A program made the translations under genes and the position numbers. DNA of 64,000 bases from Cliona cf. orientalis (taxonomy: Eukaryota; Porifera; Demospongiae; Clionaida; Clionaidae): positions 5,044,292-5,108,291 of the forward strand of contig OZ005697.1 in NCBI GenBank assembly GCA_963930775.1, written 5' to 3'. Position 1 is the stretch's first letter. Every line of letters begins with the position of its first letter. Of this stretch, positions 1 to 64,000 are shown piece by piece. The notes beneath the pieces were generated by a model. That model was given only the letters and a program-made list of their open reading frames with translations, did no database searches and was not told the origin of the DNA.

Positions 1-59
1 ATTCATCAAATCAATTGTATATGCCAGAACCAGATGTTCAAAAAATGGCCATTTCTCAT

Positions 60-91
<32 letters not shown>

Positions 92-520
92 TCATTGATA
101 AATTACACTAAGTGCATTAAAAAAGAACAGAAACAAGTATAAAAACAATTGAATAAAATTGAAGAATGAAGTAGGGATGGCAGGATCAAAAAGTACACAA
201 ACAAGAGATATCACAACTACTATACATCCCTACGCTTGCTTTTTGAGGAATGCAAAAATAACCAGTAATAATGCGATTGAATCAAAACTGATAAACCCAA
301 ACCATCGTGACAACTACATAGGGAACAACCTGAATGTCTCCCATATACCACACTCAACAAACACGTTGACATTATTAAAATTAATAGGTGCATAGCTAAT
401 AGTCGAGAAAAGCAAGCGGAGGGATGTATAGTAGTTGCAATATCTCTTGTTTGTGTACTTTTTGATCCTGCCATCCCTACTTCATTCTTCAATTTTATTC
501 AATTGTTTTTATACTTGTTA
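1..520 (+). mobile_element. Composite element, copy 1 (truncated, internally deleted)
   Basis: The first copy of a repeat family seen throughout the window. It enters mid-body at the window edge, passes through a (TTTC)n microsatellite at about 61-92, then jumps directly to the inverted-arm module. The arms lie at about 131-238 and 405-519 and are near-perfect reverse complements, each carrying GTAGGGATGGCAGGATCAAA and a ...CTATACATCCCTACG... inner part. Compared with other copies it lacks most of the body between microsatellite and arms. Open frames on both strands here are translations of the arms and are not genes. Confidence 0.85.
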
Positions 521-1295
521 TTATAGCAAATAGTATGATTGCCAAAAATTTAAATAGCATGCTATTTTTATGTTATTATGCTTTCAGGTAAAATTATATC
601 CCGTTGCTACGTTATTGCTATGTGCTAGAGTAGCCTCAGGTAAATTTACTGTGCAATATTAAATAAGTACTGCAGGCCTTGAACAATAAACATGTTGGTA
701 GCAGCAAAAGTAAAACTATCAATGGAGCGTCTCGCAAGACTACTAAAATGGAACGTATGGCAGGAAAGGTAGTGGGAGATCGCCGGTTCAAAGCGGTGGG
801 CGGAGTCGTCGATCAATCGATCTATCGCGAGTCAACACAGTGTACGCATATCCAGGTAAGCTTACTGCGTAGGCACGTAGCCTTGTTTTTAGGATAGTCA
901 GCAGCTCAAGTTTCGTTTTTTGGCTTCTGAGCTCGATGTTGCAGGTCACGCTAACGCGTCACAAGTCAAAAGGCTGTAGCAAGCTGTGTGGATTTGACCA
1001 CACCCCTCGATCACAAGACGTTCATAAGTTCGATTGACGTTCAAGAACTTGACTCAGAGAGCGGCTTTGTGTGTCCGTTTTGAGTAAGATAGCCTTGCCT
1101 TTTCTTTCTTTTTTAGTCTTCTATGCGTATCTATGGTAGCTATGCCCACGGGATATAAACTAGTTATATCACGCGTACTCGGGATGCATGGCATTTATTG
1201 CCCTCAACCCTCGGGCGCTTTGCGGCCTCGTGCTTCGATGCAATAAATGCCATACATCCCTCGCGCCCGTGCAATATAAATAGCCTCAGGTAAAT
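521..1295. repeat. Repeat-derived spacer with 21-bp direct repeats and a hairpin
   Basis: No gene recognised. The same 21 bases occur at 631-651 and 1281-1301 (core CAGGTAAATTTACTG), so 652-1280 may be an insertion bounded by a direct repeat. Inside it, 1148-1290 holds a GC-looped palindrome (a GGGATGCATGGCATTTATTG arm and its complement) preceded by the short palindrome AACTAGTT. A related copy lies at 3186-3280, on the other side of the recombinase pseudogene. Confidence 0.55.
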
Positions 1296-3102
1296 TTACT
1301 GAGCTGATGGACCATTATTGTAGCTGATGTTGACCTGGCAGTTGCTAAAGGTCATGGGATTTCCTGGAGTAACAACTGCATTAGATGGAACCGTGTTAGA
1401 GCAATGTGCTTCCAATCTCTCAATTTCTGACTGAAAATTAACCTCAGTAGTGGAAGACAATACCTTTGAGACCGCAAGTTGCTGTTTCTCATTAGTATGC
1501 TCATACATTCGTAAATATTCTATTGACCGGCAGGGGCGTAGCCAGGGGGGAGCACAGGGGGCATTTGCCCCCCCTTTTTTCCCAGAGTCATATAATATTT
1601 ATCACTTCTTACCGTATAAATACCAGCACCAAGTTGTTACAGTAGTCTTCAGAGTCAAAAATGATCACAGAAAGGCTGACTATAAAGCTATCTGTAAACA
1701 AACTTTCGAGCTATGCCTCGATCGAGCAGTGTCTGTTCTCGAATCTCGAGCGTTTGAGGACAGAAAACGGAGCGCGTGATTTAATTAGTGGGTGTGGTTT
1801 CCGATCTGAAAATTTTCGCGCGCTTCGCGCGCTATCCTGCCCCTCCTTTACTGAAATTCTGGCTACGCCCCTGACCGGTGCCCAGTGTGCTCCTGGATAA
1901 TGTTTTCAGGAACACCCAGCTGTATAAAGTGCAGTAGCTCCTGTGGCACGGAGGCTATGATTGGTGTGATGACCAGGGATTTCTGCCAGTGTACACATCT
2001 CGCTCACCATCTTTGATAGTTTATTGCGTCCAACTGGCTGTTTGTAGCACCATACATCGTCATCACTTTTTGCACATTCTAGTGGTCATACATAGAACAA
2101 ATCCATCAATTTTGCTTCTGCTGGCAATTTGCTGATGTATAAATCCAGCAGTGTGCATTGGCAACGGTCTCCTATGTCACAATTCTCCAAGATCTTGATG
2201 GACTTACATGTATGTTTTAACTTTAGTTGACTTATACCCCCCTGTCGATTTTCGGAACCATCCTCTGCGTATATGTAGCCCTAGCCTTCTGTATTCTCTA
2301 AGTTGGGAATGTTTGAGGTTTCTGTGCTCCTCACCACCTCTGCGACAAATGTTCTTCCCATTGTAGAAATAACCGCTCATAGCAATGAAGTAGGAGAATG
2401 TGCACCCATTATTCCCAATTCACACAGCTTATTTTCATCCCCTTTTGTAAAGGGCTCTGCCAAATGCTTCTCAGCTCCTACACCTTCTGTATGCAGTTGT
2501 CTATAGAGTGAATCCATAGTGCAATGGAGATCTCTAAATGTAGGGTTACCCTTGTCAATGATATTGGTTGCACATGTAGGATTGATAGAGCGCATGTGAT
2601 GCAAGATACCAAAAAGCAATGACTGGAGAGTTGATGGTGGATATGGATCACCATTGACCTTTCTGGTTTCAGCAATATATGCAGCTAACCATTTGTTTAG
2701 TTTTCCAGTGCCCATTTGGTTGAAGTCTCCGTGTTTTTTGGAGTGACAGCTTGTCCAATTCATTGCTGCACTTAGCGTTTGGAAGCATTTCTTTGTGGGT
2801 GAAAGCTCGAGGTCTTGAGGGTGGGGCTGAATGAGCACTCATTTGGGGGCGTGTTCGGAAGTAGGAAGGTGGAGTGAGTTTCACATGGCATTACCGAGTT
2901 CGAGGCTCAAGGTACTCTGGTCGAGAGAAAAGTCAGTGTTTTGCACTGAAAGTTTATCTTCCAGCGATTTTAGATAGGAGTCAGTCCACTCTTCCATTCC
3001 TAAGCTAAAATGGGGCAACATTGGATGTACATGTATAGTGATGCTTTCGAACAATGAAGGTGAGACAGCTACTCGTACTGTAGGACTCGGCCTATTCGCC
3101 AT
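1296..3102 (-). pseudogene. Tyrosine-recombinase-like (Crypton/DUF3504 type) gene, broken
   Basis: Read on the minus strand, this region encodes pieces of a protein like the DUF3504 domain found in Cryptons and in ZMYM/KCTD1-related proteins. Visible pieces in order are an N-terminal stretch starting MANRPSP (from 3102), a KLNKWLAAYIAETRK...YPPSTL segment (about 2590-2700), FYNGKN and RGGEEHRNL (about 2300-2360), a catalytic-like NHSLRATGAT (about 1940) and HTGHRS (at 1876). The C-terminal tail continues to a stop at 1296. Several frameshifts and in-frame stops separate these pieces, and a MITE at 1531-1873 splits the gene just after HTGHR. The family cuts and joins DNA through a tyrosine nucleophile; this copy cannot be active. 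Family call is from recognised motifs, boundaries are approximate. Confidence 0.7.
1531..1873. mobile_element. MITE with CAGGGGCGTAGCCAGG ends, inside the recombinase pseudogene
   Basis: A 343-bp element that starts CAGGGGCGTAGCCAGG and ends CTGGCTACGCCCCTG, flanked by the 5-bp duplication ACCGG at 1526-1530 and 1874-1878. Removing the element and one ACCGG rejoins the recombinase frame across HTGHRS, so the insertion site is clear. No transposase inside. Related ends occur at 44435 and 46158. Confidence 0.85.
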
Positions 3103-3167
3103 TGAACTTTCTTTTTATTTGTTACTATGGTACATTTAAATTTTGTTGCTAGATGTAGTGCATTCTA

Positions 3168-3432
3168 GGTACGCCAGTGCTTCGGGATATAAACTAGTTA
3201 TATCATGCGCGCTTGGGATGCATGGCATTTATTGCCCTCGTGCTTCGGTGCAATACATCCCTTTCGCCCTGGATATAACTATTGCATAAACTTAAAGCAT
3301 CATATCAGTAAAAACAGCACAGCTTTGCTAATAGCAAAAATACTACTACTACTACTACTACTATTAATATTATTATTATGGTTTATGCCTTGCTAATAGC
3401 AAAAATACTACTACTACTATTAATAATATTAT
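3168..3432. repeat. GC-looped hairpin copy and ACT/AAT-rich tandem repeats
   Basis: At 3186-3280 lies a shorter relative of the hairpin at 1148-1290, with the same AACTAGTT palindrome and GGGATGCATGGCATTTATTG arm. It is followed by a duplicated unit beginning TTTGCTAATAGCAAAAATA (about 3324 and 3389), each copy running into ACT and AAT trinucleotide repeats. No gene. Confidence 0.6.
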
Positions 3433-4094
3433 TAACCCTCGGCGCATGCGCGAGGGTTACTGTAGTCGTTCTGTGTGTCTGTCTGTCTGTCTGTCTGTCT
3501 GTTACCACACTAACTGCTCCATACCTCGTTTGCGAGTCCAAACTGCGGTGTTATAACATTCCTTACGGTGTTCCAAACGCATGATTTGTGTGGATTTCGT
3601 AGAAAACGCTTTGTTGGCCAGTTTTGGCGTCATTTGCTGATTCTAAGCTTCTTGACTTCCTTCTGCTCAGCGCTCTGCTATGACTTTACGCATAAATAGA
3701 ACGTTATGTGTCTCGCACTATATACGGCATAGGCCCATTATACGCATGTGCGTGCGAGGGTTACGAGGGCGGGGTCTGGGGACGTATAGATAGCTACGCT
3801 TGCTCTCAGTCTGGAATACCAGCGAAGCGTGTGTCATTATCAAGCTTGCAGTTTTCAAAGATGGATAATACACTCTACACAAGCTACAGTCAAGTCACTC
3901 CCAAACTCGGGACAAGACTAGATAAGTCAGCCCATAGATTGCTGCCACACCCCTCATTCATCAGGATTAATGCATATGCAACTACTCGTGCTAACCTAGG
4001 AAGTCAATGCAGTTTGCATGCATCGCGTAATATTGTATTCTTGCCTAATTGTGAGACAACTGCCATACAACGTGCCAAGGGTTTTGGGCTCTAG
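3433..4094. repeat. Interspersed repeat with CCCTCGGCGCATGCG end and (CTGT)n
   Basis: The sequence begins CCCTCGGCGCATGCGCGAGG, runs through a (CTGT)n tract, then GTTACCAC...GCTACATACC-like sequence. Related copies lie at about 19643-19940 (same strand), 34877-35052 (opposite strand) and 49805-49870 (fragment). The 128-codon open frame from 3708 has no recognisable domain and lies in or beside this repeat, so I do not call it a gene. Confidence 0.6.
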
Positions 4095-4160
4095 CTAGAG
4101 AGCTCTAGTTATGGTTTGTGCTGCTGGTTTAACAGCTACTGTTGTGTTTTGATCTCATAG

Positions 4161-7100
4161 ATCCATCTGTGTTTGAGTTTATGGAGCGTTCTCCTATCAT
4201 GGACTCCAGTCAGTTCATCACTGAATTATTGCTTTATTCTGTTCCTGGGGATACTTCTGCTTATCAAGGTCAAAGTAATAGTGTATTCAATTCATTTTAT
4301 AAGGTAAATGCAGACTTGCATCTATGGAGTTTCATATATTGATGTGCTATGCCATGTTTGTAGATTGGAGATCCAGTACTGACGATTCAAAATGATACCA
4401 GTCTTGGATTTCTTACAATACCTGGTCAGCTCAATGGCCTTCATTGTCATGACAGCAACCCAATCAGTATGTTCACAAAAGTCACTTTCAATATCAACTC
4501 CAGTACCATTATTTTATACCTAGCTTACTTAAGAGACGAAGTACATAAATGTGAGAGACAGCTCTGTCCTTTGAGTGTTGTATGTGCATCACTTTCAGCA
4601 GTTTATCTTATTGAAAATATAACAATTGCAAAAGTAAGTGTTGTCAAGTTTAGTGAGACCAGGTATTCGGGTGCAGTTATTTGTTTATTTAATAACCAGG
4701 TGCCTCTTTCTACCGGTGATCTACAAGATATCCCAAAAGTTAACATCAAATGTAGTGTTGCTGGAGAACTTGTACCATGTTTGATTGCTGTACCAACATA
4801 TGAAAATAATACTTGTTTCAGTGCTCTCCTCAAGGTAAATTGTGTACATATATTAGCAAAGTAACACTATTTTGGTGGATTTTATTTCATTGAGTCATGC
4901 ACTTGCCGTTGTTGCCCAATACTTACCTTTTTCTGCAATCCTGTTGTGCTATCACTGTATCTGCCATTGAAGTGAACACTGAAGGAAAGAGAAATACCAT
5001 ATTGACTTCTTCTAAAAGTTTGGCACCTCTAATTATCCAACACCCTTTACCGAAGGATGGAAAATACCATGATAATTTTTGTAGGGTGTTAATTTTTTCG
5101 TGGTGAACTTGACAGTCACGAAAATTTCCATCATCAAAATTAAGACTTAATGACTGGATACCAAAGGAGACCGAGAGACTCATAAAAGACTTCAGATACC
5201 AACTAGACAGGGCATAGATATTATAGACTACATAAATGGGATTGGAAACTGCTCACGTGAGCAATAGAACGTGTACGCGCACTCCATGTTATGGTTTGCA
5301 TTCTTGGATAGACCCGTTGCTATGACAATTGGAGCAAAAACTGGCTGAAAATGGCGACCACAGTGCACTTATCGACTAATAGCAGCGAAATAACAGTAGT
5401 TTCGAACTTGAACAAGGCTTATTCCAGTGAAGGAGTCCCTACTCTAAACGTGCATGGCCAGCAAAGTTGAATTTCCGAAGTCTCTCTTGTCTACGCTACA
5501 GTCCCACAAAGTCCAAGAAGCAAAAATGGCTGATCAAGAACTATTGAAAACTGTTTATTTCATCAAGTGTCAAAACTGTCACAAATAAGACAGCATATCC
5601 CAAAATGGTGGCAAGGGCAAAGCCACTGCACAGATACACTGAAATAAACAGATATTGCATCTCATGTGTCCCAGAAACAATTGAATGTACACCAGACCCT
5701 GAGAACAAGACTAGCACGCAAACAGTGTGCAACATCATGGGCTAAGGACCTTGTGCAGTGTTACCATACATCCTCAGATAGTGGGAAATCCCTATTTGCA
5801 TTGATGGGAGATAGGTTTTAGATCTGTAATGAGAAATCAAGGGGGGAGACTGTGGTAATCAGTCAGTAGTAGAAATGAGTATTACCGTACCCTCGTGAAA
5901 GAGGGCCCACTACGGAATATCAGCCCACCCCCCACTTTGGGCTCAATTTCCTGCTAAGGTCTAATGTTTACTCGAATATGCGCCCATGTGTCGTTGCCCT
6001 TGAAAAACACAGATCAAATATGGCTTATTTACGAGGACTGAACTTCAAATAGTCTATGTAAGATCGATAGTTATCCTGCCAAACAGCCGTGAAACTAAGC
6101 CTAGCTAGCTTTTAGTTGTATTGCAATAAATCCAGAGCTGGGGAGGGAGTGGTCTGGTACACGAGACTAGCTAGGATTTCAGCACAAATGAATGATTGTG
6201 CACGGCTAGCGATGGTAACCACACCCACTTAATACGGCTGCCGTCAACGACACACAGTCCGTATGTATTGGCCTGATAACCTTGCTCTCAATTGGTATTA
6301 CCGTGCTTGAATAAGGTAGTAGCCGATGTTACTATTCGAATTATGAAGATAGCGTGGGTTCCTTACCTGGGCGCTCTTTCACGTCTAAATACGACACTGA
6401 TACCTCGAATATCCCCCCCCCCCCCCCCCCCCCCAAAAATATCTTGGCCCAGTGTAAGGTGGACCGCCCATGTGCCCTCTTCGTGAGGGTACAGTATAAG
6501 TATTTAAGGCTACTAAACTAAACCCAGATAAAGAGATTAGCTAATAAGGGGTTCACATGCACTGCACCAGCATAATGTACTTGAGGGATATTGGCACCCG
6601 TATCCCTTCAGTGTTGGATTTTCTTTGATGTGGGATTGGATTGGGACCAAATCCCTTTGATGTGGACCGCAACTATGCTTTTAATTTAATATGGGGAGAA
6701 CACTGCACTGCAATGTTTTAGTGCATCAACGTGTGCCAGGCACATGCAATTGCATTATCAATACTCTTCCCTTACGCAAGTTTACTTTTATCCCAGCTTC
6801 ATTTGTACAATCTTACATTATTTCAGGCTACATATAATATTATTCACAATGGAACTGGACAAATACTTGGAGTGGATGTTGACATAGTCCTGGGTGAAAT
6901 ACAAAGCAACCAAAACAGCTATATTCAAAGTTATGCTATCAGATTTCAGCATCAAGTAAAATGTTGTTTCAAATGGTGTACTTGTGATAATTATTGTAAT
7001 CCTTACAGGACAAACCAGCACTGGTCTACCAACGGTCTGGTAATCCTGGATATGTCATTGGTCAGCCTGTATTGGCTGGTTCATTATCCATTGCGTATCC

Positions 7101-8455
7101 ACCATTTCAAATGAGCAATAGCATTCATTCATGTATTCTACAGTGTAGTGGTTTAGAACGTACTGTAGACTATAGCAAAAATATTTCAGTAAGATGGGTT
7201 TTTAATTACAAGTATCAGATGATTGCTTATTGCAAAAGTGTGGTATGGGTTGACCAATACAGGTCCACTGGCCAGCCTAAAACACAATCACTAAACCATG
7301 CATTTGAAACCAGGAGTAGAAAAATTGCTGCTAACCCATCATCCTACAGTCCTTCCACAGTCCCTAAGATTATAATCTCTGATGAATGGAAGTCTAAGTT
7401 GATAAAGAATTACAATTTTTTATGAAGTCAACACTAATCTTCTTAGCTAGCTTGCTGCACGATGATCTGACCCAGTTAATATTTTGGATGTAAACTTTTA
7501 TGTACTGTTGTCACAAGATTCACACTGTTGTGGCATTTCGATGGTTGAGAACTTAACATGCCTACTTCAGTGGTGTTATTGATATTTCAATTGATAGCAA
7601 TGCTTGGCTGTCAGTGCGAGGAAGCAGACACCAGTGTACAGTTGACTATCCCACTACCGTAGTCCGATTTCGTGAAGATCTTGTTACTTCCTGTGTTCTT
7701 CCGTAAGCTTACACTTGGTTTTTGTATTAATTTTATATAATTCATCTTATACAGGGTTCCTCTCATTGAAATCTGGGAAGATTGTGAAGGTGCTAGAAGT
7801 AGAGCTATTGAGATATTAACTCCTTCACCTCAACTCACTTATGTTGGAATGTATGGCGATTCTAACCCCCTTAATATATCAGAATGGATACAGTTGATAA
7901 ATTCCACTGCAGCCATCACTGATGAGGTAAATGAATAATTAAAATTTAATAGAGAAGACTGGGATCAAGCTAACTGGGAAGTACTGACTGTAATGAAACA
8001 AGAACTTGCATGATCTGGTTTTTTTTTTAGTCAAGACAAGCTGGAATGTTATGTGACCGTTTTCCAACATTCCTTCAAGTCAACATCTTGTACTCATTTA
8101 TTGGTCGCCACGCCAGCCCTCAAGCTATCATATCTGGCATTGCATTCACCTACCACACTGAAAGCATCAAGGTAAATTGAACTATTAGTTTATTTTACTT
8201 TTTCTCATAATAATTATTATTATATTATTCCAGTTGAGCAAACCAGATGTAGTGATGATACCACTAAAGACATCTGTGATTTTTACAGACATCAGTGACC
8301 CACCTGTTCAAGTACTTAACAGCATTAGCAATACTATTGGACGTCTTCCACAGGACTTTCTCTACCCTCTATTTGTTTCTCAGGCTGTATCATATACCAT
8401 TTCTCTCCTGAAAGTGTTAGTTACGGGTTTTATGACTATAGCTTTGCTGTTGTGA
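4161..8455 (+). CDS. TCTN: Tectonic family protein (partial, 5' exons not seen)
   Basis: Tectonics are secreted or membrane-anchored glycoproteins of the ciliary transition zone and regulate Hedgehog signalling in animals. Seven to eight exons are readable: 4161-4303, 4364-4834, 6827-6955, 7009-7188, about 7571-7702, 7755-7926, 8031-8171 and 8234-8455 (stop TGA 8453-8455). Family hallmarks are SGNPGYVIGQPVLAG (exon at 7009), YVGMYGDSNPLNISEW (exon at 7755), and the C-terminal TSVIFTDIS...LPQDFLYPLF (exon at 8234). The protein ends in a hydrophobic stretch, VLVTGFMTIALLL, fitting a C-terminal membrane anchor. Cysteines and N-glycosylation sites (NDT, NIT, NNT) fit an extracellular protein. The signal peptide and Cys-rich N-terminus are missing. 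The junction 7188 to 7571 does not keep phase, so one of those borders is wrong or a small exon was missed. Which paralogue (TCTN1, 2 or 3) is undecided. Confidence 0.88.
5884..6496. mobile_element. TA-flanked MITE with C-tract, in tectonic intron
   Basis: About 613 bp between TACCGTACCCTCGTGAAAGA (left) and CTCTTCGTGAGGGTACAGTA (right), which are inverted repeats of each other with a few mismatches. TA at both ends suggests a Tc1/mariner-type target. Inside is a run of 22 C at 6413-6434. It sits in the intron 4835-6826. The remainder of that intron (4835-5880, 6500-6826) shows no gene I recognise. Confidence 0.75.
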
Positions 8456-9369
8456 CCTATCATTCTCATACACAACAAAACACTACTACAATAACTAATA
8501 GATCTTTATATACATCGAGACTGCTCCTTGCACAATGAATCTTATTTCCAGCCTTATAACTATAACCCATCAAGTTTGAAATCCTCGTAATACATATGCA
8601 GATGAAGCAAATTAATTATTAATTTTTAATCTCTTAATTGTCAAAAGATGTTGGCTGTAGTTAATGCATGCAGTTCTGTTTATAACAGATTGTGAATAAA
8701 TCGTGCGACAAGTATATCACTTTAGTGGGAACTCCCTGGATATGTTCAACTCTGGCATGTTTGCAACATTAACTCATCTACTACTGATATAGTTCCTTTC
8801 TATGGAATAGGGCAGAAAGCCAAATAGCCTTATTAAAGAGACAAACATGATTATAGTGTAATTTCTATCTCTAGGGTTATTCTGTTATGGTTGATGTATT
8901 GAAAATAATTAATGTGCATGGGTGACCACCTAAGACTAATTCTAGAGTACTGACTGAGGTATGGCTGTTTATGCTTCTCTCAATGATTGTGACCACCTTT
9001 TCTTGAAGTACGACTCGTGACTGTCTTAGCTATCAACTGGTTGCCAGGATTCAATACTGAGCCAAGGGTTTTGCCGATGGTATGTCCAGAGGGGCCCTAC
9101 TGTGCACACATTAGATCACTGTACCAAGGGTTTGTACTAAAATGCTCAGGTGCCGCAGCTGTATGTGTGTTACTTGTAGCAAGCTTGATTTGAGATACAA
9201 CCACCAGATTCAACTCTGGCTAAGTCTTTCAACAGAAATTATTACAGCATAATAATAATAATATTATTAAGCATTAATTTTTGTATTGTGGCATGACTCA
9301 ATGCTACAAAGTTAGATAATCATTCTCACGCTAATCTCGTATCCATTTCAGCTACTTCTACTAACTACT
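8456..9369. other. Convergent intergenic gap, tectonic / SKIV2L
   Basis: The 914 bp between the stop codons of two converging genes must hold both 3' ends. A canonical AATAAA on the + strand lies at 8695-8700, 240 bp past the tectonic stop, and is the best candidate polyadenylation signal for that gene. I did not find a convincing minus-strand signal for SKIV2L. No other gene or clear element. Confidence 0.5.
8695..8700 (+). terminator. Candidate polyadenylation signal for tectonic
   Basis: A canonical AATAAA hexamer lies 240 bp downstream of the tectonic stop. Position and strand fit. Such hexamers also occur by chance in AT-rich DNA. Confidence 0.4.
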
Positions 9370-9622
9370 CTAGATGGTATACAAACTTGCGGCGAATACG
9401 ATGTCTCTCTTAATCAGTGTAGATGCCTCCTTCATTTTCTTATGAAGTTTTGGATCACCAATTACTCTAGCAGCATTGCAGACATCTTTGCATGTCTCAC
9501 TTAATCGTTGAATACAACGCACAATCATACCTATGAAACATTGACTTGAAAACATCTTTAGAATGGAAAATTTTAATCCTACCTTCCGAAACATCTGTCA
9601 GTTTTGTAATCTCTACAAATTC
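9370..9622 (-). CDS. SKIV2L: SKIV2L exons 24-25 (C-terminus and stop)
   Basis: Exon 24 (9622-9583, 40 bp) encodes [13 protein letters not shown]. Exon 25 (9530-9370, 161 bp) encodes [10 protein letters not shown]...[20 protein letters not shown] and the stop TAG at 9372-9370. These are the last helices of the DSHCT domain. The acceptor of exon 25 (TTTCATAG before GTATGATT) is fixed by the phase of exon 24 (one base of a Gly codon). Confidence 0.95.
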
Positions 9623-12600
9623 CTATAAAATGAATACATCAATAAAATCCTTCGCACACTGCTTCCAGCAATAGCACACTATGGGGCATGAGAATGCTGA
9701 ATATAATACTATTACATATTTCCTGTTGCATCTGAAGCTATTAAAAAGTCTGTATACAATCATAATTATAATGTTAATCCCCAGCAGCTGCATGTTATAA
9801 TGGTACATGTGGCAAAAAGTCGTCTGAAAGTTAAATCGTAATTATTGCGTCAATATACATTAATTCTGTTGTATACCGTGTTTATGTTAACGCAAGCTAA
9901 AGCAATAATCACGATTTTAACTTTCGCGTAATCTTCTGGTAAAGGTCAGCACTCTACATTAAGACAAGTATAAAAAAACAATAAAATTGAAGGATGAAGT
10001 AGGGATGGCAGGATCAAAAAGTACACAAACAAGATTTGTAAGGCATAAGCATCTGCTATACATCCCTTCGCTTGCTTTTCTCGCCTGATTATTATGCACC
10101 TAGCTATTAGCTAATATTGATGTATTAATTTTGTCGAGTGTGGCATGTGGGAGACATTCAGGTTGTTCTCTGGTTGTCACAATGGTTCAGGATAGTCAGT
10201 TTTGATTCTGAGTTGTATTTAATTTCTGCACCCCTCAAAAAGCAAGCGTAGGGATGTATAGCAGATGCTTATGCCTTACAAATCTTGTTTGTGTACTTTT
10301 TGATCCTGCCATCCCTACTTCATCCTTCAATTTTATTGTTTTTTATACTTGTTTCTGTTCTTTTTTATTGCTCTTAGCATAATTTATCAATGCCATCTTA
10401 AATGGCTTGCTCATTCAACCGTTCTCAGTGTAATTTAAGTAGCTAGTAGATGGGAGGTACCGAAATTCGCGCGTGCGCGAAAAGTCTTAGCCACTCCCTT
10501 CAAGGTGGCTGACAAAGAAGGCTACCTAGGTAGCGGTGTGTCTCTTGAAGTTGTGAACTGGCTTCTTTAATATGCTGACTGCTGAGGCCGAGAGCCTCTT
10601 GATACCTAGTTCACTGTATAGCGCTCAGCTCGCACTGGCCTAGTTAACTAAGCTATAGCTAGCTCGCGCAGGAGAGCCTGGCGCCTAGCTCGAAGCTAGA
10701 AATGAGCGCCGCGAGTGTCTGAGCGCTGAGCGATCTAGCCTCGTCCCCAGGCTCTCTTGGGGGAGGGGAAAAGAGAGCCTGGTAACGACTGCATGCGCAT
10801 GCGCGAACCCTTACCAGCAAAACATGGTAAGGCGGTTTTTATAGCTAAACGGCCTTTCGAGGGGACAAAAACCAACGTTTGAGTGATTTACCTCATTTAA
10901 GCCTCCTAGACACCATCACTAGCCGATAGCAAGATACTTTTCGAGTGCTTGGGCGACTTTTGAGCTTGACTGGTAGTATACGATCAAGTAGTCCACGGAT
11001 AGTATACGGAGATTTTGGCGCATGCGCATGCAGTCGTTACCAGGCTCTCTTTTCCCCTCCCCCAAGAGAGCCTGGGGACGAGGCTATGAGCGATCGAGCT
11101 CGAGCCAGGCCAGTTACATTGTAATTGTACGCGTTCCGGTATCGCAGTTCATGCTGCATTGCGCGCGCCACGTCCGCGCCCCTGACAGTAGTCACATGAT
11201 TTCACCATGGCAACCATATTCCGAGCATGCGCATTGTATGACAAAATGGCGTATCAGACACACCCACTAATTAATGCGCCGCCACTAGCTGTCAAGATAA
11301 CGCCAAACAAACGTGCCATGGACCTGCGCGCTACAAAATAGAGTGGATTTATACGAAAACTAAGGCGAGCGGTCCAGACAGTCTTGAGTTAGCCCTGATA
11401 ATGAAAAAGAAAGAAAGAATGAGAAATGGGATATTTTTCAAATATCTGGTTCTGGCATGTACAATTGTTTTGATGAATAATCTTGGTCTTGCTAGATGCA
11501 CAATTTCCTGGAGATTCTGATTTTCACACTTAGAAATTTCACAAAATTACCTATTTTGAGATATTTGGGTATTTGTAATGTATTACATATATGGCATATC
11601 CGGGCCATCCCTACTTATAGAGTCTACCGACTCTATGATAATATTATTATGAAAAATCTTAGAACGCGAGTTTTCTTGCGCTAATTAGATCCTGCGTTTC
11701 ATTAGCATAAACACGGTACTTAGAACAGACTAGACAATAACAACATAACTGAGATGGAAACATCCCAGAATGTCTAATCCCAAAATGTCTAATGGTCAAA
11801 ATGTCTACACTCAGTATGTCTAATCCCAGAATGTCTAATAGACTGTTAAGGTACCATTAAATTGCGTGGGCGTGAGGTGGGGGATATGACACCTAAACCA
11901 CATCAAAGTCATTAGTGAGGTGCATGTTATGTAACCACGCCCTTTTAATTGCACAGGTCTCAGGGGTGTGGCTGCTAGAGCCGGAAGTGTTCATTTAATA
12001 TCCTCCATGGACCGGAAGCCGAGCCGGAAGGGAGGGGCCAGGCCACGCCCAAAACAGCCCCACCCTGTTCCCCAAGGACCACCATTCTCAATCAAGTGCC
12101 TACTAACCACCGGATGTCCACCGGAAGCCCACAATCAATCCCAATTAAAACACACAGCTTCCTCAAGGCCAAAACACACACAAACACTTGGAGGCCGTTC
12201 TGCCACACCGCCCACGCAAGAGCTCACCTCATTTCCTGTGTGGGCGGAGTAACAACACGTCATCGCAACCACATCCGCTTCAAACCATCGTCAGCTTCCG
12301 TCCAGCCGTACAGGCCCCTCGATCGCACCGCCGTACAGTGCCTCATTAACAGACATGGCCTCACCTTTGACCTCCTGCCACGCCCCCAAAGCCTCCTCGC
12401 GGGGTTCAAAGGTCACCACCGCTTCCGGGACACGCCCACCTATCGCCGAGGCCAAGTCCCAGGCGCCGATGTCCAAGCACTGGCCCGTGAAGCCACGCCC
12501 AATCGGAAGCAATAAAACCTGCATTAACGCACACGCACACACTCCACACAGTGCCAGGAACACGCCCACATGCTTAATTAGGCCTAATAAGCTTTTTTTT

Positions 12601-15600
12601 TTTTTTTTTTTTGTCGTTGCGGTTAATAGTTAAGAAAGAATGCTTTGATCTTGCTTTGATGTGGGCAATTACCGGCCTTTTCTTCAGGGGCCACTTCCGG
12701 TCGCTAATTACATGCGCATAATCATCCCTGGCCGATTCTGGACACGCCCACCTTCGACCAAAAGCACTCGTATGGCCTCTTCGGCCATGCCCCTTCACGA
12801 TTCGCTAATTGAATTAGCCAATCCTGACGCTCACGCCCACGCACTTTAATGCTACCTTAATTGGATCAAGGCAAACCAACCCAGTCAAAGTGCATATGTC
12901 AAGCATTCAGACCTTGACCTTTTTGACATCATATGAGTAGCTAGCAGTAGAGTATTCAAAGGGGAAGCTTTGGGGAACAGGCATGATACCACTATCACTA
13001 ATAATATGGAGATCATCAAGACCCAAAAAGGAGAAGTGCTTATTTGGCAAGGAAGCAAATTGACCCTCAACCGCGTACAATGGCTAGTGGAAAGAAATAC
13101 TGGCGATGTTGCAAGCGAACATGCCCAGCTAGAGTTACCACTGAGGGAGGTGAAGTGTTGCAGCAGACGAATGGTCATAATCATCCTGTAGATGGTGTTG
13201 AAGCACAAGTGGAGAGTGAAGCACAAACTACGAAAGCGAGCCAGGGAGGAGGTTACACCCATTTCCAGCATTTACAATGATGCATTAGTAGATATAGCTG
13301 CTAATTCAGAGGAAGGTGAATCTCTGGCTGGAAGGCTACCCACCTTTCCATGCTTGAAGTCCTCCTTGTATTGCTCTCGCAGAAGCAGGTTGCCCCCTCT
13401 CCCTCGGAGCCAAGATGTCACATTTGAAGGTCAGTGGCAGAAAACATTATCAGGTGAACAGTTCCTTTTGCGCCAAGAAGATGATATTCATGTTTTTGCC
13501 ACCACTGAGAGCCTGCACTTGTTAGCTATAGCAGAAGCTATATACGTAGATGGCACCTTCAAGATTTGTCCACGGCTCTTCTACCAAGTGTTTACAATCA
13601 ATGCCTTCGTACATGGCCAGCAGTTTCCTCTTATGTATGGACTGCTACCAGGAAAATCACGAGACATACAACAAGTTCTTCATGGTAGTGAAAGAAGAAG
13701 CCATGCAACATGGCATTAGATTTTCTCCTAACGAGATCATGGCTGCTTTTGAGTTAGCCCTAGTGCAGTCCCTTGAGCTTCAGTTTCCAGGAGCTCGTAT
13801 TCATGGGTGCTACTTCCATTTTGCTCAGTGCCTATGGAGGAAGGTTCAAAGCCTAGGGTTGGTGGAGGAGTACAGGGAGGATGATTCTATCCGGTGCTTT
13901 ATTCAAAAAAGTGCTGCCATTGCTTTCGTCCCACTAAACTTTGTCAGAGTTTCTTGGGATGGGCTAAAAGCAGAAATGCCAGATGATGAGCGAGCGGAGA
14001 GCTTTGCGATCTACATTGACCAGACATGGATGAATGGCAACTTTAGACCACGCATGTGGAACTATTATGCCCACACTGGTCCAAGAACGAACAATCATTT
14101 GGAAGGGTGGCACAACCGCATGAAACGAATTTCGAGAAAGGCACACCCCAATCTCTACGAGATCTTAGAGCTCTTTCAGCAAGAACAAACAGCCACTGAA
14201 GTAGCAATCCAGCAACTCGAAGCAGGTGGTGTGCGAAAACCAAAAAGAAAGAAAGTGATACGACGTGAAGACAAGATCAAGTCTCTTGCTGATGAACTAA
14301 CTAATGGAGAAAGAGACATTGATTCTTATCTAACTGCCATCAGACATTGTGTTGTTTCTTTTGATTTCAGTTAGTTTTTTAACACAGTTACATAGTTACA
14401 TACACTCTGTAAACTTTTATTCAATACTATTAATTAGTGCCAATTATTTAATGATTAGACATTTTGGGATTAGACATACTGGGTGTAGACATTTTGACCA
14501 TTAGACATTTTGGGATTAGACATTCTGGGAACGATTCACTGAGATATTGTGCAGGAAGTGATGTTGCATATGCAACATACTTTGCCTCAGGAAACAGCCA
14601 CAAGCTAACTTTCTAAGCAATGTATGGCATCATGGTATGAGACTGATGAGTTGATCACATGCAACGTTGTATATGTTGATAACAACTGACTGTATGATTC
14701 GGGATTGCTTGCTCCTGTCACCCACAGAGAGTGGTTGGTCTTGGGATGTAGACCGGGCAGCTTCACACATCCTCTTTCACCACTGTATTTAGTTTATATG
14801 TAAATATAAATGTATTCTTATTGTCAATTGGCAGTTTTCAGATGCTGTGTGAGTAGGGTGTATAATACGTATCGTGGTCCAGCGTTCTTGTCCCTGTAGA
14901 TCATCCCATTTTTGACAGCAGGTTTACTTGGTGTAAACCTCCTTGGAAGGTTTTAGAACCATGTTTGACATATTTGAAGCCATCAGCATGTCAATAAATC
15001 GTGATCAAGTGAGGTCACATACAATGTTTTTCAAAAAAACAGCATTCTGGAGAGCAAGTACAATAGCTAATCGAATACAACGCATGATCCAATAATATTT
15101 AATACAGGAAATTAGCATTAAATTTTTATGAATTCTCATAAGGCCACTCAGAATTAACTGTTTGTTTGAACTAATGCGACCAACAAAAATTTAAAGCATT
15201 CAATAGCTGAGTTTACTACAGGCATATATGCCGACTCATGCAGACTATTAATAGGACTGTCTTAAAAATGTATTTTTAAGCTACCACACAGCACAAATCT
15301 CTATACAAGAAACACTGACACTTGTAGTTAAAATTCTTTGGTTAAATTATCATCCGCTCAACCAACCGACCCTACTATTTCACGGTCATGTTATTTCAAA
15401 TAAACAATTGATTCTGTGATTCTGCGTGGCCTAACGTATATCATAGAGTTGGTAGACTCTATAAGTAGGGATGGCCCGGACACTCCATATACATATTATA
15501 TATATAATACATTACAAATACCCAAATATCTCAAAACAGGTAACTTTATGAAATTTCTAAGTGTCAAAATCAGAATCTCCAGCAAATTATCTATCTAATA

Positions 15601-17640
15601 AGACCAAGATAATTCATCAAAACAGTAGTATATGCCAGAACCAGATGTTCAAAAAAAGTAGCCATTTGTCATTCTTTCTTTCTCATATCCAGGGTTAACT
15701 CAAGACTGCCTTGATCGCTCATCTTAGTTTAAGTATAAATCCACTCCATTTTATAGCGCGCAGTGCAGTGGCATGCTAATTTTGCGTTATATTGACAGTT
15801 ACGTAATCGTGGGTGTGTACGATGCATTAACGATTGGGTGTGTCTGATACGCCATTTTTGTGATATAATGTGCATGCTCAGAATATGTTGCCATGGTGAA
15901 GTCATGTGACTGTAGTCAGCGGCATGTGCCAGCCCGCCATGGCATCTCCATGCCACGTAGCTAGCGCATATTGCTAGCCTAGCCAGAAGCGTTATTTACG
16001 GGCCCGCCAGGCACTAGCCTCCTAGGCCAATGCAAACGCAGCTAAGCTATAGTGCTGGTGGCTAGGCTACACGGTGATAGTAGTATACGCTGAATCAATC
16101 GTGAACCTCCAAGGAGTGGCCGTTCCTCGGGGGTGGCCCATCAGCCAGCTAAGTACTACAGTGCCAAAGATAGTCGATAAATCAGGTAGCTACTACCAAC
16201 AAAGCCTCCCTAAATCGAAAAGTCTCATGGCAGCTTCTTTGTCAGCCTGCCTAGGCACAGGAACGTGAGGGGCGTGGCTACGAATTTCGGCACCTCCCAT
16301 CTTCTACTGGGTGGACCAGTATTAAAGAGTTGAAAGAGCAATCATGTAAGATGAATTATACTGAGAGCAATAAAAAAACAGAAACAAGTATAAAAACAAT
16401 TGAATAAATTGAAGGATAAAGTAGGGATGGCAGGGTCATAAAGTACACAAACAAGATTTATAGGGATAATCACATCCACTATACATCCCTACGCTTACTT
16501 TTCTCGACTATTATGCACCTATTGATGTCGACTTGTTCATGCTAGCTATATTGTATCCTTTGAGTATTCTTGACTTGCATGTGGGAGAAAATTTGTCCCT
16601 GCCACTGATGGCTCAGGATAGTCAGTTTTGATTCAGTCGCATTACTTTTGCACCTCATGCATATAGTTACTCAAAAAGCAAGTGTAGGGATGTATAGTGG
16701 ATGTGATTATCCCTATAAATTTATGACCCTGCTATCCCTACTTTATCCTTCAATTTATTCAATTGTTTTTACACTTGTATATGGAGTGATCGACAACCTG
16801 TACCAGAAAAACGCATTTTTCAAAATTGAAAATTATCTTTTTTCCATGCGTTGTATTAGATTAAGTACGGTAGTCCCAAAAACACCAGCTTTTCAGAATT
16901 AATTTGTCTTCTTTTGGTGTGAAAGCTGTGAGGTGTTTCATAAGTGCTCCAACTCTGTCGGTAAGTAGTTTCTTGAAAATGGTGTCACAATTGAGTTGCC
17001 CTAAAATTTCGAAAGAAGTGCATATCATCCTTTTGAAAGATGTTGAATAGTGATGGGCTTCTTGCTCTCATTTGCTGCTGCAGACCAAATAGAATTAACT
17101 TAATACTTCTTGGTGAGCTGCATTTTTAAATTTTCTGGCCAATAGTCCAATTCACTTGCATCATCCGTATGTTGTATATCCTCGCTACATGATGAAGATT
17201 GTTGTAGTGTGCCCTCCATGCCTCGAAGTTGTGTCGAGTCCAGCAGTTGTTACTTCTGTATTTTGGGAACAATACCAGCAGCAGTAACACTTAGTTCTTT
17301 GTCAGTGGCACTGTAAAAGATTGGGAGATGATGGTTGAATGTCGCCCTTTGGCGGCTCTGAGCTAGGGCCTGCGTCTAGTGTTGCCAATATCAAGAGTCT
17401 GGCATAGGCATTGTATTAATCATAGAGTCGGTAGACTCTATAAGAGTAGGGATGGCACGGATACTCCATATATATAATACATTACAAACATCCAAATATC
17501 TCAAAACAGGTAACTCTGTGAGATTTCTAAGTGTCAAAATCAGAATCTACAGTAAATTGTTGATCTAACAAGACCAAGACCATTCATCAACTCAATTGTA
17601 TATGCCAGAACCAGATGTTCAAAAAAATAGCCATTTGTCA

Positions 17641-17672
<32 letters not shown>

Positions 17673-20600
17673 GTTTTCCTGGGCTAACTCAAGACTGCCA
17701 TGACCGCTCACCTTAGTTTGAGTATAAATCCACTCCATTTTGGAGCGCGCACGTCTGTGGCACGCTCGTTTTGTGTTATCAGGATAGCGATTTAATTGTG
17801 GGTGTGTACAGCACGCGTTTTGCGAGTGGGTGTGTCCAATTAGCCATTTTGTCATATAATGCGCATGCTCATTTGTTGTTGCCATGGTGAAGTCATGTGA
17901 CCAATGTAAGTGGCGCGCGTGCACCGGCGCGGCCTGCTCGCCGGATCTGGCAGCTCAGTGAACTGTCGATCATAGTGGCTACTTACCAACAGTAAGCTTA
18001 CTGGCCTATAAAATATGCTCCTGAAACAGAATGTTTTCGTCGCTACTTGGTTCTAAACAGCCTTCTTTCAAGTTTGCCGGTCGAGTCAGCCAGCTTCAGG
18101 ATCGAGATAACGAGGGGCGCGGCTTCATTCGCAGGTCAGCTACGTAGTTACCTGAGCTGTCTCGAGAACCCTACTGATGCACGTTCAATAGTGTGTGATG
18201 CAAAAGAAGACGTCCTAGCAAGCTATCAAAAGACTGCCTGGAATTTGCACTTATAGCCTGGAGTATTCAAGTTTGAACTCATGGTGTGTTGGGGTACCAT
18301 AGCTGCCTGACTCAAAGGCTAAGATCACACAAACATGGTGTACTTGCTTCCCTATAATAATATTGTATTTATTGCTGGAGCACGGTTGGATGTAGCTATA
18401 TAGATCCAGAAAAAATTTTTGAAGTAGCTAGTTCCATGCGTTAAATTTTAATATTAAACAATGACTGAATAGGCAAACCGGTCGCCATGTAATATGTATA
18501 CATGTAGTCTCATGCCCAGCCTCTGTCCCCACGATATTAGTCATCTAGGTGGCATTGATGAAAATTAATAACTACCAGGCCCTGAGGGCACTAAAAAAAA
18601 GAACAGTAACAAGTATAAAAAACAATTGAATAAAATTGAAGGATGAAGTAGGGATGGCAGTGCCAAAAAATACACAAACAAGATTCGTAGGGATAACGTA
18701 TCACATCCACTATACATCCCTACGATTGCTTTTTGAGTAGCCATGCACACACATAATATTATATTTGGGGCACATGCGTGCAGGAATGGAAAATCAATAC
18801 TGTATACCCAGGGATCAATATCAATAGTAGTGACACTTTTAAATTACATGCTGAATCAGATGTGTATGAGAAAAGCAAGCGTAGGGATGTATAGTGGATG
18901 TGATACGTTATCCCTACGAATCTTGTTTGTGTATTTTTTGGCACTGCCATCCCTACTTCATCCTTCAATTTTATTCAATTGTTTTTTATACTTGTAATAT
19001 TATATTTGGACCAAGATTCAATGGATAACTTGCTTTGTATGAACTCATGAATGAACTAGAGCTCTCTCGAGCACAAAATCCTCGGTGCATTGCATGGCAT
19101 TATCAACAGTTGCATGCAGAAAAGGGGGTAGCTAAAGGGCCAGGGCCGGGGCGAGGCTACTATAATATTAAGGACTTGGGACGAGGATAATGTTATACTT
19201 GCACAGCCTTGTTGTTAGATGCAGTGTGTGGGGTATGTGCTCTGGGGAGCTCTAACAATCAGGTGAATAAGTTAGTTGGCTTCATACTAGTATGTAGGTG
19301 CCCAAGTGATTTAGTCATAAGATAATTACGAGAAAATTCAGGGCCTCAATGTAGCCTTTCTGAGACTTAAAAATTAGAGCATCTATTCAGTGAATAGATG
19401 ATTGATGCATTGAGACTTATCCGTATTCCGTATTAAGGTTGAGAGTCAGTCTCAGACTTCATCATGCATGCCCGAGGGCAATATAACCGGTGCCGGCTAA
19501 CCCATGTATCAACTGATTTATTGCTTTTGTCATAGCAACCACAAATGCATAACAGCTTTCGTGGAGACTCACGATCACTGATGGAGTCGGGAGCATGTGT
19601 GTGAGCTATGCAACAGCACTTACTGCCTAAGCACTTTCATTAACCCTCGGCGCATGCGCCGCAGGGTTACTGTAGCCGTTCTGTGTGTCTGTCTGTCTGT
19701 CTGTTACCACGCTAACTGCTACATACCTCGTTTGTAAGTCCAAAGTGCGGTGTTATAAGGTTCCTTATGGCGTTCCAAAGGCAAGATTTGTGTAGATTTC
19801 TCCGAAAACGCTTTGTTCGCCAGTTTTGACGTCATTTGCCGATTCTAAGCTTCTTGACTTTGCCCGAGCTAGCGATAGCACGACTTAACGTATAAATTGA
19901 ACGTTGTGTGTTGCGCTATATACGGTATGTATGTCTCAGCGCATGTACTTTAGGCACAGTTGCATCAATCCTGCCGCCTTCCTTGCTCAGTCCACTGGCG
20001 AGCTTTCAACGATACATGCACTAAGCAATATTGCATGTCCAATATTATTGCAACTCACTTGGGTTCAAGCACTGTAATGCCATGCACATATACAAGCTTA
20101 GCTAGCCAGAGTCAAAGGGTACCACAAGAATACACATGGCAATTGGCAGCTAAGCCTTAGAGTTGAAAAGAAGCCACTGTCATCCCACGACTTCAGTCTT
20201 GTGCCAAGGCTTTGCATCATAGTCCTTTAAGATGTAGCTAGCTAAGTCCCCAAGAATTGGAGGTTAGGCTACTGTGAGGGAAGTTGAGTTGATCTATCTG
20301 CACAGAGATGAGAGCTGTGGTACTTAGAGTAATAGTAGTTTACGTGCACTTGTTGACGACCTTTACCTACGTACTCTGCTAGGTTGTGTGCATGAGCAGA
20401 AAGCACAAGGGGTGTGGTTGATAGGCATGACCAATAAAAACGTAGTTCTGTGACGCTCATGGGCTTTACCAAATGATTTGAAGCATAACAGAGCAAGTTT
20501 TCGATGATTTCGACGGATTCATTGGGCTTACGAATCTCTGATTCCTATATGGCATTTTGTGTTGACGACAGACATAGACAGATAGGCAAACCAGTTGCTT

Positions 20601-23600
20601 TATCCCTTGCTGCACATGTGCACGCAGGGTAATTACTTTTCAGATAATTGTTTTCATGTATGCAGTCCATATCCTAACCTGGAGGCATAGATGTGAATGC
20701 TCACAATTGGTCAGAACAGTAGGGGTGTGCGCACAAACATGGTGGTCAAAGAGATGAATTTGAGAGCATGAGGCATAAAGGGCCATGCTAAGCAGGCCAC
20801 TGAGTCTCTAGAATAGTCCAGTAGTACAATATTTGAGCGGATCAAGAATGTCACATTCACATAAAGTCTCTTAGTTCGAGCAAGCAGCTGCTGTTGGCAT
20901 GTGGTGAGGTGTATGGAGTACAGTTATGGACACTTTAGGTTTTTGTATTACATGTAAAACAGAGTGATGGAGAGGAATCGTCATACCACATAGTTGAGTA
21001 TGAGCGATGTCAGTAGCTAGATAAATCTTTTGCCAACTACAATCTGCCCAACAGCTCAGGTTGTTAGGTTTCCTGGAGGAAGATTGTTTCACCTACTATA
21101 TCTACTACATGATGTCACAATAATGCAACTACACTATGCATGATCTGCGCTGCAATGGAGCATGTATGTGAGCTTGGCTTCCGAATCGTTAATGCATACT
21201 AACTCACCATTCCATTAGCCCACTCATACACCACTTCTATCAGGCCAAATTTTAGCTCTTTGTCTGCATCTTCACTTGTTCCATCTAATCTAAATTGGTG
21301 TTCAATCTCTGCTATCCGAGTAGCCCTGGATAGCATAATCTGCTTTCCCTAACATAATACCATAAGATTAGTAAGTTGATGATTTAATAATTATAATATT
21401 ATTGATACTAAATACGATACCTTTTGTAACTTCTCAGTCAATTTAGGTTCACTGCATTTTGCCTGTATAAGCAAGAAACAAGACAGTCACTGAATTACGT
21501 TGTCACCAATATCTTTATCATAGAGTCGGTAAACTCTATAAGTAGGGATGGCCCAGACACTCCATATATAATAATATAATACATTACAAAATTATATCCA
21601 AAAATCTCAAAACAGGTAACTTTATGAAATTTCTAAGTGTCAAAATCAGAATCTCCAGCAAAATTAATTATCTAAGACCACTGCAAGTTCATTCATCAAA
21701 ACAATAGTAAACCAGATGTTCAAAAAATAGCTATTGTCAATCTTTCTCTTTCCTTCTCTTTTCCAGGGCTAATTAACTCAAGACCGCTCATCTTAATTTG
21801 AGTATAAATCCATTCAATTTTGTAGTGTGCAGTGCAGTGGCACGCTAATTTTGCATTATCTTGACAGTTACGTAATCGTGGGTGTGTACAGCACATTAAC
21901 AATTGGGTGTGTCCGATACGCCACTTTGTGATATACTGTGCATGCTCAGAAGGTGAGGTCATGTGACTGTAGTCATGCAGCGGCACACGCTACAGCATAG
22001 CACTAGCCTAGCCAGCTAGCAGCGTTACTTACAGGCCAACCAGGCGCTAGCCTCCTAGGCCAGTGCGAATGCTAGTGCTAGCTAGCAGCTAAGTTATAGT
22101 GCTGGTGGCTGGGCTGGTGCGCACAGCACTAGTGTTGTGCTGAATCGATCAGGCTCAAAGAGTGGCCGTCTCGGGTGTGGCCCCTCAGCAGTCAGCCCAG
22201 CTCAGTACCTCAGTGACAAAGATAGCTAGCTACCATTTATCAGCTAAGACTACCAATAAAACCTAAAATTTTCTCCCTAAACTGAAGTGTCTTATGGCAG
22301 CTAATTTGTCAGGTACAGGAATGTGAGGAGCATGGCTACGAATTTTATACACACACACACAAACTTCGGGACCTCCCATCTTCTATTGATGGACCATTGA
22401 GAGTTGAATGTTGAATGCGCAGTATAAAAACAATTAAATAAAATTTAAGGATAAAGTAGGGATGGCAGAATCAAAAAGTACACAAACAAGATTTGTAGGG
22501 ATAATCACATTCACTATAATATCCTTACGCTTGGTTTTTGAATAGCTATATTATGCATGGGGTGCAAAAGTAATGCGACTGAATCAAAGCTGATCGACTA
22601 TCCTAGGGGATGTTTTCTCCTGCATGCAAGTCGAAAATACTCGAGGTCGACCACTAAAGGATAGCACAAACAAGTCGATATCAATAAGCGCATGATAATC
22701 GAGAAAAGCAAGCATAGGGATGTATAGTGAATGTGACAATCCCCACAAATCTTGTTTGTGTACTTTTTGACCCTGCCATCCCTACTTCATCCTTCAATTT
22801 TATTTATACTTGTAATAGTATAGCATCACAAGTGTTAAGATGCCCTTGGTATAGTATGTAGTTACACAAAGAGTGTCCATATACATAAATTGAAACTTCT
22901 GGGCGTAACAATTACAAATATTTCATAAGCATGATAACGTAAGTGTTTCCAGTCTATCAAAAAAATAACATATTTCAAATGAAGCAGCAAGTAGGGATAA
23001 TGTAAAAAAAAATATTAAAGGTTGTATTGTATCATGGTTATAGTATTCTGACCAATCAGATAGCAGTATAGGAGGTAGATATATCACTTATTGATCTCCT
23101 AGTAGGTCAATAAATATTCATTCACCCATCTCAGACATTGCGGCCAAGATGATTGCTAAAGGTCTAGTGAGAGTTAAACGAAGGAGAGACAGAAAGTTAA
23201 CAAAATTGGTAAGTATAAGGTTGTAAAGCCAAGGTAGCTGGTACAGTTATAAATACATAACTGCTTGTGTCCAATGTTGACAATTTAACGTGGTGCAAAT
23301 TGCTTAGTCTTTGAATAATTGGAATTAATGTCCATATATGGTATAAGATGTACCATAATGTCAGTATTCAAAGGCTATGAAATTTTATATGCCTGCTAGG
23401 GTAGTTACAGCATTTTTTGAATGCGAGATGAGAAACAGTGAAAGATGCAGCTATAGTGCTATGCAGAGTACTATACTATTGGTGTGCTAATGATTAGTGG
23501 GCAGGTCTACTGCGTTTATTGAATGAGTGGAGTGAGTTATTGCTAACTCAGCACTAGTGGTAACTATGAATATCATTCCTTTCCTCTCTCTCTCCCCCTC

Positions 23601-26600
23601 CCCCCTCCCTCCCCCTTCCATTCCTCATCTCCCCAGCCTTCCTAGCTGGCTACCCTCAGAGTTGCGTGATGTCATTTCTGACGGGCAGTGACACCTCCAT
23701 CCCCGACAACACACCTATTAGCATCGTTACCCACGGTGACGCTGCACTCTGACTACTTTGAGTTGAAATTGATATAGCGACTGCATGGCCAGGCTTTTTT
23801 ACACAGCGATGATAGTACCATATACAATCCCGCGATTACACCCCGTCCCCCCTTTGTGCATGCTAGCATTGGGCAAAAGCGGGGAAGGGGCTTATACGCA
23901 GGATCCTAACATTTCCGTGTGACGACCATTACCGATCATCGAATGCCACGTGGATGTGCGATCTCTGTACTTTCTCTGGTTGTTTGGTGGGCAAAACTCA
24001 AGAAAAACGATAAGGCCACTATTGGTTGAAAATTAGTTTCTCATCCCCCGCCCGCATGGAATTTTGCCCCTGCTTCAATCTTGTCATTATGCCATTATAT
24101 GCTACTACACATGCGCAGATCTGCCTCGCGAGATATCTGACCACGCTAGTATTGCTTCTTTGTGTGTGCATTTTAAGGATCACCCTAGTGAAAACTCTTA
24201 TAAAGATCTTGTAATATCTTGCATGATATTGTAAGGGTTGCCAAGATAAAGTAAGGCAAGATTTTATCTTGGACATTCTTGGCAAGGTGCTGCTTTGTAG
24301 AATAAAAGATTTGAAATTACAAGATATTCCATTTTTATCTGTTAAATCTTAAAACTCTGTCACATCTTACAAGATGTCACAAGGAAGTATGGGATTAATA
24401 CTAAAATAATATATCAATTGCACATGGATGGTCAATCACGTGATTAACAACAAAGAATAATGATCCTTAGAAAGTGTACAAACAGCAAAATTAATGATAA
24501 TTTTAGGTGTTAATTAATTCACACCTTGCACTTCACACTTTCATAGAGGATTGTCATTGGTCAGTTGGATTTTTTGACACATTTTGAATCTGTAGTTTCC
24601 AGTCAAAGTGTAGCCTTTTTGAGAATTGAGTGCTCTATCAGAATCTATAGAAGGCAACTGCTATCCAATTATGGATAATCTCTCTCTTGGATCAAAGGAC
24701 AACCAAGCTTTGGGTTCAGGAACACAAAGAGAGAGGAAACCAACGAGCAGATATCTCAAGGACAATGCCAGTGGTTCTCTATTATCTCAGAGTCTTGATC
24801 AAAGTGAGTATATACCATAAATACTATTGCGTAGTTGATATCATACTAGCTATATACTATTTTGTGATGGATGTTGATGCACCCCCCTATTTATAGCCTA
24901 CATTCCCGCTTTTTTTTAATTATTTCAGAGATGTTAATGACAACAACCTGCGCGCGATGGTATGCGCAGTAAATCAGTATTTAATTGAAAGGGCGTGTTG
25001 TCATGCGCAGTTGCAGGAAGTGTTAATGTAGTGCTGTAAAGCTGTGAAATTCCGACGGCGGTAGTACCTAAAAGTAAACCTAACCAAATAGAACCTGTAC
25101 AAGAGATTTAATCAATATATAATAACTATATAGGGCTAAAAAAGGGACATGTAAGTTGTACTTATAGTTAATCAAAAGGCAATTACAAGGGTGGTTTTCA
25201 AGGTACTGTATTACCTCTAATTTAACGGACACCAGAAAAATAATTATTTTGGCCAATGTCCGCTATAATTAGAGCACACGAAAATAGCCGGCGTTCGAAG
25301 TGTCCGATGAATTGGAACACGCTTTCACGCATGCGCATTCGGTCAAATGGACGTGCGATCGAGAAGCTGCAGAGATTGAGAAAATGAGGCGGTACCTGGA
25401 GCTCCCTGTTCATGGTGAGAAAGAGAACAGCTCGCCTCCTCCATTACCACCAAAGAAGTAGCTGTCCATTGCAAATTTTGCTCGATCAGTACCACGCTAG
25501 CGCGAGCTGTCCAACGATGTCCGGATAATTAGAACAACAAAAACTCAAACTTCATTGACTGTCCGGTATAATTAGAGGTAAAAAAATAATTCGAAATGGT
25601 GTCCGGATAATTAGAGATGTCCGTTAAATTAGAGACAATACGGTAGCTGTTTTAGCTGTTGCAAAGGTGACTAAGTCTGCTGTGTATACAATAGCATAAT
25701 ATGTTGATGTGTCATGTATGTATTAAACCTGTAAACATCACATATTAGGCAAAGTCACAGTGGTGTGTAATCAAACAGGGAAAAAAATGGTGGTGGCAGT
25801 CTCAAAGCTGAGCAAGGAGATAGGAGAGCTGACCAGGAGTGATGTACGTTTGCACACCAGGCACACAACTACTGTTAGATGAGAATGGAAAAGCCTACCC
25901 AGTTACCGTGATACGCTAGGAACCTTTTGGACCTTATGTTCACCAAAAGAGAACAAAGGCAGTCGTTAGTGCTTCCCACATCCAAATCTACCAAGCCACC
26001 TCTTGATCAAGGGAATTTTGGTAAGTACACAGTGTTTACTGCTTAGACATAAGTCATTTAAAGCTGGTATGTGGAGCTAGTGCATGGTTCGAAAAACCTT
26101 TTTTAAATGTTTTAAATGTCATGTTGCCCAAGTGATGAGTTAATCTAGCTAGCTTTAAACTTGTAGCCATGTTCTGAAAAGTATATGTAACCCTGATCTG
26201 AAAAGAACTAGAGAAAGTAGGAATGAATACAGTGAGTGAAATCATAGAGGTTGAGTGTACACACTGTACGCAAGTACAATACTAAATATATGGTAAACAA
26301 GATGTGTAGATGATCTACTTCATTATACTTGCAGACTGTGTTGAGAAGAGATATCACAAGCAGTATGACATGAAAAAGCTACTTGGCTCTTTGAATCAAA
26401 AATGCCGGGATGCAAAGCTGGACATCATTATAGATTATACATCTCTATGATATTTTAACTAGAGACATCCACTTATTGTGTACATGTACTTAACTACATA
26501 ATGTGCTGTATTCAATAAATCTTGTTAAGACTTCACAAGATCCAATGTAATCAAATGGCTGATCTCTTAAGATCATGTAAGATCCCTTATGGGATCTTGT

Positions 26601-29600
26601 AAGATCTTATTACTTCACAAGGTCTATATGTAATCAAATGGCTGATCTCTTAAGATCCTTATGGGATCTTGTAAGATCTTAATAGAAGATCTTGAAATCT
26701 TGAATGATCTTGGTTTCAAAACAATGTAAGATCATGTCTGATTTAGTAGTAAGATCTTGATTGATCTTTACTTATATTCCTTCAAGATCTTACAAGATAT
26801 TTTCACTAGGGCAAGAAGTGTTTACATAACACATTTCCTGAAATGCTGCACTAATGTAATTAAATAATGGCATAATGGTAATGTACCGCCTGCCCACATA
26901 CAATTCTGGGAAAGTCCCTGATGAGAAACTATTATTCAACAAATAGTGCTAAAGTAAGGCATAATATGACACAAATAGCTAGTTTGTTAGTTGTGGCCGC
27001 TGTTTTTACTTGGCTTATGGTCTGCAATGTCTGCATTTTACAGTCAGGGAGGGGGGGGCTAAGCTTTTATACGCGAGACAAAATTACCTATGCAGGAACT
27101 TGAGCTAAAAATGCAGGGGGGCTTATGCGCGAGGGGGGGGCGTAATTGCGGGATTCTACAGCAGTACATGTATTGTGATTATCAATGTCAAGGAAGAAGC
27201 TCGAGTTGGACAGAAGACGGCGTAGCTCATTGTCCATCAATCATACAAGTCGGTTACATATCACTCGGTTCGCAAAGTCTCTAACGCGATTTACACAACC
27301 TTATATAAGCCTCCGGCCCTCAGTGTAGAGACCTCTACTAAGTAGTTACACACCATGATAAAAGATTTTCCTTATGAGTAATATATAATATTTGTATCAG
27401 CATGTAGAGTGGATCAAATGAGAAAGTTTAAACGTGGCAGATTTTTTGAGATACATTCCAGATGGTGAAATGGTTAAGCTTCGAGTCTCGTGGTAGCTTC
27501 TCAGGCCTATGCTATTAAAGACTACTACACACTCACAGAATCTAATTCGCGCACGCAAATGTTGTGACCACACCCCCAGCTAATTGGCATACCCATTCCC
27601 AAAATGCACCCACGATTAAATCACTGTCGTGATAACACAAAACAAGTGTGCCACAGACATGCACGTATCATTCAAATTTGGCAAGAAATTGTTTCAGTAT
27701 GCTTCAAATTGAGGGATACGATCCACGAGCATCAGAAATAGTGTCTTATTGTTAGCCATTGTAGCCACACCTATCAACAGTGCCTATACTCAATGCATAC
27801 ATGCAATGCATACAGGCATGTGCTTTCTGGAAAATAGAAAGAAAAATTGATAAAACGCCTTTTTTTAAAATAGCTTGTTCAGGCATACCTAATCGTTCCT
27901 TGAATATGTGGGTGGCTTGATAGATAGGTATTCTGGCGTAGATCATATAAATGCGTTAAAGTCTTAAAGATTAAGTTGCTCTGAGTTATTAACGTTATTG
28001 TAGAGCATTACATACATGGCATATCCAGGCCATCCCTACTTATAGAGTCAACTGACTCTATGATAAATGCTGGCCTCATTTTCCATGAAGCGGGAAATTT
28101 TTGAGGGAGAAGTTTCACAGTTTGAGTCACCAGCAAAGGTTTTCTCCATGAAATTTAGGCATGCCACATGATTGATTTAGTATTCTACGAAAATTTTCTC
28201 CACAAAATGCTCACATCCTACTGATCTGTGAAAGTTTTCTCCCGTGAAAGTTTCCCGCTATATGGTATGTGCAGGTATAAGAAGCTGAATGCAAAATCCC
28301 TCAACAAACTTCCGAGCACAGCATCACAGCAAGGAATGAATCTTCAGATTATTAATACTATACAAGCATACCTGTTGAAACACCAAAGAAGAAAGTAATG
28401 CAGCAATCTCTCCTGGTTCATAATCACCAAAAACATTTTCAAAGAGTAGTTCGGTGAGTAGTACTTCATGAGAATGAAGTTCACACGCAACTTTTCCCTT
28501 GAGCTCTACTACATCATGTTGGTTCAGGTAACCCATATGCTTCAGCACCTGCAGTAGTATTGCCCTACTGAAAAATGAAAAAAAAACACTCCCACACAAA
28601 ACCAACCTGGCATCTTTGCTTAAACTCAGGTAGCAGTTGTAAGCTATCTTCAGAGAGCTTATAGTTTACGTCTTCCAGTTTCTGTTGTAGCTCTGACTTC
28701 CTTCGAACAACATCAAACTGAAATTTGGTGTTCCAGGGGTGCTTTAATGATAATTATAAATAATTTAACATACATGTTCTAGAAATTGTGGGCAGCAAAC
28801 ACAGCTAAACCCATCTAGTGTACTTTCAATCTGATTTTTATCTTCAGCCATCTTTACGTATTCCATATTAGCCAATTTGAGGTTCCGAAAAGTATCCAAA
28901 AATCTTATATTGGGGTACCCTTCTATCAATCTCAGGAGGCCTTGTAACGCCTTTGCAGTAGCTGGTGATGGAGGATCCTGACTATAGAAAGCAAAGAATG
29001 TACAATGTCTCAATCGCTATACTAAGGACTAATATGACAAATATTTGATAGCTGTTGCTTGGATACTGACCAACAATAAGGTCGGTCGGGTACCATTAAT
29101 AAGCACATACTTCCTTTCTGTTGTTAACTATTGTCTAATAAGTGCACACAGTGATGTTCCACTGAGATGAGGTTGGACTCTTGAACTCGACTTCGAAGCG
29201 AGTCTCGCCAAAGAAGTTGGCTATTTTTCCACTGTTTTCCTCCTGCGATGGCTGTATACCAATCATACTTCCACAAACTATTACAGAGCTTTTTTTCAAG
29301 AATCGCTGTATTCATAACTTGCTAGCTTTATGATTGAGCAGTCAAACATGCTGGCAGTGGGTGGGACCAAAATTTCATTCTCTATTAAGCACACATCGTC
29401 TAATAGGAGCATATTTCCTTACCACCGAGTGATAAGCGCATACATGTATGTATACGCTTATTAACCAGACCTAACCAGTTACCTTGGAGGGAGATAATGA
29501 TTAAGCAACAGGCACTTTATTTCACCAAGATATATTACAGCGAAATAAATTACAGGTCAAACAGCTACCACTGTATTCCGAAGAATCAAGGGGCTTCAGG

Positions 29601-32600
29601 CCAAGCACGCGCATGTGCACAATTATAAACACATGCACCCACTTCTTTGTTAAATTTTTTTACAAATTTAATCACAAACTAGAACACACATACCCCGCAC
29701 GTCACATCAGATTGTGCATCCATATCTATCCGTAGAGCTGCAGTAACAAGTGTGCAGCTGTAGCTACCTATCCACTGTGCTAGCTATAGGTTGTGCACGA
29801 GCAGAAAGAACATGGCCTGCAATGGGTCGAGTTGATATGCGTGGCCAATAAAAATGCAGCATTTGCGATCATTGTGGGCCTTATCAAATGATGATTGTAA
29901 TTAGACACACATGTACAGTAGTACTAATGTAAACTGTTATCCACAATAACTCATGCATTACAGAAGTTAGTAAGTAGGTTGAGGGACTAGACTTTGAGTT
30001 GCTTTGCACATATCGTAGTGTCCTAGGCAAGTACCCACTCCCCAAGATCTGTGCTGGAGAGGCTACATACATGGAAAGTGCTTACTCCCGGGCAAGCACC
30101 CAGGCTAGATCCATACTGCCAAGTACGGCAAGCACCCAAGCAGAATCTGCACACCAAAGGGCTCTTACATCGGTGGACACATTTCACCCATGTGTAGTTG
30201 ACAGTCAGCTTGATATGCATCAACCCCATTTGCCACCAACAGCTGACTCATGGCAGTAGAGTCACAAATTTAGTGCAAGTAGTGACTATCTTGTCGTGTT
30301 GACACTACCCACTAATTTTTGAGCATGGTTTGGCATGGTACCACCTCTACGCACCTACTACACTGGATAAGTACCCAGGAAGTGAAAATTGGGAGCTATA
30401 GTAGAACACCCATGGGCAGCTTTACAAAGGACACTACACAGCAATTGAACTTTGGGTGTTGTGCATGGTCAGCAATGTATATTTTTAACTCTCCTTCAGT
30501 CCCTCAATCTACTTGGCTGTAGGCAACCAGTGCTGAGCTTTGCTCAAGGTTACATCTGAACATTATGCCGATATCTGACGGATATTTCAAGCACTGCATA
30601 TAGACAGATTACTTCTCTGGGACACAAGGATTAATAGTAAATTATAAACTACCGGAATCTTGGTATTTGTCTTTGTTGATAATCTTCCATGATTCGATTC
30701 ACCTCAATATTCATCACTTCTTCAGAGATGTATTCTATTAACTGACCATCTATTTCAACAATAGTGTGCCTTATCACACCAACAGGGCAAAACAATTCTT
30801 TCATTGACTGGTGTGGGCTCACAGCCTTGTGCTTCTCTATATGTACAAGATTGTTAGCAACTTCCTCCAACTCTTCACCTTCATTACACAAGGTCAATAC
30901 TATAAATGTCTTTGCTCCTTTTTGCTGGAGGATAATAGCTGCAGAATATTTCCAGCAATTTGTATGAATCACCACTACTCGTCCAGGGCACAGAACCTTG
31001 AGAGCTTGAGGATTACTTAGCAGTATTTCCTGAGGTTATTCAAAATTATGATCATAGTGGGAAATTTTGGCGAAGTGTTTACTTTGGTGATTTAGTGAAT
31101 TTGGTAGATAGCCAAATTAAAAACTCTCCAATTTAACTAAGGTTATGGGTCAGAGTTCAAGTGAAATATTCGTGACAAAAAACAAAATTGTTTATTTCAG
31201 TCCAAGAGTGCATGTATCGAATAAACTAATTAGAGCCACGTAGAGCTACTGAAATACCATCGCTATGATAGAGAAACAAGAAGACACTCTTCAGCCATTG
31301 ACCTCCACATGCAGGTCCACTTGACAGAACTGTGTGTCAGATTTTGTCAAGCTGACAGCTGGTTATGAAACAAAACTTACAATATACAATAGCTTTCATG
31401 ATGGTGCAGGGCCTCATGGAGCGTTTTTTGTTCGGCGAAGACGCTAAAAGGCACGCGAGCATTAGGCAGCTATTGAGCAGCTCCAAGAGTAGTAGCTAAC
31501 GGGTACAAAAGCTTTAACGACGAAGCAGGACTACAGCTCTACAGAGAAAACGTTATACGCGGCACTGCTCTAGTAATAATGCCATCGTAAGAAACTCAAG
31601 AGTGAAATTTCTTGGGCCAACTGGCTGTAAAATTCGACACACGGTTCTAACGATTATTTTTGATGGTCTCAATGTGATCAGTGAAAACCTTTATAGGACA
31701 CATGCATAAAACATATCGCACTTGTATGGGCGTGCATGATGTTTCCATGCGTGGGCGGAACACTATCCCGTAACCTTAATACATACATACCTATGGCAGT
31801 AAATTTTCAGATCACCAAACTTGAACTTCGCCAATACCAATGGAGAGCCTTTCCGCCAAATTTAATGCTCGCCGAAGTTACCTGCTATGGTATGTACCGG
31901 GGGTATACGTCATAGTATCGTAGTGTTTCACCCATGCACGGAAATTATCGTGCATGGCCATACAAATGCAATATGTTTTATGCACGTAACCAGTGATGTC
32001 ACTAACCATGTTGGAGACAGTCAAAAAGTAGCAGTTTAAATAGTGCATCAAATCTTTGAGCCAGTTGGCCCAAGAAAATTTTTGCGTAAATATGATAGTA
32101 ATACCGTAGTTAATCAAATACAATGCATGATCCAATTTAAATCAGCATTTTACGCGTTCTCATAACATTTATCATAGAGTCGGTAGACTCTATAAGTAGG
32201 GATGACCTGGATATGCCATATTACATCCCCAGTATAAATTTACTTTTTTGCGGTTATAAGGTAATTATGTTGTAATTATGATGTAACCTATGTCATCATA
32301 GCGCTAAAATTTAGAGCCTTTACAGAACACTTCTGAGACCTGAAAATCGATAGAATCATATATTAACTTACATACATACCCAGCGAATACATTAAAAGCT
32401 GAGTGCTACTTTCTCCGACAAGTAATGCTGGCCGAACTTCACGCGTTCTCTTGGCTGACGTAATCCTGTGGATAAATAAAGCTAGCCTTGCGCTATTTAT
32501 AGCACACGTCATGCCACGACCGATCTGAAGTTCGGAAGCTGTACCGTGCTGTCGAGTTCATCTCCTTTGATTGAAGCATCGAAACTCGAAGTCGAGAGTC

Positions 32601-35600
32601 GGTCTTAGACTCCATCTCTGCGATTGAGGCCCCGGCATCGATGTGTATATTGACGACCTTTTACCACATGCACCATTAGAACTATGTAGCTACTGGGGAC
32701 GTGGTCAAGTTTTTCATATATAATTAATACATTACAAATTCCAAAATATCTCAAAACAGGTAACTTTGTAAAATTTCTAAGTGTGAAAATCGGAATCTCC
32801 AGCAAATTATCTAACTAACAAGACCAAGATCATTCATCAAATCAATTGTACACGCCAGAACCAGATGTTAAAAAAAATGGCCATTTCTCATTCTTTCTTT
32901 CTTTCTTTCTTTTTCATTATCAGGGCTAACTCAAGACTGTCTGGACTGCTCACCTTAGTTCTCATATAAATCCACTCTATTTTGTAGCGTACGTGCAGGT
33001 CCACGACTCGTTAATTTGGCATTATCTCGACAGTTATACCTAATGGTGGGTGTGTACGGCGCATTAACTAATGGGTGTGTTTGATACGCCATTTTGTCAT
33101 ATAATGCGCATGCTCGGAATGTGTTGCATGCCATGGTGAAATCACGTATGGTCAACCGGTCAGGGGTGCTGGACGAGGCCCGCGCGATACGGCTACAATT
33201 GTACAATGTAGCTGTCCAGCCTGGCTCAGCGCTCAGATACTCGCGCTCGGTTCTAGTTCTAGCCTCGAGCCAGGCGCCAGGCCGGGCGAGGCCCGCGCGA
33301 TACGGCTACAATTGTACAATGTAGCTGTCCAGCCTGGCTCAGCGCTCAGATACTCGCGCTCGGTTCTAGTTCTAGCCTCGAGCCAGGCGCCAGGCCGGGC
33401 GAGGCCCGCGCGATACGGCTACAATTGTACAATGTAGCTGTCCAGCCTGGCTCAGCGCTCAGATACTCGCGCTCGGTTCTAGTTCTAGCCTCGAGCCAGG
33501 CGCCAGGCCGGGCGAGGCCCGCGCGATACGGCTACAATTGTACAATGTAGCTGTCCAGCCTGGCTCAGTGCTCAGATACTCGTGCTCGGTTCTAGTTCTA
33601 GCCTCGAGCCAGGCGCCAGGCTCTCCCACACGAGCTAACTATAGCTTAGTTAACTTGGCCAGTGCGAGCTGAGCGATATACAGTGAACTAGGTATCAAGA
33701 GGCTCCTCAGCAGTCAGCGTAACAGCCAGTTCACAACTTGATTTTCTCCCTAATGGACCAGCCTTCTTTGTCAGCCACCTTGAAGGGTGTGGCTAAGACT
33801 TTGCGCGCACGCGTGAACTTCGGTACCTCCCATCTACTAGCTACTTAATTACACTGGACAGAGATTGAGAGTTGAATGAGCAAACCATATAAGATGACAT
33901 TGATACTATGAATTACACTAAGAGCAATAAACAGAAATAAGTATAAAAAACAATAAAATTGAAGGATGAAGCAGGATGGCAGGGTCAAAAAGTACACAAA
34001 CAAGATTTGTAAGGGATGACCATCTGCTATACATCCCTTCAATTGTTTTTCTCGATTATTGTTGACATGTTTGTCGAGTGCGGCATGTGGGAGACATTCA
34101 GGTTGTTCCCTGGTTGTCACAATGGTCAGTCAGGATAATCAGTTTTGATTCAGTAGCATTATTTTGCACCCCTCAAAAAGCAAGCGTAGGGATATATAGC
34201 AGATGCTTATCCCTTACAAATCTTATTTGTGTACTTTTTGACCCTGCCATCCCTACTTCATCCTTCATTTTTTATACTTGTATATATATGGAGTGATTTA
34301 TGACCTTTACCAGAAAAATGAGCATTTTTCAAAATTGAAATTTTTTTTCTCCATGGATTAAGTACGGGACTACTAGAGCAGTACAGCATTTTTTTCCTGA
34401 AAATTTGTAGTCCTGCCTCATGGTACAAGCTTTTGTGCTCGTTTTATTAGTTACCACTCATTGAGCTGCTCAAGGATGCCAAACACTTGATAGCCTTTCA
34501 GCGACTCCACCAAACGAAAAACACCCTACATGTAGGTGGAAGCCTATGATATATCATAAGTTTTGATTCATACCTGGCTATCAGTTTGACGAAAACTGAT
34601 GCACGGTTCTGTCAAGTGAACCCTCGTTAGGAGGTCAACGGCTGAAGAGTGCCTTGCTGTTATTCTATCGTAGTGATGGAATTTGAGTAGCTCTACGTGG
34701 CTGTAGTTAGTTTGTTTAATGCATGCACTGCAGGACTGACATAAATTAGAGCTCTCTCGAGCCCAAAACCCTCGGTGCATTGCATGAAATTAGCTACACG
34801 TTTCAGTGTCTCACGCAAAAAAGGGGTAAAGGGCTGCGGGTGAGGCTATTATAACATTAAGGGCTGGGGACAAGGAAAGCATTTTCGGCGAGATCCACAC
34901 AAATCATGCGTTTGGAAAACCACAAGGAACCTTATAACACCACACTTTGGACTCGCAAATGAGGTATGTAGCAGCTAGCTTGGTAACAGACAGGCACAAA
35001 CACACACACACAGAACGACTACCGTAACCTTGCAGTGCATGAGCTGAGGGTTAATAAATTTGTTTTTTTTTTTTGTCTCAAATATTTTATTTGAACTCTG
35101 ACCCATAGCCTTAATACTAACTTGCATCTTCTTGTGAAAGTTGGTCACAGTCGCACAGGCGCTGTAATACTGATTGATATCCTGAACACAAATTGGGCAG
35201 TCTTCTTCCTGAAGAGATTGAATGCTCTCCTTGAGAGAGTGTAGTGCCTCTTGATTGTCACTTATATGACGAGTAGCGTCAATTTCGGCAAAACTGCGTT
35301 TTATCATGTCTTCAACTCTAAAAATATAAAAAAAAAGCCTTACTTGCTACCATACCAAAATTAAATTTTATATAGCAGCACAGTGCACCTGAGTGTTTCG
35401 ACTCTCATCAAATTCAATATCATGCTGTAGGTAAGGCGAAATTGAGATTCTAGAGAAGTTGGCTGACCCTGATACAAACATTTATATGTACATGTTAATC
35501 TTTTGACGTTCTATGATTACTCTCTTACCAAAATAATTTTGTTCAGATCACTAGCTTCTGGAACATGAACTTTGCATAAAACAATTACAGTCCCAGAATC

Positions 35601-38600
35601 ATCTAGACCTCTACGACCAGCTCTACCAGCCATTTGGATGTACTCGCCTACAAATAAAATACACTATATACACTAAATTAGTAGCATCAATCACCTATAA
35701 CAAACCCGTAAATAAATCTCTTGTCTTCATCCCATCATGTTTTCTGATCGAATCAAACACAACTGTTCTAGCTGGCATATTCACCCCCATTGCAAAAGTT
35801 TCAGTAGCAAATAAAAGCTGCATTGCATGTGATAAAATATATTGCCATTTAATTAACCGCAACAAAACTATAATGCAAGTCTACCTTGACCAAGCCTCTT
35901 TGAAATAAAAGCTCAATGACCTGCAATACGTAAATTAATTGTAAACATGGGAATCAAGAAGGATGTACAATGTAGGACACTTATTTTTTTTCATTGAAAA
36001 GGCAGGAGGCAAGGGATATGGCCTGGCTACATACAGATATCCAATAGGCATTTATCTATAGCCAGTCTGGAAGAGTCAAGAAGCTATAGTCTAGCTTTAA
36101 TAGTTGGAGCTCTGACAAACAAGGATACCACAGATATGTACATTGTCTGGGCCTTTCTACACATCTACCTAATGACTCTATGATCATAGCATAATATTAT
36201 ACAGTAATTATTGGAGAGATACATGTAAAAAGAAAGCAAACCATGCAAGCAGTATTAGGTCTAGTAGCGATGTACTGCACCAGACTGCGATTCTAATGGT
36301 ATATTTGGCTTGAAGAATCAAAGAAGACTCATTCTCGACAATCAACAGCTGTATGCACATGCACATGCATGCAAGTAGATCGAACGTGCGTGAGATCGAG
36401 AAGGTGTGTATGTTTGCAATCGTGAGCACGAGCTTGAGCAAAAGGGGTGTGGTCACATGTAATATTATTCATTGCGTATTCTTTATCCTGCGATTCTTTT
36501 GATTGCGTCTTGCATAAACCTAACCTACGGTATTCCAATTGATTTTGCTACTTGATAACAGAAGCTCTATCCAACAACACACCCTACTTGACTTGCAAAG
36601 TATGCATAGTAACATGACTAAATTAAATATTGTATCAAATAGAAGCTCCTGTCTTTTTTCTGGTCGCCATTTGCAGCAAGCCTTTATGATCATGATATCA
36701 TGTGCACATGAAGTACAGTTTACTAACAATCTCCAGCCAATCATACAATGTCATACCGCTGTACATTACGTGGGTGTGGTCAAGTTATGGGTTCTTGCCC
36801 ATAGCCAAACACTGTAGAGCCCAACTTAGGACTCGGGAAATAGTTGTAAATTTTGCCCCTGACCAGTCTGTACAAAGAAATTAGGAAGTATACACATTAG
36901 CTTGAAAAGCATTCTTAGACTATGGAAGTGATGCTTGTACATTAAACTTTAGTAGATTTATATATCATAGAATCCCGTGATTACATCCCCTCCCCTTTGT
37001 GCATGCTAGCATTGGGCAAAAGTGGGGAGGGGGCTTATTTGTGGGATCATTATTATTTCTGTGTGACGACCAACGGTTGAATGCCATGTGGGCGCACAAT
37101 CTCTGTACTTTCTCTGGCTATTCGATGGGCAAAACTCAAGGAAAACAGCAAAATAAGCCTAACTTGCTATAAGGCAAAATATGACACAAATACCTAGTTA
37201 GCTAATATGTACATGTTACAGTCAGGGAGGGGGGCTTATACGCGAGACAAAACTACCTAAGCAGGAACTTGAGCTAAAAGTGCAAGGGGGGGGGGCTTAT
37301 GCTCGAGGGGAGGGGGCATAATTGTGGGATTCTATAGTTACTGTATATACCGTAGTTTATCGAATACAACGTATGATCCAATCTAACGTAAGAAATTAGC
37401 ATTTTATGAATTCTCATAACGTACATGTATTGAGCGATTGACGACCTTTACCAGAAAATTGCGCGTTTTTCAAAATTGAAATTATTTTTTTTCCATACGT
37501 AGTATTAGATTAAGTACGGTAGCTTAAATCTCACTAAAAATCCAAAACCCAAGGGGTAACCATCCTATTGCTGGCTCAGATACAGGAAAACCCAATCCCA
37601 GCAAAATGCAGAGCCACTTAGGTGCCTAACCTTGAAAACTAGGGTAGGTTAAAAAGCTTGTACATATTATACTAATTGTGCCATTCCTACAGAGTTTTGA
37701 AGCAAAAGATGGTAGATCAAGAGTTCAGATAATTCTTGTGCATACCTCTTTTATTATGGGCAAAATTCCACTATGATGGACACCTATTCCTCGTTTCAGC
37801 AAATCCCTCATCTTGGTGACCTACACATGTACAAGTAAATAGCATTAGCAAAGTACATAATATATTATACATACCATACACCTGCAGGTTTTTTTATGCA
37901 GGATTTTTTGTCGGGGGACATCATGCGCATGTAAGCACGCCCATGCAAGGGGGTCTGGGGGCATGCACCCCCCCCCCTAAGGAAAATTTTGAATTAATTT
38001 TTTACAACTTCTGAGGCTGCATGCTTCTGGTGTCTCCTGACCACTAGTTTATTAGGGCATATTAATTATCATGAAAAATTTGTGGGCAAGCCACCTACTG
38101 ATTCACGGTTGTCAATTGGTTTGAGGGTGATATAACATATGAACTTTAGGCCACTCCAAATCGTTTCTCATCCTCTTCAGCCCAAAAACAGATGCAGGCG
38201 GGTGGTTGGAAATGATTGTTTAATCATGAATTTGTATAGGTAATCACATGAATTTGAGTGCAATTTGGGAAATAATTGCATGAGTTATGTATTAAAAGGA
38301 AAGTAATTGCACGAGGCGAAGCCGAGTGCAATTTATCCTTCTAATACATAACGAGTATAATTATTTCCCACAATTGCATGAGAATTCGTGTGATTGCATG
38401 TTAATCATATAGTACAGTTAGCTATAGCAAAGGAGCTGTGGGGCAGCCATTGTTGTAGCTGAAGCACAAGGCTAACCACAAGAATATTGCTGTAAGGTCA
38501 ATGTTGGTAAGTGGTCGACGAGTTCAACAGTCACAAGAAGCTATTGTGCTAGCTGAAGTTCTGACCACGCCTCACTGTCATAATATGCATGATATGAGTC

Positions 38601-41600
38601 AGTTGCTGTTTCGCTCGCTTGTTCTAGAGCTCAGCATTCTGACAGCAGAGCAGACACATAGATACAAGCGAAGAGGAAGGGTCTAGCTCGATGACTTCCA
38701 CGAAGCCTTCTCTGTCAATCTCCACAACGCCATGGTAGCCAGCTATAATGCGCCATTCAAGGACTTATTCGTTTCTGGGCTAGTGCTTGTCACTATGATC
38801 ATACGGGCAATTTGATTGGTCCAGCACGCACCGCTATTGGTCAGGACTTGTTCGTTGCTAGCATGCTGGGCTGGTGCTTGTTGCTATGATCGTATGTGCG
38901 ATCTGAGTGGTCCAGTGCACGCCGCTACGGGTCAGTAAGTGTGCAATTAAGAAAATAATTGCACACTTAGTCTATGGGAATTTTGTATAGAGACAAAATA
39001 ACTATATGATTGTGTAGGAAATTAATGATCATGAAAACCATAAGTTTGGCAGTCAAAAAATTGAAGTGGTGTCCTTTTGTATTGTGCTGGTGCTGATGGA
39101 AATACATGCAGGCAGAAATCAAGGGAGAATGAAAATCAATTAACCAAGCTTCAGTTAGAAATGTATTGTATTGTACACTGTACCATGGTTGTAAATTCTG
39201 ACCAATCAGATTTCTCCATATGAGGTTGATAAATCACTTATCAAACCTAATTGTATTTATATACAACGTCGGATAACTACCTCAGGGCACACTAGTAGGA
39301 CTGTACTGCTACTACGCAATTGCGTTGTGATAGTACTATGCGTATGTACTAAAGGTACTGTACTGCTACTATGCAATTGCGTTGTGATAGTACTATGCGT
39401 ATGTACTAAAGGTTAATTGCCATAAGTGGGTGGAGTACTTGGATGCTGAGTCAGCGAATCTTGGAGCTCAAGCAGCTGTGGAGGCTAGGAAGGCACATTT
39501 TGTGAAGTTTAGTACTGCACTGGCCAACAAGAAAGCCATCGCTGTGAAAGTTCAAAGTATCTTAGCCTTCTTGAAGGCCTGGCCATGAGCTGACAGTAGG
39601 TATATTAAATACTAGATGGCTTTCACGGTCATGACGATTCGAAATTTTTATTTTGCTGTGTTGCTGGGTGCTGCTTGAGCTGACTTTTATAGCCAACGCT
39701 GTCGTTGCTACCATGAGGATGCGTCGTCAGGGTCACGTAGCCCATGCAGGGTTCTCCCCAGAAATTTTGAGAGGTGGTAAATCTTTAGATCATGGATGTG
39801 TATGCAAGTGCAAGCATACTACAGCCTAGTGGTGTCTATAGTACAGTGGTCCCTCCTTTGAGAGACCCCTCTAGTGAGATACCACCTCTTATTAAGAACC
39901 ATAAAGTGCATGCACAAAACCTCTCTACATACAAACAGCCCTCTGGTCAAAGACCACCTCTAGAACCCAACCAAAGACCACCAATTATGTGGAAATTAAA
40001 GACCATCACTGATCTCAACTAGAGCTCTGTAGATGAAATACCCCACGTGCACATTGCACAATCTGTAGATCTATTTTGGAATGGAATGTTGCCACAGTAA
40101 TGCACCCCTGGAAAGAGAAAAATTCTCATATTGGAAGAGGAGTGATTCATCGGGCTAAAAATATCCCTGTGAACTGGAGGTTGAAAAGTAGTAAACACTC
40201 ATTTCTTTCTTATGAATATGGGTACCAAGCAACTAATTTTCACATAAATTATATACGGCGTAATACAACCCACTCTTGCAAAGCTCCACCTATTGCTCCA
40301 CCCTCCTCTGGTGGAAGACCACCTCGTTTGGGAGACCATTTTTATTTGGATTCAAGTGCGGTCTCTCAAAAGAGGGACCACTGTATTGGACTTGTAAACT
40401 GTGGTTTAGTGGTTATAGGCATGCCCAAAGCATGACCATGAGCCATTTGTAGTGCACCACAGCTAGGTAAGTGGTGATAAATTTGAGCTAGCAACTGGTC
40501 GACCCTTTACCAGAACCGACCAGTGTGGGGAGAACCCTGCCCATAGTACAAGTCAGTTGTATACCTTGGTTCGGTCTCTACGCAATTTATACAGCCTTGG
40601 GCTTTCGGCCCTCAGTTGTGTAAATAGCGTAGAGACCTGCACCTCGGTATATATATAACCTATACATAATCTCTTATGGCAATTCTATTGCACATAATTA
40701 TGATAATTCTCATGTGTAAAATTACTTGTAGAACACGAAGGTCAAGGTTAGAAGTTCTGAAACTGTTCTGCTTTCGAGATATTATCGTTTTTATGATAAT
40801 GTATTACATACATGTAACGCCTGGGTCATTCCTACTTTTAGATCATAGCTGTAACAAATACTGCAATATGATTGGCTGCTGACAGGTATCTATATCTCAT
40901 AGTCACCTACAAGCTTCTCACAGTCACCTACAAGATTTTCAGTCACCTACGTACAAGTTTTGCCCTCTGACTCTTAGCAATACAAAACTATATGATCTAA
41001 ACTTGTTAGACACTGTTTAGTCAGTTTCTATGTGATTTAGAAGACCTCGGGGCTCTCAAAGAACCCTCGCTTCGCTCGGGATTCTATACAGAGTCCTTCG
41101 GCCTTCTAAATCACATAGAAACCTCCTAAACAGTGTCTAACTAATATATAGAGTCCATTGACTCTATGATATGGTACGCAATTACCCCGTGCACATGTGC
41201 AAGGGGCAAGTACTCAGTTGTTGCAGGATGGTTGTAATTAACCTTTGACTAATAATCAAACTGCTATTAGATCACAGCTGTAACAAATATTACAAGTTGA
41301 TTGGCTACTGACAGGTATCTATATCTCATAGTCATCTACAAGCTTCTCATAGTCACCTACAAGTTTTGCCCTCTGGCTCTAGCAATACAAAGCTATATGA
41401 TCTAAAACTTGTTAGACACTGTTTAGTCGGTTTCTATGTGATTTAGAAGACCTCAGGGCTCTCATAGAACTCTCACTTTGCTCGGGATTCTATGTAGGTC
41501 TTCTAAATCACATAGAAACCTCCTAACTAATATGTATGGGTTTTTGTGAAGGTTTTAGACAAGTTACGAACTCGGCGCTATTGATTTTCTGGGGGAGTCC

Positions 41601-44600
41601 CTCTTAGTTAGCACTCTGGGATAATTTTGAGGTCTTCGAAATGTTCATGAAACCCTGTCTCACTTACACTACCAGAGACACAAATTTGCACATTTTCGTT
41701 ATTGCAATCATCATTACCAATGAAAGCAGTAAGAAATGACAGGAAACTGAAATAGTGGTCAACAGATCAAGTCAGCATACATGTACGTGAGGATATCTAC
41801 AGTACACTGCGCTGAAAGTGAAATTTAGTTGAGTATATTAAGTTTCTTAAATTGAAAGAATTCAGTGCAGCGTGTGAACGAAAACACTCCGTGTGGCTAC
41901 TAAACGTGTTTCATGTTTTGGCCATATTAATTTTGTGCTCAATTATCTTAGAAAGTGAGAATTCTGCCCATGCATGCAGCAAAGTAGTAAACTCCACTCT
42001 TGCTTTATTGGGTGCACAATATTCTCTTGAGCTGAAATCTGATTGATTAAACTGAAGTATCCATCCTTCATAGAAAATGATGTAAGCTCTATAGAAAATC
42101 ACGTAAAATTTCTTGCCTACAGTTAGGATTGTTGCTAAGCAGCAGTTTATATGTCAAGCTTTTGGGCATTGTTGCTAGGATCTAAACATGTTAGACACTG
42201 TTTAGTCAGTTTCTACATGATTTAAAAGACCTCAGAGCTCAGCAGAATCCTCGATCGCTTTCCTAAATCACGTAGAAACTTCCTAAACAGTGTCTAACTA
42301 TTATATATGTATATTGACATGTGTGTAAGTTGGACACGATATTTTCTGGACAAGTCAACAGCACTACTTACTACACCTCTTTATATGCATTGTACTTGCT
42401 CTAAAAATTTGAATATTCTATTAGTCCGAATGACAAGTGAATTCAAATACTGTATTCGCTCGATCAGACGCTGCTCTTAATTAGTCGCCGCTCTCGAATA
42501 GAAGCTGCACCTCCAGATATGCTAAAAGAAATAGTCACCGTTCTCGAATAGTAGCCGCGGCTACTATTCAAGCATCACGTGCGCACGTCAACAAACCTTG
42601 TGACTCGACATTCATATACAATAGTACAGTACATGGGGTATGGCTTGCGTATGGAGCATTAACAGTACAACATTAGCAGTCATCAAGAACTAGTTCGTTC
42701 TCCTCTAATTCGTCTTCATCCTCCTCAATGTCAGCGAAGGGATCAGATTCTTCTGATTCATCTGCAGTGTCGAGTGTGGCTGTTTCTGTGCGAATTGTCT
42801 CCCTGGCATCTGCAGCCACTTCTCCCTCCTTGAGGCAGTGAATCTCGTCATCTTCCACCCTGTCTGTGTTTACTGAAATTCCACATGCACGGAAGGGCTT
42901 CTGGACAATTTCAGCTGAAAGCGCCTCCCAACACTCTTTCACCCACTGGAGACAGAGAGCTTTTCTGGGAGGACAGACATTACCAGCAGCTGTGTAGGTC
43001 TTTGGACCAGTTGCCATCCACTGACTGTACTTCTCCTTGTAGGCTGTTTTGAATGGCTTGTTCCAACTCACATCCGCTGGCTGGAGGTGGCTAGTGAGGC
43101 CTCCTAGAATGACGCTGACATCAGTATTGGTCTGCCTGTTGACATAACTCCTGACTTCAGTCGTGATGTGGCACCTGTAAGCATCCCACACCAACAGCCG
43201 ACGTCCAAAGTTGAGAGAGCCCCTCATTTCACCCAATCCTTTTATTAGTTCTTCATTCATCCAGCCGTTCTTGCTAAGTGCCACCATGACTCCAGTAGTG
43301 TTCATCTCTGGTATAGCCCTCACTCCCTTGAACACCACGTACGGCGCTTCAGCTTCCTTCCATCAGCTATTGCAGAAGCAACGACAGTGAACCTGCTCTT
43401 TTCATGACCAGTAGTGCGAAGGGGGACGGACTGCTCACATCGTCTGGCAATCGTGGTTTCTCCTGGCATATCCAGCCAGAGAGGCGTCTCATCCATGTTG
43501 CCGATTAAGGACAGGGGATAGTTCTTCGAATGACGAAGCTTTCTTGTTAACATGATGAAGCCAACCACCTTTGTGATGAGATCCTGGGGAAGCCTCTGAC
43601 CCACCGTTGTTCTCCGACATAGAGAGAAGCTGTGTTGCTTCAGAAATTTCTGCAGCCAACCATCACTAGCACGGAAATCTTCTTCTCCTCGAGCTTGAGT
43701 GAGTTCAAGAGCCTTACTCTGGACATTGCTACGAGTGACACGCAAGTTCTGTGCTCTCAGTGATTCTATCCATGTCACTACCTCCTCTTCCATGTCAGGA
43801 AGAGCAGCCTTGCGTCCCCCTCCATCAAGTCTCCTTTTTTTGCTGTTTAGGCTCCCAAGCTGATCCTTTTGCTTCTTCCACTCACGAACTCGTTTTTCAT
43901 CAATGCCATACTTCCTAGCAGCACCCCTGTTTGCGTTCTGTTCAGCAAATTCAATCACTTTTAGCTTAAATGCAGCATCAAAACTTCTCTTCTTGCACAC
44001 TTGTGAACTTTCAGCCATGGTTTTTGCGATTGAATCTCTGACACCTGCAATTAGTGCATGCATGCATACTATTAGCGCTCGCCGCACTATGCGCGTGGCC
44101 CCACCCACCTATGATCACATGCACAACTAGAACTCCTGGATCTCCTATAAAGAACGGACAAGGCCAAAATTCAAATACAGACAAACCCTCGAAACTAACC
44201 CTGGAGACTAACCCTTGAAACTAACCCTGCCATACAGACCCTGGAGACTAACCCTGACAAACAATCTTACCCAAAACCCAACCCCTGACCCCTAACGTAC
44301 ACGGCCTTGTCCGTTCTTTATAGGAGGTCCCTGTTAGAGGCTTCGATGTTTATTGCAGAATGTGGCTATACCACACCTTGAACATGCAAAGGACGTCGAT
44401 GGTCACAATTATAATTTTGCTATAGCTATCAGCAGAGGCGTAGCTAGCCCACCCTACTCAAAATGGAGCGCCTGAAACATGCATGTTTCATGCATGTTTC
44501 AGCACATTTCATGCGCCCAAATCCAGAAAGTTCCATGCATGAAATTTCCAGTGACAATATTGAATAATTCGAAATTTCATGCATGTTACATGCATGATTC

Positions 44601-47600
44601 CTGAAACATGCATGTAACATGCAGGGATTTGGGACGTTTTTCAGGTATGGGACATGCATGTTACATGCATGGATTGGTACCTAAATTTCATGCATGTTTC
44701 ATGCGTGTTCCATGCATGAAAAATGTGGATATTTCATGCATGAAACCTGCATGTTCCAGGTGTATTCCATGCGTCGTACAAGCGTATTCCAAGCATGATA
44801 CAGGCGTATTCCATGCGTGGTACAGGCGTATTCCATGCGTGATACAGGCGTATTCCATGCGTAGTACAGGCGCATTCCATGATACTGGGATATTCCATTC
44901 ATGTGTGCATACACAGTACAGGCATATTTTAATAACCCTTGGACAGAGTACTTGTACTCTACTTGCTGTAAGCATAAGGCACTGTGCTCCTGCATAGGCA
45001 AGTATGCTCTTTATAGATATGTAGATACTGGCTTTAAGGAAAATAGACAAAGCTGTTGGCACCTATAGACATGCATATTATGCTGTAAGATATGAGATTT
45101 AGAGTAGCTCTTACATAATTTTTATAGCAAAGGTATACACATTCTGTCCCCCAAAAAACTACAGGTATATGAATATCTCAGCAGTATGTTACTACCCACT
45201 GATTAGCAGCTAAACCATATTCAGTGTTCACATAGCTACATGGCATTGTATACATACTGGCCCGGAGTCCCCCCCCCCCCCCCCCCCCCCCCATTTGATC
45301 TTTTACATATTGTAGGATACTTCAGTAACTAGCACTGAGACCCCAAGGTAAGGACTGAAATAAGGGACCACATTCTTATCTGTAACCTTGATATCTGTAA
45401 TGCTAGCTGGGGACTACTTTCAAACTAAAGAAGCTCCTTTTATTTACACTCTTCCAGCCAAATAAACCAAACTTACACCTACACTATAATTATGGAAATT
45501 AATTTTACATGGGGTATACAAAACAATGTGTTAATTTGGTATGGCTCTCCAAGTTAGGCTATATAGTAGCTACTTACCTTGGAGCACTAAAGGTTTCATA
45601 ATGTCTCACACTTTCAAATCTGCAAAGCAGCTGCTTCTAATCAGTATGATGTAATGTGGAACTTCATGCATGTAACATGCATGGTTCAGGAGTGATAAAA
45701 TCTCACGCATGTTTCGTTTCATGCATGTTTCATGCATGGTATATCTGTCACACGTGTTTTATACTTTCATGCATGTTCCATGCATGTTTCATGCATAAAA
45801 TACACTTTCATGCATGTTTCATGCATGAAAAATGCATGGAAGTAGCTTCCATGCATGAAACATGATATTCCATGCACAAACTGTCCTGAAACATGCATGG
45901 AAAACGCATGAAAGTCACTTCCATGCATGAAATGTGCTGAAACATGCATGTTTCAGGCGCTCCATTTTGAGTAGGGCATGAACATTGGTGTGACTGAAAT
46001 TGGGATTGATGCTTAATTTTGTAAACTTGGTAACCAAGCGATTTAGGAGCTGATATTAAATTTAGCATTGTTCATACAAGTTCAAAAGAAAGTTAAGCTT
46101 ATCTAATAAAGATTGGTGTGGCGAGAGCCACACTCTGCCATACCCTGGCTACGCCACTGCTATCAGCATAGCTATGTTATCAGAGAGCACATGCAGCGAC
46201 ACTATAGGTGACATCGTGTAATTGGACATCCACTGCTGTTTCTTTGCTGCAGTGTATTTTTCCCCAGATAGGTTATAATTTACACTTAAACAAGTCATCA
46301 GATGAATTTTTTTTATACTTAATGGAACAACTATGCTCAGATAATTAAAGCAAGTACAGCAGCAATAAGGCCCACATCTATCGTAACAGATGCAGCACTT
46401 AAAGAGTTTTTGATTGTGCAATGTACGCACACAGAAGTACATAATGAGAAAAAGAAGGAAGGAGTGTGCACACTTAATTAAGCTTAAAGTTGACGATCTG
46501 TTCTTGAACGGCTGTCTGTCCCACAGCTCTGCAAATCAGACATGGTGAGCCTAATCAAAAGGTTTCTGCTTCATTTCGAGATGACTTTGGAGGACTACTG
46601 CCAACAGAAAGTTTGTATGAGCCCCGATGGCTCTCGGGAACCTTAAAGATCACTGGTTAACTTTACATGTGGTAAAGTGTCACTAGTATGGGTAAAAATT
46701 TGGGAATTTTAATTAAGTGTACACATGGTTGTGTCACGCTCGTCCCCCCTCTCTTTTCCTGATTATGTGCTCCTAACACACACTATAGCCAAAAATTAGT
46801 GTCTGCAATGCATCAAAGGTCAGCCAAAATCCTTCAATGATTGGATAGTACTAGTATCCACTACTGCAACATTGATATTGATCAAATTCAGTCACTGTAA
46901 TAGCAGCCTGTAATGCTGGTACAGACTAACTGTATTTTCCCGAAATTAGACTCTTTAACTGTCTGAGTATTGATGCTTTCAGACTGCGCTACTTTTAGCT
47001 ATAGCAGGCAAAAGCTTGAGTCTAAAGTTGAAGATGATAATTACGATATGTGATCAAACACCATTATACACATACAATACTCTACAGAGCTTATTTGTAT
47101 ACACATAATTATACCAATTGACCTGTGGAAGTTTTTGATCAGATCCTTTGAGCAGAGATATGGAATTCTGAAAGAAGATATGAATTTGGCTTTTTTCGCT
47201 TTGAGTAGTAAGATCAAGTGTTGTAAGAGAGTCAGCATTTTCATTACAGCGTTGCCGAGAGAAAGTAAATCCAACCACTGGTAATTTATCTCTCCTTTCA
47301 AGCATTTTAACGAGAGATAACCAAATACTTTTTTCCTGGTAAAAATAACAAGATAAATCAAGCCACATACAACACAAAAAATTAGTATGTGTACCTGCTT
47401 TGGATTTACATAATGCCTGGATCTTGGACCAAAATTTGAAGCTCCTTTGTTACCTCTCTCTTTTTTGGCATCCAAAGCATGACGGTACCTAATTCAAAAT
47501 GGGTCAAGCATAACATGTAACAGCATTAAATTTATGTATGCAAATATTAACCCCTGTGCATTAAATTTCTTGTCAGCACCAACAATTTCAAAGAGTTGAT

Positions 47601-50600
47601 TATCAGTTTGTTTACTATCACCAGTGTAGAGAAAATGCTTCAGAGGCACTGGACGTTTGTACGTACTGACAACATATATCCTCCTTTGTTTGGTACGTCT
47701 AATGGAGCACAATAGCAACAATCAATAGCAGCTCATAATAATTGAGTAATTTACCCAATCCAGTCGGCAAACTCCATGGCATTCGGTACAGTGGCAGATA
47801 GCAAAATTATACCAACATGTCCCGGCAGCATAATCAATATTTCTTCCCATACCACTCCCCTCTGAAATTTGAATGAATGAGCAACATAGATGAAAACTTC
47901 AACACAATAATAGTATGCAAGCAAAAGCTCTTATCCCCAAATACCGTATCTGGGTTCCAGCAGCAATGCCATCTCATCAGCATGTATGCATTAAGTACTC
48001 TACTATCAAGAATAAATAATAAGGAGCTGGGGAAGGGAGTATTGAACACGCTATATACTCCGTAAAGATGTTTTCGCAAAGTCATGTGCCAGGAATCACA
48101 AAATTGATCAATGACAGCACTCGATTCAAATGGTATATTGTGGGCGTGGCCTCTAGTGTAAGCTTATGCCAGTGCATTTTGATCAAAAACGGCAGCAGAT
48201 CACAATATAAAATTAATATTCGTGAAGAATCTAGCATAAAACTCACGAAAAACGCCTCTATTCTTCACGGTTCTAAGAATCAAGAGTTTAGCCCCTTGGG
48301 CTAGTCATGTGCACACAGCGGCAAGTTGCCAAAAACATACTCTTCCCCTCCTTGTTATTTACTCTTGGTATTATATATGCAACTGAAAATCTATGTTTTG
48401 TACGTTAACGATTCACTGAAATCTTCTCACTTTTATAGTAAGAGGCACATAAACAGTGACGTTTCCATTCCATCTAAATGGAATTCATTCCATGCCGTTC
48501 ACCGTTCAATTCCAATTCTGCACACACAAGCGATTCAATTAACATGTTGGGCGTATCTTACCGATGTGTCAAGAACCAAAGCTAGCTTGTTTGCTAGTGG
48601 ACTAGAATCGATGCTTTCACACTGCCGCTGTCTTCTAAATTTCGCTGGGACACTGTGCTGCTGCCACTCTTCAACTTAAAATGTATTTTGTGATTGTTGC
48701 TTGACTGTGAGCGGTTTTTGCTATCATCAATCGATCAATCTTGGATCGCTGATCAATTCAAATCGCCTTTACAACTAGCGGATCGACTGACATAGTACTC
48801 CTTTCGGCTTTCTTGGACTCCTCTGGTGTATAGTTCAAGCTACCCACGTCGATCGCATCATTTGTCACCTGCTCCGCCTCCCGTTCCATTCCCGTTTTTC
48901 TGTTGAATGGAACGTGCATGCGTTTCCATTTAAACGGAACGGGACGGAAACGTCACTGTTTTTATGCCCTCCTACTATAAATTAATGTATTGTTTTCATT
49001 ATCATAAACAATTATAAACTTAGTGTCCACCCCATCAGCTTCTCCCACAAACAAAAAAATCTTAGATAGCATCCAGTGGATGTGAGTGGAAGTGGTCACG
49101 CAAATACATTTACATGGTGACCACTACCGAATATACATATGCACACACAATGAATAAGTATGTTTGGTGTCACAATCATGGGATAATGTGGCTGATATGC
49201 ATGACCACCTATTAACAGTACATGCTCAGAGAAAATCTAAACAGTATCCTGCATGTACAGCATTGCCCTTTAGTAATTTAGTGCATATGTGCAGATGAAA
49301 GTAGGTTCAGAGTTCGTTCAACCCCTCACTGCACTGCACGTCAACAGCAGTTGCTCGAACTCACCACTAAGAACTGTGCAACAGCAACGTTCTCGCTTTG
49401 CTCAAACATCGAATTTACCACACTATTGACAGAAAACAGACCTCACCTCTTGCTTTGCTTGAGGCTCAGTGGTATGGCTTAGCAGGCCTCTTGAAACGTG
49501 TGGTACTTTGCGCTGTTCGCTCAAGAATGCCTATATAGCCTCTCTAAGGCCACCCATCATTGTGCACACGGCCCTACAGTTCTGACCAATCCTGAGCCTT
49601 GTACATAGTACAGAGTTTTTCTCCCCCCACACGGTGGCGCCGCACATTTATAGCAACTGGGCGTGTCTAAGATGTGTATCTATGACATTTTGCTACTGGT
49701 AACTCAATGCATCTCCATGCCCTCGCGTAATAATGTGGCTGATATGCACGATCATCTATAACAGTACATACTATTGTAACAAAATTTATCGTCTGAAAAT
49801 TACTAAACCCTCAGCGCATGCGCGAGTTATGGTAGCCATTCTCTGTGTGTTCTGTTACCTTACTAGCTACCACATGTAGGAACTTGAGTTAAAAGTGCGG
49901 ATTGCAGCTGTGACTGTAGTAGTAGTGGGGCATGAATGATAAGCAAGTACATGAACTACAGCACAGTAGCTATTATAGTGTACCTGCAGTGTGGCTTCAT
50001 GGTCTAACGTACACTACACAACTGTAGAACTACATATACATGTTGTACAAGATATTGTAACTATATACATGTACATGCATGTCAACGTTTAATCCAGAGA
50101 GAGGTTTATAATACTGTGCTGCATGCTCTCTTGACGTAAACTAGAGTGAACTGTCACACCCATATTGGAACTGCTATACATGTATATATATGTAACTTGA
50201 ACACACTTTGTTCTACAACAGTTATAATATTATGTACTTCTACCTCTGGGTCATTCACGTAGTGGACCTCATCAAATATGACCCATTCCAAATCTCTGAT
50301 GACATCAGATCCATTGTAAAGCATAGACCTTGAACAAAACAAGGATACATACTCACAAGCATAAAAAACAATGAAATTGAAGAAGGTACATATGTATATG
50401 GCAGGGCCAAGAAGTACACAAAATAAGATCTGCCGATGAGAGGGATAATCACATCCACTTCGACCAGTCAGGCCAATCAGATTGCTCAAATGGAGGTTGA
50501 TAAATCAACTTATCAAACCTACAAGAGATTTATCAACCTAACAAGTTATTTATAAAACAGTTGTGAGTACTTTGCTATGAATCTCACGAAATTTGTTCCA

Positions 50601-53600
50601 TAGGACATCACATTTCATTCAGTGGATAGCTAGCAGCGCAGCCTAGCCAAGCAGTAATCAGGTCATGAGCATTATTTAGAACATTTTGACGATCTGTACC
50701 AGCTAGTTCATAATAATTACCAGGACACTTGGTTATGCACATGTCCTGCATGCATTATGCATATATTGAGTAGACACTGTTAATAGGCGTTGCTTTGATG
50801 GCCATGCAACAAAAAGGCTGACGCTTGTGAAGCATGTCCCTTGAGTTGAAGCTTACTGAAGCCAGTTTTCGCCAAATTTGATGGATTTGTTGTGCTTATG
50901 AATCGCTCATGATCAGGTGCCTGTAAGTTTGAGATATGGTGAGTTTTGTGTTAACGACGATGACAATGACGACATGACCAATTACAAAAATTACCCCTTG
51001 CGCATGCACACAGGGTAATGAAATTGAAGGATGAAAGTACATGTAGGGATGGCACGGCCAAAAGGTATACAAAACAGTAATCACGCCCACTATAGATCCC
51101 TATGCTTGCTTTTTGATTTGCTATAATTATGGGGTGCAGAAGTAAACTAACCAGAAAGTAATGTGACAAAGCTGATTCGATCCCCCCTCCCCCCAAAACA
51201 AGCTGAATAATGTGAATTACCCTAGTGCTACGTATGGAAAAAAATCACTCTCTTATCTGATAAAGATTGTCCGCCAATCGCTCCATATACCGTAGTGTCC
51301 CGGGCAAATGCCCACTCCCAGGTAAGCGGTCATGTAGCAGCTTCTATATAAGCGCATGGAATTTTGATCCTGGGTAAGTGCCCATGCGGGCCAAAACTGC
51401 AAGTTATGTATAAGCACCCATGGGCATTTACCGCCATGGACACTACTGTATGCATGTTATGAGAATTCGTAAAAATTAATGCTAATTTCTTACGTTAGAT
51501 TGGATCATATGTTGTACTCGATAACTACAGTAATATTATTTCTCCCACATGTACAGAAGTTTCAAATTAGGGAAAGCCCCAATACATGCAGGTAGACATC
51601 AACTGGTGCATGATAATCAAGAAAAGCAAGCATCTAGAAGTATAGGTTATACACCAAGGTGTAGGTGGCTATGATAAATCACTATAGCTACTGTGACTGA
51701 GGTGTATAACTGACTTCTACCATGGTAAACTATGCTTAGTAGTATTTAATACTGCAGCTAGAGTACCTATGCTGCCGTTCGCTTTGTCATTCAGGGCCGT
51801 CTGTATCGATGAAGAGCACTAGAGCCGTTCGAACGCAGCCATGATCGAGCGACTGCGATAGATATCGATGATTCAAGTGGTTTCCTTCCTTGAAGCCTCC
51901 CAGAATCTGACCAATACTGTGAGCATGGCCTTTGTCATCTCTTGCAGTGAAATCTCGCTGGTCAAGTCTAAAAACAACGGTTCTTCTTGCTGAATCAAAG
52001 CAGCCATGAAACTGTTAAATTGATTGTCGACCTTGAATCCAATTACTCCATCCACTTGCAAGCGCACGCCCCACTAGTAGTAGCACAAATCAAACAATTG
52101 ATGACCCGTGCCCTATGAGCATGCGTTGCCCACCAAATCACCTGACTTTCCTGTTTGCTAGCACAACAGCAAATGGTAGTTTCGTTGTTGCCTTTCATAC
52201 GTGAAAATGAGCGATAACAAAGACAATAAGTCCCTAGATGGGGATGGTTCGTCGAAGAATGGTGCATGTAGAGGAAGCAATTGAGCAAGGCTTACACGAT
52301 CCAGCAAAGAAGGCTCATTTGCTACGACTGGGGATCGGGGATTCGGATAAGAACCGGGATGATACCTCCACCCAAAGGGGCGGTAGGACGCTCACTTGCC
52401 TTGGTGCCAGTTATCCCGATCTGCTCCGCTCTACCCTTAGTAGGATGTCTATGAGCGGCAACCAGCAGTGTGCAATATTTCCACCAGGTTCTCAAATTTT
52501 CCCTAACCCATACTTTCCATATCCTCATCAATGGGTGAGTGTTCATGAACCCCCAGTACGGCCATCACAGTGGTCTTACATGCCCACGGAGGAACAACCA
52601 AGAATGACGATGAGGAAGAGGAAGCATTTCAACCACACATTAATTGTCAGATAAAGAGCGCGAGGCGATCATGAAGGACTTCCTGAGACCACAGTGTGAT
52701 GCACTGACTACTCCCAAGATCGATAAGAATCTTAAGGAGCAGCTGAAGTCAAGGAGTAAGGATCCCCACTTGGGCTGACCTATACTTAACAAAGATGCTG
52801 AAATGTCTCCTGGAGATGTGCTCCTCCTGATTCAAAGAGCATTAGTGCTAGTGGGAAGCACCTTCCATGCCATTAATATGGAACGGAGAAGGATTGCATG
52901 GTGACGCTTGAATCCAAAGCTGAAATCATTGGCCAGCGAGGATTATAGGAAGCGAGAGACCGATCTATTTGGGCCGGGCTTTCTGGAGAAAGCATCCAAA
53001 AGGCTGGAAGCAGACAAAACCTCAGCTAAGATCACTTCACAACCCTCAACTAGCCAGAAAACAGGTTACAGCAACAATGCAAAAGTAAAATCCTTGGACT
53101 GTGGAAAAGGAGATTTGCGTAGTTTTTTGGACAAAGGCGCTTCCGCTTGGCGTGGGAGCAGGAACTATAGGCGCCCACAACCATGCAAGAATCAAGGAAA
53201 GAGCACACAAAAGAAGATTTACTTCAACAGTTGCCGTCAGCCCAAGACAGCCAGCAATACTCCCAAAGGGAAGTGAAGAACTTTCATACACCAATACATT
53301 TGAGTATACCCTTAATTACCTGGTTTGGACACCCTGCCCCCAGCGGGTCGGATACAACTGGTAGAAGCTGACAAGCGACCCTTGGGTGCTAGAGGATCCC
53401 TTGGAGCTAGAGCTATGGCCTTTCCAGCTGGTACCTCCCACTCCCAACATGCTGAACAGCAAGGGCCAAGTGCTAGTTCAGACAGAAGTAGAGAAGATAC
53501 TCAATATTACTGAAACATGCAATCTGTCATGTGGCCCCAGCGAAGAGTCAGTTCCTGAGCAGAGTGTTTCTGGTACAAAAGAAAGACGGGACATTCAGGC

Positions 53601-56600
53601 CAGTGATAAAATCAAAGGTCTGAACAAGTTCATGACAAAAAGCCACTTCAAGATGGAGGGCTTTCATATGCTGAAGGATGTTCTGCAGAGAGATGACTGG
53701 ATGTCATCGGTCGACCTCAAGGATGCCTACTTCTCCGTCCCAATAGCCCAGCCTCACCGGAAGGTGCTACGCTTTGAGTGGAAGGGCAACATATACGAGT
53801 ATCAGTGCCTACAGAGCCAGATCTAGTCTTGGAGACAGATGGGGCGCTCGCTGCGATGCTCGAATACAAGCCCGGGCTCCTATTTCTCTCCTGGCTCTCA
53901 AGACCCGGCTTCAAAACGAGACTGGCATGTAAATGGGATTGGCATTTATTTATGCAGTACCGTGCTGATTCCTGGCTGCATGGTGCACACAGCGCCCACG
54001 CAGTAATGCAGCAGCCTCTTTAGAATGACTTTCTGCCTCCTCTATAGCCTTTAGAGCAGCTTTAGTACAGCACAAATCAGTCACTCATTCTCTTACTCAG
54101 CCTTCTGACAAGATAGAGACACTAAGATACTAAGTGAAGAGAAAGTCGAATTCAATGCACTCATTCAATAGTGCCAATTATCAAGAAGGTGTGGTCTCAC
54201 TGGAGTACTTAGAACCTAAAATTTTCTTCTTTAACGAACACAAAATTTCTGGTGCAAAAAAAAATCATAGCACTTTAGGATAATCTCCTCATATACATGT
54301 ACCTATCTTCACAAGTGCAATTGTAATCCTCTGTGATTTGCACTCCCACTGAAGTGTGACGCATGCAAATTGTAGATACAGGTTGCAGCAACTGGTGCTA
54401 GCTATATATAGCCCAACAGTGAGCATGGATAGCTGAACTGTCCCATCATGGCTGCACAGAAAGGCTTTGTGGTAGTGTGGTTCATATTTTCATGGTAGCT
54501 GACAAAAAATGGCAACATTCTGTACCGTGCAAAAATTACTGCTATACAATAAAGCCGTGTATCTCATACACCTTCTTTCCTGTAAACTTTTAATGAGGAT
54601 ATTGTACTGATAGGGTTCATCTTATAAGTTGGAGCACTTACCGTAGAATTTCAGTTGTCATTATGAGGCATGGAGCTTCTGTCCGAATCTGTACATCTCC
54701 AGTCAAAAGGCCTATAGTCTGTTCATCAAATTTCTGCCGAAAGTCCCTGAACTTTTGATTTGAAAGAGCTTTAATGGGAGAAGTATACACAACTCTGCAT
54801 TGTAAAAAGACAGTTATAATTATATCATGTCAAAATTAATGAAGACAAGTTTTGCACTACTGCACACCTAGTTTTGTGCTTTGTGGACAAAGCAATGGCA
54901 TATTCTGCTACCACAGTTTTCCCAGCAGATGTGTGGGCAGCCACAAACACACTGTCGTGTTGCTCCAAGTGAAAGATAGCCTGCTTCTGGAATAAATCCA
55001 GTTCAAATGGAAACTGCGTACAATGAACAAAACCAGGTCACAACAGAAATAGCCTTATATTCATGATACACACTTACTTTAAATGCCGGATTGGGAACTT
55101 TACTCTTAAATTCATCACCTGACATACTAAAATCTACTTTTACACTCCATTGGCGTATTTTGGGCTTCAAAATGGATGTAGTCTTTGTTAATATGTTTGT
55201 CTTGGAAATTGGAGTGAACATTAACCATAATTATGTGGATATATTATTACTCATGCATGGCTATATGTAGCATACCCTATTCAGCACACCATCAAGCATA
55301 TTATCCTTGGACTCCAGATCTGTTACCTCCACCCTGCCACTGCCTAATCAAAACAGAAGGGGCACATAATAATATGCAACCATCCACGATAACTTAGTAT
55401 GCAAGATGATCATAACAGTAATTAATTTAAATTGTCCAAAAATATTGGAGGCATGACACACCCAATCCAGTACAGTAGTCAACGTGTACTAGCACACTAT
55501 ACACAAGCTTTAAGTCATAAGACAGATCATAGCTGTACCAGTGATTAATTAACCAGTAAAAAGTGTCATACTACCACACATTGTCACAATCACAAGGTAC
55601 GGTACCAGTAGTCTACATGCAAGCTATTAATCAGAAATATATAGTTAAAAGACTGCCCTCCTTTTGTATGTTGTCACTGGCACAATATATGTGTACCTTT
55701 TGATGTACAGTAGCAGTAAAAAGAGGTGACGTTTCCATTCCGTTCCATCCCATCCAGACGCTGTCGCACCGTTCATGCTAGCCATACTGTTTCCGTTCCG
55801 TATGCATGCGTGCACAATTGGTAATTGGGTGTGGTCTTTCGACATGCAAAAAAAATGGAAGGCCACAGCTCGTTCATTCGCCGACTAGAGAATCAATAGT
55901 TTTATACTGCCACAGTCTTCTAAACTGTTCTAGGGCAGTTCACTACTGCCGCTCTTTGATTTTGAGCGATGAGGCTCCACTGGGTTTGAAGTCCGCTATG
56001 GACATTGATTGACCTCGCGTCGCCAATGATCACCTCCAAATGCAATCGGTTGGATAGAGCAATGCTTCTTTTGGCTTTCTTAGGCTCTGGCGGCGTCATT
56101 TTCATGCTAGTTACGATTGAGAATAGTCGATTGCACGTTCTGTCGTGTCAGCCTCCGCCCATCCCATTTCTATTCTTGTGTATGGGGAACAGCCGTTTTA
56201 CTTCTATCTCAACAGGGCGGAATGGAATAAAAACGTCAGCTTTTTTGGACTCCATTCCATTATGGCTAACAAAGCAGCTTAATATGAATTTCTTGAATGC
56301 TATCACAGCATTACTGGCTGTTGTTAGCAAAAGAGTTCAGATAATCGAGGTTTAAAGTTGGGTCTGTACATACAATTTTCGTGTTCAAGGATAGGAGCAG
56401 GAAGAACTTCGAACCAGCAACTGTGGTCACATATGTACACTGATAATGTGTTCAATGCCCATAAGTGGTGCCACTTGCACTCAAAAGTTAGCAAATATAT
56501 AGACGGTGAACATGCATAACCATTCATAACTTCTCACAGAGTGCCGTGTGTATAATATTGGTTTGTTTACAGCATATCAATTCTAATAATCATTCTGTAG

Positions 56601-59600
56601 CTCTTATATATGTGGCTCTAAAATGTAAAATCAGAGCATTATATACTTTATTCATGAAGTGGTTCCCAACTTAAAGTATCAGTCTAATAGCGTGATATTA
56701 TTTCTCTTCAAACATGAAATTAATGCTAAATGTATTAAGCAGGCCAGCATTACTTTTAAGGGGGCAGCGACTGCACCCTCCCCACCAAACTTGAGAGTAG
56801 CCATCATACATGTAGAAAGCTGTGATCTCCTTTATCACTACTATCTAAATAATTATTGAGTGTACATGTACTAATACTAGGAGACATACATCATTTAAAT
56901 CGTCACTGCTTGACTTCATAAATAATTAATATGATGGAGTGATGTCTCCTAGCATTCGTTTTCCATATATCATTACCACATTTATTTTGGTGTTTTTTGT
57001 CACTGCTACCCATACCTTTGCCTCAATTTTTACTTTTTTTATACTTGTTTGTGTTCAGGAGCGGATCCAGGGGGTCATGGGGGCAGCTGACCTCCCCTCT
57101 CAAGGCTGATCATCTTGTAGCATCTTGCATCATTCTGCTGTGCTTGACTAAACAGCCAGCTTCAGCACTCTAACTTCAACTAATGAACCTTGAGCTGACT
57201 ACAAAATGGAGCTACATGTAGAAACCTGTTTGTAAGATGAAAAAGTTGGATTCCATTGACTTCTCTGACTGTTTGTCTCGTTTGCGACAATGATGTCGGT
57301 GTGGCCAAAAATTTCGCATGCGATTCCTTATTCTGACCCCCCCCCCCCCCCCCCCCCCCCACCACCTGATATCCTGGATCTGCCTGCCCCTGTGGCATCC
57401 ATTGCACTCTGTGCATGTATATGCATAGTAGTTGCCGAGGCGTGGTTCTCGAAATGCTTGATAAAGGATGAAAACTGCCGGGCTTTTGCACAATCACTTC
57501 TGAAACTGAACTGAATGATATGAAAAGTAGCTCAAAATGTTGATGTGGCACCGGTTTAGACTGCAGCGAAAAGAACATGAAAATGCTATTTTTGTCACCC
57601 TCGGGTTCAGACTCTCTGTGCATATCAATAGAGTGTAAAATCACTCATAGAACGCAATGGTCCAGATTAGAAGTTTTGAAACTGTTCCGTTGTCGAGATA
57701 TTCTCATTTTTGTAACGTAACGTCTGGGCCATCACTACTAATTATTATAGTCTACCGACTCTATGATACATGTATAACTGAACAAATCATGCAGGGCAGT
57801 AACTTTCAAATTCATGCCTCATCTGTTATAAGCATTATGTGTGGACTGTCACAGTATTAACACGCTGTCCAGAGGAACCACCAAAATTTGAGAGCGAATT
57901 TGAGAGAAAGGTAACTTTCCCACATTTTTGTTTTAAAACACTTCGATCTTCGGTAGTAATACACTGCTGAGATATTCATATACCTGTAGTTTTTGGGGGG
58001 ACAGAATGTGTATACCTTTGCTATAAAAATTATGTAAGAGCTGCTCTAAATCTCATATCTTACAGCATAATATGCATGTCCATAGGTGCCAACAAGCTTT
58101 GTCTGTTTTCCTTAAAGCCAGTATCTACATATCTATAAAGAGCATACTTGCCTATGCAGGAGCACAGTGCCTTATGCTTACAGCAAGTATAAGTACAAGT
58201 ACTCTGTCCAAGGGTTATTAAAATATGCCTGTAGCTGTACTGTGTATGCACACATGAATGGAATATCCCAGTATCATGGAATGCGCCTGTAGTATACGCA
58301 TGGAATACGCCTGTATCACGCATGGAATACACATGTACCACGCATGGAATACGCCTGTATCATGCTTGGAATACGCTTGTACAACGCATGGAATACACCT
58401 GGAACATGCAGGGTTTCATGCATGAAATATCCATACTTTTCATGCATGGAACATGCATGAAATTTAGGCACCAATCCATGCATGTAACATGCATGTCCCA
58501 CACCTGAAAAACGTCCCAAATCCCTGCATGTTACATGCATGTTTCAGGAATCATGCATGTAACATGCATGAAATTTCGTATCGTCACTGGAAATTTCATG
58601 CATGGAACTTTCTGGATTTGGGCGCATGAAATGTCCTGAAACATGCATGAAACATGCATGTTTCAGGCGCTCCATTTTGAGTAGGGTATTCTTCCATCAT
58701 CCTACTACACTCGCTGCAAATTGCGAGCCCCGCCCACTTCTGGTATGGGTAGGATGAGTGCATGTTTCAACTGCGGTCGAAAAACGCCATTTTATGGCAG
58801 TCTTGGGCGGATCACCACTCGGAATAAGAGGGCTTGCTTCTAACGTTGGATCTGTGAAGTAGAAGGCCCAAACTGCTATCAAACCAAGTCTGAAGCCTAA
58901 CTGGCTTGAAATAGTGGCAGGTTGAAAAGTGATAAAAATCGCAGTTATACCCCTTTTCTCAAATTCACTCACAAAAATAATAGTTATGTACAATTTCTCT
59001 TGTGCACTTGCACAGACCATGAACAAAAGTGTTTGAATCTATAGATGCCTCTGGGCAATGGGGCTTGAACAAGGGGAAAGAAATTGCATGGTTTGTCTTT
59101 TGGTCTTTGTCTGGAATCCTATACAAATGAAGATAGCTAGCCTAGATGTATACATGCAGAGCAGGTAGCATAATATAATATGCATGCAATGAAATGTGGC
59201 CCCAGATGCTGCATGGCTGACCGTACCTCACCTCGTATGTACATGTATATTATCTCAAATGCTAATTACATTATGATACATTGTACACTAAATGCATAAT
59301 ATTATATCCCTAAACATTCATACATACCTTCTGGTGCGAGAATCTCTTCAGTCCTTAATTCCTACAATTATTTGACAGGCACAGTAAAATAATGGTTTCT
59401 TACTGACAGTGTATACATATTCTTTCTGCATGCATTGGGCACACAACCAGGGAGGGGGCTTATTCGCAGGATCATGACATTTCTGCATGCATGAATGGCA
59501 ACCATTACAAAAGTGGCTAGTGTGCTATAGCTGTAGTTAGCTACATGTATACTACACTGCTTTATTGGTTTACATTTAGAATAATCATAGAGACAGTAGA

Positions 59601-60834
59601 CTCTATAAGTAGGGATGGCCCGGATACTCCATATATGTAATACATTACAAAAATCCAAATATCTCAAAACAGGTAACTTTGTGAAATTTCTAAGCGTCAA
59701 AATCAGAATCTATACCAAATTATCTATCTAACGAGACCAAGATCATCCATCAATTCAATTGTATATGCCAGAACCAGATGTTCAAAAAATAGCTATTTGT
59801 CAAGGTTTCTTTCTTCTTTCTTTCTTTCTCATTTCCATGTCTAACTCAAGACTGTCTGGACCTCTCACCTTAGTTCTCATATAAATCCACTCTATTTTGT
59901 AGCGCGCAGTGCAGTGGCACGCTAGTTTGGCGTTATCTCGACAGTTACGTAATAGTGGGGGTGTGTCTGATACGCCATTTTGTGATATAATGCGCATGCT
60001 CGGAATATGTTGCCATGGTGAAGTCATGTGACAGCGCCTAGCCACACCCTAGGCAATCGAGAGCTAGCTACGTAGCTACTAGCGCATGCAGCGATGCGCT
60101 GGATCAATCATGGATATGAAGGTGCAAGGCTCGAGGAACGGTAAGGCGCTAGGCATAGGCGAGCTACTCGCTAGCCGTGCAATGCTAGTGCTCCGCTGGA
60201 TCAATCATAGCATAGATATTATACTATCATACGAAGGCTCCGACAAGGCTCGAGGAGCGGTAACGTACAGATCATAAAATTATGCCAGGTACTGAGCTAG
60301 CTGCTGCCAACAATAAAACTTAGAACTCGGTTTTCTCCCTAAGCGGAGTCTCATGGGCCACCTAAATAATACTATTATACAGGCATATGAACGCAAGTTG
60401 ATGAGGGGTGTGGCTACGAATTTGACACCTCCCATCTTGTGATAAGATGGCATTGATAAATTATACTAAGTACAACATAAAAAGAATAGAAACAAGTATA
60501 AAAACAATTGAATAAAATTGAAGAATGAAGTAGGGATGGCAGGATAAAAAAAAGTGCTTTTTGAGGGGTATACAAAAATAAAATAAGTAATAATGTGATT
60601 GAATCAAAACTGATAAACTCGAACCATTATGACAACTAGGGAACAACTTGAATATCTCCCACATACCGCACTCAACAAACACGTCGCGTGACATTAATAG
60701 GTGCATAATAGTGGAGAAAAGCATGCAAGCATAAAGGAAGTATAGTAGATACGATTATCTCTTGTTTGTGTACTTTTTTATCCTAGCTGCCATCCCTACT
60801 TCATTCTTCAATTTTATTCAATTGTTTTTATACT

Positions 60835-60868
<34 letters not shown>

Positions 60869-61896
60869 GTATTTATTCGAATAGTAGCCGCGGCTACTAT
60901 TTAATTTCAGCCTTGCTGGAGTGCGGCTACTAATCGAGGGCGGCTCTTATTCGAGGGCGGCTTTTATTTATTTTGGAGAGATACCTTTGGGCCGATCCGG
61001 TGGTATCTTATTGTGATAGACTAGTTTTTGAGGATTACTTTCGAATAGTCGAGATACATGTATTATGATCGAAAAACAGCAGCAGAATCAAGCCAGGGAC
61101 GCCTTCTGTCATGCTTTTGCCTCGAACTGACGATCGTTCATGGTGTGCGAACGTGGCCACACCCACTTAATTGTGTTAGCGCATGCCTGCAGCTACTATT
61201 CGAGGGCGGCTACTATTTCTTTGGCGGAGCTCCAGGTGCGGCTACTATTCGAGGGCGGCTACTATTCGCGGTGCGGCTTCTATTCGAATAAATACGGTAT
61301 ATATAATTACGGACTCCAACAATGGTCAGAGAAGGGGGGCTTATACACGAGACAAAATAATTTATCGTATTTGTACAAATTTTTGCTAATTTTGACACCT
61401 GCTCTCATGGTAAAATATTCTATCACGCTAATTTCTTGTCCTGCGTTCACAGAGGATATGGTGACCCTTACTTTTACCATATTTACGAAAATTATTTCCA
61501 TGAAAATTTTCCACAATACAAAGGTACGTATAGCTGCATGAACTTGGTGAAATTTTTATTCAACAAAAATTTGCATGTATACACATGGTATATGTACAGG
61601 ATTAAACTTGGCTAAAAATGCGGGGGGGGGGGGGGGGGGGGGTATGAATTCTACAGTACCAAAATGTACATTGTACAAGCACGCATGCCCATATAAAGGT
61701 GTATCTATTACCTTTATCTCCTCACAGATATCATTCAATCTCTCTGCCACTCCCAGGTTACCACCTCCAAGCAATAACCTAGAAATAGGCACAATTTGAT
61801 TTTCCTTAGTTGTTGCTTGTACTGCTGTAAAATCAGAGCAGGCCTGATCATCAAATCTCATGCCTTCAATAAAACCAGGAGGTATTTGCAACAGAC
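9370..61896 (-). CDS. SKIV2L: SKIV2L / Ski2 RNA helicase, 25 exons (5' partial)
   Basis: Ski2 is the ATP-dependent 3'-5' RNA helicase of the cytoplasmic SKI complex (with Ski3 and Ski8), which feeds mRNA into the exosome. Exons, 5' to 3': 61896-61712, 59361-59328, 55343-55276, 55200-55078, 55013-54868, 54794-54642, 50328-50244, 47861-47755, 47698-47552, 47488-47395, 47335-47123, 37820-37746, 35920-35885, 35817-35706, 35647-35529, 35468-35389, 35317-35122, 31029-30653, 28981-28774, 28717-28607, 28548-28372, 21462-21421, 21348-21208, 9622-9583, 9530-9370. All introns are GT/AG and every junction keeps phase, giving about 1,075 residues. Motifs: AHTSAGKT (I), [12 protein letters not shown] (Ia), DEVH (II), SAT (III), FTFSR (IV), [12 protein letters not shown] (V), [12 protein letters not shown] (VI), then arch and C-terminal DSHCT regions ending RRDIVF-like [21 protein letters not shown]-like and NMPART wording separates it from Mtr4. 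The first ~150 residues expected from animal homologues are not seen. No frameshift or premature stop in any exon, so the gene looks functional. Confidence 0.95.
9623..9963. other. Intron 23 start, no feature seen
   Basis: First 340 bp of sequence beside exon 24 inside the 11.6-kb intron 9623-21207. AT-rich, with no element end or gene that I recognise. Confidence 0.5.
9964..11640 (-). mobile_element. Composite element, copy 2 (reverse orientation)
   Basis: Full-length copy read in reverse. The inverted arms are at about 9964-10085 and 10236-10352 around a 150-bp spacer. The body follows, with GGTACC...GGGAGG, TCACATGATTTCACCATGGC, the AAAGAAAGAAAG tract near 11405, and the terminal stem-loop ATAGAGTC-TACC-GACTCTAT at 11618-11637. 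The body is interrupted by a MITE at 10736-11086. No coding region recognised. Confidence 0.85.
10736..11086. mobile_element. MITE with ~70-bp inverted repeats and 9-bp target duplication
   Basis: A 351-bp element beginning TAGCCTCGTCCCCAGGCTCT and ending in its reverse complement, with matching arms of about 70 bp. It is flanked by the 9-bp direct repeat TGAGCGATC at 10727-10735 and 11087-11095. A 9-bp duplication with long inverted repeats is typical of Mutator-like (MULE) elements. It is nested in composite copy 2. Its ends do not resemble those of the MULE at 11756-14537. Confidence 0.85.
11850..12856. mobile_element. TTAA-flanked nonautonomous element nested in the MULE
   Basis: A 1,007-bp element flanked by TTAA on both sides (11846-11849, 12857-12860). 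Its ends are inverted repeats of about 27 bp with two mismatches (left GGTACCATTAAATTGCGTGG). TTAA duplications are typical of piggyBac-type transposons, though these ends are not the usual piggyBac ones. The interior is GC-richer than its surroundings, has many CACGCCC words and a run of about 20 T near 12593-12612. Long open frames on both strands here reflect that composition; none has a recognisable domain. Confidence 0.75.
12970..14374 (+). pseudogene. FLYWCH + MULE transposase, frameshifted
   Basis: Three reading frames together give a FLYWCH zinc finger followed by a MULE transposase. The finger shows [15 protein letters not shown], then [11 protein letters not shown] and a HNH metal-binding end (about 13010-13190). 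The transposase core shows [11 protein letters not shown] (first catalytic Asp, about 13537), [11 protein letters not shown] (about 13635), the H-C-YFHFAQ motif HGCYFHFAQ (about 13803) and [11 protein letters not shown] (about 14091). At least two frameshifts are visible, near 13060-13075 and near 13640-13660. The lysine-rich tail ends at 14374. The enzyme would move the surrounding MULE, but this copy cannot make an intact protein. Confidence 0.85.
14546..15439. other. Intron segment between MULE and composite copy 3
   Basis: No gene recognised. At about 15070-15145 lies a short interspersed sequence (CGAATACAACGCATGATCCA...) that recurs, diverged, at about 32107-32165, 37360-37435 and, inverted, 51470-51540. 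Confidence 0.5.
15440..16778 (+). mobile_element. Composite element, copy 3
   Basis: Begins with the terminal stem-loop (GAGTT-GGTA-GACTC), then GTAGGGATGGCCCGGA, a T/C-rich tract near 15670, the GTGGGTGTGT...CCATGGTGAAGTCATGTGAC body and CACCTCCCATCTTCTACTGG. Inverted arms are at about 16385-16502 and 16670-16778. The spacer between the arms lies in the opposite orientation to that of copies 1, 2, 4, 5 and 7: the TTTTCTCG side comes first. Confidence 0.85.
16779..16890. repeat. Short repeat unit beside composite copy 3
   Basis: The segment (GGAGTGATCGAC...TTTTTCAAAATTGAAA...) recurs at about 34288-34375 beside composite copy 6 and alone at about 37430-37520. Sharing it at two composite ends suggests that it is part of a longer unit or a preferred insertion site. 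Confidence 0.6.
16891..17418. other. Intron segment, no gene seen
   Basis: About 530 bp between two composite elements. No recognisable domain, inverted repeat or RNA gene. Confidence 0.4.
17419..18995 (+). mobile_element. Composite element, copy 4
   Basis: Starts with the stem-loop (GAGTC-GGTA-GACTC), has the (CTTT)n tract near 17642-17670 and the conserved ATAATGCGCATGCTCA...CCATGGTGAAGTCATGTGAC body block, then a body that diverges from the other copies. Inverted arms are at about 18607-18735 and 18870-18995. The spacer is short and poorly related to those of the other copies, but the TTTTTGAG side comes first. Confidence 0.8.
18996..20270. repeat. Interspersed repeats, two kinds
   Basis: About 19055-19205 carries a unit beginning GAGCTCTCTCGAGCACAAAA and ending near ATATTAAGGACTTGGGACGA; related copies lie at about 34747-34880 and 62085-62265. 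About 19643-19940 is a copy of the CCCTCGGCGCATGCG repeat of 3433. From about 19960 to 20190 the sequence resembles 62640-62930. No gene. Confidence 0.55.
20271..21207. other. Intron segment with one diverged repeat
   Basis: No gene recognised. The stretch at about 20385-20480 (GTGTGCATGAGCAGAAAGCA... to TACCAAATGATT) is related to about 29790-29893, including a shared CCAATAAAAA block. Confidence 0.45.
21208..21462 (-). CDS. SKIV2L: SKIV2L exons 22-23
   Basis: Exon 22 (21462-21421, 42 bp) encodes [14 protein letters not shown]. Exon 23 (21348-21208) encodes [19 protein letters not shown]...[17 protein letters not shown], the part of the DSHCT domain ending in the conserved V-Y-E-W-A. Both are in phase 0 at both ends. 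Exon 23 is followed by the 11.6-kb intron. Confidence 0.93.
21517..22813 (+). mobile_element. Composite element, copy 5
   Basis: Stem-loop GAGTC-GGTA-AACTC, where one stem base is altered, then the usual body with GTGGGTGTGT and TGCTCAGAAGGTGAGGTCATG. Inverted arms are at about 22425-22535 and 22700-22813, with the spacer in the majority orientation. Confidence 0.82.
22814..23822. other. Intron segment with a possible small exon
   Basis: At about 23030-23110 lies a repeat (TTCTGACCAATCAGA...) related to about 39190-39260 and 50460-50530. At 23151-23210 a + strand reading of 20 codons starting [15 protein letters not shown] runs to a good donor (TTG followed by GTAAGT). Without a matched downstream exon it is only a candidate. 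A C/T-rich tract lies at 23578-23640. Confidence 0.35.
24626..26450 (+). pseudogene. Spliced BEN-like gene remains inside the element
   Basis: Coding-like pieces with splice sites: [20 protein letters not shown]... to a donor at about 24803; [19 protein letters not shown] (from 25749); [35 protein letters not shown] and KPPLDQGNF to a donor at about 26020; and [18 protein letters not shown]... KCRDA from about 26335 to a TGA at 26448-26450. FTKREQ...KPPLD followed by a final NQKCRD resembles a BEN domain (DNA or chromatin binding), but this is from memory of the pattern. The middle pieces are out of frame with each other, so the copy is broken. Confidence 0.45.
25204..25645. mobile_element. 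TA-flanked MITE C, innermost of the nest
   Basis: A 442-bp element starting TACTGTATTACCTCTAATTT and ending AAATTAGAGACAATACGGTA, inverted repeats of about 30 bp with mismatches. Internal copies of the motif GTCCGxxTAATTAGAG occur at both ends. It lies in an intron of the BEN-like remains. Confidence 0.8.
27262..27345. repeat. Imperfect palindrome with CCGGCCCTC loop
   Basis: Arms around AAGTCTCTAACGCGATTTAC and GTGTAGAGACCTCT flank a GC-rich centre, CTCCGGCCCTCAG. It is related to the cleaner palindrome at 40573-40637. Confidence 0.5.
27346..28008. other. Intron segment, no gene seen
   Basis: Contains a block near 27545-27660 (ACCACACCCCCAGC...AAACAAGTGTGCCAC) that is a diverged reverse copy of part of the composite body. 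Otherwise nothing recognised. Confidence 0.4.
28009..28063 (-). mobile_element. Solo terminal end of the composite family
   Basis: Only the outer 55 bp of the composite are present: ACATGGCATATCCAGGCCAT then the stem-loop GAGTC-AACT-GACTC. Its loop differs from GGTA/TACC of full copies while the stem is intact. Confidence 0.75.
28086..28262. mobile_element. Small MITE with AGCGGGAAA ends
   Basis: About 175 bp with ends AGCGGGAAATTTTTGAGGGA and GTTTTCTCCCGTGAAAGTTT/CCCGCT that are inverted repeats with mismatches. It lies just downstream of exon 21 in SKIV2L sense. Confidence 0.55.
28372..28981 (-). CDS. SKIV2L: SKIV2L exons 19-21
   Basis: Exon 19 (28981-28774) encodes [20 protein letters not shown]...CCPQFLEH. 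Exon 20 (28717-28607) encodes [16 protein letters not shown]...[10 protein letters not shown]. Exon 21 (28548-28372) encodes VLKHMGYL...[45 protein letters not shown] in pieces, the highly conserved start of the DSHCT domain. An upstream AG at 28982 sets the phase of exon 19. Confidence 0.95.
29040..30010. other. Intron segment with repeat-like blocks
   Basis: About 29050-29480 has AATAAGCACATAC-type words in both orientations, suggesting a decayed foldback element. About 29790-29893 matches the repeat at 20385-20480. No gene. Confidence 0.4.
30011..30438. mobile_element. MITE with CGTAGTGTCC ends, long copy
   Basis: The left end TATCGTAGTGTCCTAGGCAA and the right end GGGCAGCTTTACAAAGGACA/CTAC are inverted repeats with mismatches, matching the shorter copy at 51288-51450. 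Internally it has several AAGCACCCAGG/AAGTACCCA-type words. Confidence 0.6.
30653..31029 (-). CDS. SKIV2L: SKIV2L exon 18 (arch region)
   Basis: The largest exon (377 bp), encoding [20 protein letters not shown]...[12 protein letters not shown]...[12 protein letters not shown]...[12 protein letters not shown]. It covers the KOW-like part of the arch insertion typical of Ski2 and Mtr4. It ends with two bases of an Arg codon completed by exon 19. Confidence 0.95.
31030..32170. other. Intron segment with a decayed inverted repeat
   Basis: Near 31065-31140 and 31800-31880 are partly complementary blocks containing TTTTGGCGAAGTG and ACTTCGCCAATACC, perhaps the ends of an old MITE. Fragment 32107-32165 belongs to the short interspersed repeat also at 15070 and 37360. 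No gene. Confidence 0.4.
32171..34281 (+). mobile_element. Composite element, copy 6 (with insertion and minisatellite)
   Basis: Starts with GAGTC-GGTA-GACTC. The body is split at about 32225-32702 by a sequence with the complementary ends ACATCCCCAGTA and TACTGGGGACGT, probably another MITE. The (CTTT)n tract, GTGGGTGTGT and GGTACCTCCCATCTACTAG blocks follow, with a 113-bp minisatellite at 33175-33626. Inverted arms are at about 33936-34048 and 34180-34281. The spacer has the minority orientation, as in copy 3. Confidence 0.82.
33175..33626 (+). repeat. 113-bp minisatellite, four copies
   Basis: Four head-to-tail copies beginning GAGGCCCGCGCGATACGGCT at 33175, 33288, 33401 and 33514. The first three are essentially identical and the last differs at a few bases near its end. 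The unit is GC-rich and CpG-rich compared with its surroundings. Near-identity points to recent expansion. Confidence 0.95.
34282..35121. repeat. Repeats between composite copy 6 and exon 17
   Basis: 34288-34375 is the unit also found at 16779. About 34747-34880 matches the GAGCTCTCTCGAG unit of 19055. 34877-35052 is a reversed partial copy of the CCCTCGGCGCATGCG repeat and ends 69 bp from exon 17 of SKIV2L. No gene. Confidence 0.55.
35122..35920 (-). CDS. SKIV2L: SKIV2L exons 13-17 (helicase motifs V and VI)
   Basis: Exon 13 (35920-35885, 36 bp) [12 protein letters not shown]; exon 14 (35817-35706) [20 protein letters not shown]...[14 protein letters not shown]; exon 15 (35647-35529) [15 protein letters not shown]...TVIVLCK; exon 16 (35468-35389) [20 protein letters not shown]...VETLR; exon 17 (35317-35122) [20 protein letters not shown]...HKKMQ. 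Motifs V (TETFAMGVN) and VI ([10 protein letters not shown]) bind ATP and RNA and are intact. Exon 14 ends at a weak GTTTGT donor, fixed by the phase of exon 15. Confidence 0.95.
35921..36967. other. Intron segment, no gene seen
   Basis: About 1 kb of unique-looking AT-rich sequence. Open frames of 60-92 codons on both strands have no recognised domain. Confidence 0.4.
36968..37334. mobile_element. MITE A, intact copy
   Basis: A 367-bp element with TA ends and inverted repeats TAGAATCCCGTGATTACATC and GCATAATTGTGGGATTCTA. Same family as the split copy at 23823-27158 and used to delimit it. Internal G-rich blocks with GCTTATxCGCGAG are typical. Confidence 0.82.
37746..37820 (-). CDS. SKIV2L: SKIV2L exon 12
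   Basis: 75 bp encoding [25 protein letters not shown], including the conserved G-V-H-H-S-G-I-L-P of Ski2-like helicases. Isolated between a 1.8-kb and a 9.3-kb intron. Confidence 0.95.
37821..38245. other. Intron segment with GC-rich decayed MITE end
   Basis: About 37915-37980 reads AAGGGGGTCTGGGGGCATGC followed by a short C tract, which resembles a MITE end. No gene. Confidence 0.35.
38246..38394. repeat. Palindrome with GAGGCGAAGCCGAG loop
   Basis: About 149 bp: the arms TGGGAAATAATTGCATGAGT and the reverse complement around 38350-38394 pair nearly throughout. The centre is TGCACGAGGCGAAGCCGAGT. It would fold into a long hairpin. Confidence 0.75.
39296..39411 (+). repeat. 57-bp tandem duplication
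   Basis: Two adjacent copies of a unit that contains GTACTGCTACTA and GCAATTGCGTTGTGATAGTA, differing at one or two bases. Confidence 0.85.
39412..39588 (+). other. Unidentified open frame, coding-like, 58 codons
   Basis: An open frame with no ATG, reading [20 protein letters not shown] then [20 protein letters not shown] and ending at TGA 39586-39588. Composition is protein-like and the frame follows an AG that could be an acceptor. I do not recognise a domain. It may be the last exon of a transposon protein or of a decayed gene. Confidence 0.3.
39842..40385. mobile_element. MITE with TACAGTGGTCCCTC ends
   Basis: 544 bp with TA at both ends. The left end TACAGTGGTCCCTCCTTTGA and the right end TCAAAAGAGGGACCACTGTA are inverted repeats. 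CAGTGGTCCCTC-type ends are known for Tigger/pogo-related MITEs. The 119-codon frame inside includes the right repeat and is not a gene. Confidence 0.85.
40573..40637. repeat. Palindrome with TTTCGGCCC loop
   Basis: 65 bp: GGTCTCTACGCAATTTATAC pairs with GTGTAAATAGCGTAGAGACC around a GGGCTTTCGGCCCTC centre. Confidence 0.8.
41005..42299. repeat. Three copies of a GTTAGACACTG palindrome
   Basis: Near-palindromes at 41005-41141, 41411-41528 and 42190-42299. Each opens GTTAGACACTGTTTAG and closes with the reverse complement, with TTTCTATGTGATTTAGAAGA in the arm and a CpG-containing centre (CCTCGCTTCGCTCGGG in the first). Between the first two, a 120-bp region (ATCACAGCTGTAACAAATA...CTGACAGGTATCTATATCTC) is itself duplicated. 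At 41147-41171 lies a solo composite stem-loop (GAGTC-CATT-GACTC). Confidence 0.8.
42440..42660. mobile_element. Terminal region of pogo-like element with GAATAGTAGCCGC words
   Basis: ATACTGTATTCGCTCGATCA followed by repeated CTCGAATAGTAGCC-type words. The order of words, including GCACCTCCAG and AAAGAAATAG, matches the end of the MITE at 60867-61299 read in reverse. This is the end downstream of the transposase stop. No matching end is seen beyond 44018, so that side is lost. Confidence 0.65.
42673..44018 (-). pseudogene. Pogo/Tigger-type DDE transposase with CENP-B helix-turn-helix, one frameshift
   Basis: Starts [20 protein letters not shown] (ATG 44018-44016). It has an N-terminal helix-turn-helix with [17 protein letters not shown], a CENP-B DNA-binding half (WIESLRAQ...[11 protein letters not shown]), and a DDE core: [12 protein letters not shown] (first Asp, about 43500), [11 protein letters not shown] (second Asp, about 43190) and [14 protein letters not shown] (third acidic position, about 43060). 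It ends in an acidic tail with stop at 42673. A single frameshift at about 43325-43335 separates GRKLK from [12 protein letters not shown]; otherwise the frame is open. Length is normal for the family. The single lesion suggests recent loss. Confidence 0.88.
44142..44326. mobile_element. 185-bp MITE carrying telomere-like CTAACCC motifs
   Basis: Perfect 24-bp inverted ends, beginning CTCCTATAAAGAACGGACAA and closing with its complement. The interior has five ACTAACCCT words separated by 8-20 bp rather than in a regular tandem array. Confidence 0.85.
44425..46168 (+). mobile_element. CATGCATG-rich foldback element
   Basis: Flanked by GCTATCAGCA at 44425-44434 and 46159-46168, a likely target duplication. 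The ends carry GAGGCGTAGC and GCTACGCC. Inner inverted blocks CTACTCAAAATGGAGCGCCT (44452) and its complement (ending 45974) enclose dense ATGCATG/GAAACATGCATG palindromes at both ends. The middle has a 22-bp tandem repeat, a run of 24 C at 45269-45292 and otherwise unremarkable DNA. Open frames here (Met-His-Ala-Cys rich) are translations of the repeat. Confidence 0.82.
44763..44880 (+). repeat. 22-bp tandem repeat
   Basis: About five imperfect copies of TATTCCATGCGTGGTACAGG plus two bases, phased at 22 bp from 44763. An inverted counterpart lies at about 58270-58400. Confidence 0.85.
46169..47122. other. Intron segment, no gene seen
   Basis: About 950 bp upstream (plus coordinates) of exon 11. 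No domain, element end or RNA gene recognised. Confidence 0.4.
47123..47861 (-). CDS. SKIV2L: SKIV2L exons 8-11 (motifs III and IV)
   Basis: Exon 8 (47861-47755) [36 protein letters not shown]; exon 9 (47698-47552) [20 protein letters not shown]...[10 protein letters not shown]...KFNAQG; exon 10 (47488-47395) [20 protein letters not shown]...NPKQ; exon 11 (47335-47123) [20 protein letters not shown]...FTFSRQRC...[19 protein letters not shown]...KLPQ. SAT is motif III and FTFSRQRC is motif [14 protein letters not shown] is characteristic of Ski2 rather than of DEAD-box helicases. All four exons lie within 740 bp with introns of 56-88 bp up to exon 10 and 59 bp after. Confidence 0.95.
47862..48453. 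other. Intron 7 segment, no gene seen
   Basis: Unique-looking sequence on the 5' side of exon 8 (in gene sense). Nothing recognised. Confidence 0.4.
48454..48958. mobile_element. MITE with CAGTGACGTTTCC ends
   Basis: 505 bp with perfect 13-bp terminal repeats CAGTGACGTTTCC and GGAAACGTCACTG, with further complementary CATTCCAT...TGGAAC blocks inside. A diverged second copy is at 55726-56238. Open frames inside are not genes. Confidence 0.82.
48959..50243. other. Intron segment with small repeat fragments
   Basis: Includes a fragment of the CCCTCGGCGCATGCG repeat at about 49805-49870. No gene recognised. Confidence 0.4.
50244..50328 (-). CDS. SKIV2L: SKIV2L exon 7 (DEVH box)
   Basis: 85 bp encoding [20 protein letters not shown] then [12 protein letters not shown] is helicase motif II, which binds Mg-ATP. 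It is isolated by a 2.4-kb intron on one side and a 4.3-kb intron on the other. Confidence 0.96.
50366..51120. mobile_element. Two arm fragments of the composite family
   Basis: Fragments resembling one inverted arm lie at about 50366-50463 and 51018-51120 (TAGGGATGGCACGGCCAAAA). Between them, 50460-50530 is a copy of the ACCAATCAGA repeat seen at 23050 and 39190. Confidence 0.6.
51288..51450. mobile_element. MITE with CGTAGTGTCC ends, short copy
   Basis: 163 bp with TA ends: TACCGTAGTGTCCCGGGCAA at left and the complementary CGCCATGGACACTACTGTA at right. Same family as 30011-30438. Confidence 0.75.
52208..54023 (+). pseudogene. DIRS-like retrotransposon, truncated and broken
   Basis: Retroelement coding remains in the SKIV2L intron, on the opposite strand. 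The gag-like part starts [14 protein letters not shown] (52208), shifts frame, continues [20 protein letters not shown], and after stops reads [20 protein letters not shown]...[11 protein letters not shown] (about 52910-53010). The reverse-transcriptase part reads [20 protein letters not shown] (about 53645) then [20 protein letters not shown] and [16 protein letters not shown], the fingers/palm region characteristic of DIRS elements. It breaks off at about 53818, before the catalytic Y-x-D-D region, and resumes with LVLETDGAL, probably after an internal deletion. No recombinase or terminal repeats seen. Dead copy. Confidence 0.75.
54642..55343 (-). CDS. SKIV2L: SKIV2L exons 3-6 (helicase core entry, Walker A)
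   Basis: Exon 3 (55343-55276) [23 protein letters not shown]; exon 4 (55200-55078) [20 protein letters not shown]...VPNPAFK; exon 5 (55013-54868) [20 protein letters not shown]...[18 protein letters not shown]...HKT; exon 6 (54794-54642) [20 protein letters not shown]...[24 protein letters not shown]. FxLDxFQKxA is the Q-motif-like entry, AHTSAGKT is motif I (Walker A) and TGDV lies in motif Ib. Junctions 5/6 (AG|A) and 6/7 (CG|G) complete Arg codons. Confidence 0.96.
55726..56238. mobile_element. MITE with GTGACGTTTCC ends, diverged copy
   Basis: 513 bp, same family as 48454-48958: GTGACGTTTCCATTCCGTTC at left and AACGTCA at right, with shared blocks such as TTTCCGTTCCGT and TTCTAAACTGTTC/TTTTGAGCGAT. 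Ends are more eroded. Confidence 0.65.
56239..57056. other. Intron 2 segment, no gene seen
   Basis: AT-rich sequence without recognised features. Confidence 0.35.
57057..57390. mobile_element. MITE-like element with GGATCCAGG ends and a C tract
   Basis: Opens CAGGAGCGGATCCAGGG and closes CCTGGATCTGCCTGCCCCTG, partial inverted repeats. It contains 24 consecutive C at 57337-57360. Confidence 0.5.
57717..57768 (-). mobile_element. Solo terminal end of the composite family
   Basis: CGTCTGGGCCATCACTACTA followed by AGTCTACCGACTCTATGAT. One side of the stem has lost a few bases. Confidence 0.65.
57955..58688 (-). mobile_element. CATGCATG element, inverted partial copy
   Basis: Reads as the reverse complement of about 44452-45190, over more than 700 bp and with high identity, including the 22-bp tandem repeat and the ATGCATG palindromes. 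It stops exactly at the CTACTCAAAATGGAG block (58688). Similarity ends near 57955 in the middle region of the other copy. Confidence 0.9.
58689..59327. other. Intron 2 segment, no gene seen
   Basis: A 109-codon open frame on the minus strand (59026-58697) has no recognised domain. Nothing else seen. Confidence 0.35.
59328..59361 (-). CDS. SKIV2L: SKIV2L exon 2 (34-bp microexon)
   Basis: Encodes [11 protein letters not shown] plus one base. It was placed because it has AG and GT borders and is exactly phased between exon 1 (phase 0) and exon 3 (needs one incoming base). The sequence is too short and variable for a homology call. Confidence 0.7.
59584..60837 (+). mobile_element. Composite element, copy 7
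   Basis: Stem-loop GAGAC-AGTA-GACTC, a T/C-rich tract near 59808-59835, GTGGGGGTGTGTCTGATACG and CCATGGTGAAGTCATGTGAC blocks, CACCTCCCATCTTGTG, then inverted arms at about 60491-60555 (shortened) and 60716-60837. Majority spacer orientation. It ends at a (TA)n tract, 60837-60868. Confidence 0.83.
60867..61299. mobile_element. pogo-derived MITE with TACCGTATTTATTCGAATAG ends
   Basis: 433 bp with 20-bp terminal repeats, TACCGTATTTATTCGAATAG and the complementary CTATTCGAATAAATACGGTA, and many GCGGCTACTATTCGAGGG words. It inserted next to, or within, a (TA)n tract. Word order links it to the transposase-bearing element at 42440-44018. Confidence 0.88.
61622..61642 (+). repeat. Run of 21 G
   Basis: Homopolymer just 3' of SKIV2L exon 1 (intron side). 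The proline-rich open frame on the minus strand and glycine-rich one on the plus strand come from it. Confidence 0.9.
61712..61896 (-). CDS. SKIV2L: SKIV2L exon 1 of those visible (N-terminal region)
   Basis: Encodes [20 protein letters not shown]...[31 protein letters not shown] followed by G-M-x-F is the conserved N-terminal motif of animal Ski2 proteins. The exon begins with two bases of a split codon, so at least one more exon lies 5', in 61897-64000 or beyond the window. Confidence 0.9.
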
Positions 61897-63460
61897 CTAT
61901 GGACAACAAGTATATATACAATTGAAGGTGAATTCAGTAGGGATGGTAGGTCTGTGAACATTTCATTGGGCTAATTTTCCATGAATAGATGCTAATATAT
62001 TATACCTGTTCCATATGAAATATTATTAATATTCTTCATGAAATACACGTACATGTACCCATAAAATTAATGAAAACTAGAGTTCTCTAGAGCACGAAAC
62101 TCTTGGCACGTTGCATGGCATTACATGTAGCTGCACAAGCAGGCAATGATAACTCAATATTATATAGTAGCCTCAAGCTTAACCATAGCTCTTTACCCAC
62201 TTTTCAATGTTCCACACAGAATAGGGGGGTAGAGGGCTTGGGACGAGGCTAACATTATAGGGTAGCAGTGTTGTTCAAGATTCAACAGCTCACAGCAACA
62301 ACAACCCTGATGTGTTGTATTGAATTCCGCAGCAGGGGCGTGTCCAGCAGGGGGCTCGAGCACCCTCCTAAGGTCTGGCACAACAACCAACTCAGTAGCT
62401 GTGTGACAAGTATTGTTATACTGATTAAATAACTACTGGTAGCTTAGACCAACAATAAACTTATTGGACTCACTCTAAACGGCAGTTTCATGTCGCTACA
62501 ATTAAGGCCTAAAACAGCCTTCTTTGTCATCAAGCTATCTTCAAGAATGCATTAGTGAGGGGCATGGTCAATGCTTTCGGGGCGTGGCTAAAATTTTGTG
62601 CACACACTGGCTCAGATCAGCACCTCCCTTCTTCACTGCGGTGCCAACATCAAACCTGCTTTTCTCACAGTCGCCTCCTTGGAGACATTAGCTTCTTCAA
62701 AACATCTTGAAGATGGTGCGAGACCTCACTGCAAGTACACTGAGCAGTATTACGTACATGTCCAATATTATCACTGCGATTGCTCACTTGGGTCCAAGCA
62801 TGTATACTATAGCCAGAAAGTCAAAGGGTATATTAAAAGCCAAAAAGCTTATCCACCACTGTGCTCCAATCAGAGATGAGCCAGTGGATCTATAGCTTAC
62901 CCTTAGAGTTGAAAAGAAGCCACTGTCGTCAGCTCCATCTGTCGAAATCTCGTCAGGGAGCGAGAAAGGCGGCAGTAATCAGCGTCGACGATTATTATGG
63001 TGCATGTACTGAGGGTTAATAATATGTACATACATACCATATATAGCGCATAACACACAACATTCTATATACGTACATGTATGGTTATGCTACCGCTATA
63101 GCAGGGAAAAGTCAAGAAGCATAGAATTCATAAACACTACAGCCCAGGCCAGCATGCACAAGTATATAATAGTAGTGCTAGTGGGTGTGCATGAGTGCTA
63201 TAGCACATTCCAGAGTGACCTCCACAAATGAATATCACTACAAAGTTCATGAACCATACGAATAGCCATATTACACACGGCATATACGCGGTTCAATACT
63301 CTCCCTCCCCCTCTTGATATACTCTTGCCTAAAGTAATAAGACAACCCACAGGAATTTGTATACCTATCATGTTAGTGATTACACAGTACTATGTGGTTG
63401 AAGCCTATATATTCCCTATGTCAATGGACAACTGTTCTACAAACCATGGTATCTGAACCA
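61897..63460. repeat. Repeats upstream of SKIV2L exon 1
   Basis: About 62085-62265 is the GAG(C/T)TCTCTxGAGCAC unit also at 19055 and 34747. About 62640-62930 resembles 19970-20190 (CATGTCCAATATTAT...TCACTTGGGT). 63000-63110 is related in reverse to about 3650-3730. No missing SKIV2L N-terminal exon was recognised. Confidence 0.45.
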
Positions 63461-63725
63461 CTATACATCCCTACGCTCGCTTTTTTAAGTAGCATGGGGA
63501 TCATAAATGAGTGACAGGGTAAATTTCTCCCACATGTAAGTCAAGAATACTTCAAGCATAGCATGACTTGAATAAGTCGACATCAACAGGTCTGTAGAAA
63601 AGCAAGCGTAGGGATGTATGGTGGTTGTGATTATCTCTTATCCCTAAAAATTTTGTTTGTGTACTTTTTGGCATTGCCATCCCTACTTCATCCTTCTATT
63701 TTATTCAATCGTTTTTATACTTGTA
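63461..63725 (+). mobile_element. Composite element, copy 8 (arm/spacer remnant)
   Basis: A short left-arm stub (CTATACATCCCTACGCTCGC at 63462), a spacer in the majority orientation and a full right arm (63600-63725) ending TTTTTATACTTGT. Body and stem-loop end absent. Confidence 0.75.
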
Positions 63726-64000
63726 ATACATAATATATATAACCTTACTACACTGCATGTATAGGTACATACAGTGATCCTCACAGAAATAAACAAAAAG
63801 CTTGAAACACTGAAATTTCACAAAATATTACAGTACGTCAATTTGGCCAATAGAATTATTCTATAATAAGAAATGTGACACCACATCCCCAATAGCTACA
63901 TGTACACAATCATTTAGACATGACATGTACATACATGGTGTATGGTCAAGAGTAAATTAGCCATAAGTGTAGAAGTATATGTACTCCAGACCCAGTGCAA

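Follow-up and report, generated by a model that had tools for sequence, protein, structure and literature searches.

A Helitron2-like element of the sponge Cliona cf. orientalis with a long 3'-terminal hairpin whose spacer is found in both orientations

Helitron2 transposons are described as elements that start with TC, carry hairpins at their termini and contain an inverted repeat located 20-40 bp from their 3' end (PMC5148889), and HINEs are characterized by subterminal repeats, microsatellites, tandem arrays and 3' palindromes (PMC4067079, PMC7492417). In Helraiser, a canonical Helitron1, the 3' hairpin acts as the terminator, and circular intermediates have been reported (PMC4778049). As regards inverted repeats that exchange and convert, the nearest parallel that we found is Galileo (PMC3573991). 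Among the titles and abstract openings of the literature searched, we found no description of a Helitron-type element combining long arms with a reversed spacer, which is the arrangement reported here.

The window, i.e. the whole 64,000-nucleotide stretch of DNA that was analyzed (C9:5044292-5108291, in a genome of 216.8 Mb and 149 contigs), contains one interspersed element in seven copies scorable for orientation, plus a truncated eighth. The element looks like a high-copy non-autonomous transposon built like a rolling-circle (Helitron) element. From 5' to 3', it is composed of TC, a short hairpin (ATAGAGTC-GGTA-GACTCTAT), AAGTAGGGATGGC, a body, a body-side arm, a spacer, a terminal arm and CTTG. 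AAGTAGGGATGGC starts after the 5' hairpin, at nucleotide 23 of the 5' end, and GCCATCCCTACTT, its 3' mate in an asymmetric inverted repeat, lies 31-36 nt from the 3' end. The body is about 0.9-1.8 kb long, its most widely shared part being the first ~450 bp, which in most window copies includes a (TTTC)n microsatellite. No gene of its own was found in the element copies. The 5' end pattern has 1,692 matches in the genome at up to two mismatches, and the backwards-pattern control has 0.

In each composite copy, the two inverted arms are located at one end of the longer body. Since the terminal arm's outer end coincides with the end of the element (CTTG), the arms and the spacer constitute the 3' terminus of this rolling-circle-like element, a point that the first-pass annotation had missed. 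This 3' hairpin is oversized, with arms of 107-125 bp; in copy 4, the one copy that was folded, its folding energy is -157 kcal/mol versus a mean of -36 for shuffled sequences. The first-pass annotation described arms of about 110 bp around a spacer. The arm alignments span 104-125 columns in six of the eight window copies; copies 7 and 8 have a damaged body-side arm. The window spacers measure 113-184 nt.

Spacer orientation was scored with the body placed on the left (alignment match 2, mismatch -3), and the two states separated cleanly, with wrong-orientation scores of about 12-28: the copy 1 spacer scored 107 forward and 20 reversed against that of copy 2, whereas the copy 6 spacer scored 16 forward and 157 reversed against copy 2, and the copy 3 spacer 20 forward and 137 reversed against copy 5. 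The majority orientation is found in copy 1 (1-517, plus strand; body cut by the window start; body-side arm ~132-243, spacer 244-407, terminal arm 408-517), in copy 2 (9965-11638, minus strand, 5' end at 11638; body-side arm ~10238-10344, spacer 10080-10237, terminal arm down to 9965), in copy 5 (21518-22812, plus strand; body-side arm ~22437-22538, spacer 22539-22703, terminal arm 22704-22812) and in copy 7 (59585-60836, plus strand; body-side arm partly deleted, ~60491-60551, spacer up to 60735, terminal arm 60736-60836). The spacer is reversed relative to these four in copy 3 (15441-16777, plus strand; body-side arm ~16392-16502, spacer 16503-16673, terminal arm 16674-16777) and in copy 6 (32172-34280, plus strand; body-side arm ~33945-34050, spacer 34051-34175, terminal arm 34176-34280).

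The flip of copies 3 and 6 had been claimed relative to all other copies. A case apart is copy 4 (17420-18994, plus strand; body-side arm ~18609-18733, spacer 18734-18870, terminal arm 18871-18994), whose spacer belongs to a different subfamily and has the same orientation as that of L030 and the opposite orientation to that of L033a, two copies located outside the window. The truncated copy 8 (63449-63723, plus strand; body absent from the record; arm remnant 63449-63484, spacer 63485-63597, intact terminal arm 63598-63723) agrees with the majority, to which it had been assigned, solely on condition that the intact 3' terminus is taken as the outer end. Note that the body of copy 6 contains four near-identical tandem units of 113 bp (33174-33621) reminiscent of the central tandem repeats of HINEs. 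Two more 5' ends of the element lie at 28063 and 57766 (minus strand), and no hairpin arm was matched nearby.

Several other mobile sequences share the window. Transposase fragments of the MULE type (13192-14374), which score slightly below the cut-off for Pfam MULE and are flanked by inverted arrays of 15-bp tandem repeats (11762-11839 and 14453-14530), adjoin the 5' end of copy 2. A Tc5/pogo-type transposase is encoded in two overlapping frames at 42673-44108 (HTH_Tnp_Tc5, DDE_1), and a 14.2-kb element at 44451-58687, with inverted ends of ~740 bp (main pieces 96-99% identical) and rich in CATGCATG-type repeats, contains a weak reverse-transcriptase fragment at 53365-53826 that scores below the Pfam cut-off.

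The ends of the element define its target site. All 19 5' ends start with TC, which is part of the search pattern, and an A precedes 18 of them; a T follows 70 of 71 3' ends, which all finish with CTTG because it is part of the pattern (the body-less copy L108 contributes two of the 71, one from each side). The target thus consists of an A, before the initial TC, and a T, after the final CTTG, in AT-rich DNA. An empty-site search, in which the flanks of eight copies were joined into a single query and 40 candidates scored, was consistent with these ends: all 40 span the joined flanks of either copy 2 or copy 6, with 77-87% identity, and the empty sites of these two copies are uninterrupted copies of a host repeat. 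For the other six joined flank pairs, no junction-crossing match was present among the 40 scored candidates. No target-site duplication was seen at the copy ends or in the empty-site comparison.

We also found nine exact head-to-tail junctions versus 0 for the backwards pattern. One of them is seamless (CTTG/TCATAG), in agreement with CTTG being the 3' end; the linkers of the remaining eight start with T and finish with A, as expected from insertion between A and T into an AT-rich flank. Such junctions would be compatible with the circular intermediates of rolling-circle transposition. Head-to-head 5' ends were matched 8 times, at 7 places, which is little more than the 3-5 expected by chance, and we draw no conclusion from them.

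With respect to canonical Helitron1 elements, the element displays the 5' TC and insertion between A and T without a visible target-site duplication, and shares with Helraiser, as published, a 3' hairpin and head-to-tail junctions (circle junctions in Helraiser), but it ends with CTTG instead of CTRR, has a giant hairpin instead of a palindrome of 16-20 nt lying about 11 nt before the 3' end, and no gene was found in its copies (PMC4778049). The asymmetric or subterminal inverted repeats and the hairpins at the termini (the 3' one folded for copy 4) are features of the Helitron2/Helentron/HINE group. According to the account of Helitron2/FoHeli of Fusarium, these elements have in common with ours the TC start, the 5' hairpin, the AT-rich target and terminal inverted repeats placed asymmetrically, the 3' member being ~20-40 bp away from the 3' terminus. 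They differ from it in several respects: in our element, the 3' hairpin, with its 107-125 bp arms and 113-184 nt spacer, reaches the terminus, the 5' member of the inverted repeat begins at nucleotide 23, behind the hairpin, the 3' end is CTTG and not ATTTT, the target is an A followed by a T, and a partner protein is not linked to it (PMC5148889).

HINE/DINE-1 elements are similarly described as non-autonomous, high-copy sequences with subterminal inverted repeats, a 3' palindrome, an internal four-base microsatellite (TTTC in our case) and a tandem array (here the 113-bp array of copy 6); unlike the element, HINEs prefer TT or T-rich targets, as do Helentrons, and the 3' palindromes of mite HINEs measure 5-10 bp (PMC4067079, PMC7492417). 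Neither long arms nor a reversed spacer figures in the portions of these two HINE/DINE-1 descriptions that were consulted. The element does not match the TIR/Foldback plan, in which inverted repeats at both ends are accompanied by a target-site duplication. Judging from its sequence, the element may be classed as Helitron2/HINE-like; it is not filed as a proven member because the CTTG end, the target between A and T and the giant hairpin deviate.

The genome contains other Helitron-type sequences, with at least 150 scored Helitron_like_N matches, none of which was linked to the element as an autonomous partner. None of the 100 listed exact 5' ends of the element lies, by eye, near the seven Helitron_like_N matches in the covered part of C1, and ten Helitron loci of ~3.5 kb each contained no arm, spacer or 5' match to the element. 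Of the 150 Helitron_like_N matches listed, a large proportion falls, by eye, within ~15-36 Mb of C1, half of the largest contig.

We determined spacer orientation in three sets of copies outside the window. The first consisted of 78 hairpins drawn by similarity to copies 1 and 2, of which 75 were scored after leaving out L081 (body absent), L108 (body-less) and L073 (an inverted dimer): among these copies, closely related to copies 1 and 2, 73 had the majority orientation and 2, L004 and L007, were reversed. A further candidate, L053, was ruled out as a reversed copy, body sequence being present on its other side. The second set, which does not overlap with the 78 hairpins, was obtained with a query composed of the body and spacers all in one orientation, such that the strand alone reveals the state; the best 40 candidates per search were considered and about 13-16 of the 40 (by eye), whose spacer matched no query spacer, were omitted. 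Three of the 54 copies were reversed (C16:4484605, C12:3363332 and C5:6424975), or 4/55 with C6:4909220, an apparently reversed copy that is ambiguous since it sits in a nested cluster. The third set, twenty 10-kb stretches at preset positions, yielded four scorable copies, one of which (L033a) was reversed.

Altogether, 8 of the 140 scored copies (~6%) have a reversed spacer, 9/141 with the ambiguous nested case and 6/133 without the window, which falls short of the substantial fraction of both states that the first-pass annotation had named as support. The window, with 2/7 reversed, is unrepresentative when compared to the first (2/75) and second (3/54) sets. In addition, 16 c3-type flanks, drawn from 40 scored candidates that included copies 3 and 5, were submitted to a test that verifies the reversed state only: two were reversed (L119, L126), and the other 14, which have no body junction on that side, may be majority or body-less copies. 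None of the 16 is counted in the 140.

Reversed copies were found against c2-type, c3-type and c4-type relatives. That reversals turn up in several spacer subfamilies speaks against descent from one rearranged ancestor, the origin that the annotation had opposed to recurrent flipping. Two of the reversed copies, L004 and L007, which lie at different sites, are related to each other and have an altered body end in common, which points to one reversal inherited through transposition. Judged from these two copies, at least one flip appears to be older than transposition.

The arms of individual copies bear the marks of sequence exchange. Within a copy, the consensus arms differ at 0/111 (c1-type), 1/115 (c2-type) and 1/125 positions (copy 4 alone); between subfamilies, the consensus arms differ by 8-16 substitutions plus indels, and the subfamily-specific substitutions and indels are common to the body-side and terminal arms of one copy. 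We compared 37 copies of each of the two main subfamilies with 5,000 shuffles of the arms among copies, three copies per subfamily being omitted because of damaged or extended arms. Changes that the two arms of a copy had in common numbered 25 and 18, versus 2.0 and 1.1 after shuffling (p = 0.0002 each), and 15 and 12 of these mirrored changes, respectively, were found in a single copy only. In the c1-type subfamily, arm divergence was 1.4% within copies versus 2.1% between copies. In the c2-type subfamily, it was 2.8% within copies versus 2.7% (body-side arms) and 3.8% (terminal arms) between copies: within-copy divergence is not below that of the body-side arms, and homogenization is therefore incomplete there.

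A marker located in the inner part of the arms provides information on the breakpoints. In c2-type majority copies, the body-side/terminal pair is A/T in 28/37, A/A in 9/37 and T/T in 0/37. In the reversed copy 6, A and T are swapped together with the spacer, indicating that the inversion takes in the inner ends of the arms and that the breakpoints lie inside the arms. Note that copy 6 is the one clear reversed copy in which the swap is seen, as L004 and L007 are A/A, hence uninformative, and L081 has no body by which to orient it. In a spacer tree, which has weak support, the A/A copies do not group together but are scattered. Since subfamilies other than c2-type have an A in both arms, some of these copies may have kept an ancestral A/A.

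Rearranged copies point to exchange through the arms. L073 (C1:33133737-33134247) is an inverted dimer in which two diverged bodies face one shared hairpin. In L057, L080 and L089, c4-type body ends and outer arms are joined to c2-type inner arms and spacer, the outer change being present in both arms. L108 (C9:4855684-4856189) is a hairpin that lacks a body and is bounded on each side by a terminal-type end (A/CAAG...CTTG/T, the slashes marking the element boundaries). In Galileo/Foldback elements also, close and long inverted repeats are described as recombining, extending and exchanging between copies, giving rise to chimeras; Galileo, however, is a member of the P-element superfamily with repeats at both ends, whereas our element has its two arms at the same end, and we saw no target duplication for it (PMC3573991).

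The flip is thus real, it recurs across spacer subfamilies, and, because the arms exchange sequence, arm-arm recombination or hairpin templating, as initially proposed, is its likely cause. In the reading that we consider fairly probable, the element is a non-autonomous transposon of the Helitron2 type whose arms recombine, mostly by conversion, and occasionally invert the spacer. The element would insert between A and T in a Helitron2-like rolling-circle mode, by means of a presumed enzyme, and its oversized 3' hairpin would replace the usual short terminator hairpin. Being 107-125 bp long, inverted and close together, the arms would exchange repeatedly: conversion without crossover would keep both arms of a copy alike, and a rare crossover, or a template switch with equal outcome, would invert the spacer along with the inner arm ends. 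Transposition of reversed copies would then hand on the reversed state. We infer the recombination step itself as well as its setting, which could be a resident locus, a single-stranded transposition intermediate or an encounter between copies. The spacer flip is best read as a passive by-product of arm exchange. A programmed or somatic switch was set aside, as nothing in the one assembly analyzed speaks in its support.

Other origins of the reversed state were weighed against the same data. Host recombination could flip resident copies after insertion, independently of transposition, a possibility that we regard as rather unlikely. In its favour, reversed copies amount to 4/24 among the older c3-type versus 2/75 among the young c1/c2-type (Fisher p = 0.029), and the arms of copies 3, 6 and L033a are diverged. 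However, once the window copies, which had raised the question, are left out, the comparison becomes 3/22 versus 2/75 (p = 0.075), age is confounded by the similarity-drawn samples, older lineages also underwent more transpositions, and L004 and L007 are young copies with one reversal common to two sites. It is unlikely that whole hairpins were instead swapped between copies, by ectopic recombination or template switching through their palindromic arms, in either orientation and with no inversion within a copy. Such transfer would account for the c4-type body ends on c2-type hairpins (L057, L080, L089), for the diverged bodies of the L073 dimer and for the unusual body end of the reversed L004 and L007, but the body ends of copies 3 and 6 are of the common kind, and the mirrored arm changes, 15/25 and 12/18 of which are confined to a single copy, show that exchange takes place within single copies. 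Snap-back copying of a single-stranded 3' hairpin, whereby the terminal arm would be regularly rebuilt from the body-side arm during transposition and the flip would be a mis-resolution, strikes us as quite unlikely; it predicts one-way copying, with which the 28 A/T, 9 A/A and 0 T/T copies and the scatter of A/A agree, a signal that comes from one marker site and in which A/A may alternatively be partly ancestral.

Two further explanations were set aside. That the arms and spacer form an independent inverted-repeat MITE, inserted in either orientation beside an unrelated body, is very unlikely: the body-less L108, with its terminal-type ends on both sides, speaks in its favour, but the body lies on exactly one side in 75 of the 78 non-window hairpins, no target-site duplication was seen, and fresh insertions would not be expected to meet the body at a constant place. 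Hardly credible is an artefact in which the assembler turned the spacer between near-identical arms. The arms of L004 are indeed identical over 114 columns; those of the reversed copies 3, 6 and L033a, by contrast, are diverged, matching at only 101/119, 94/113 and 82/105 positions, respectively, the arms are just ~110 bp long, and one and the same state recurs in L004 and L007, at two separate places.

The family lends itself to quantification. Well over a thousand dispersed copies of a single long hairpin are offered by one genome, and since the arm pairs and the spacer orientation record conversion and inversion separately, the ratio of the two events and their timing relative to transposition can be counted. 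To our knowledge, the processing of the 3' end of rolling-circle transposons is still poorly understood; if arm copying is truly directional, the hairpin of this element would bear on how these transposons process that end.
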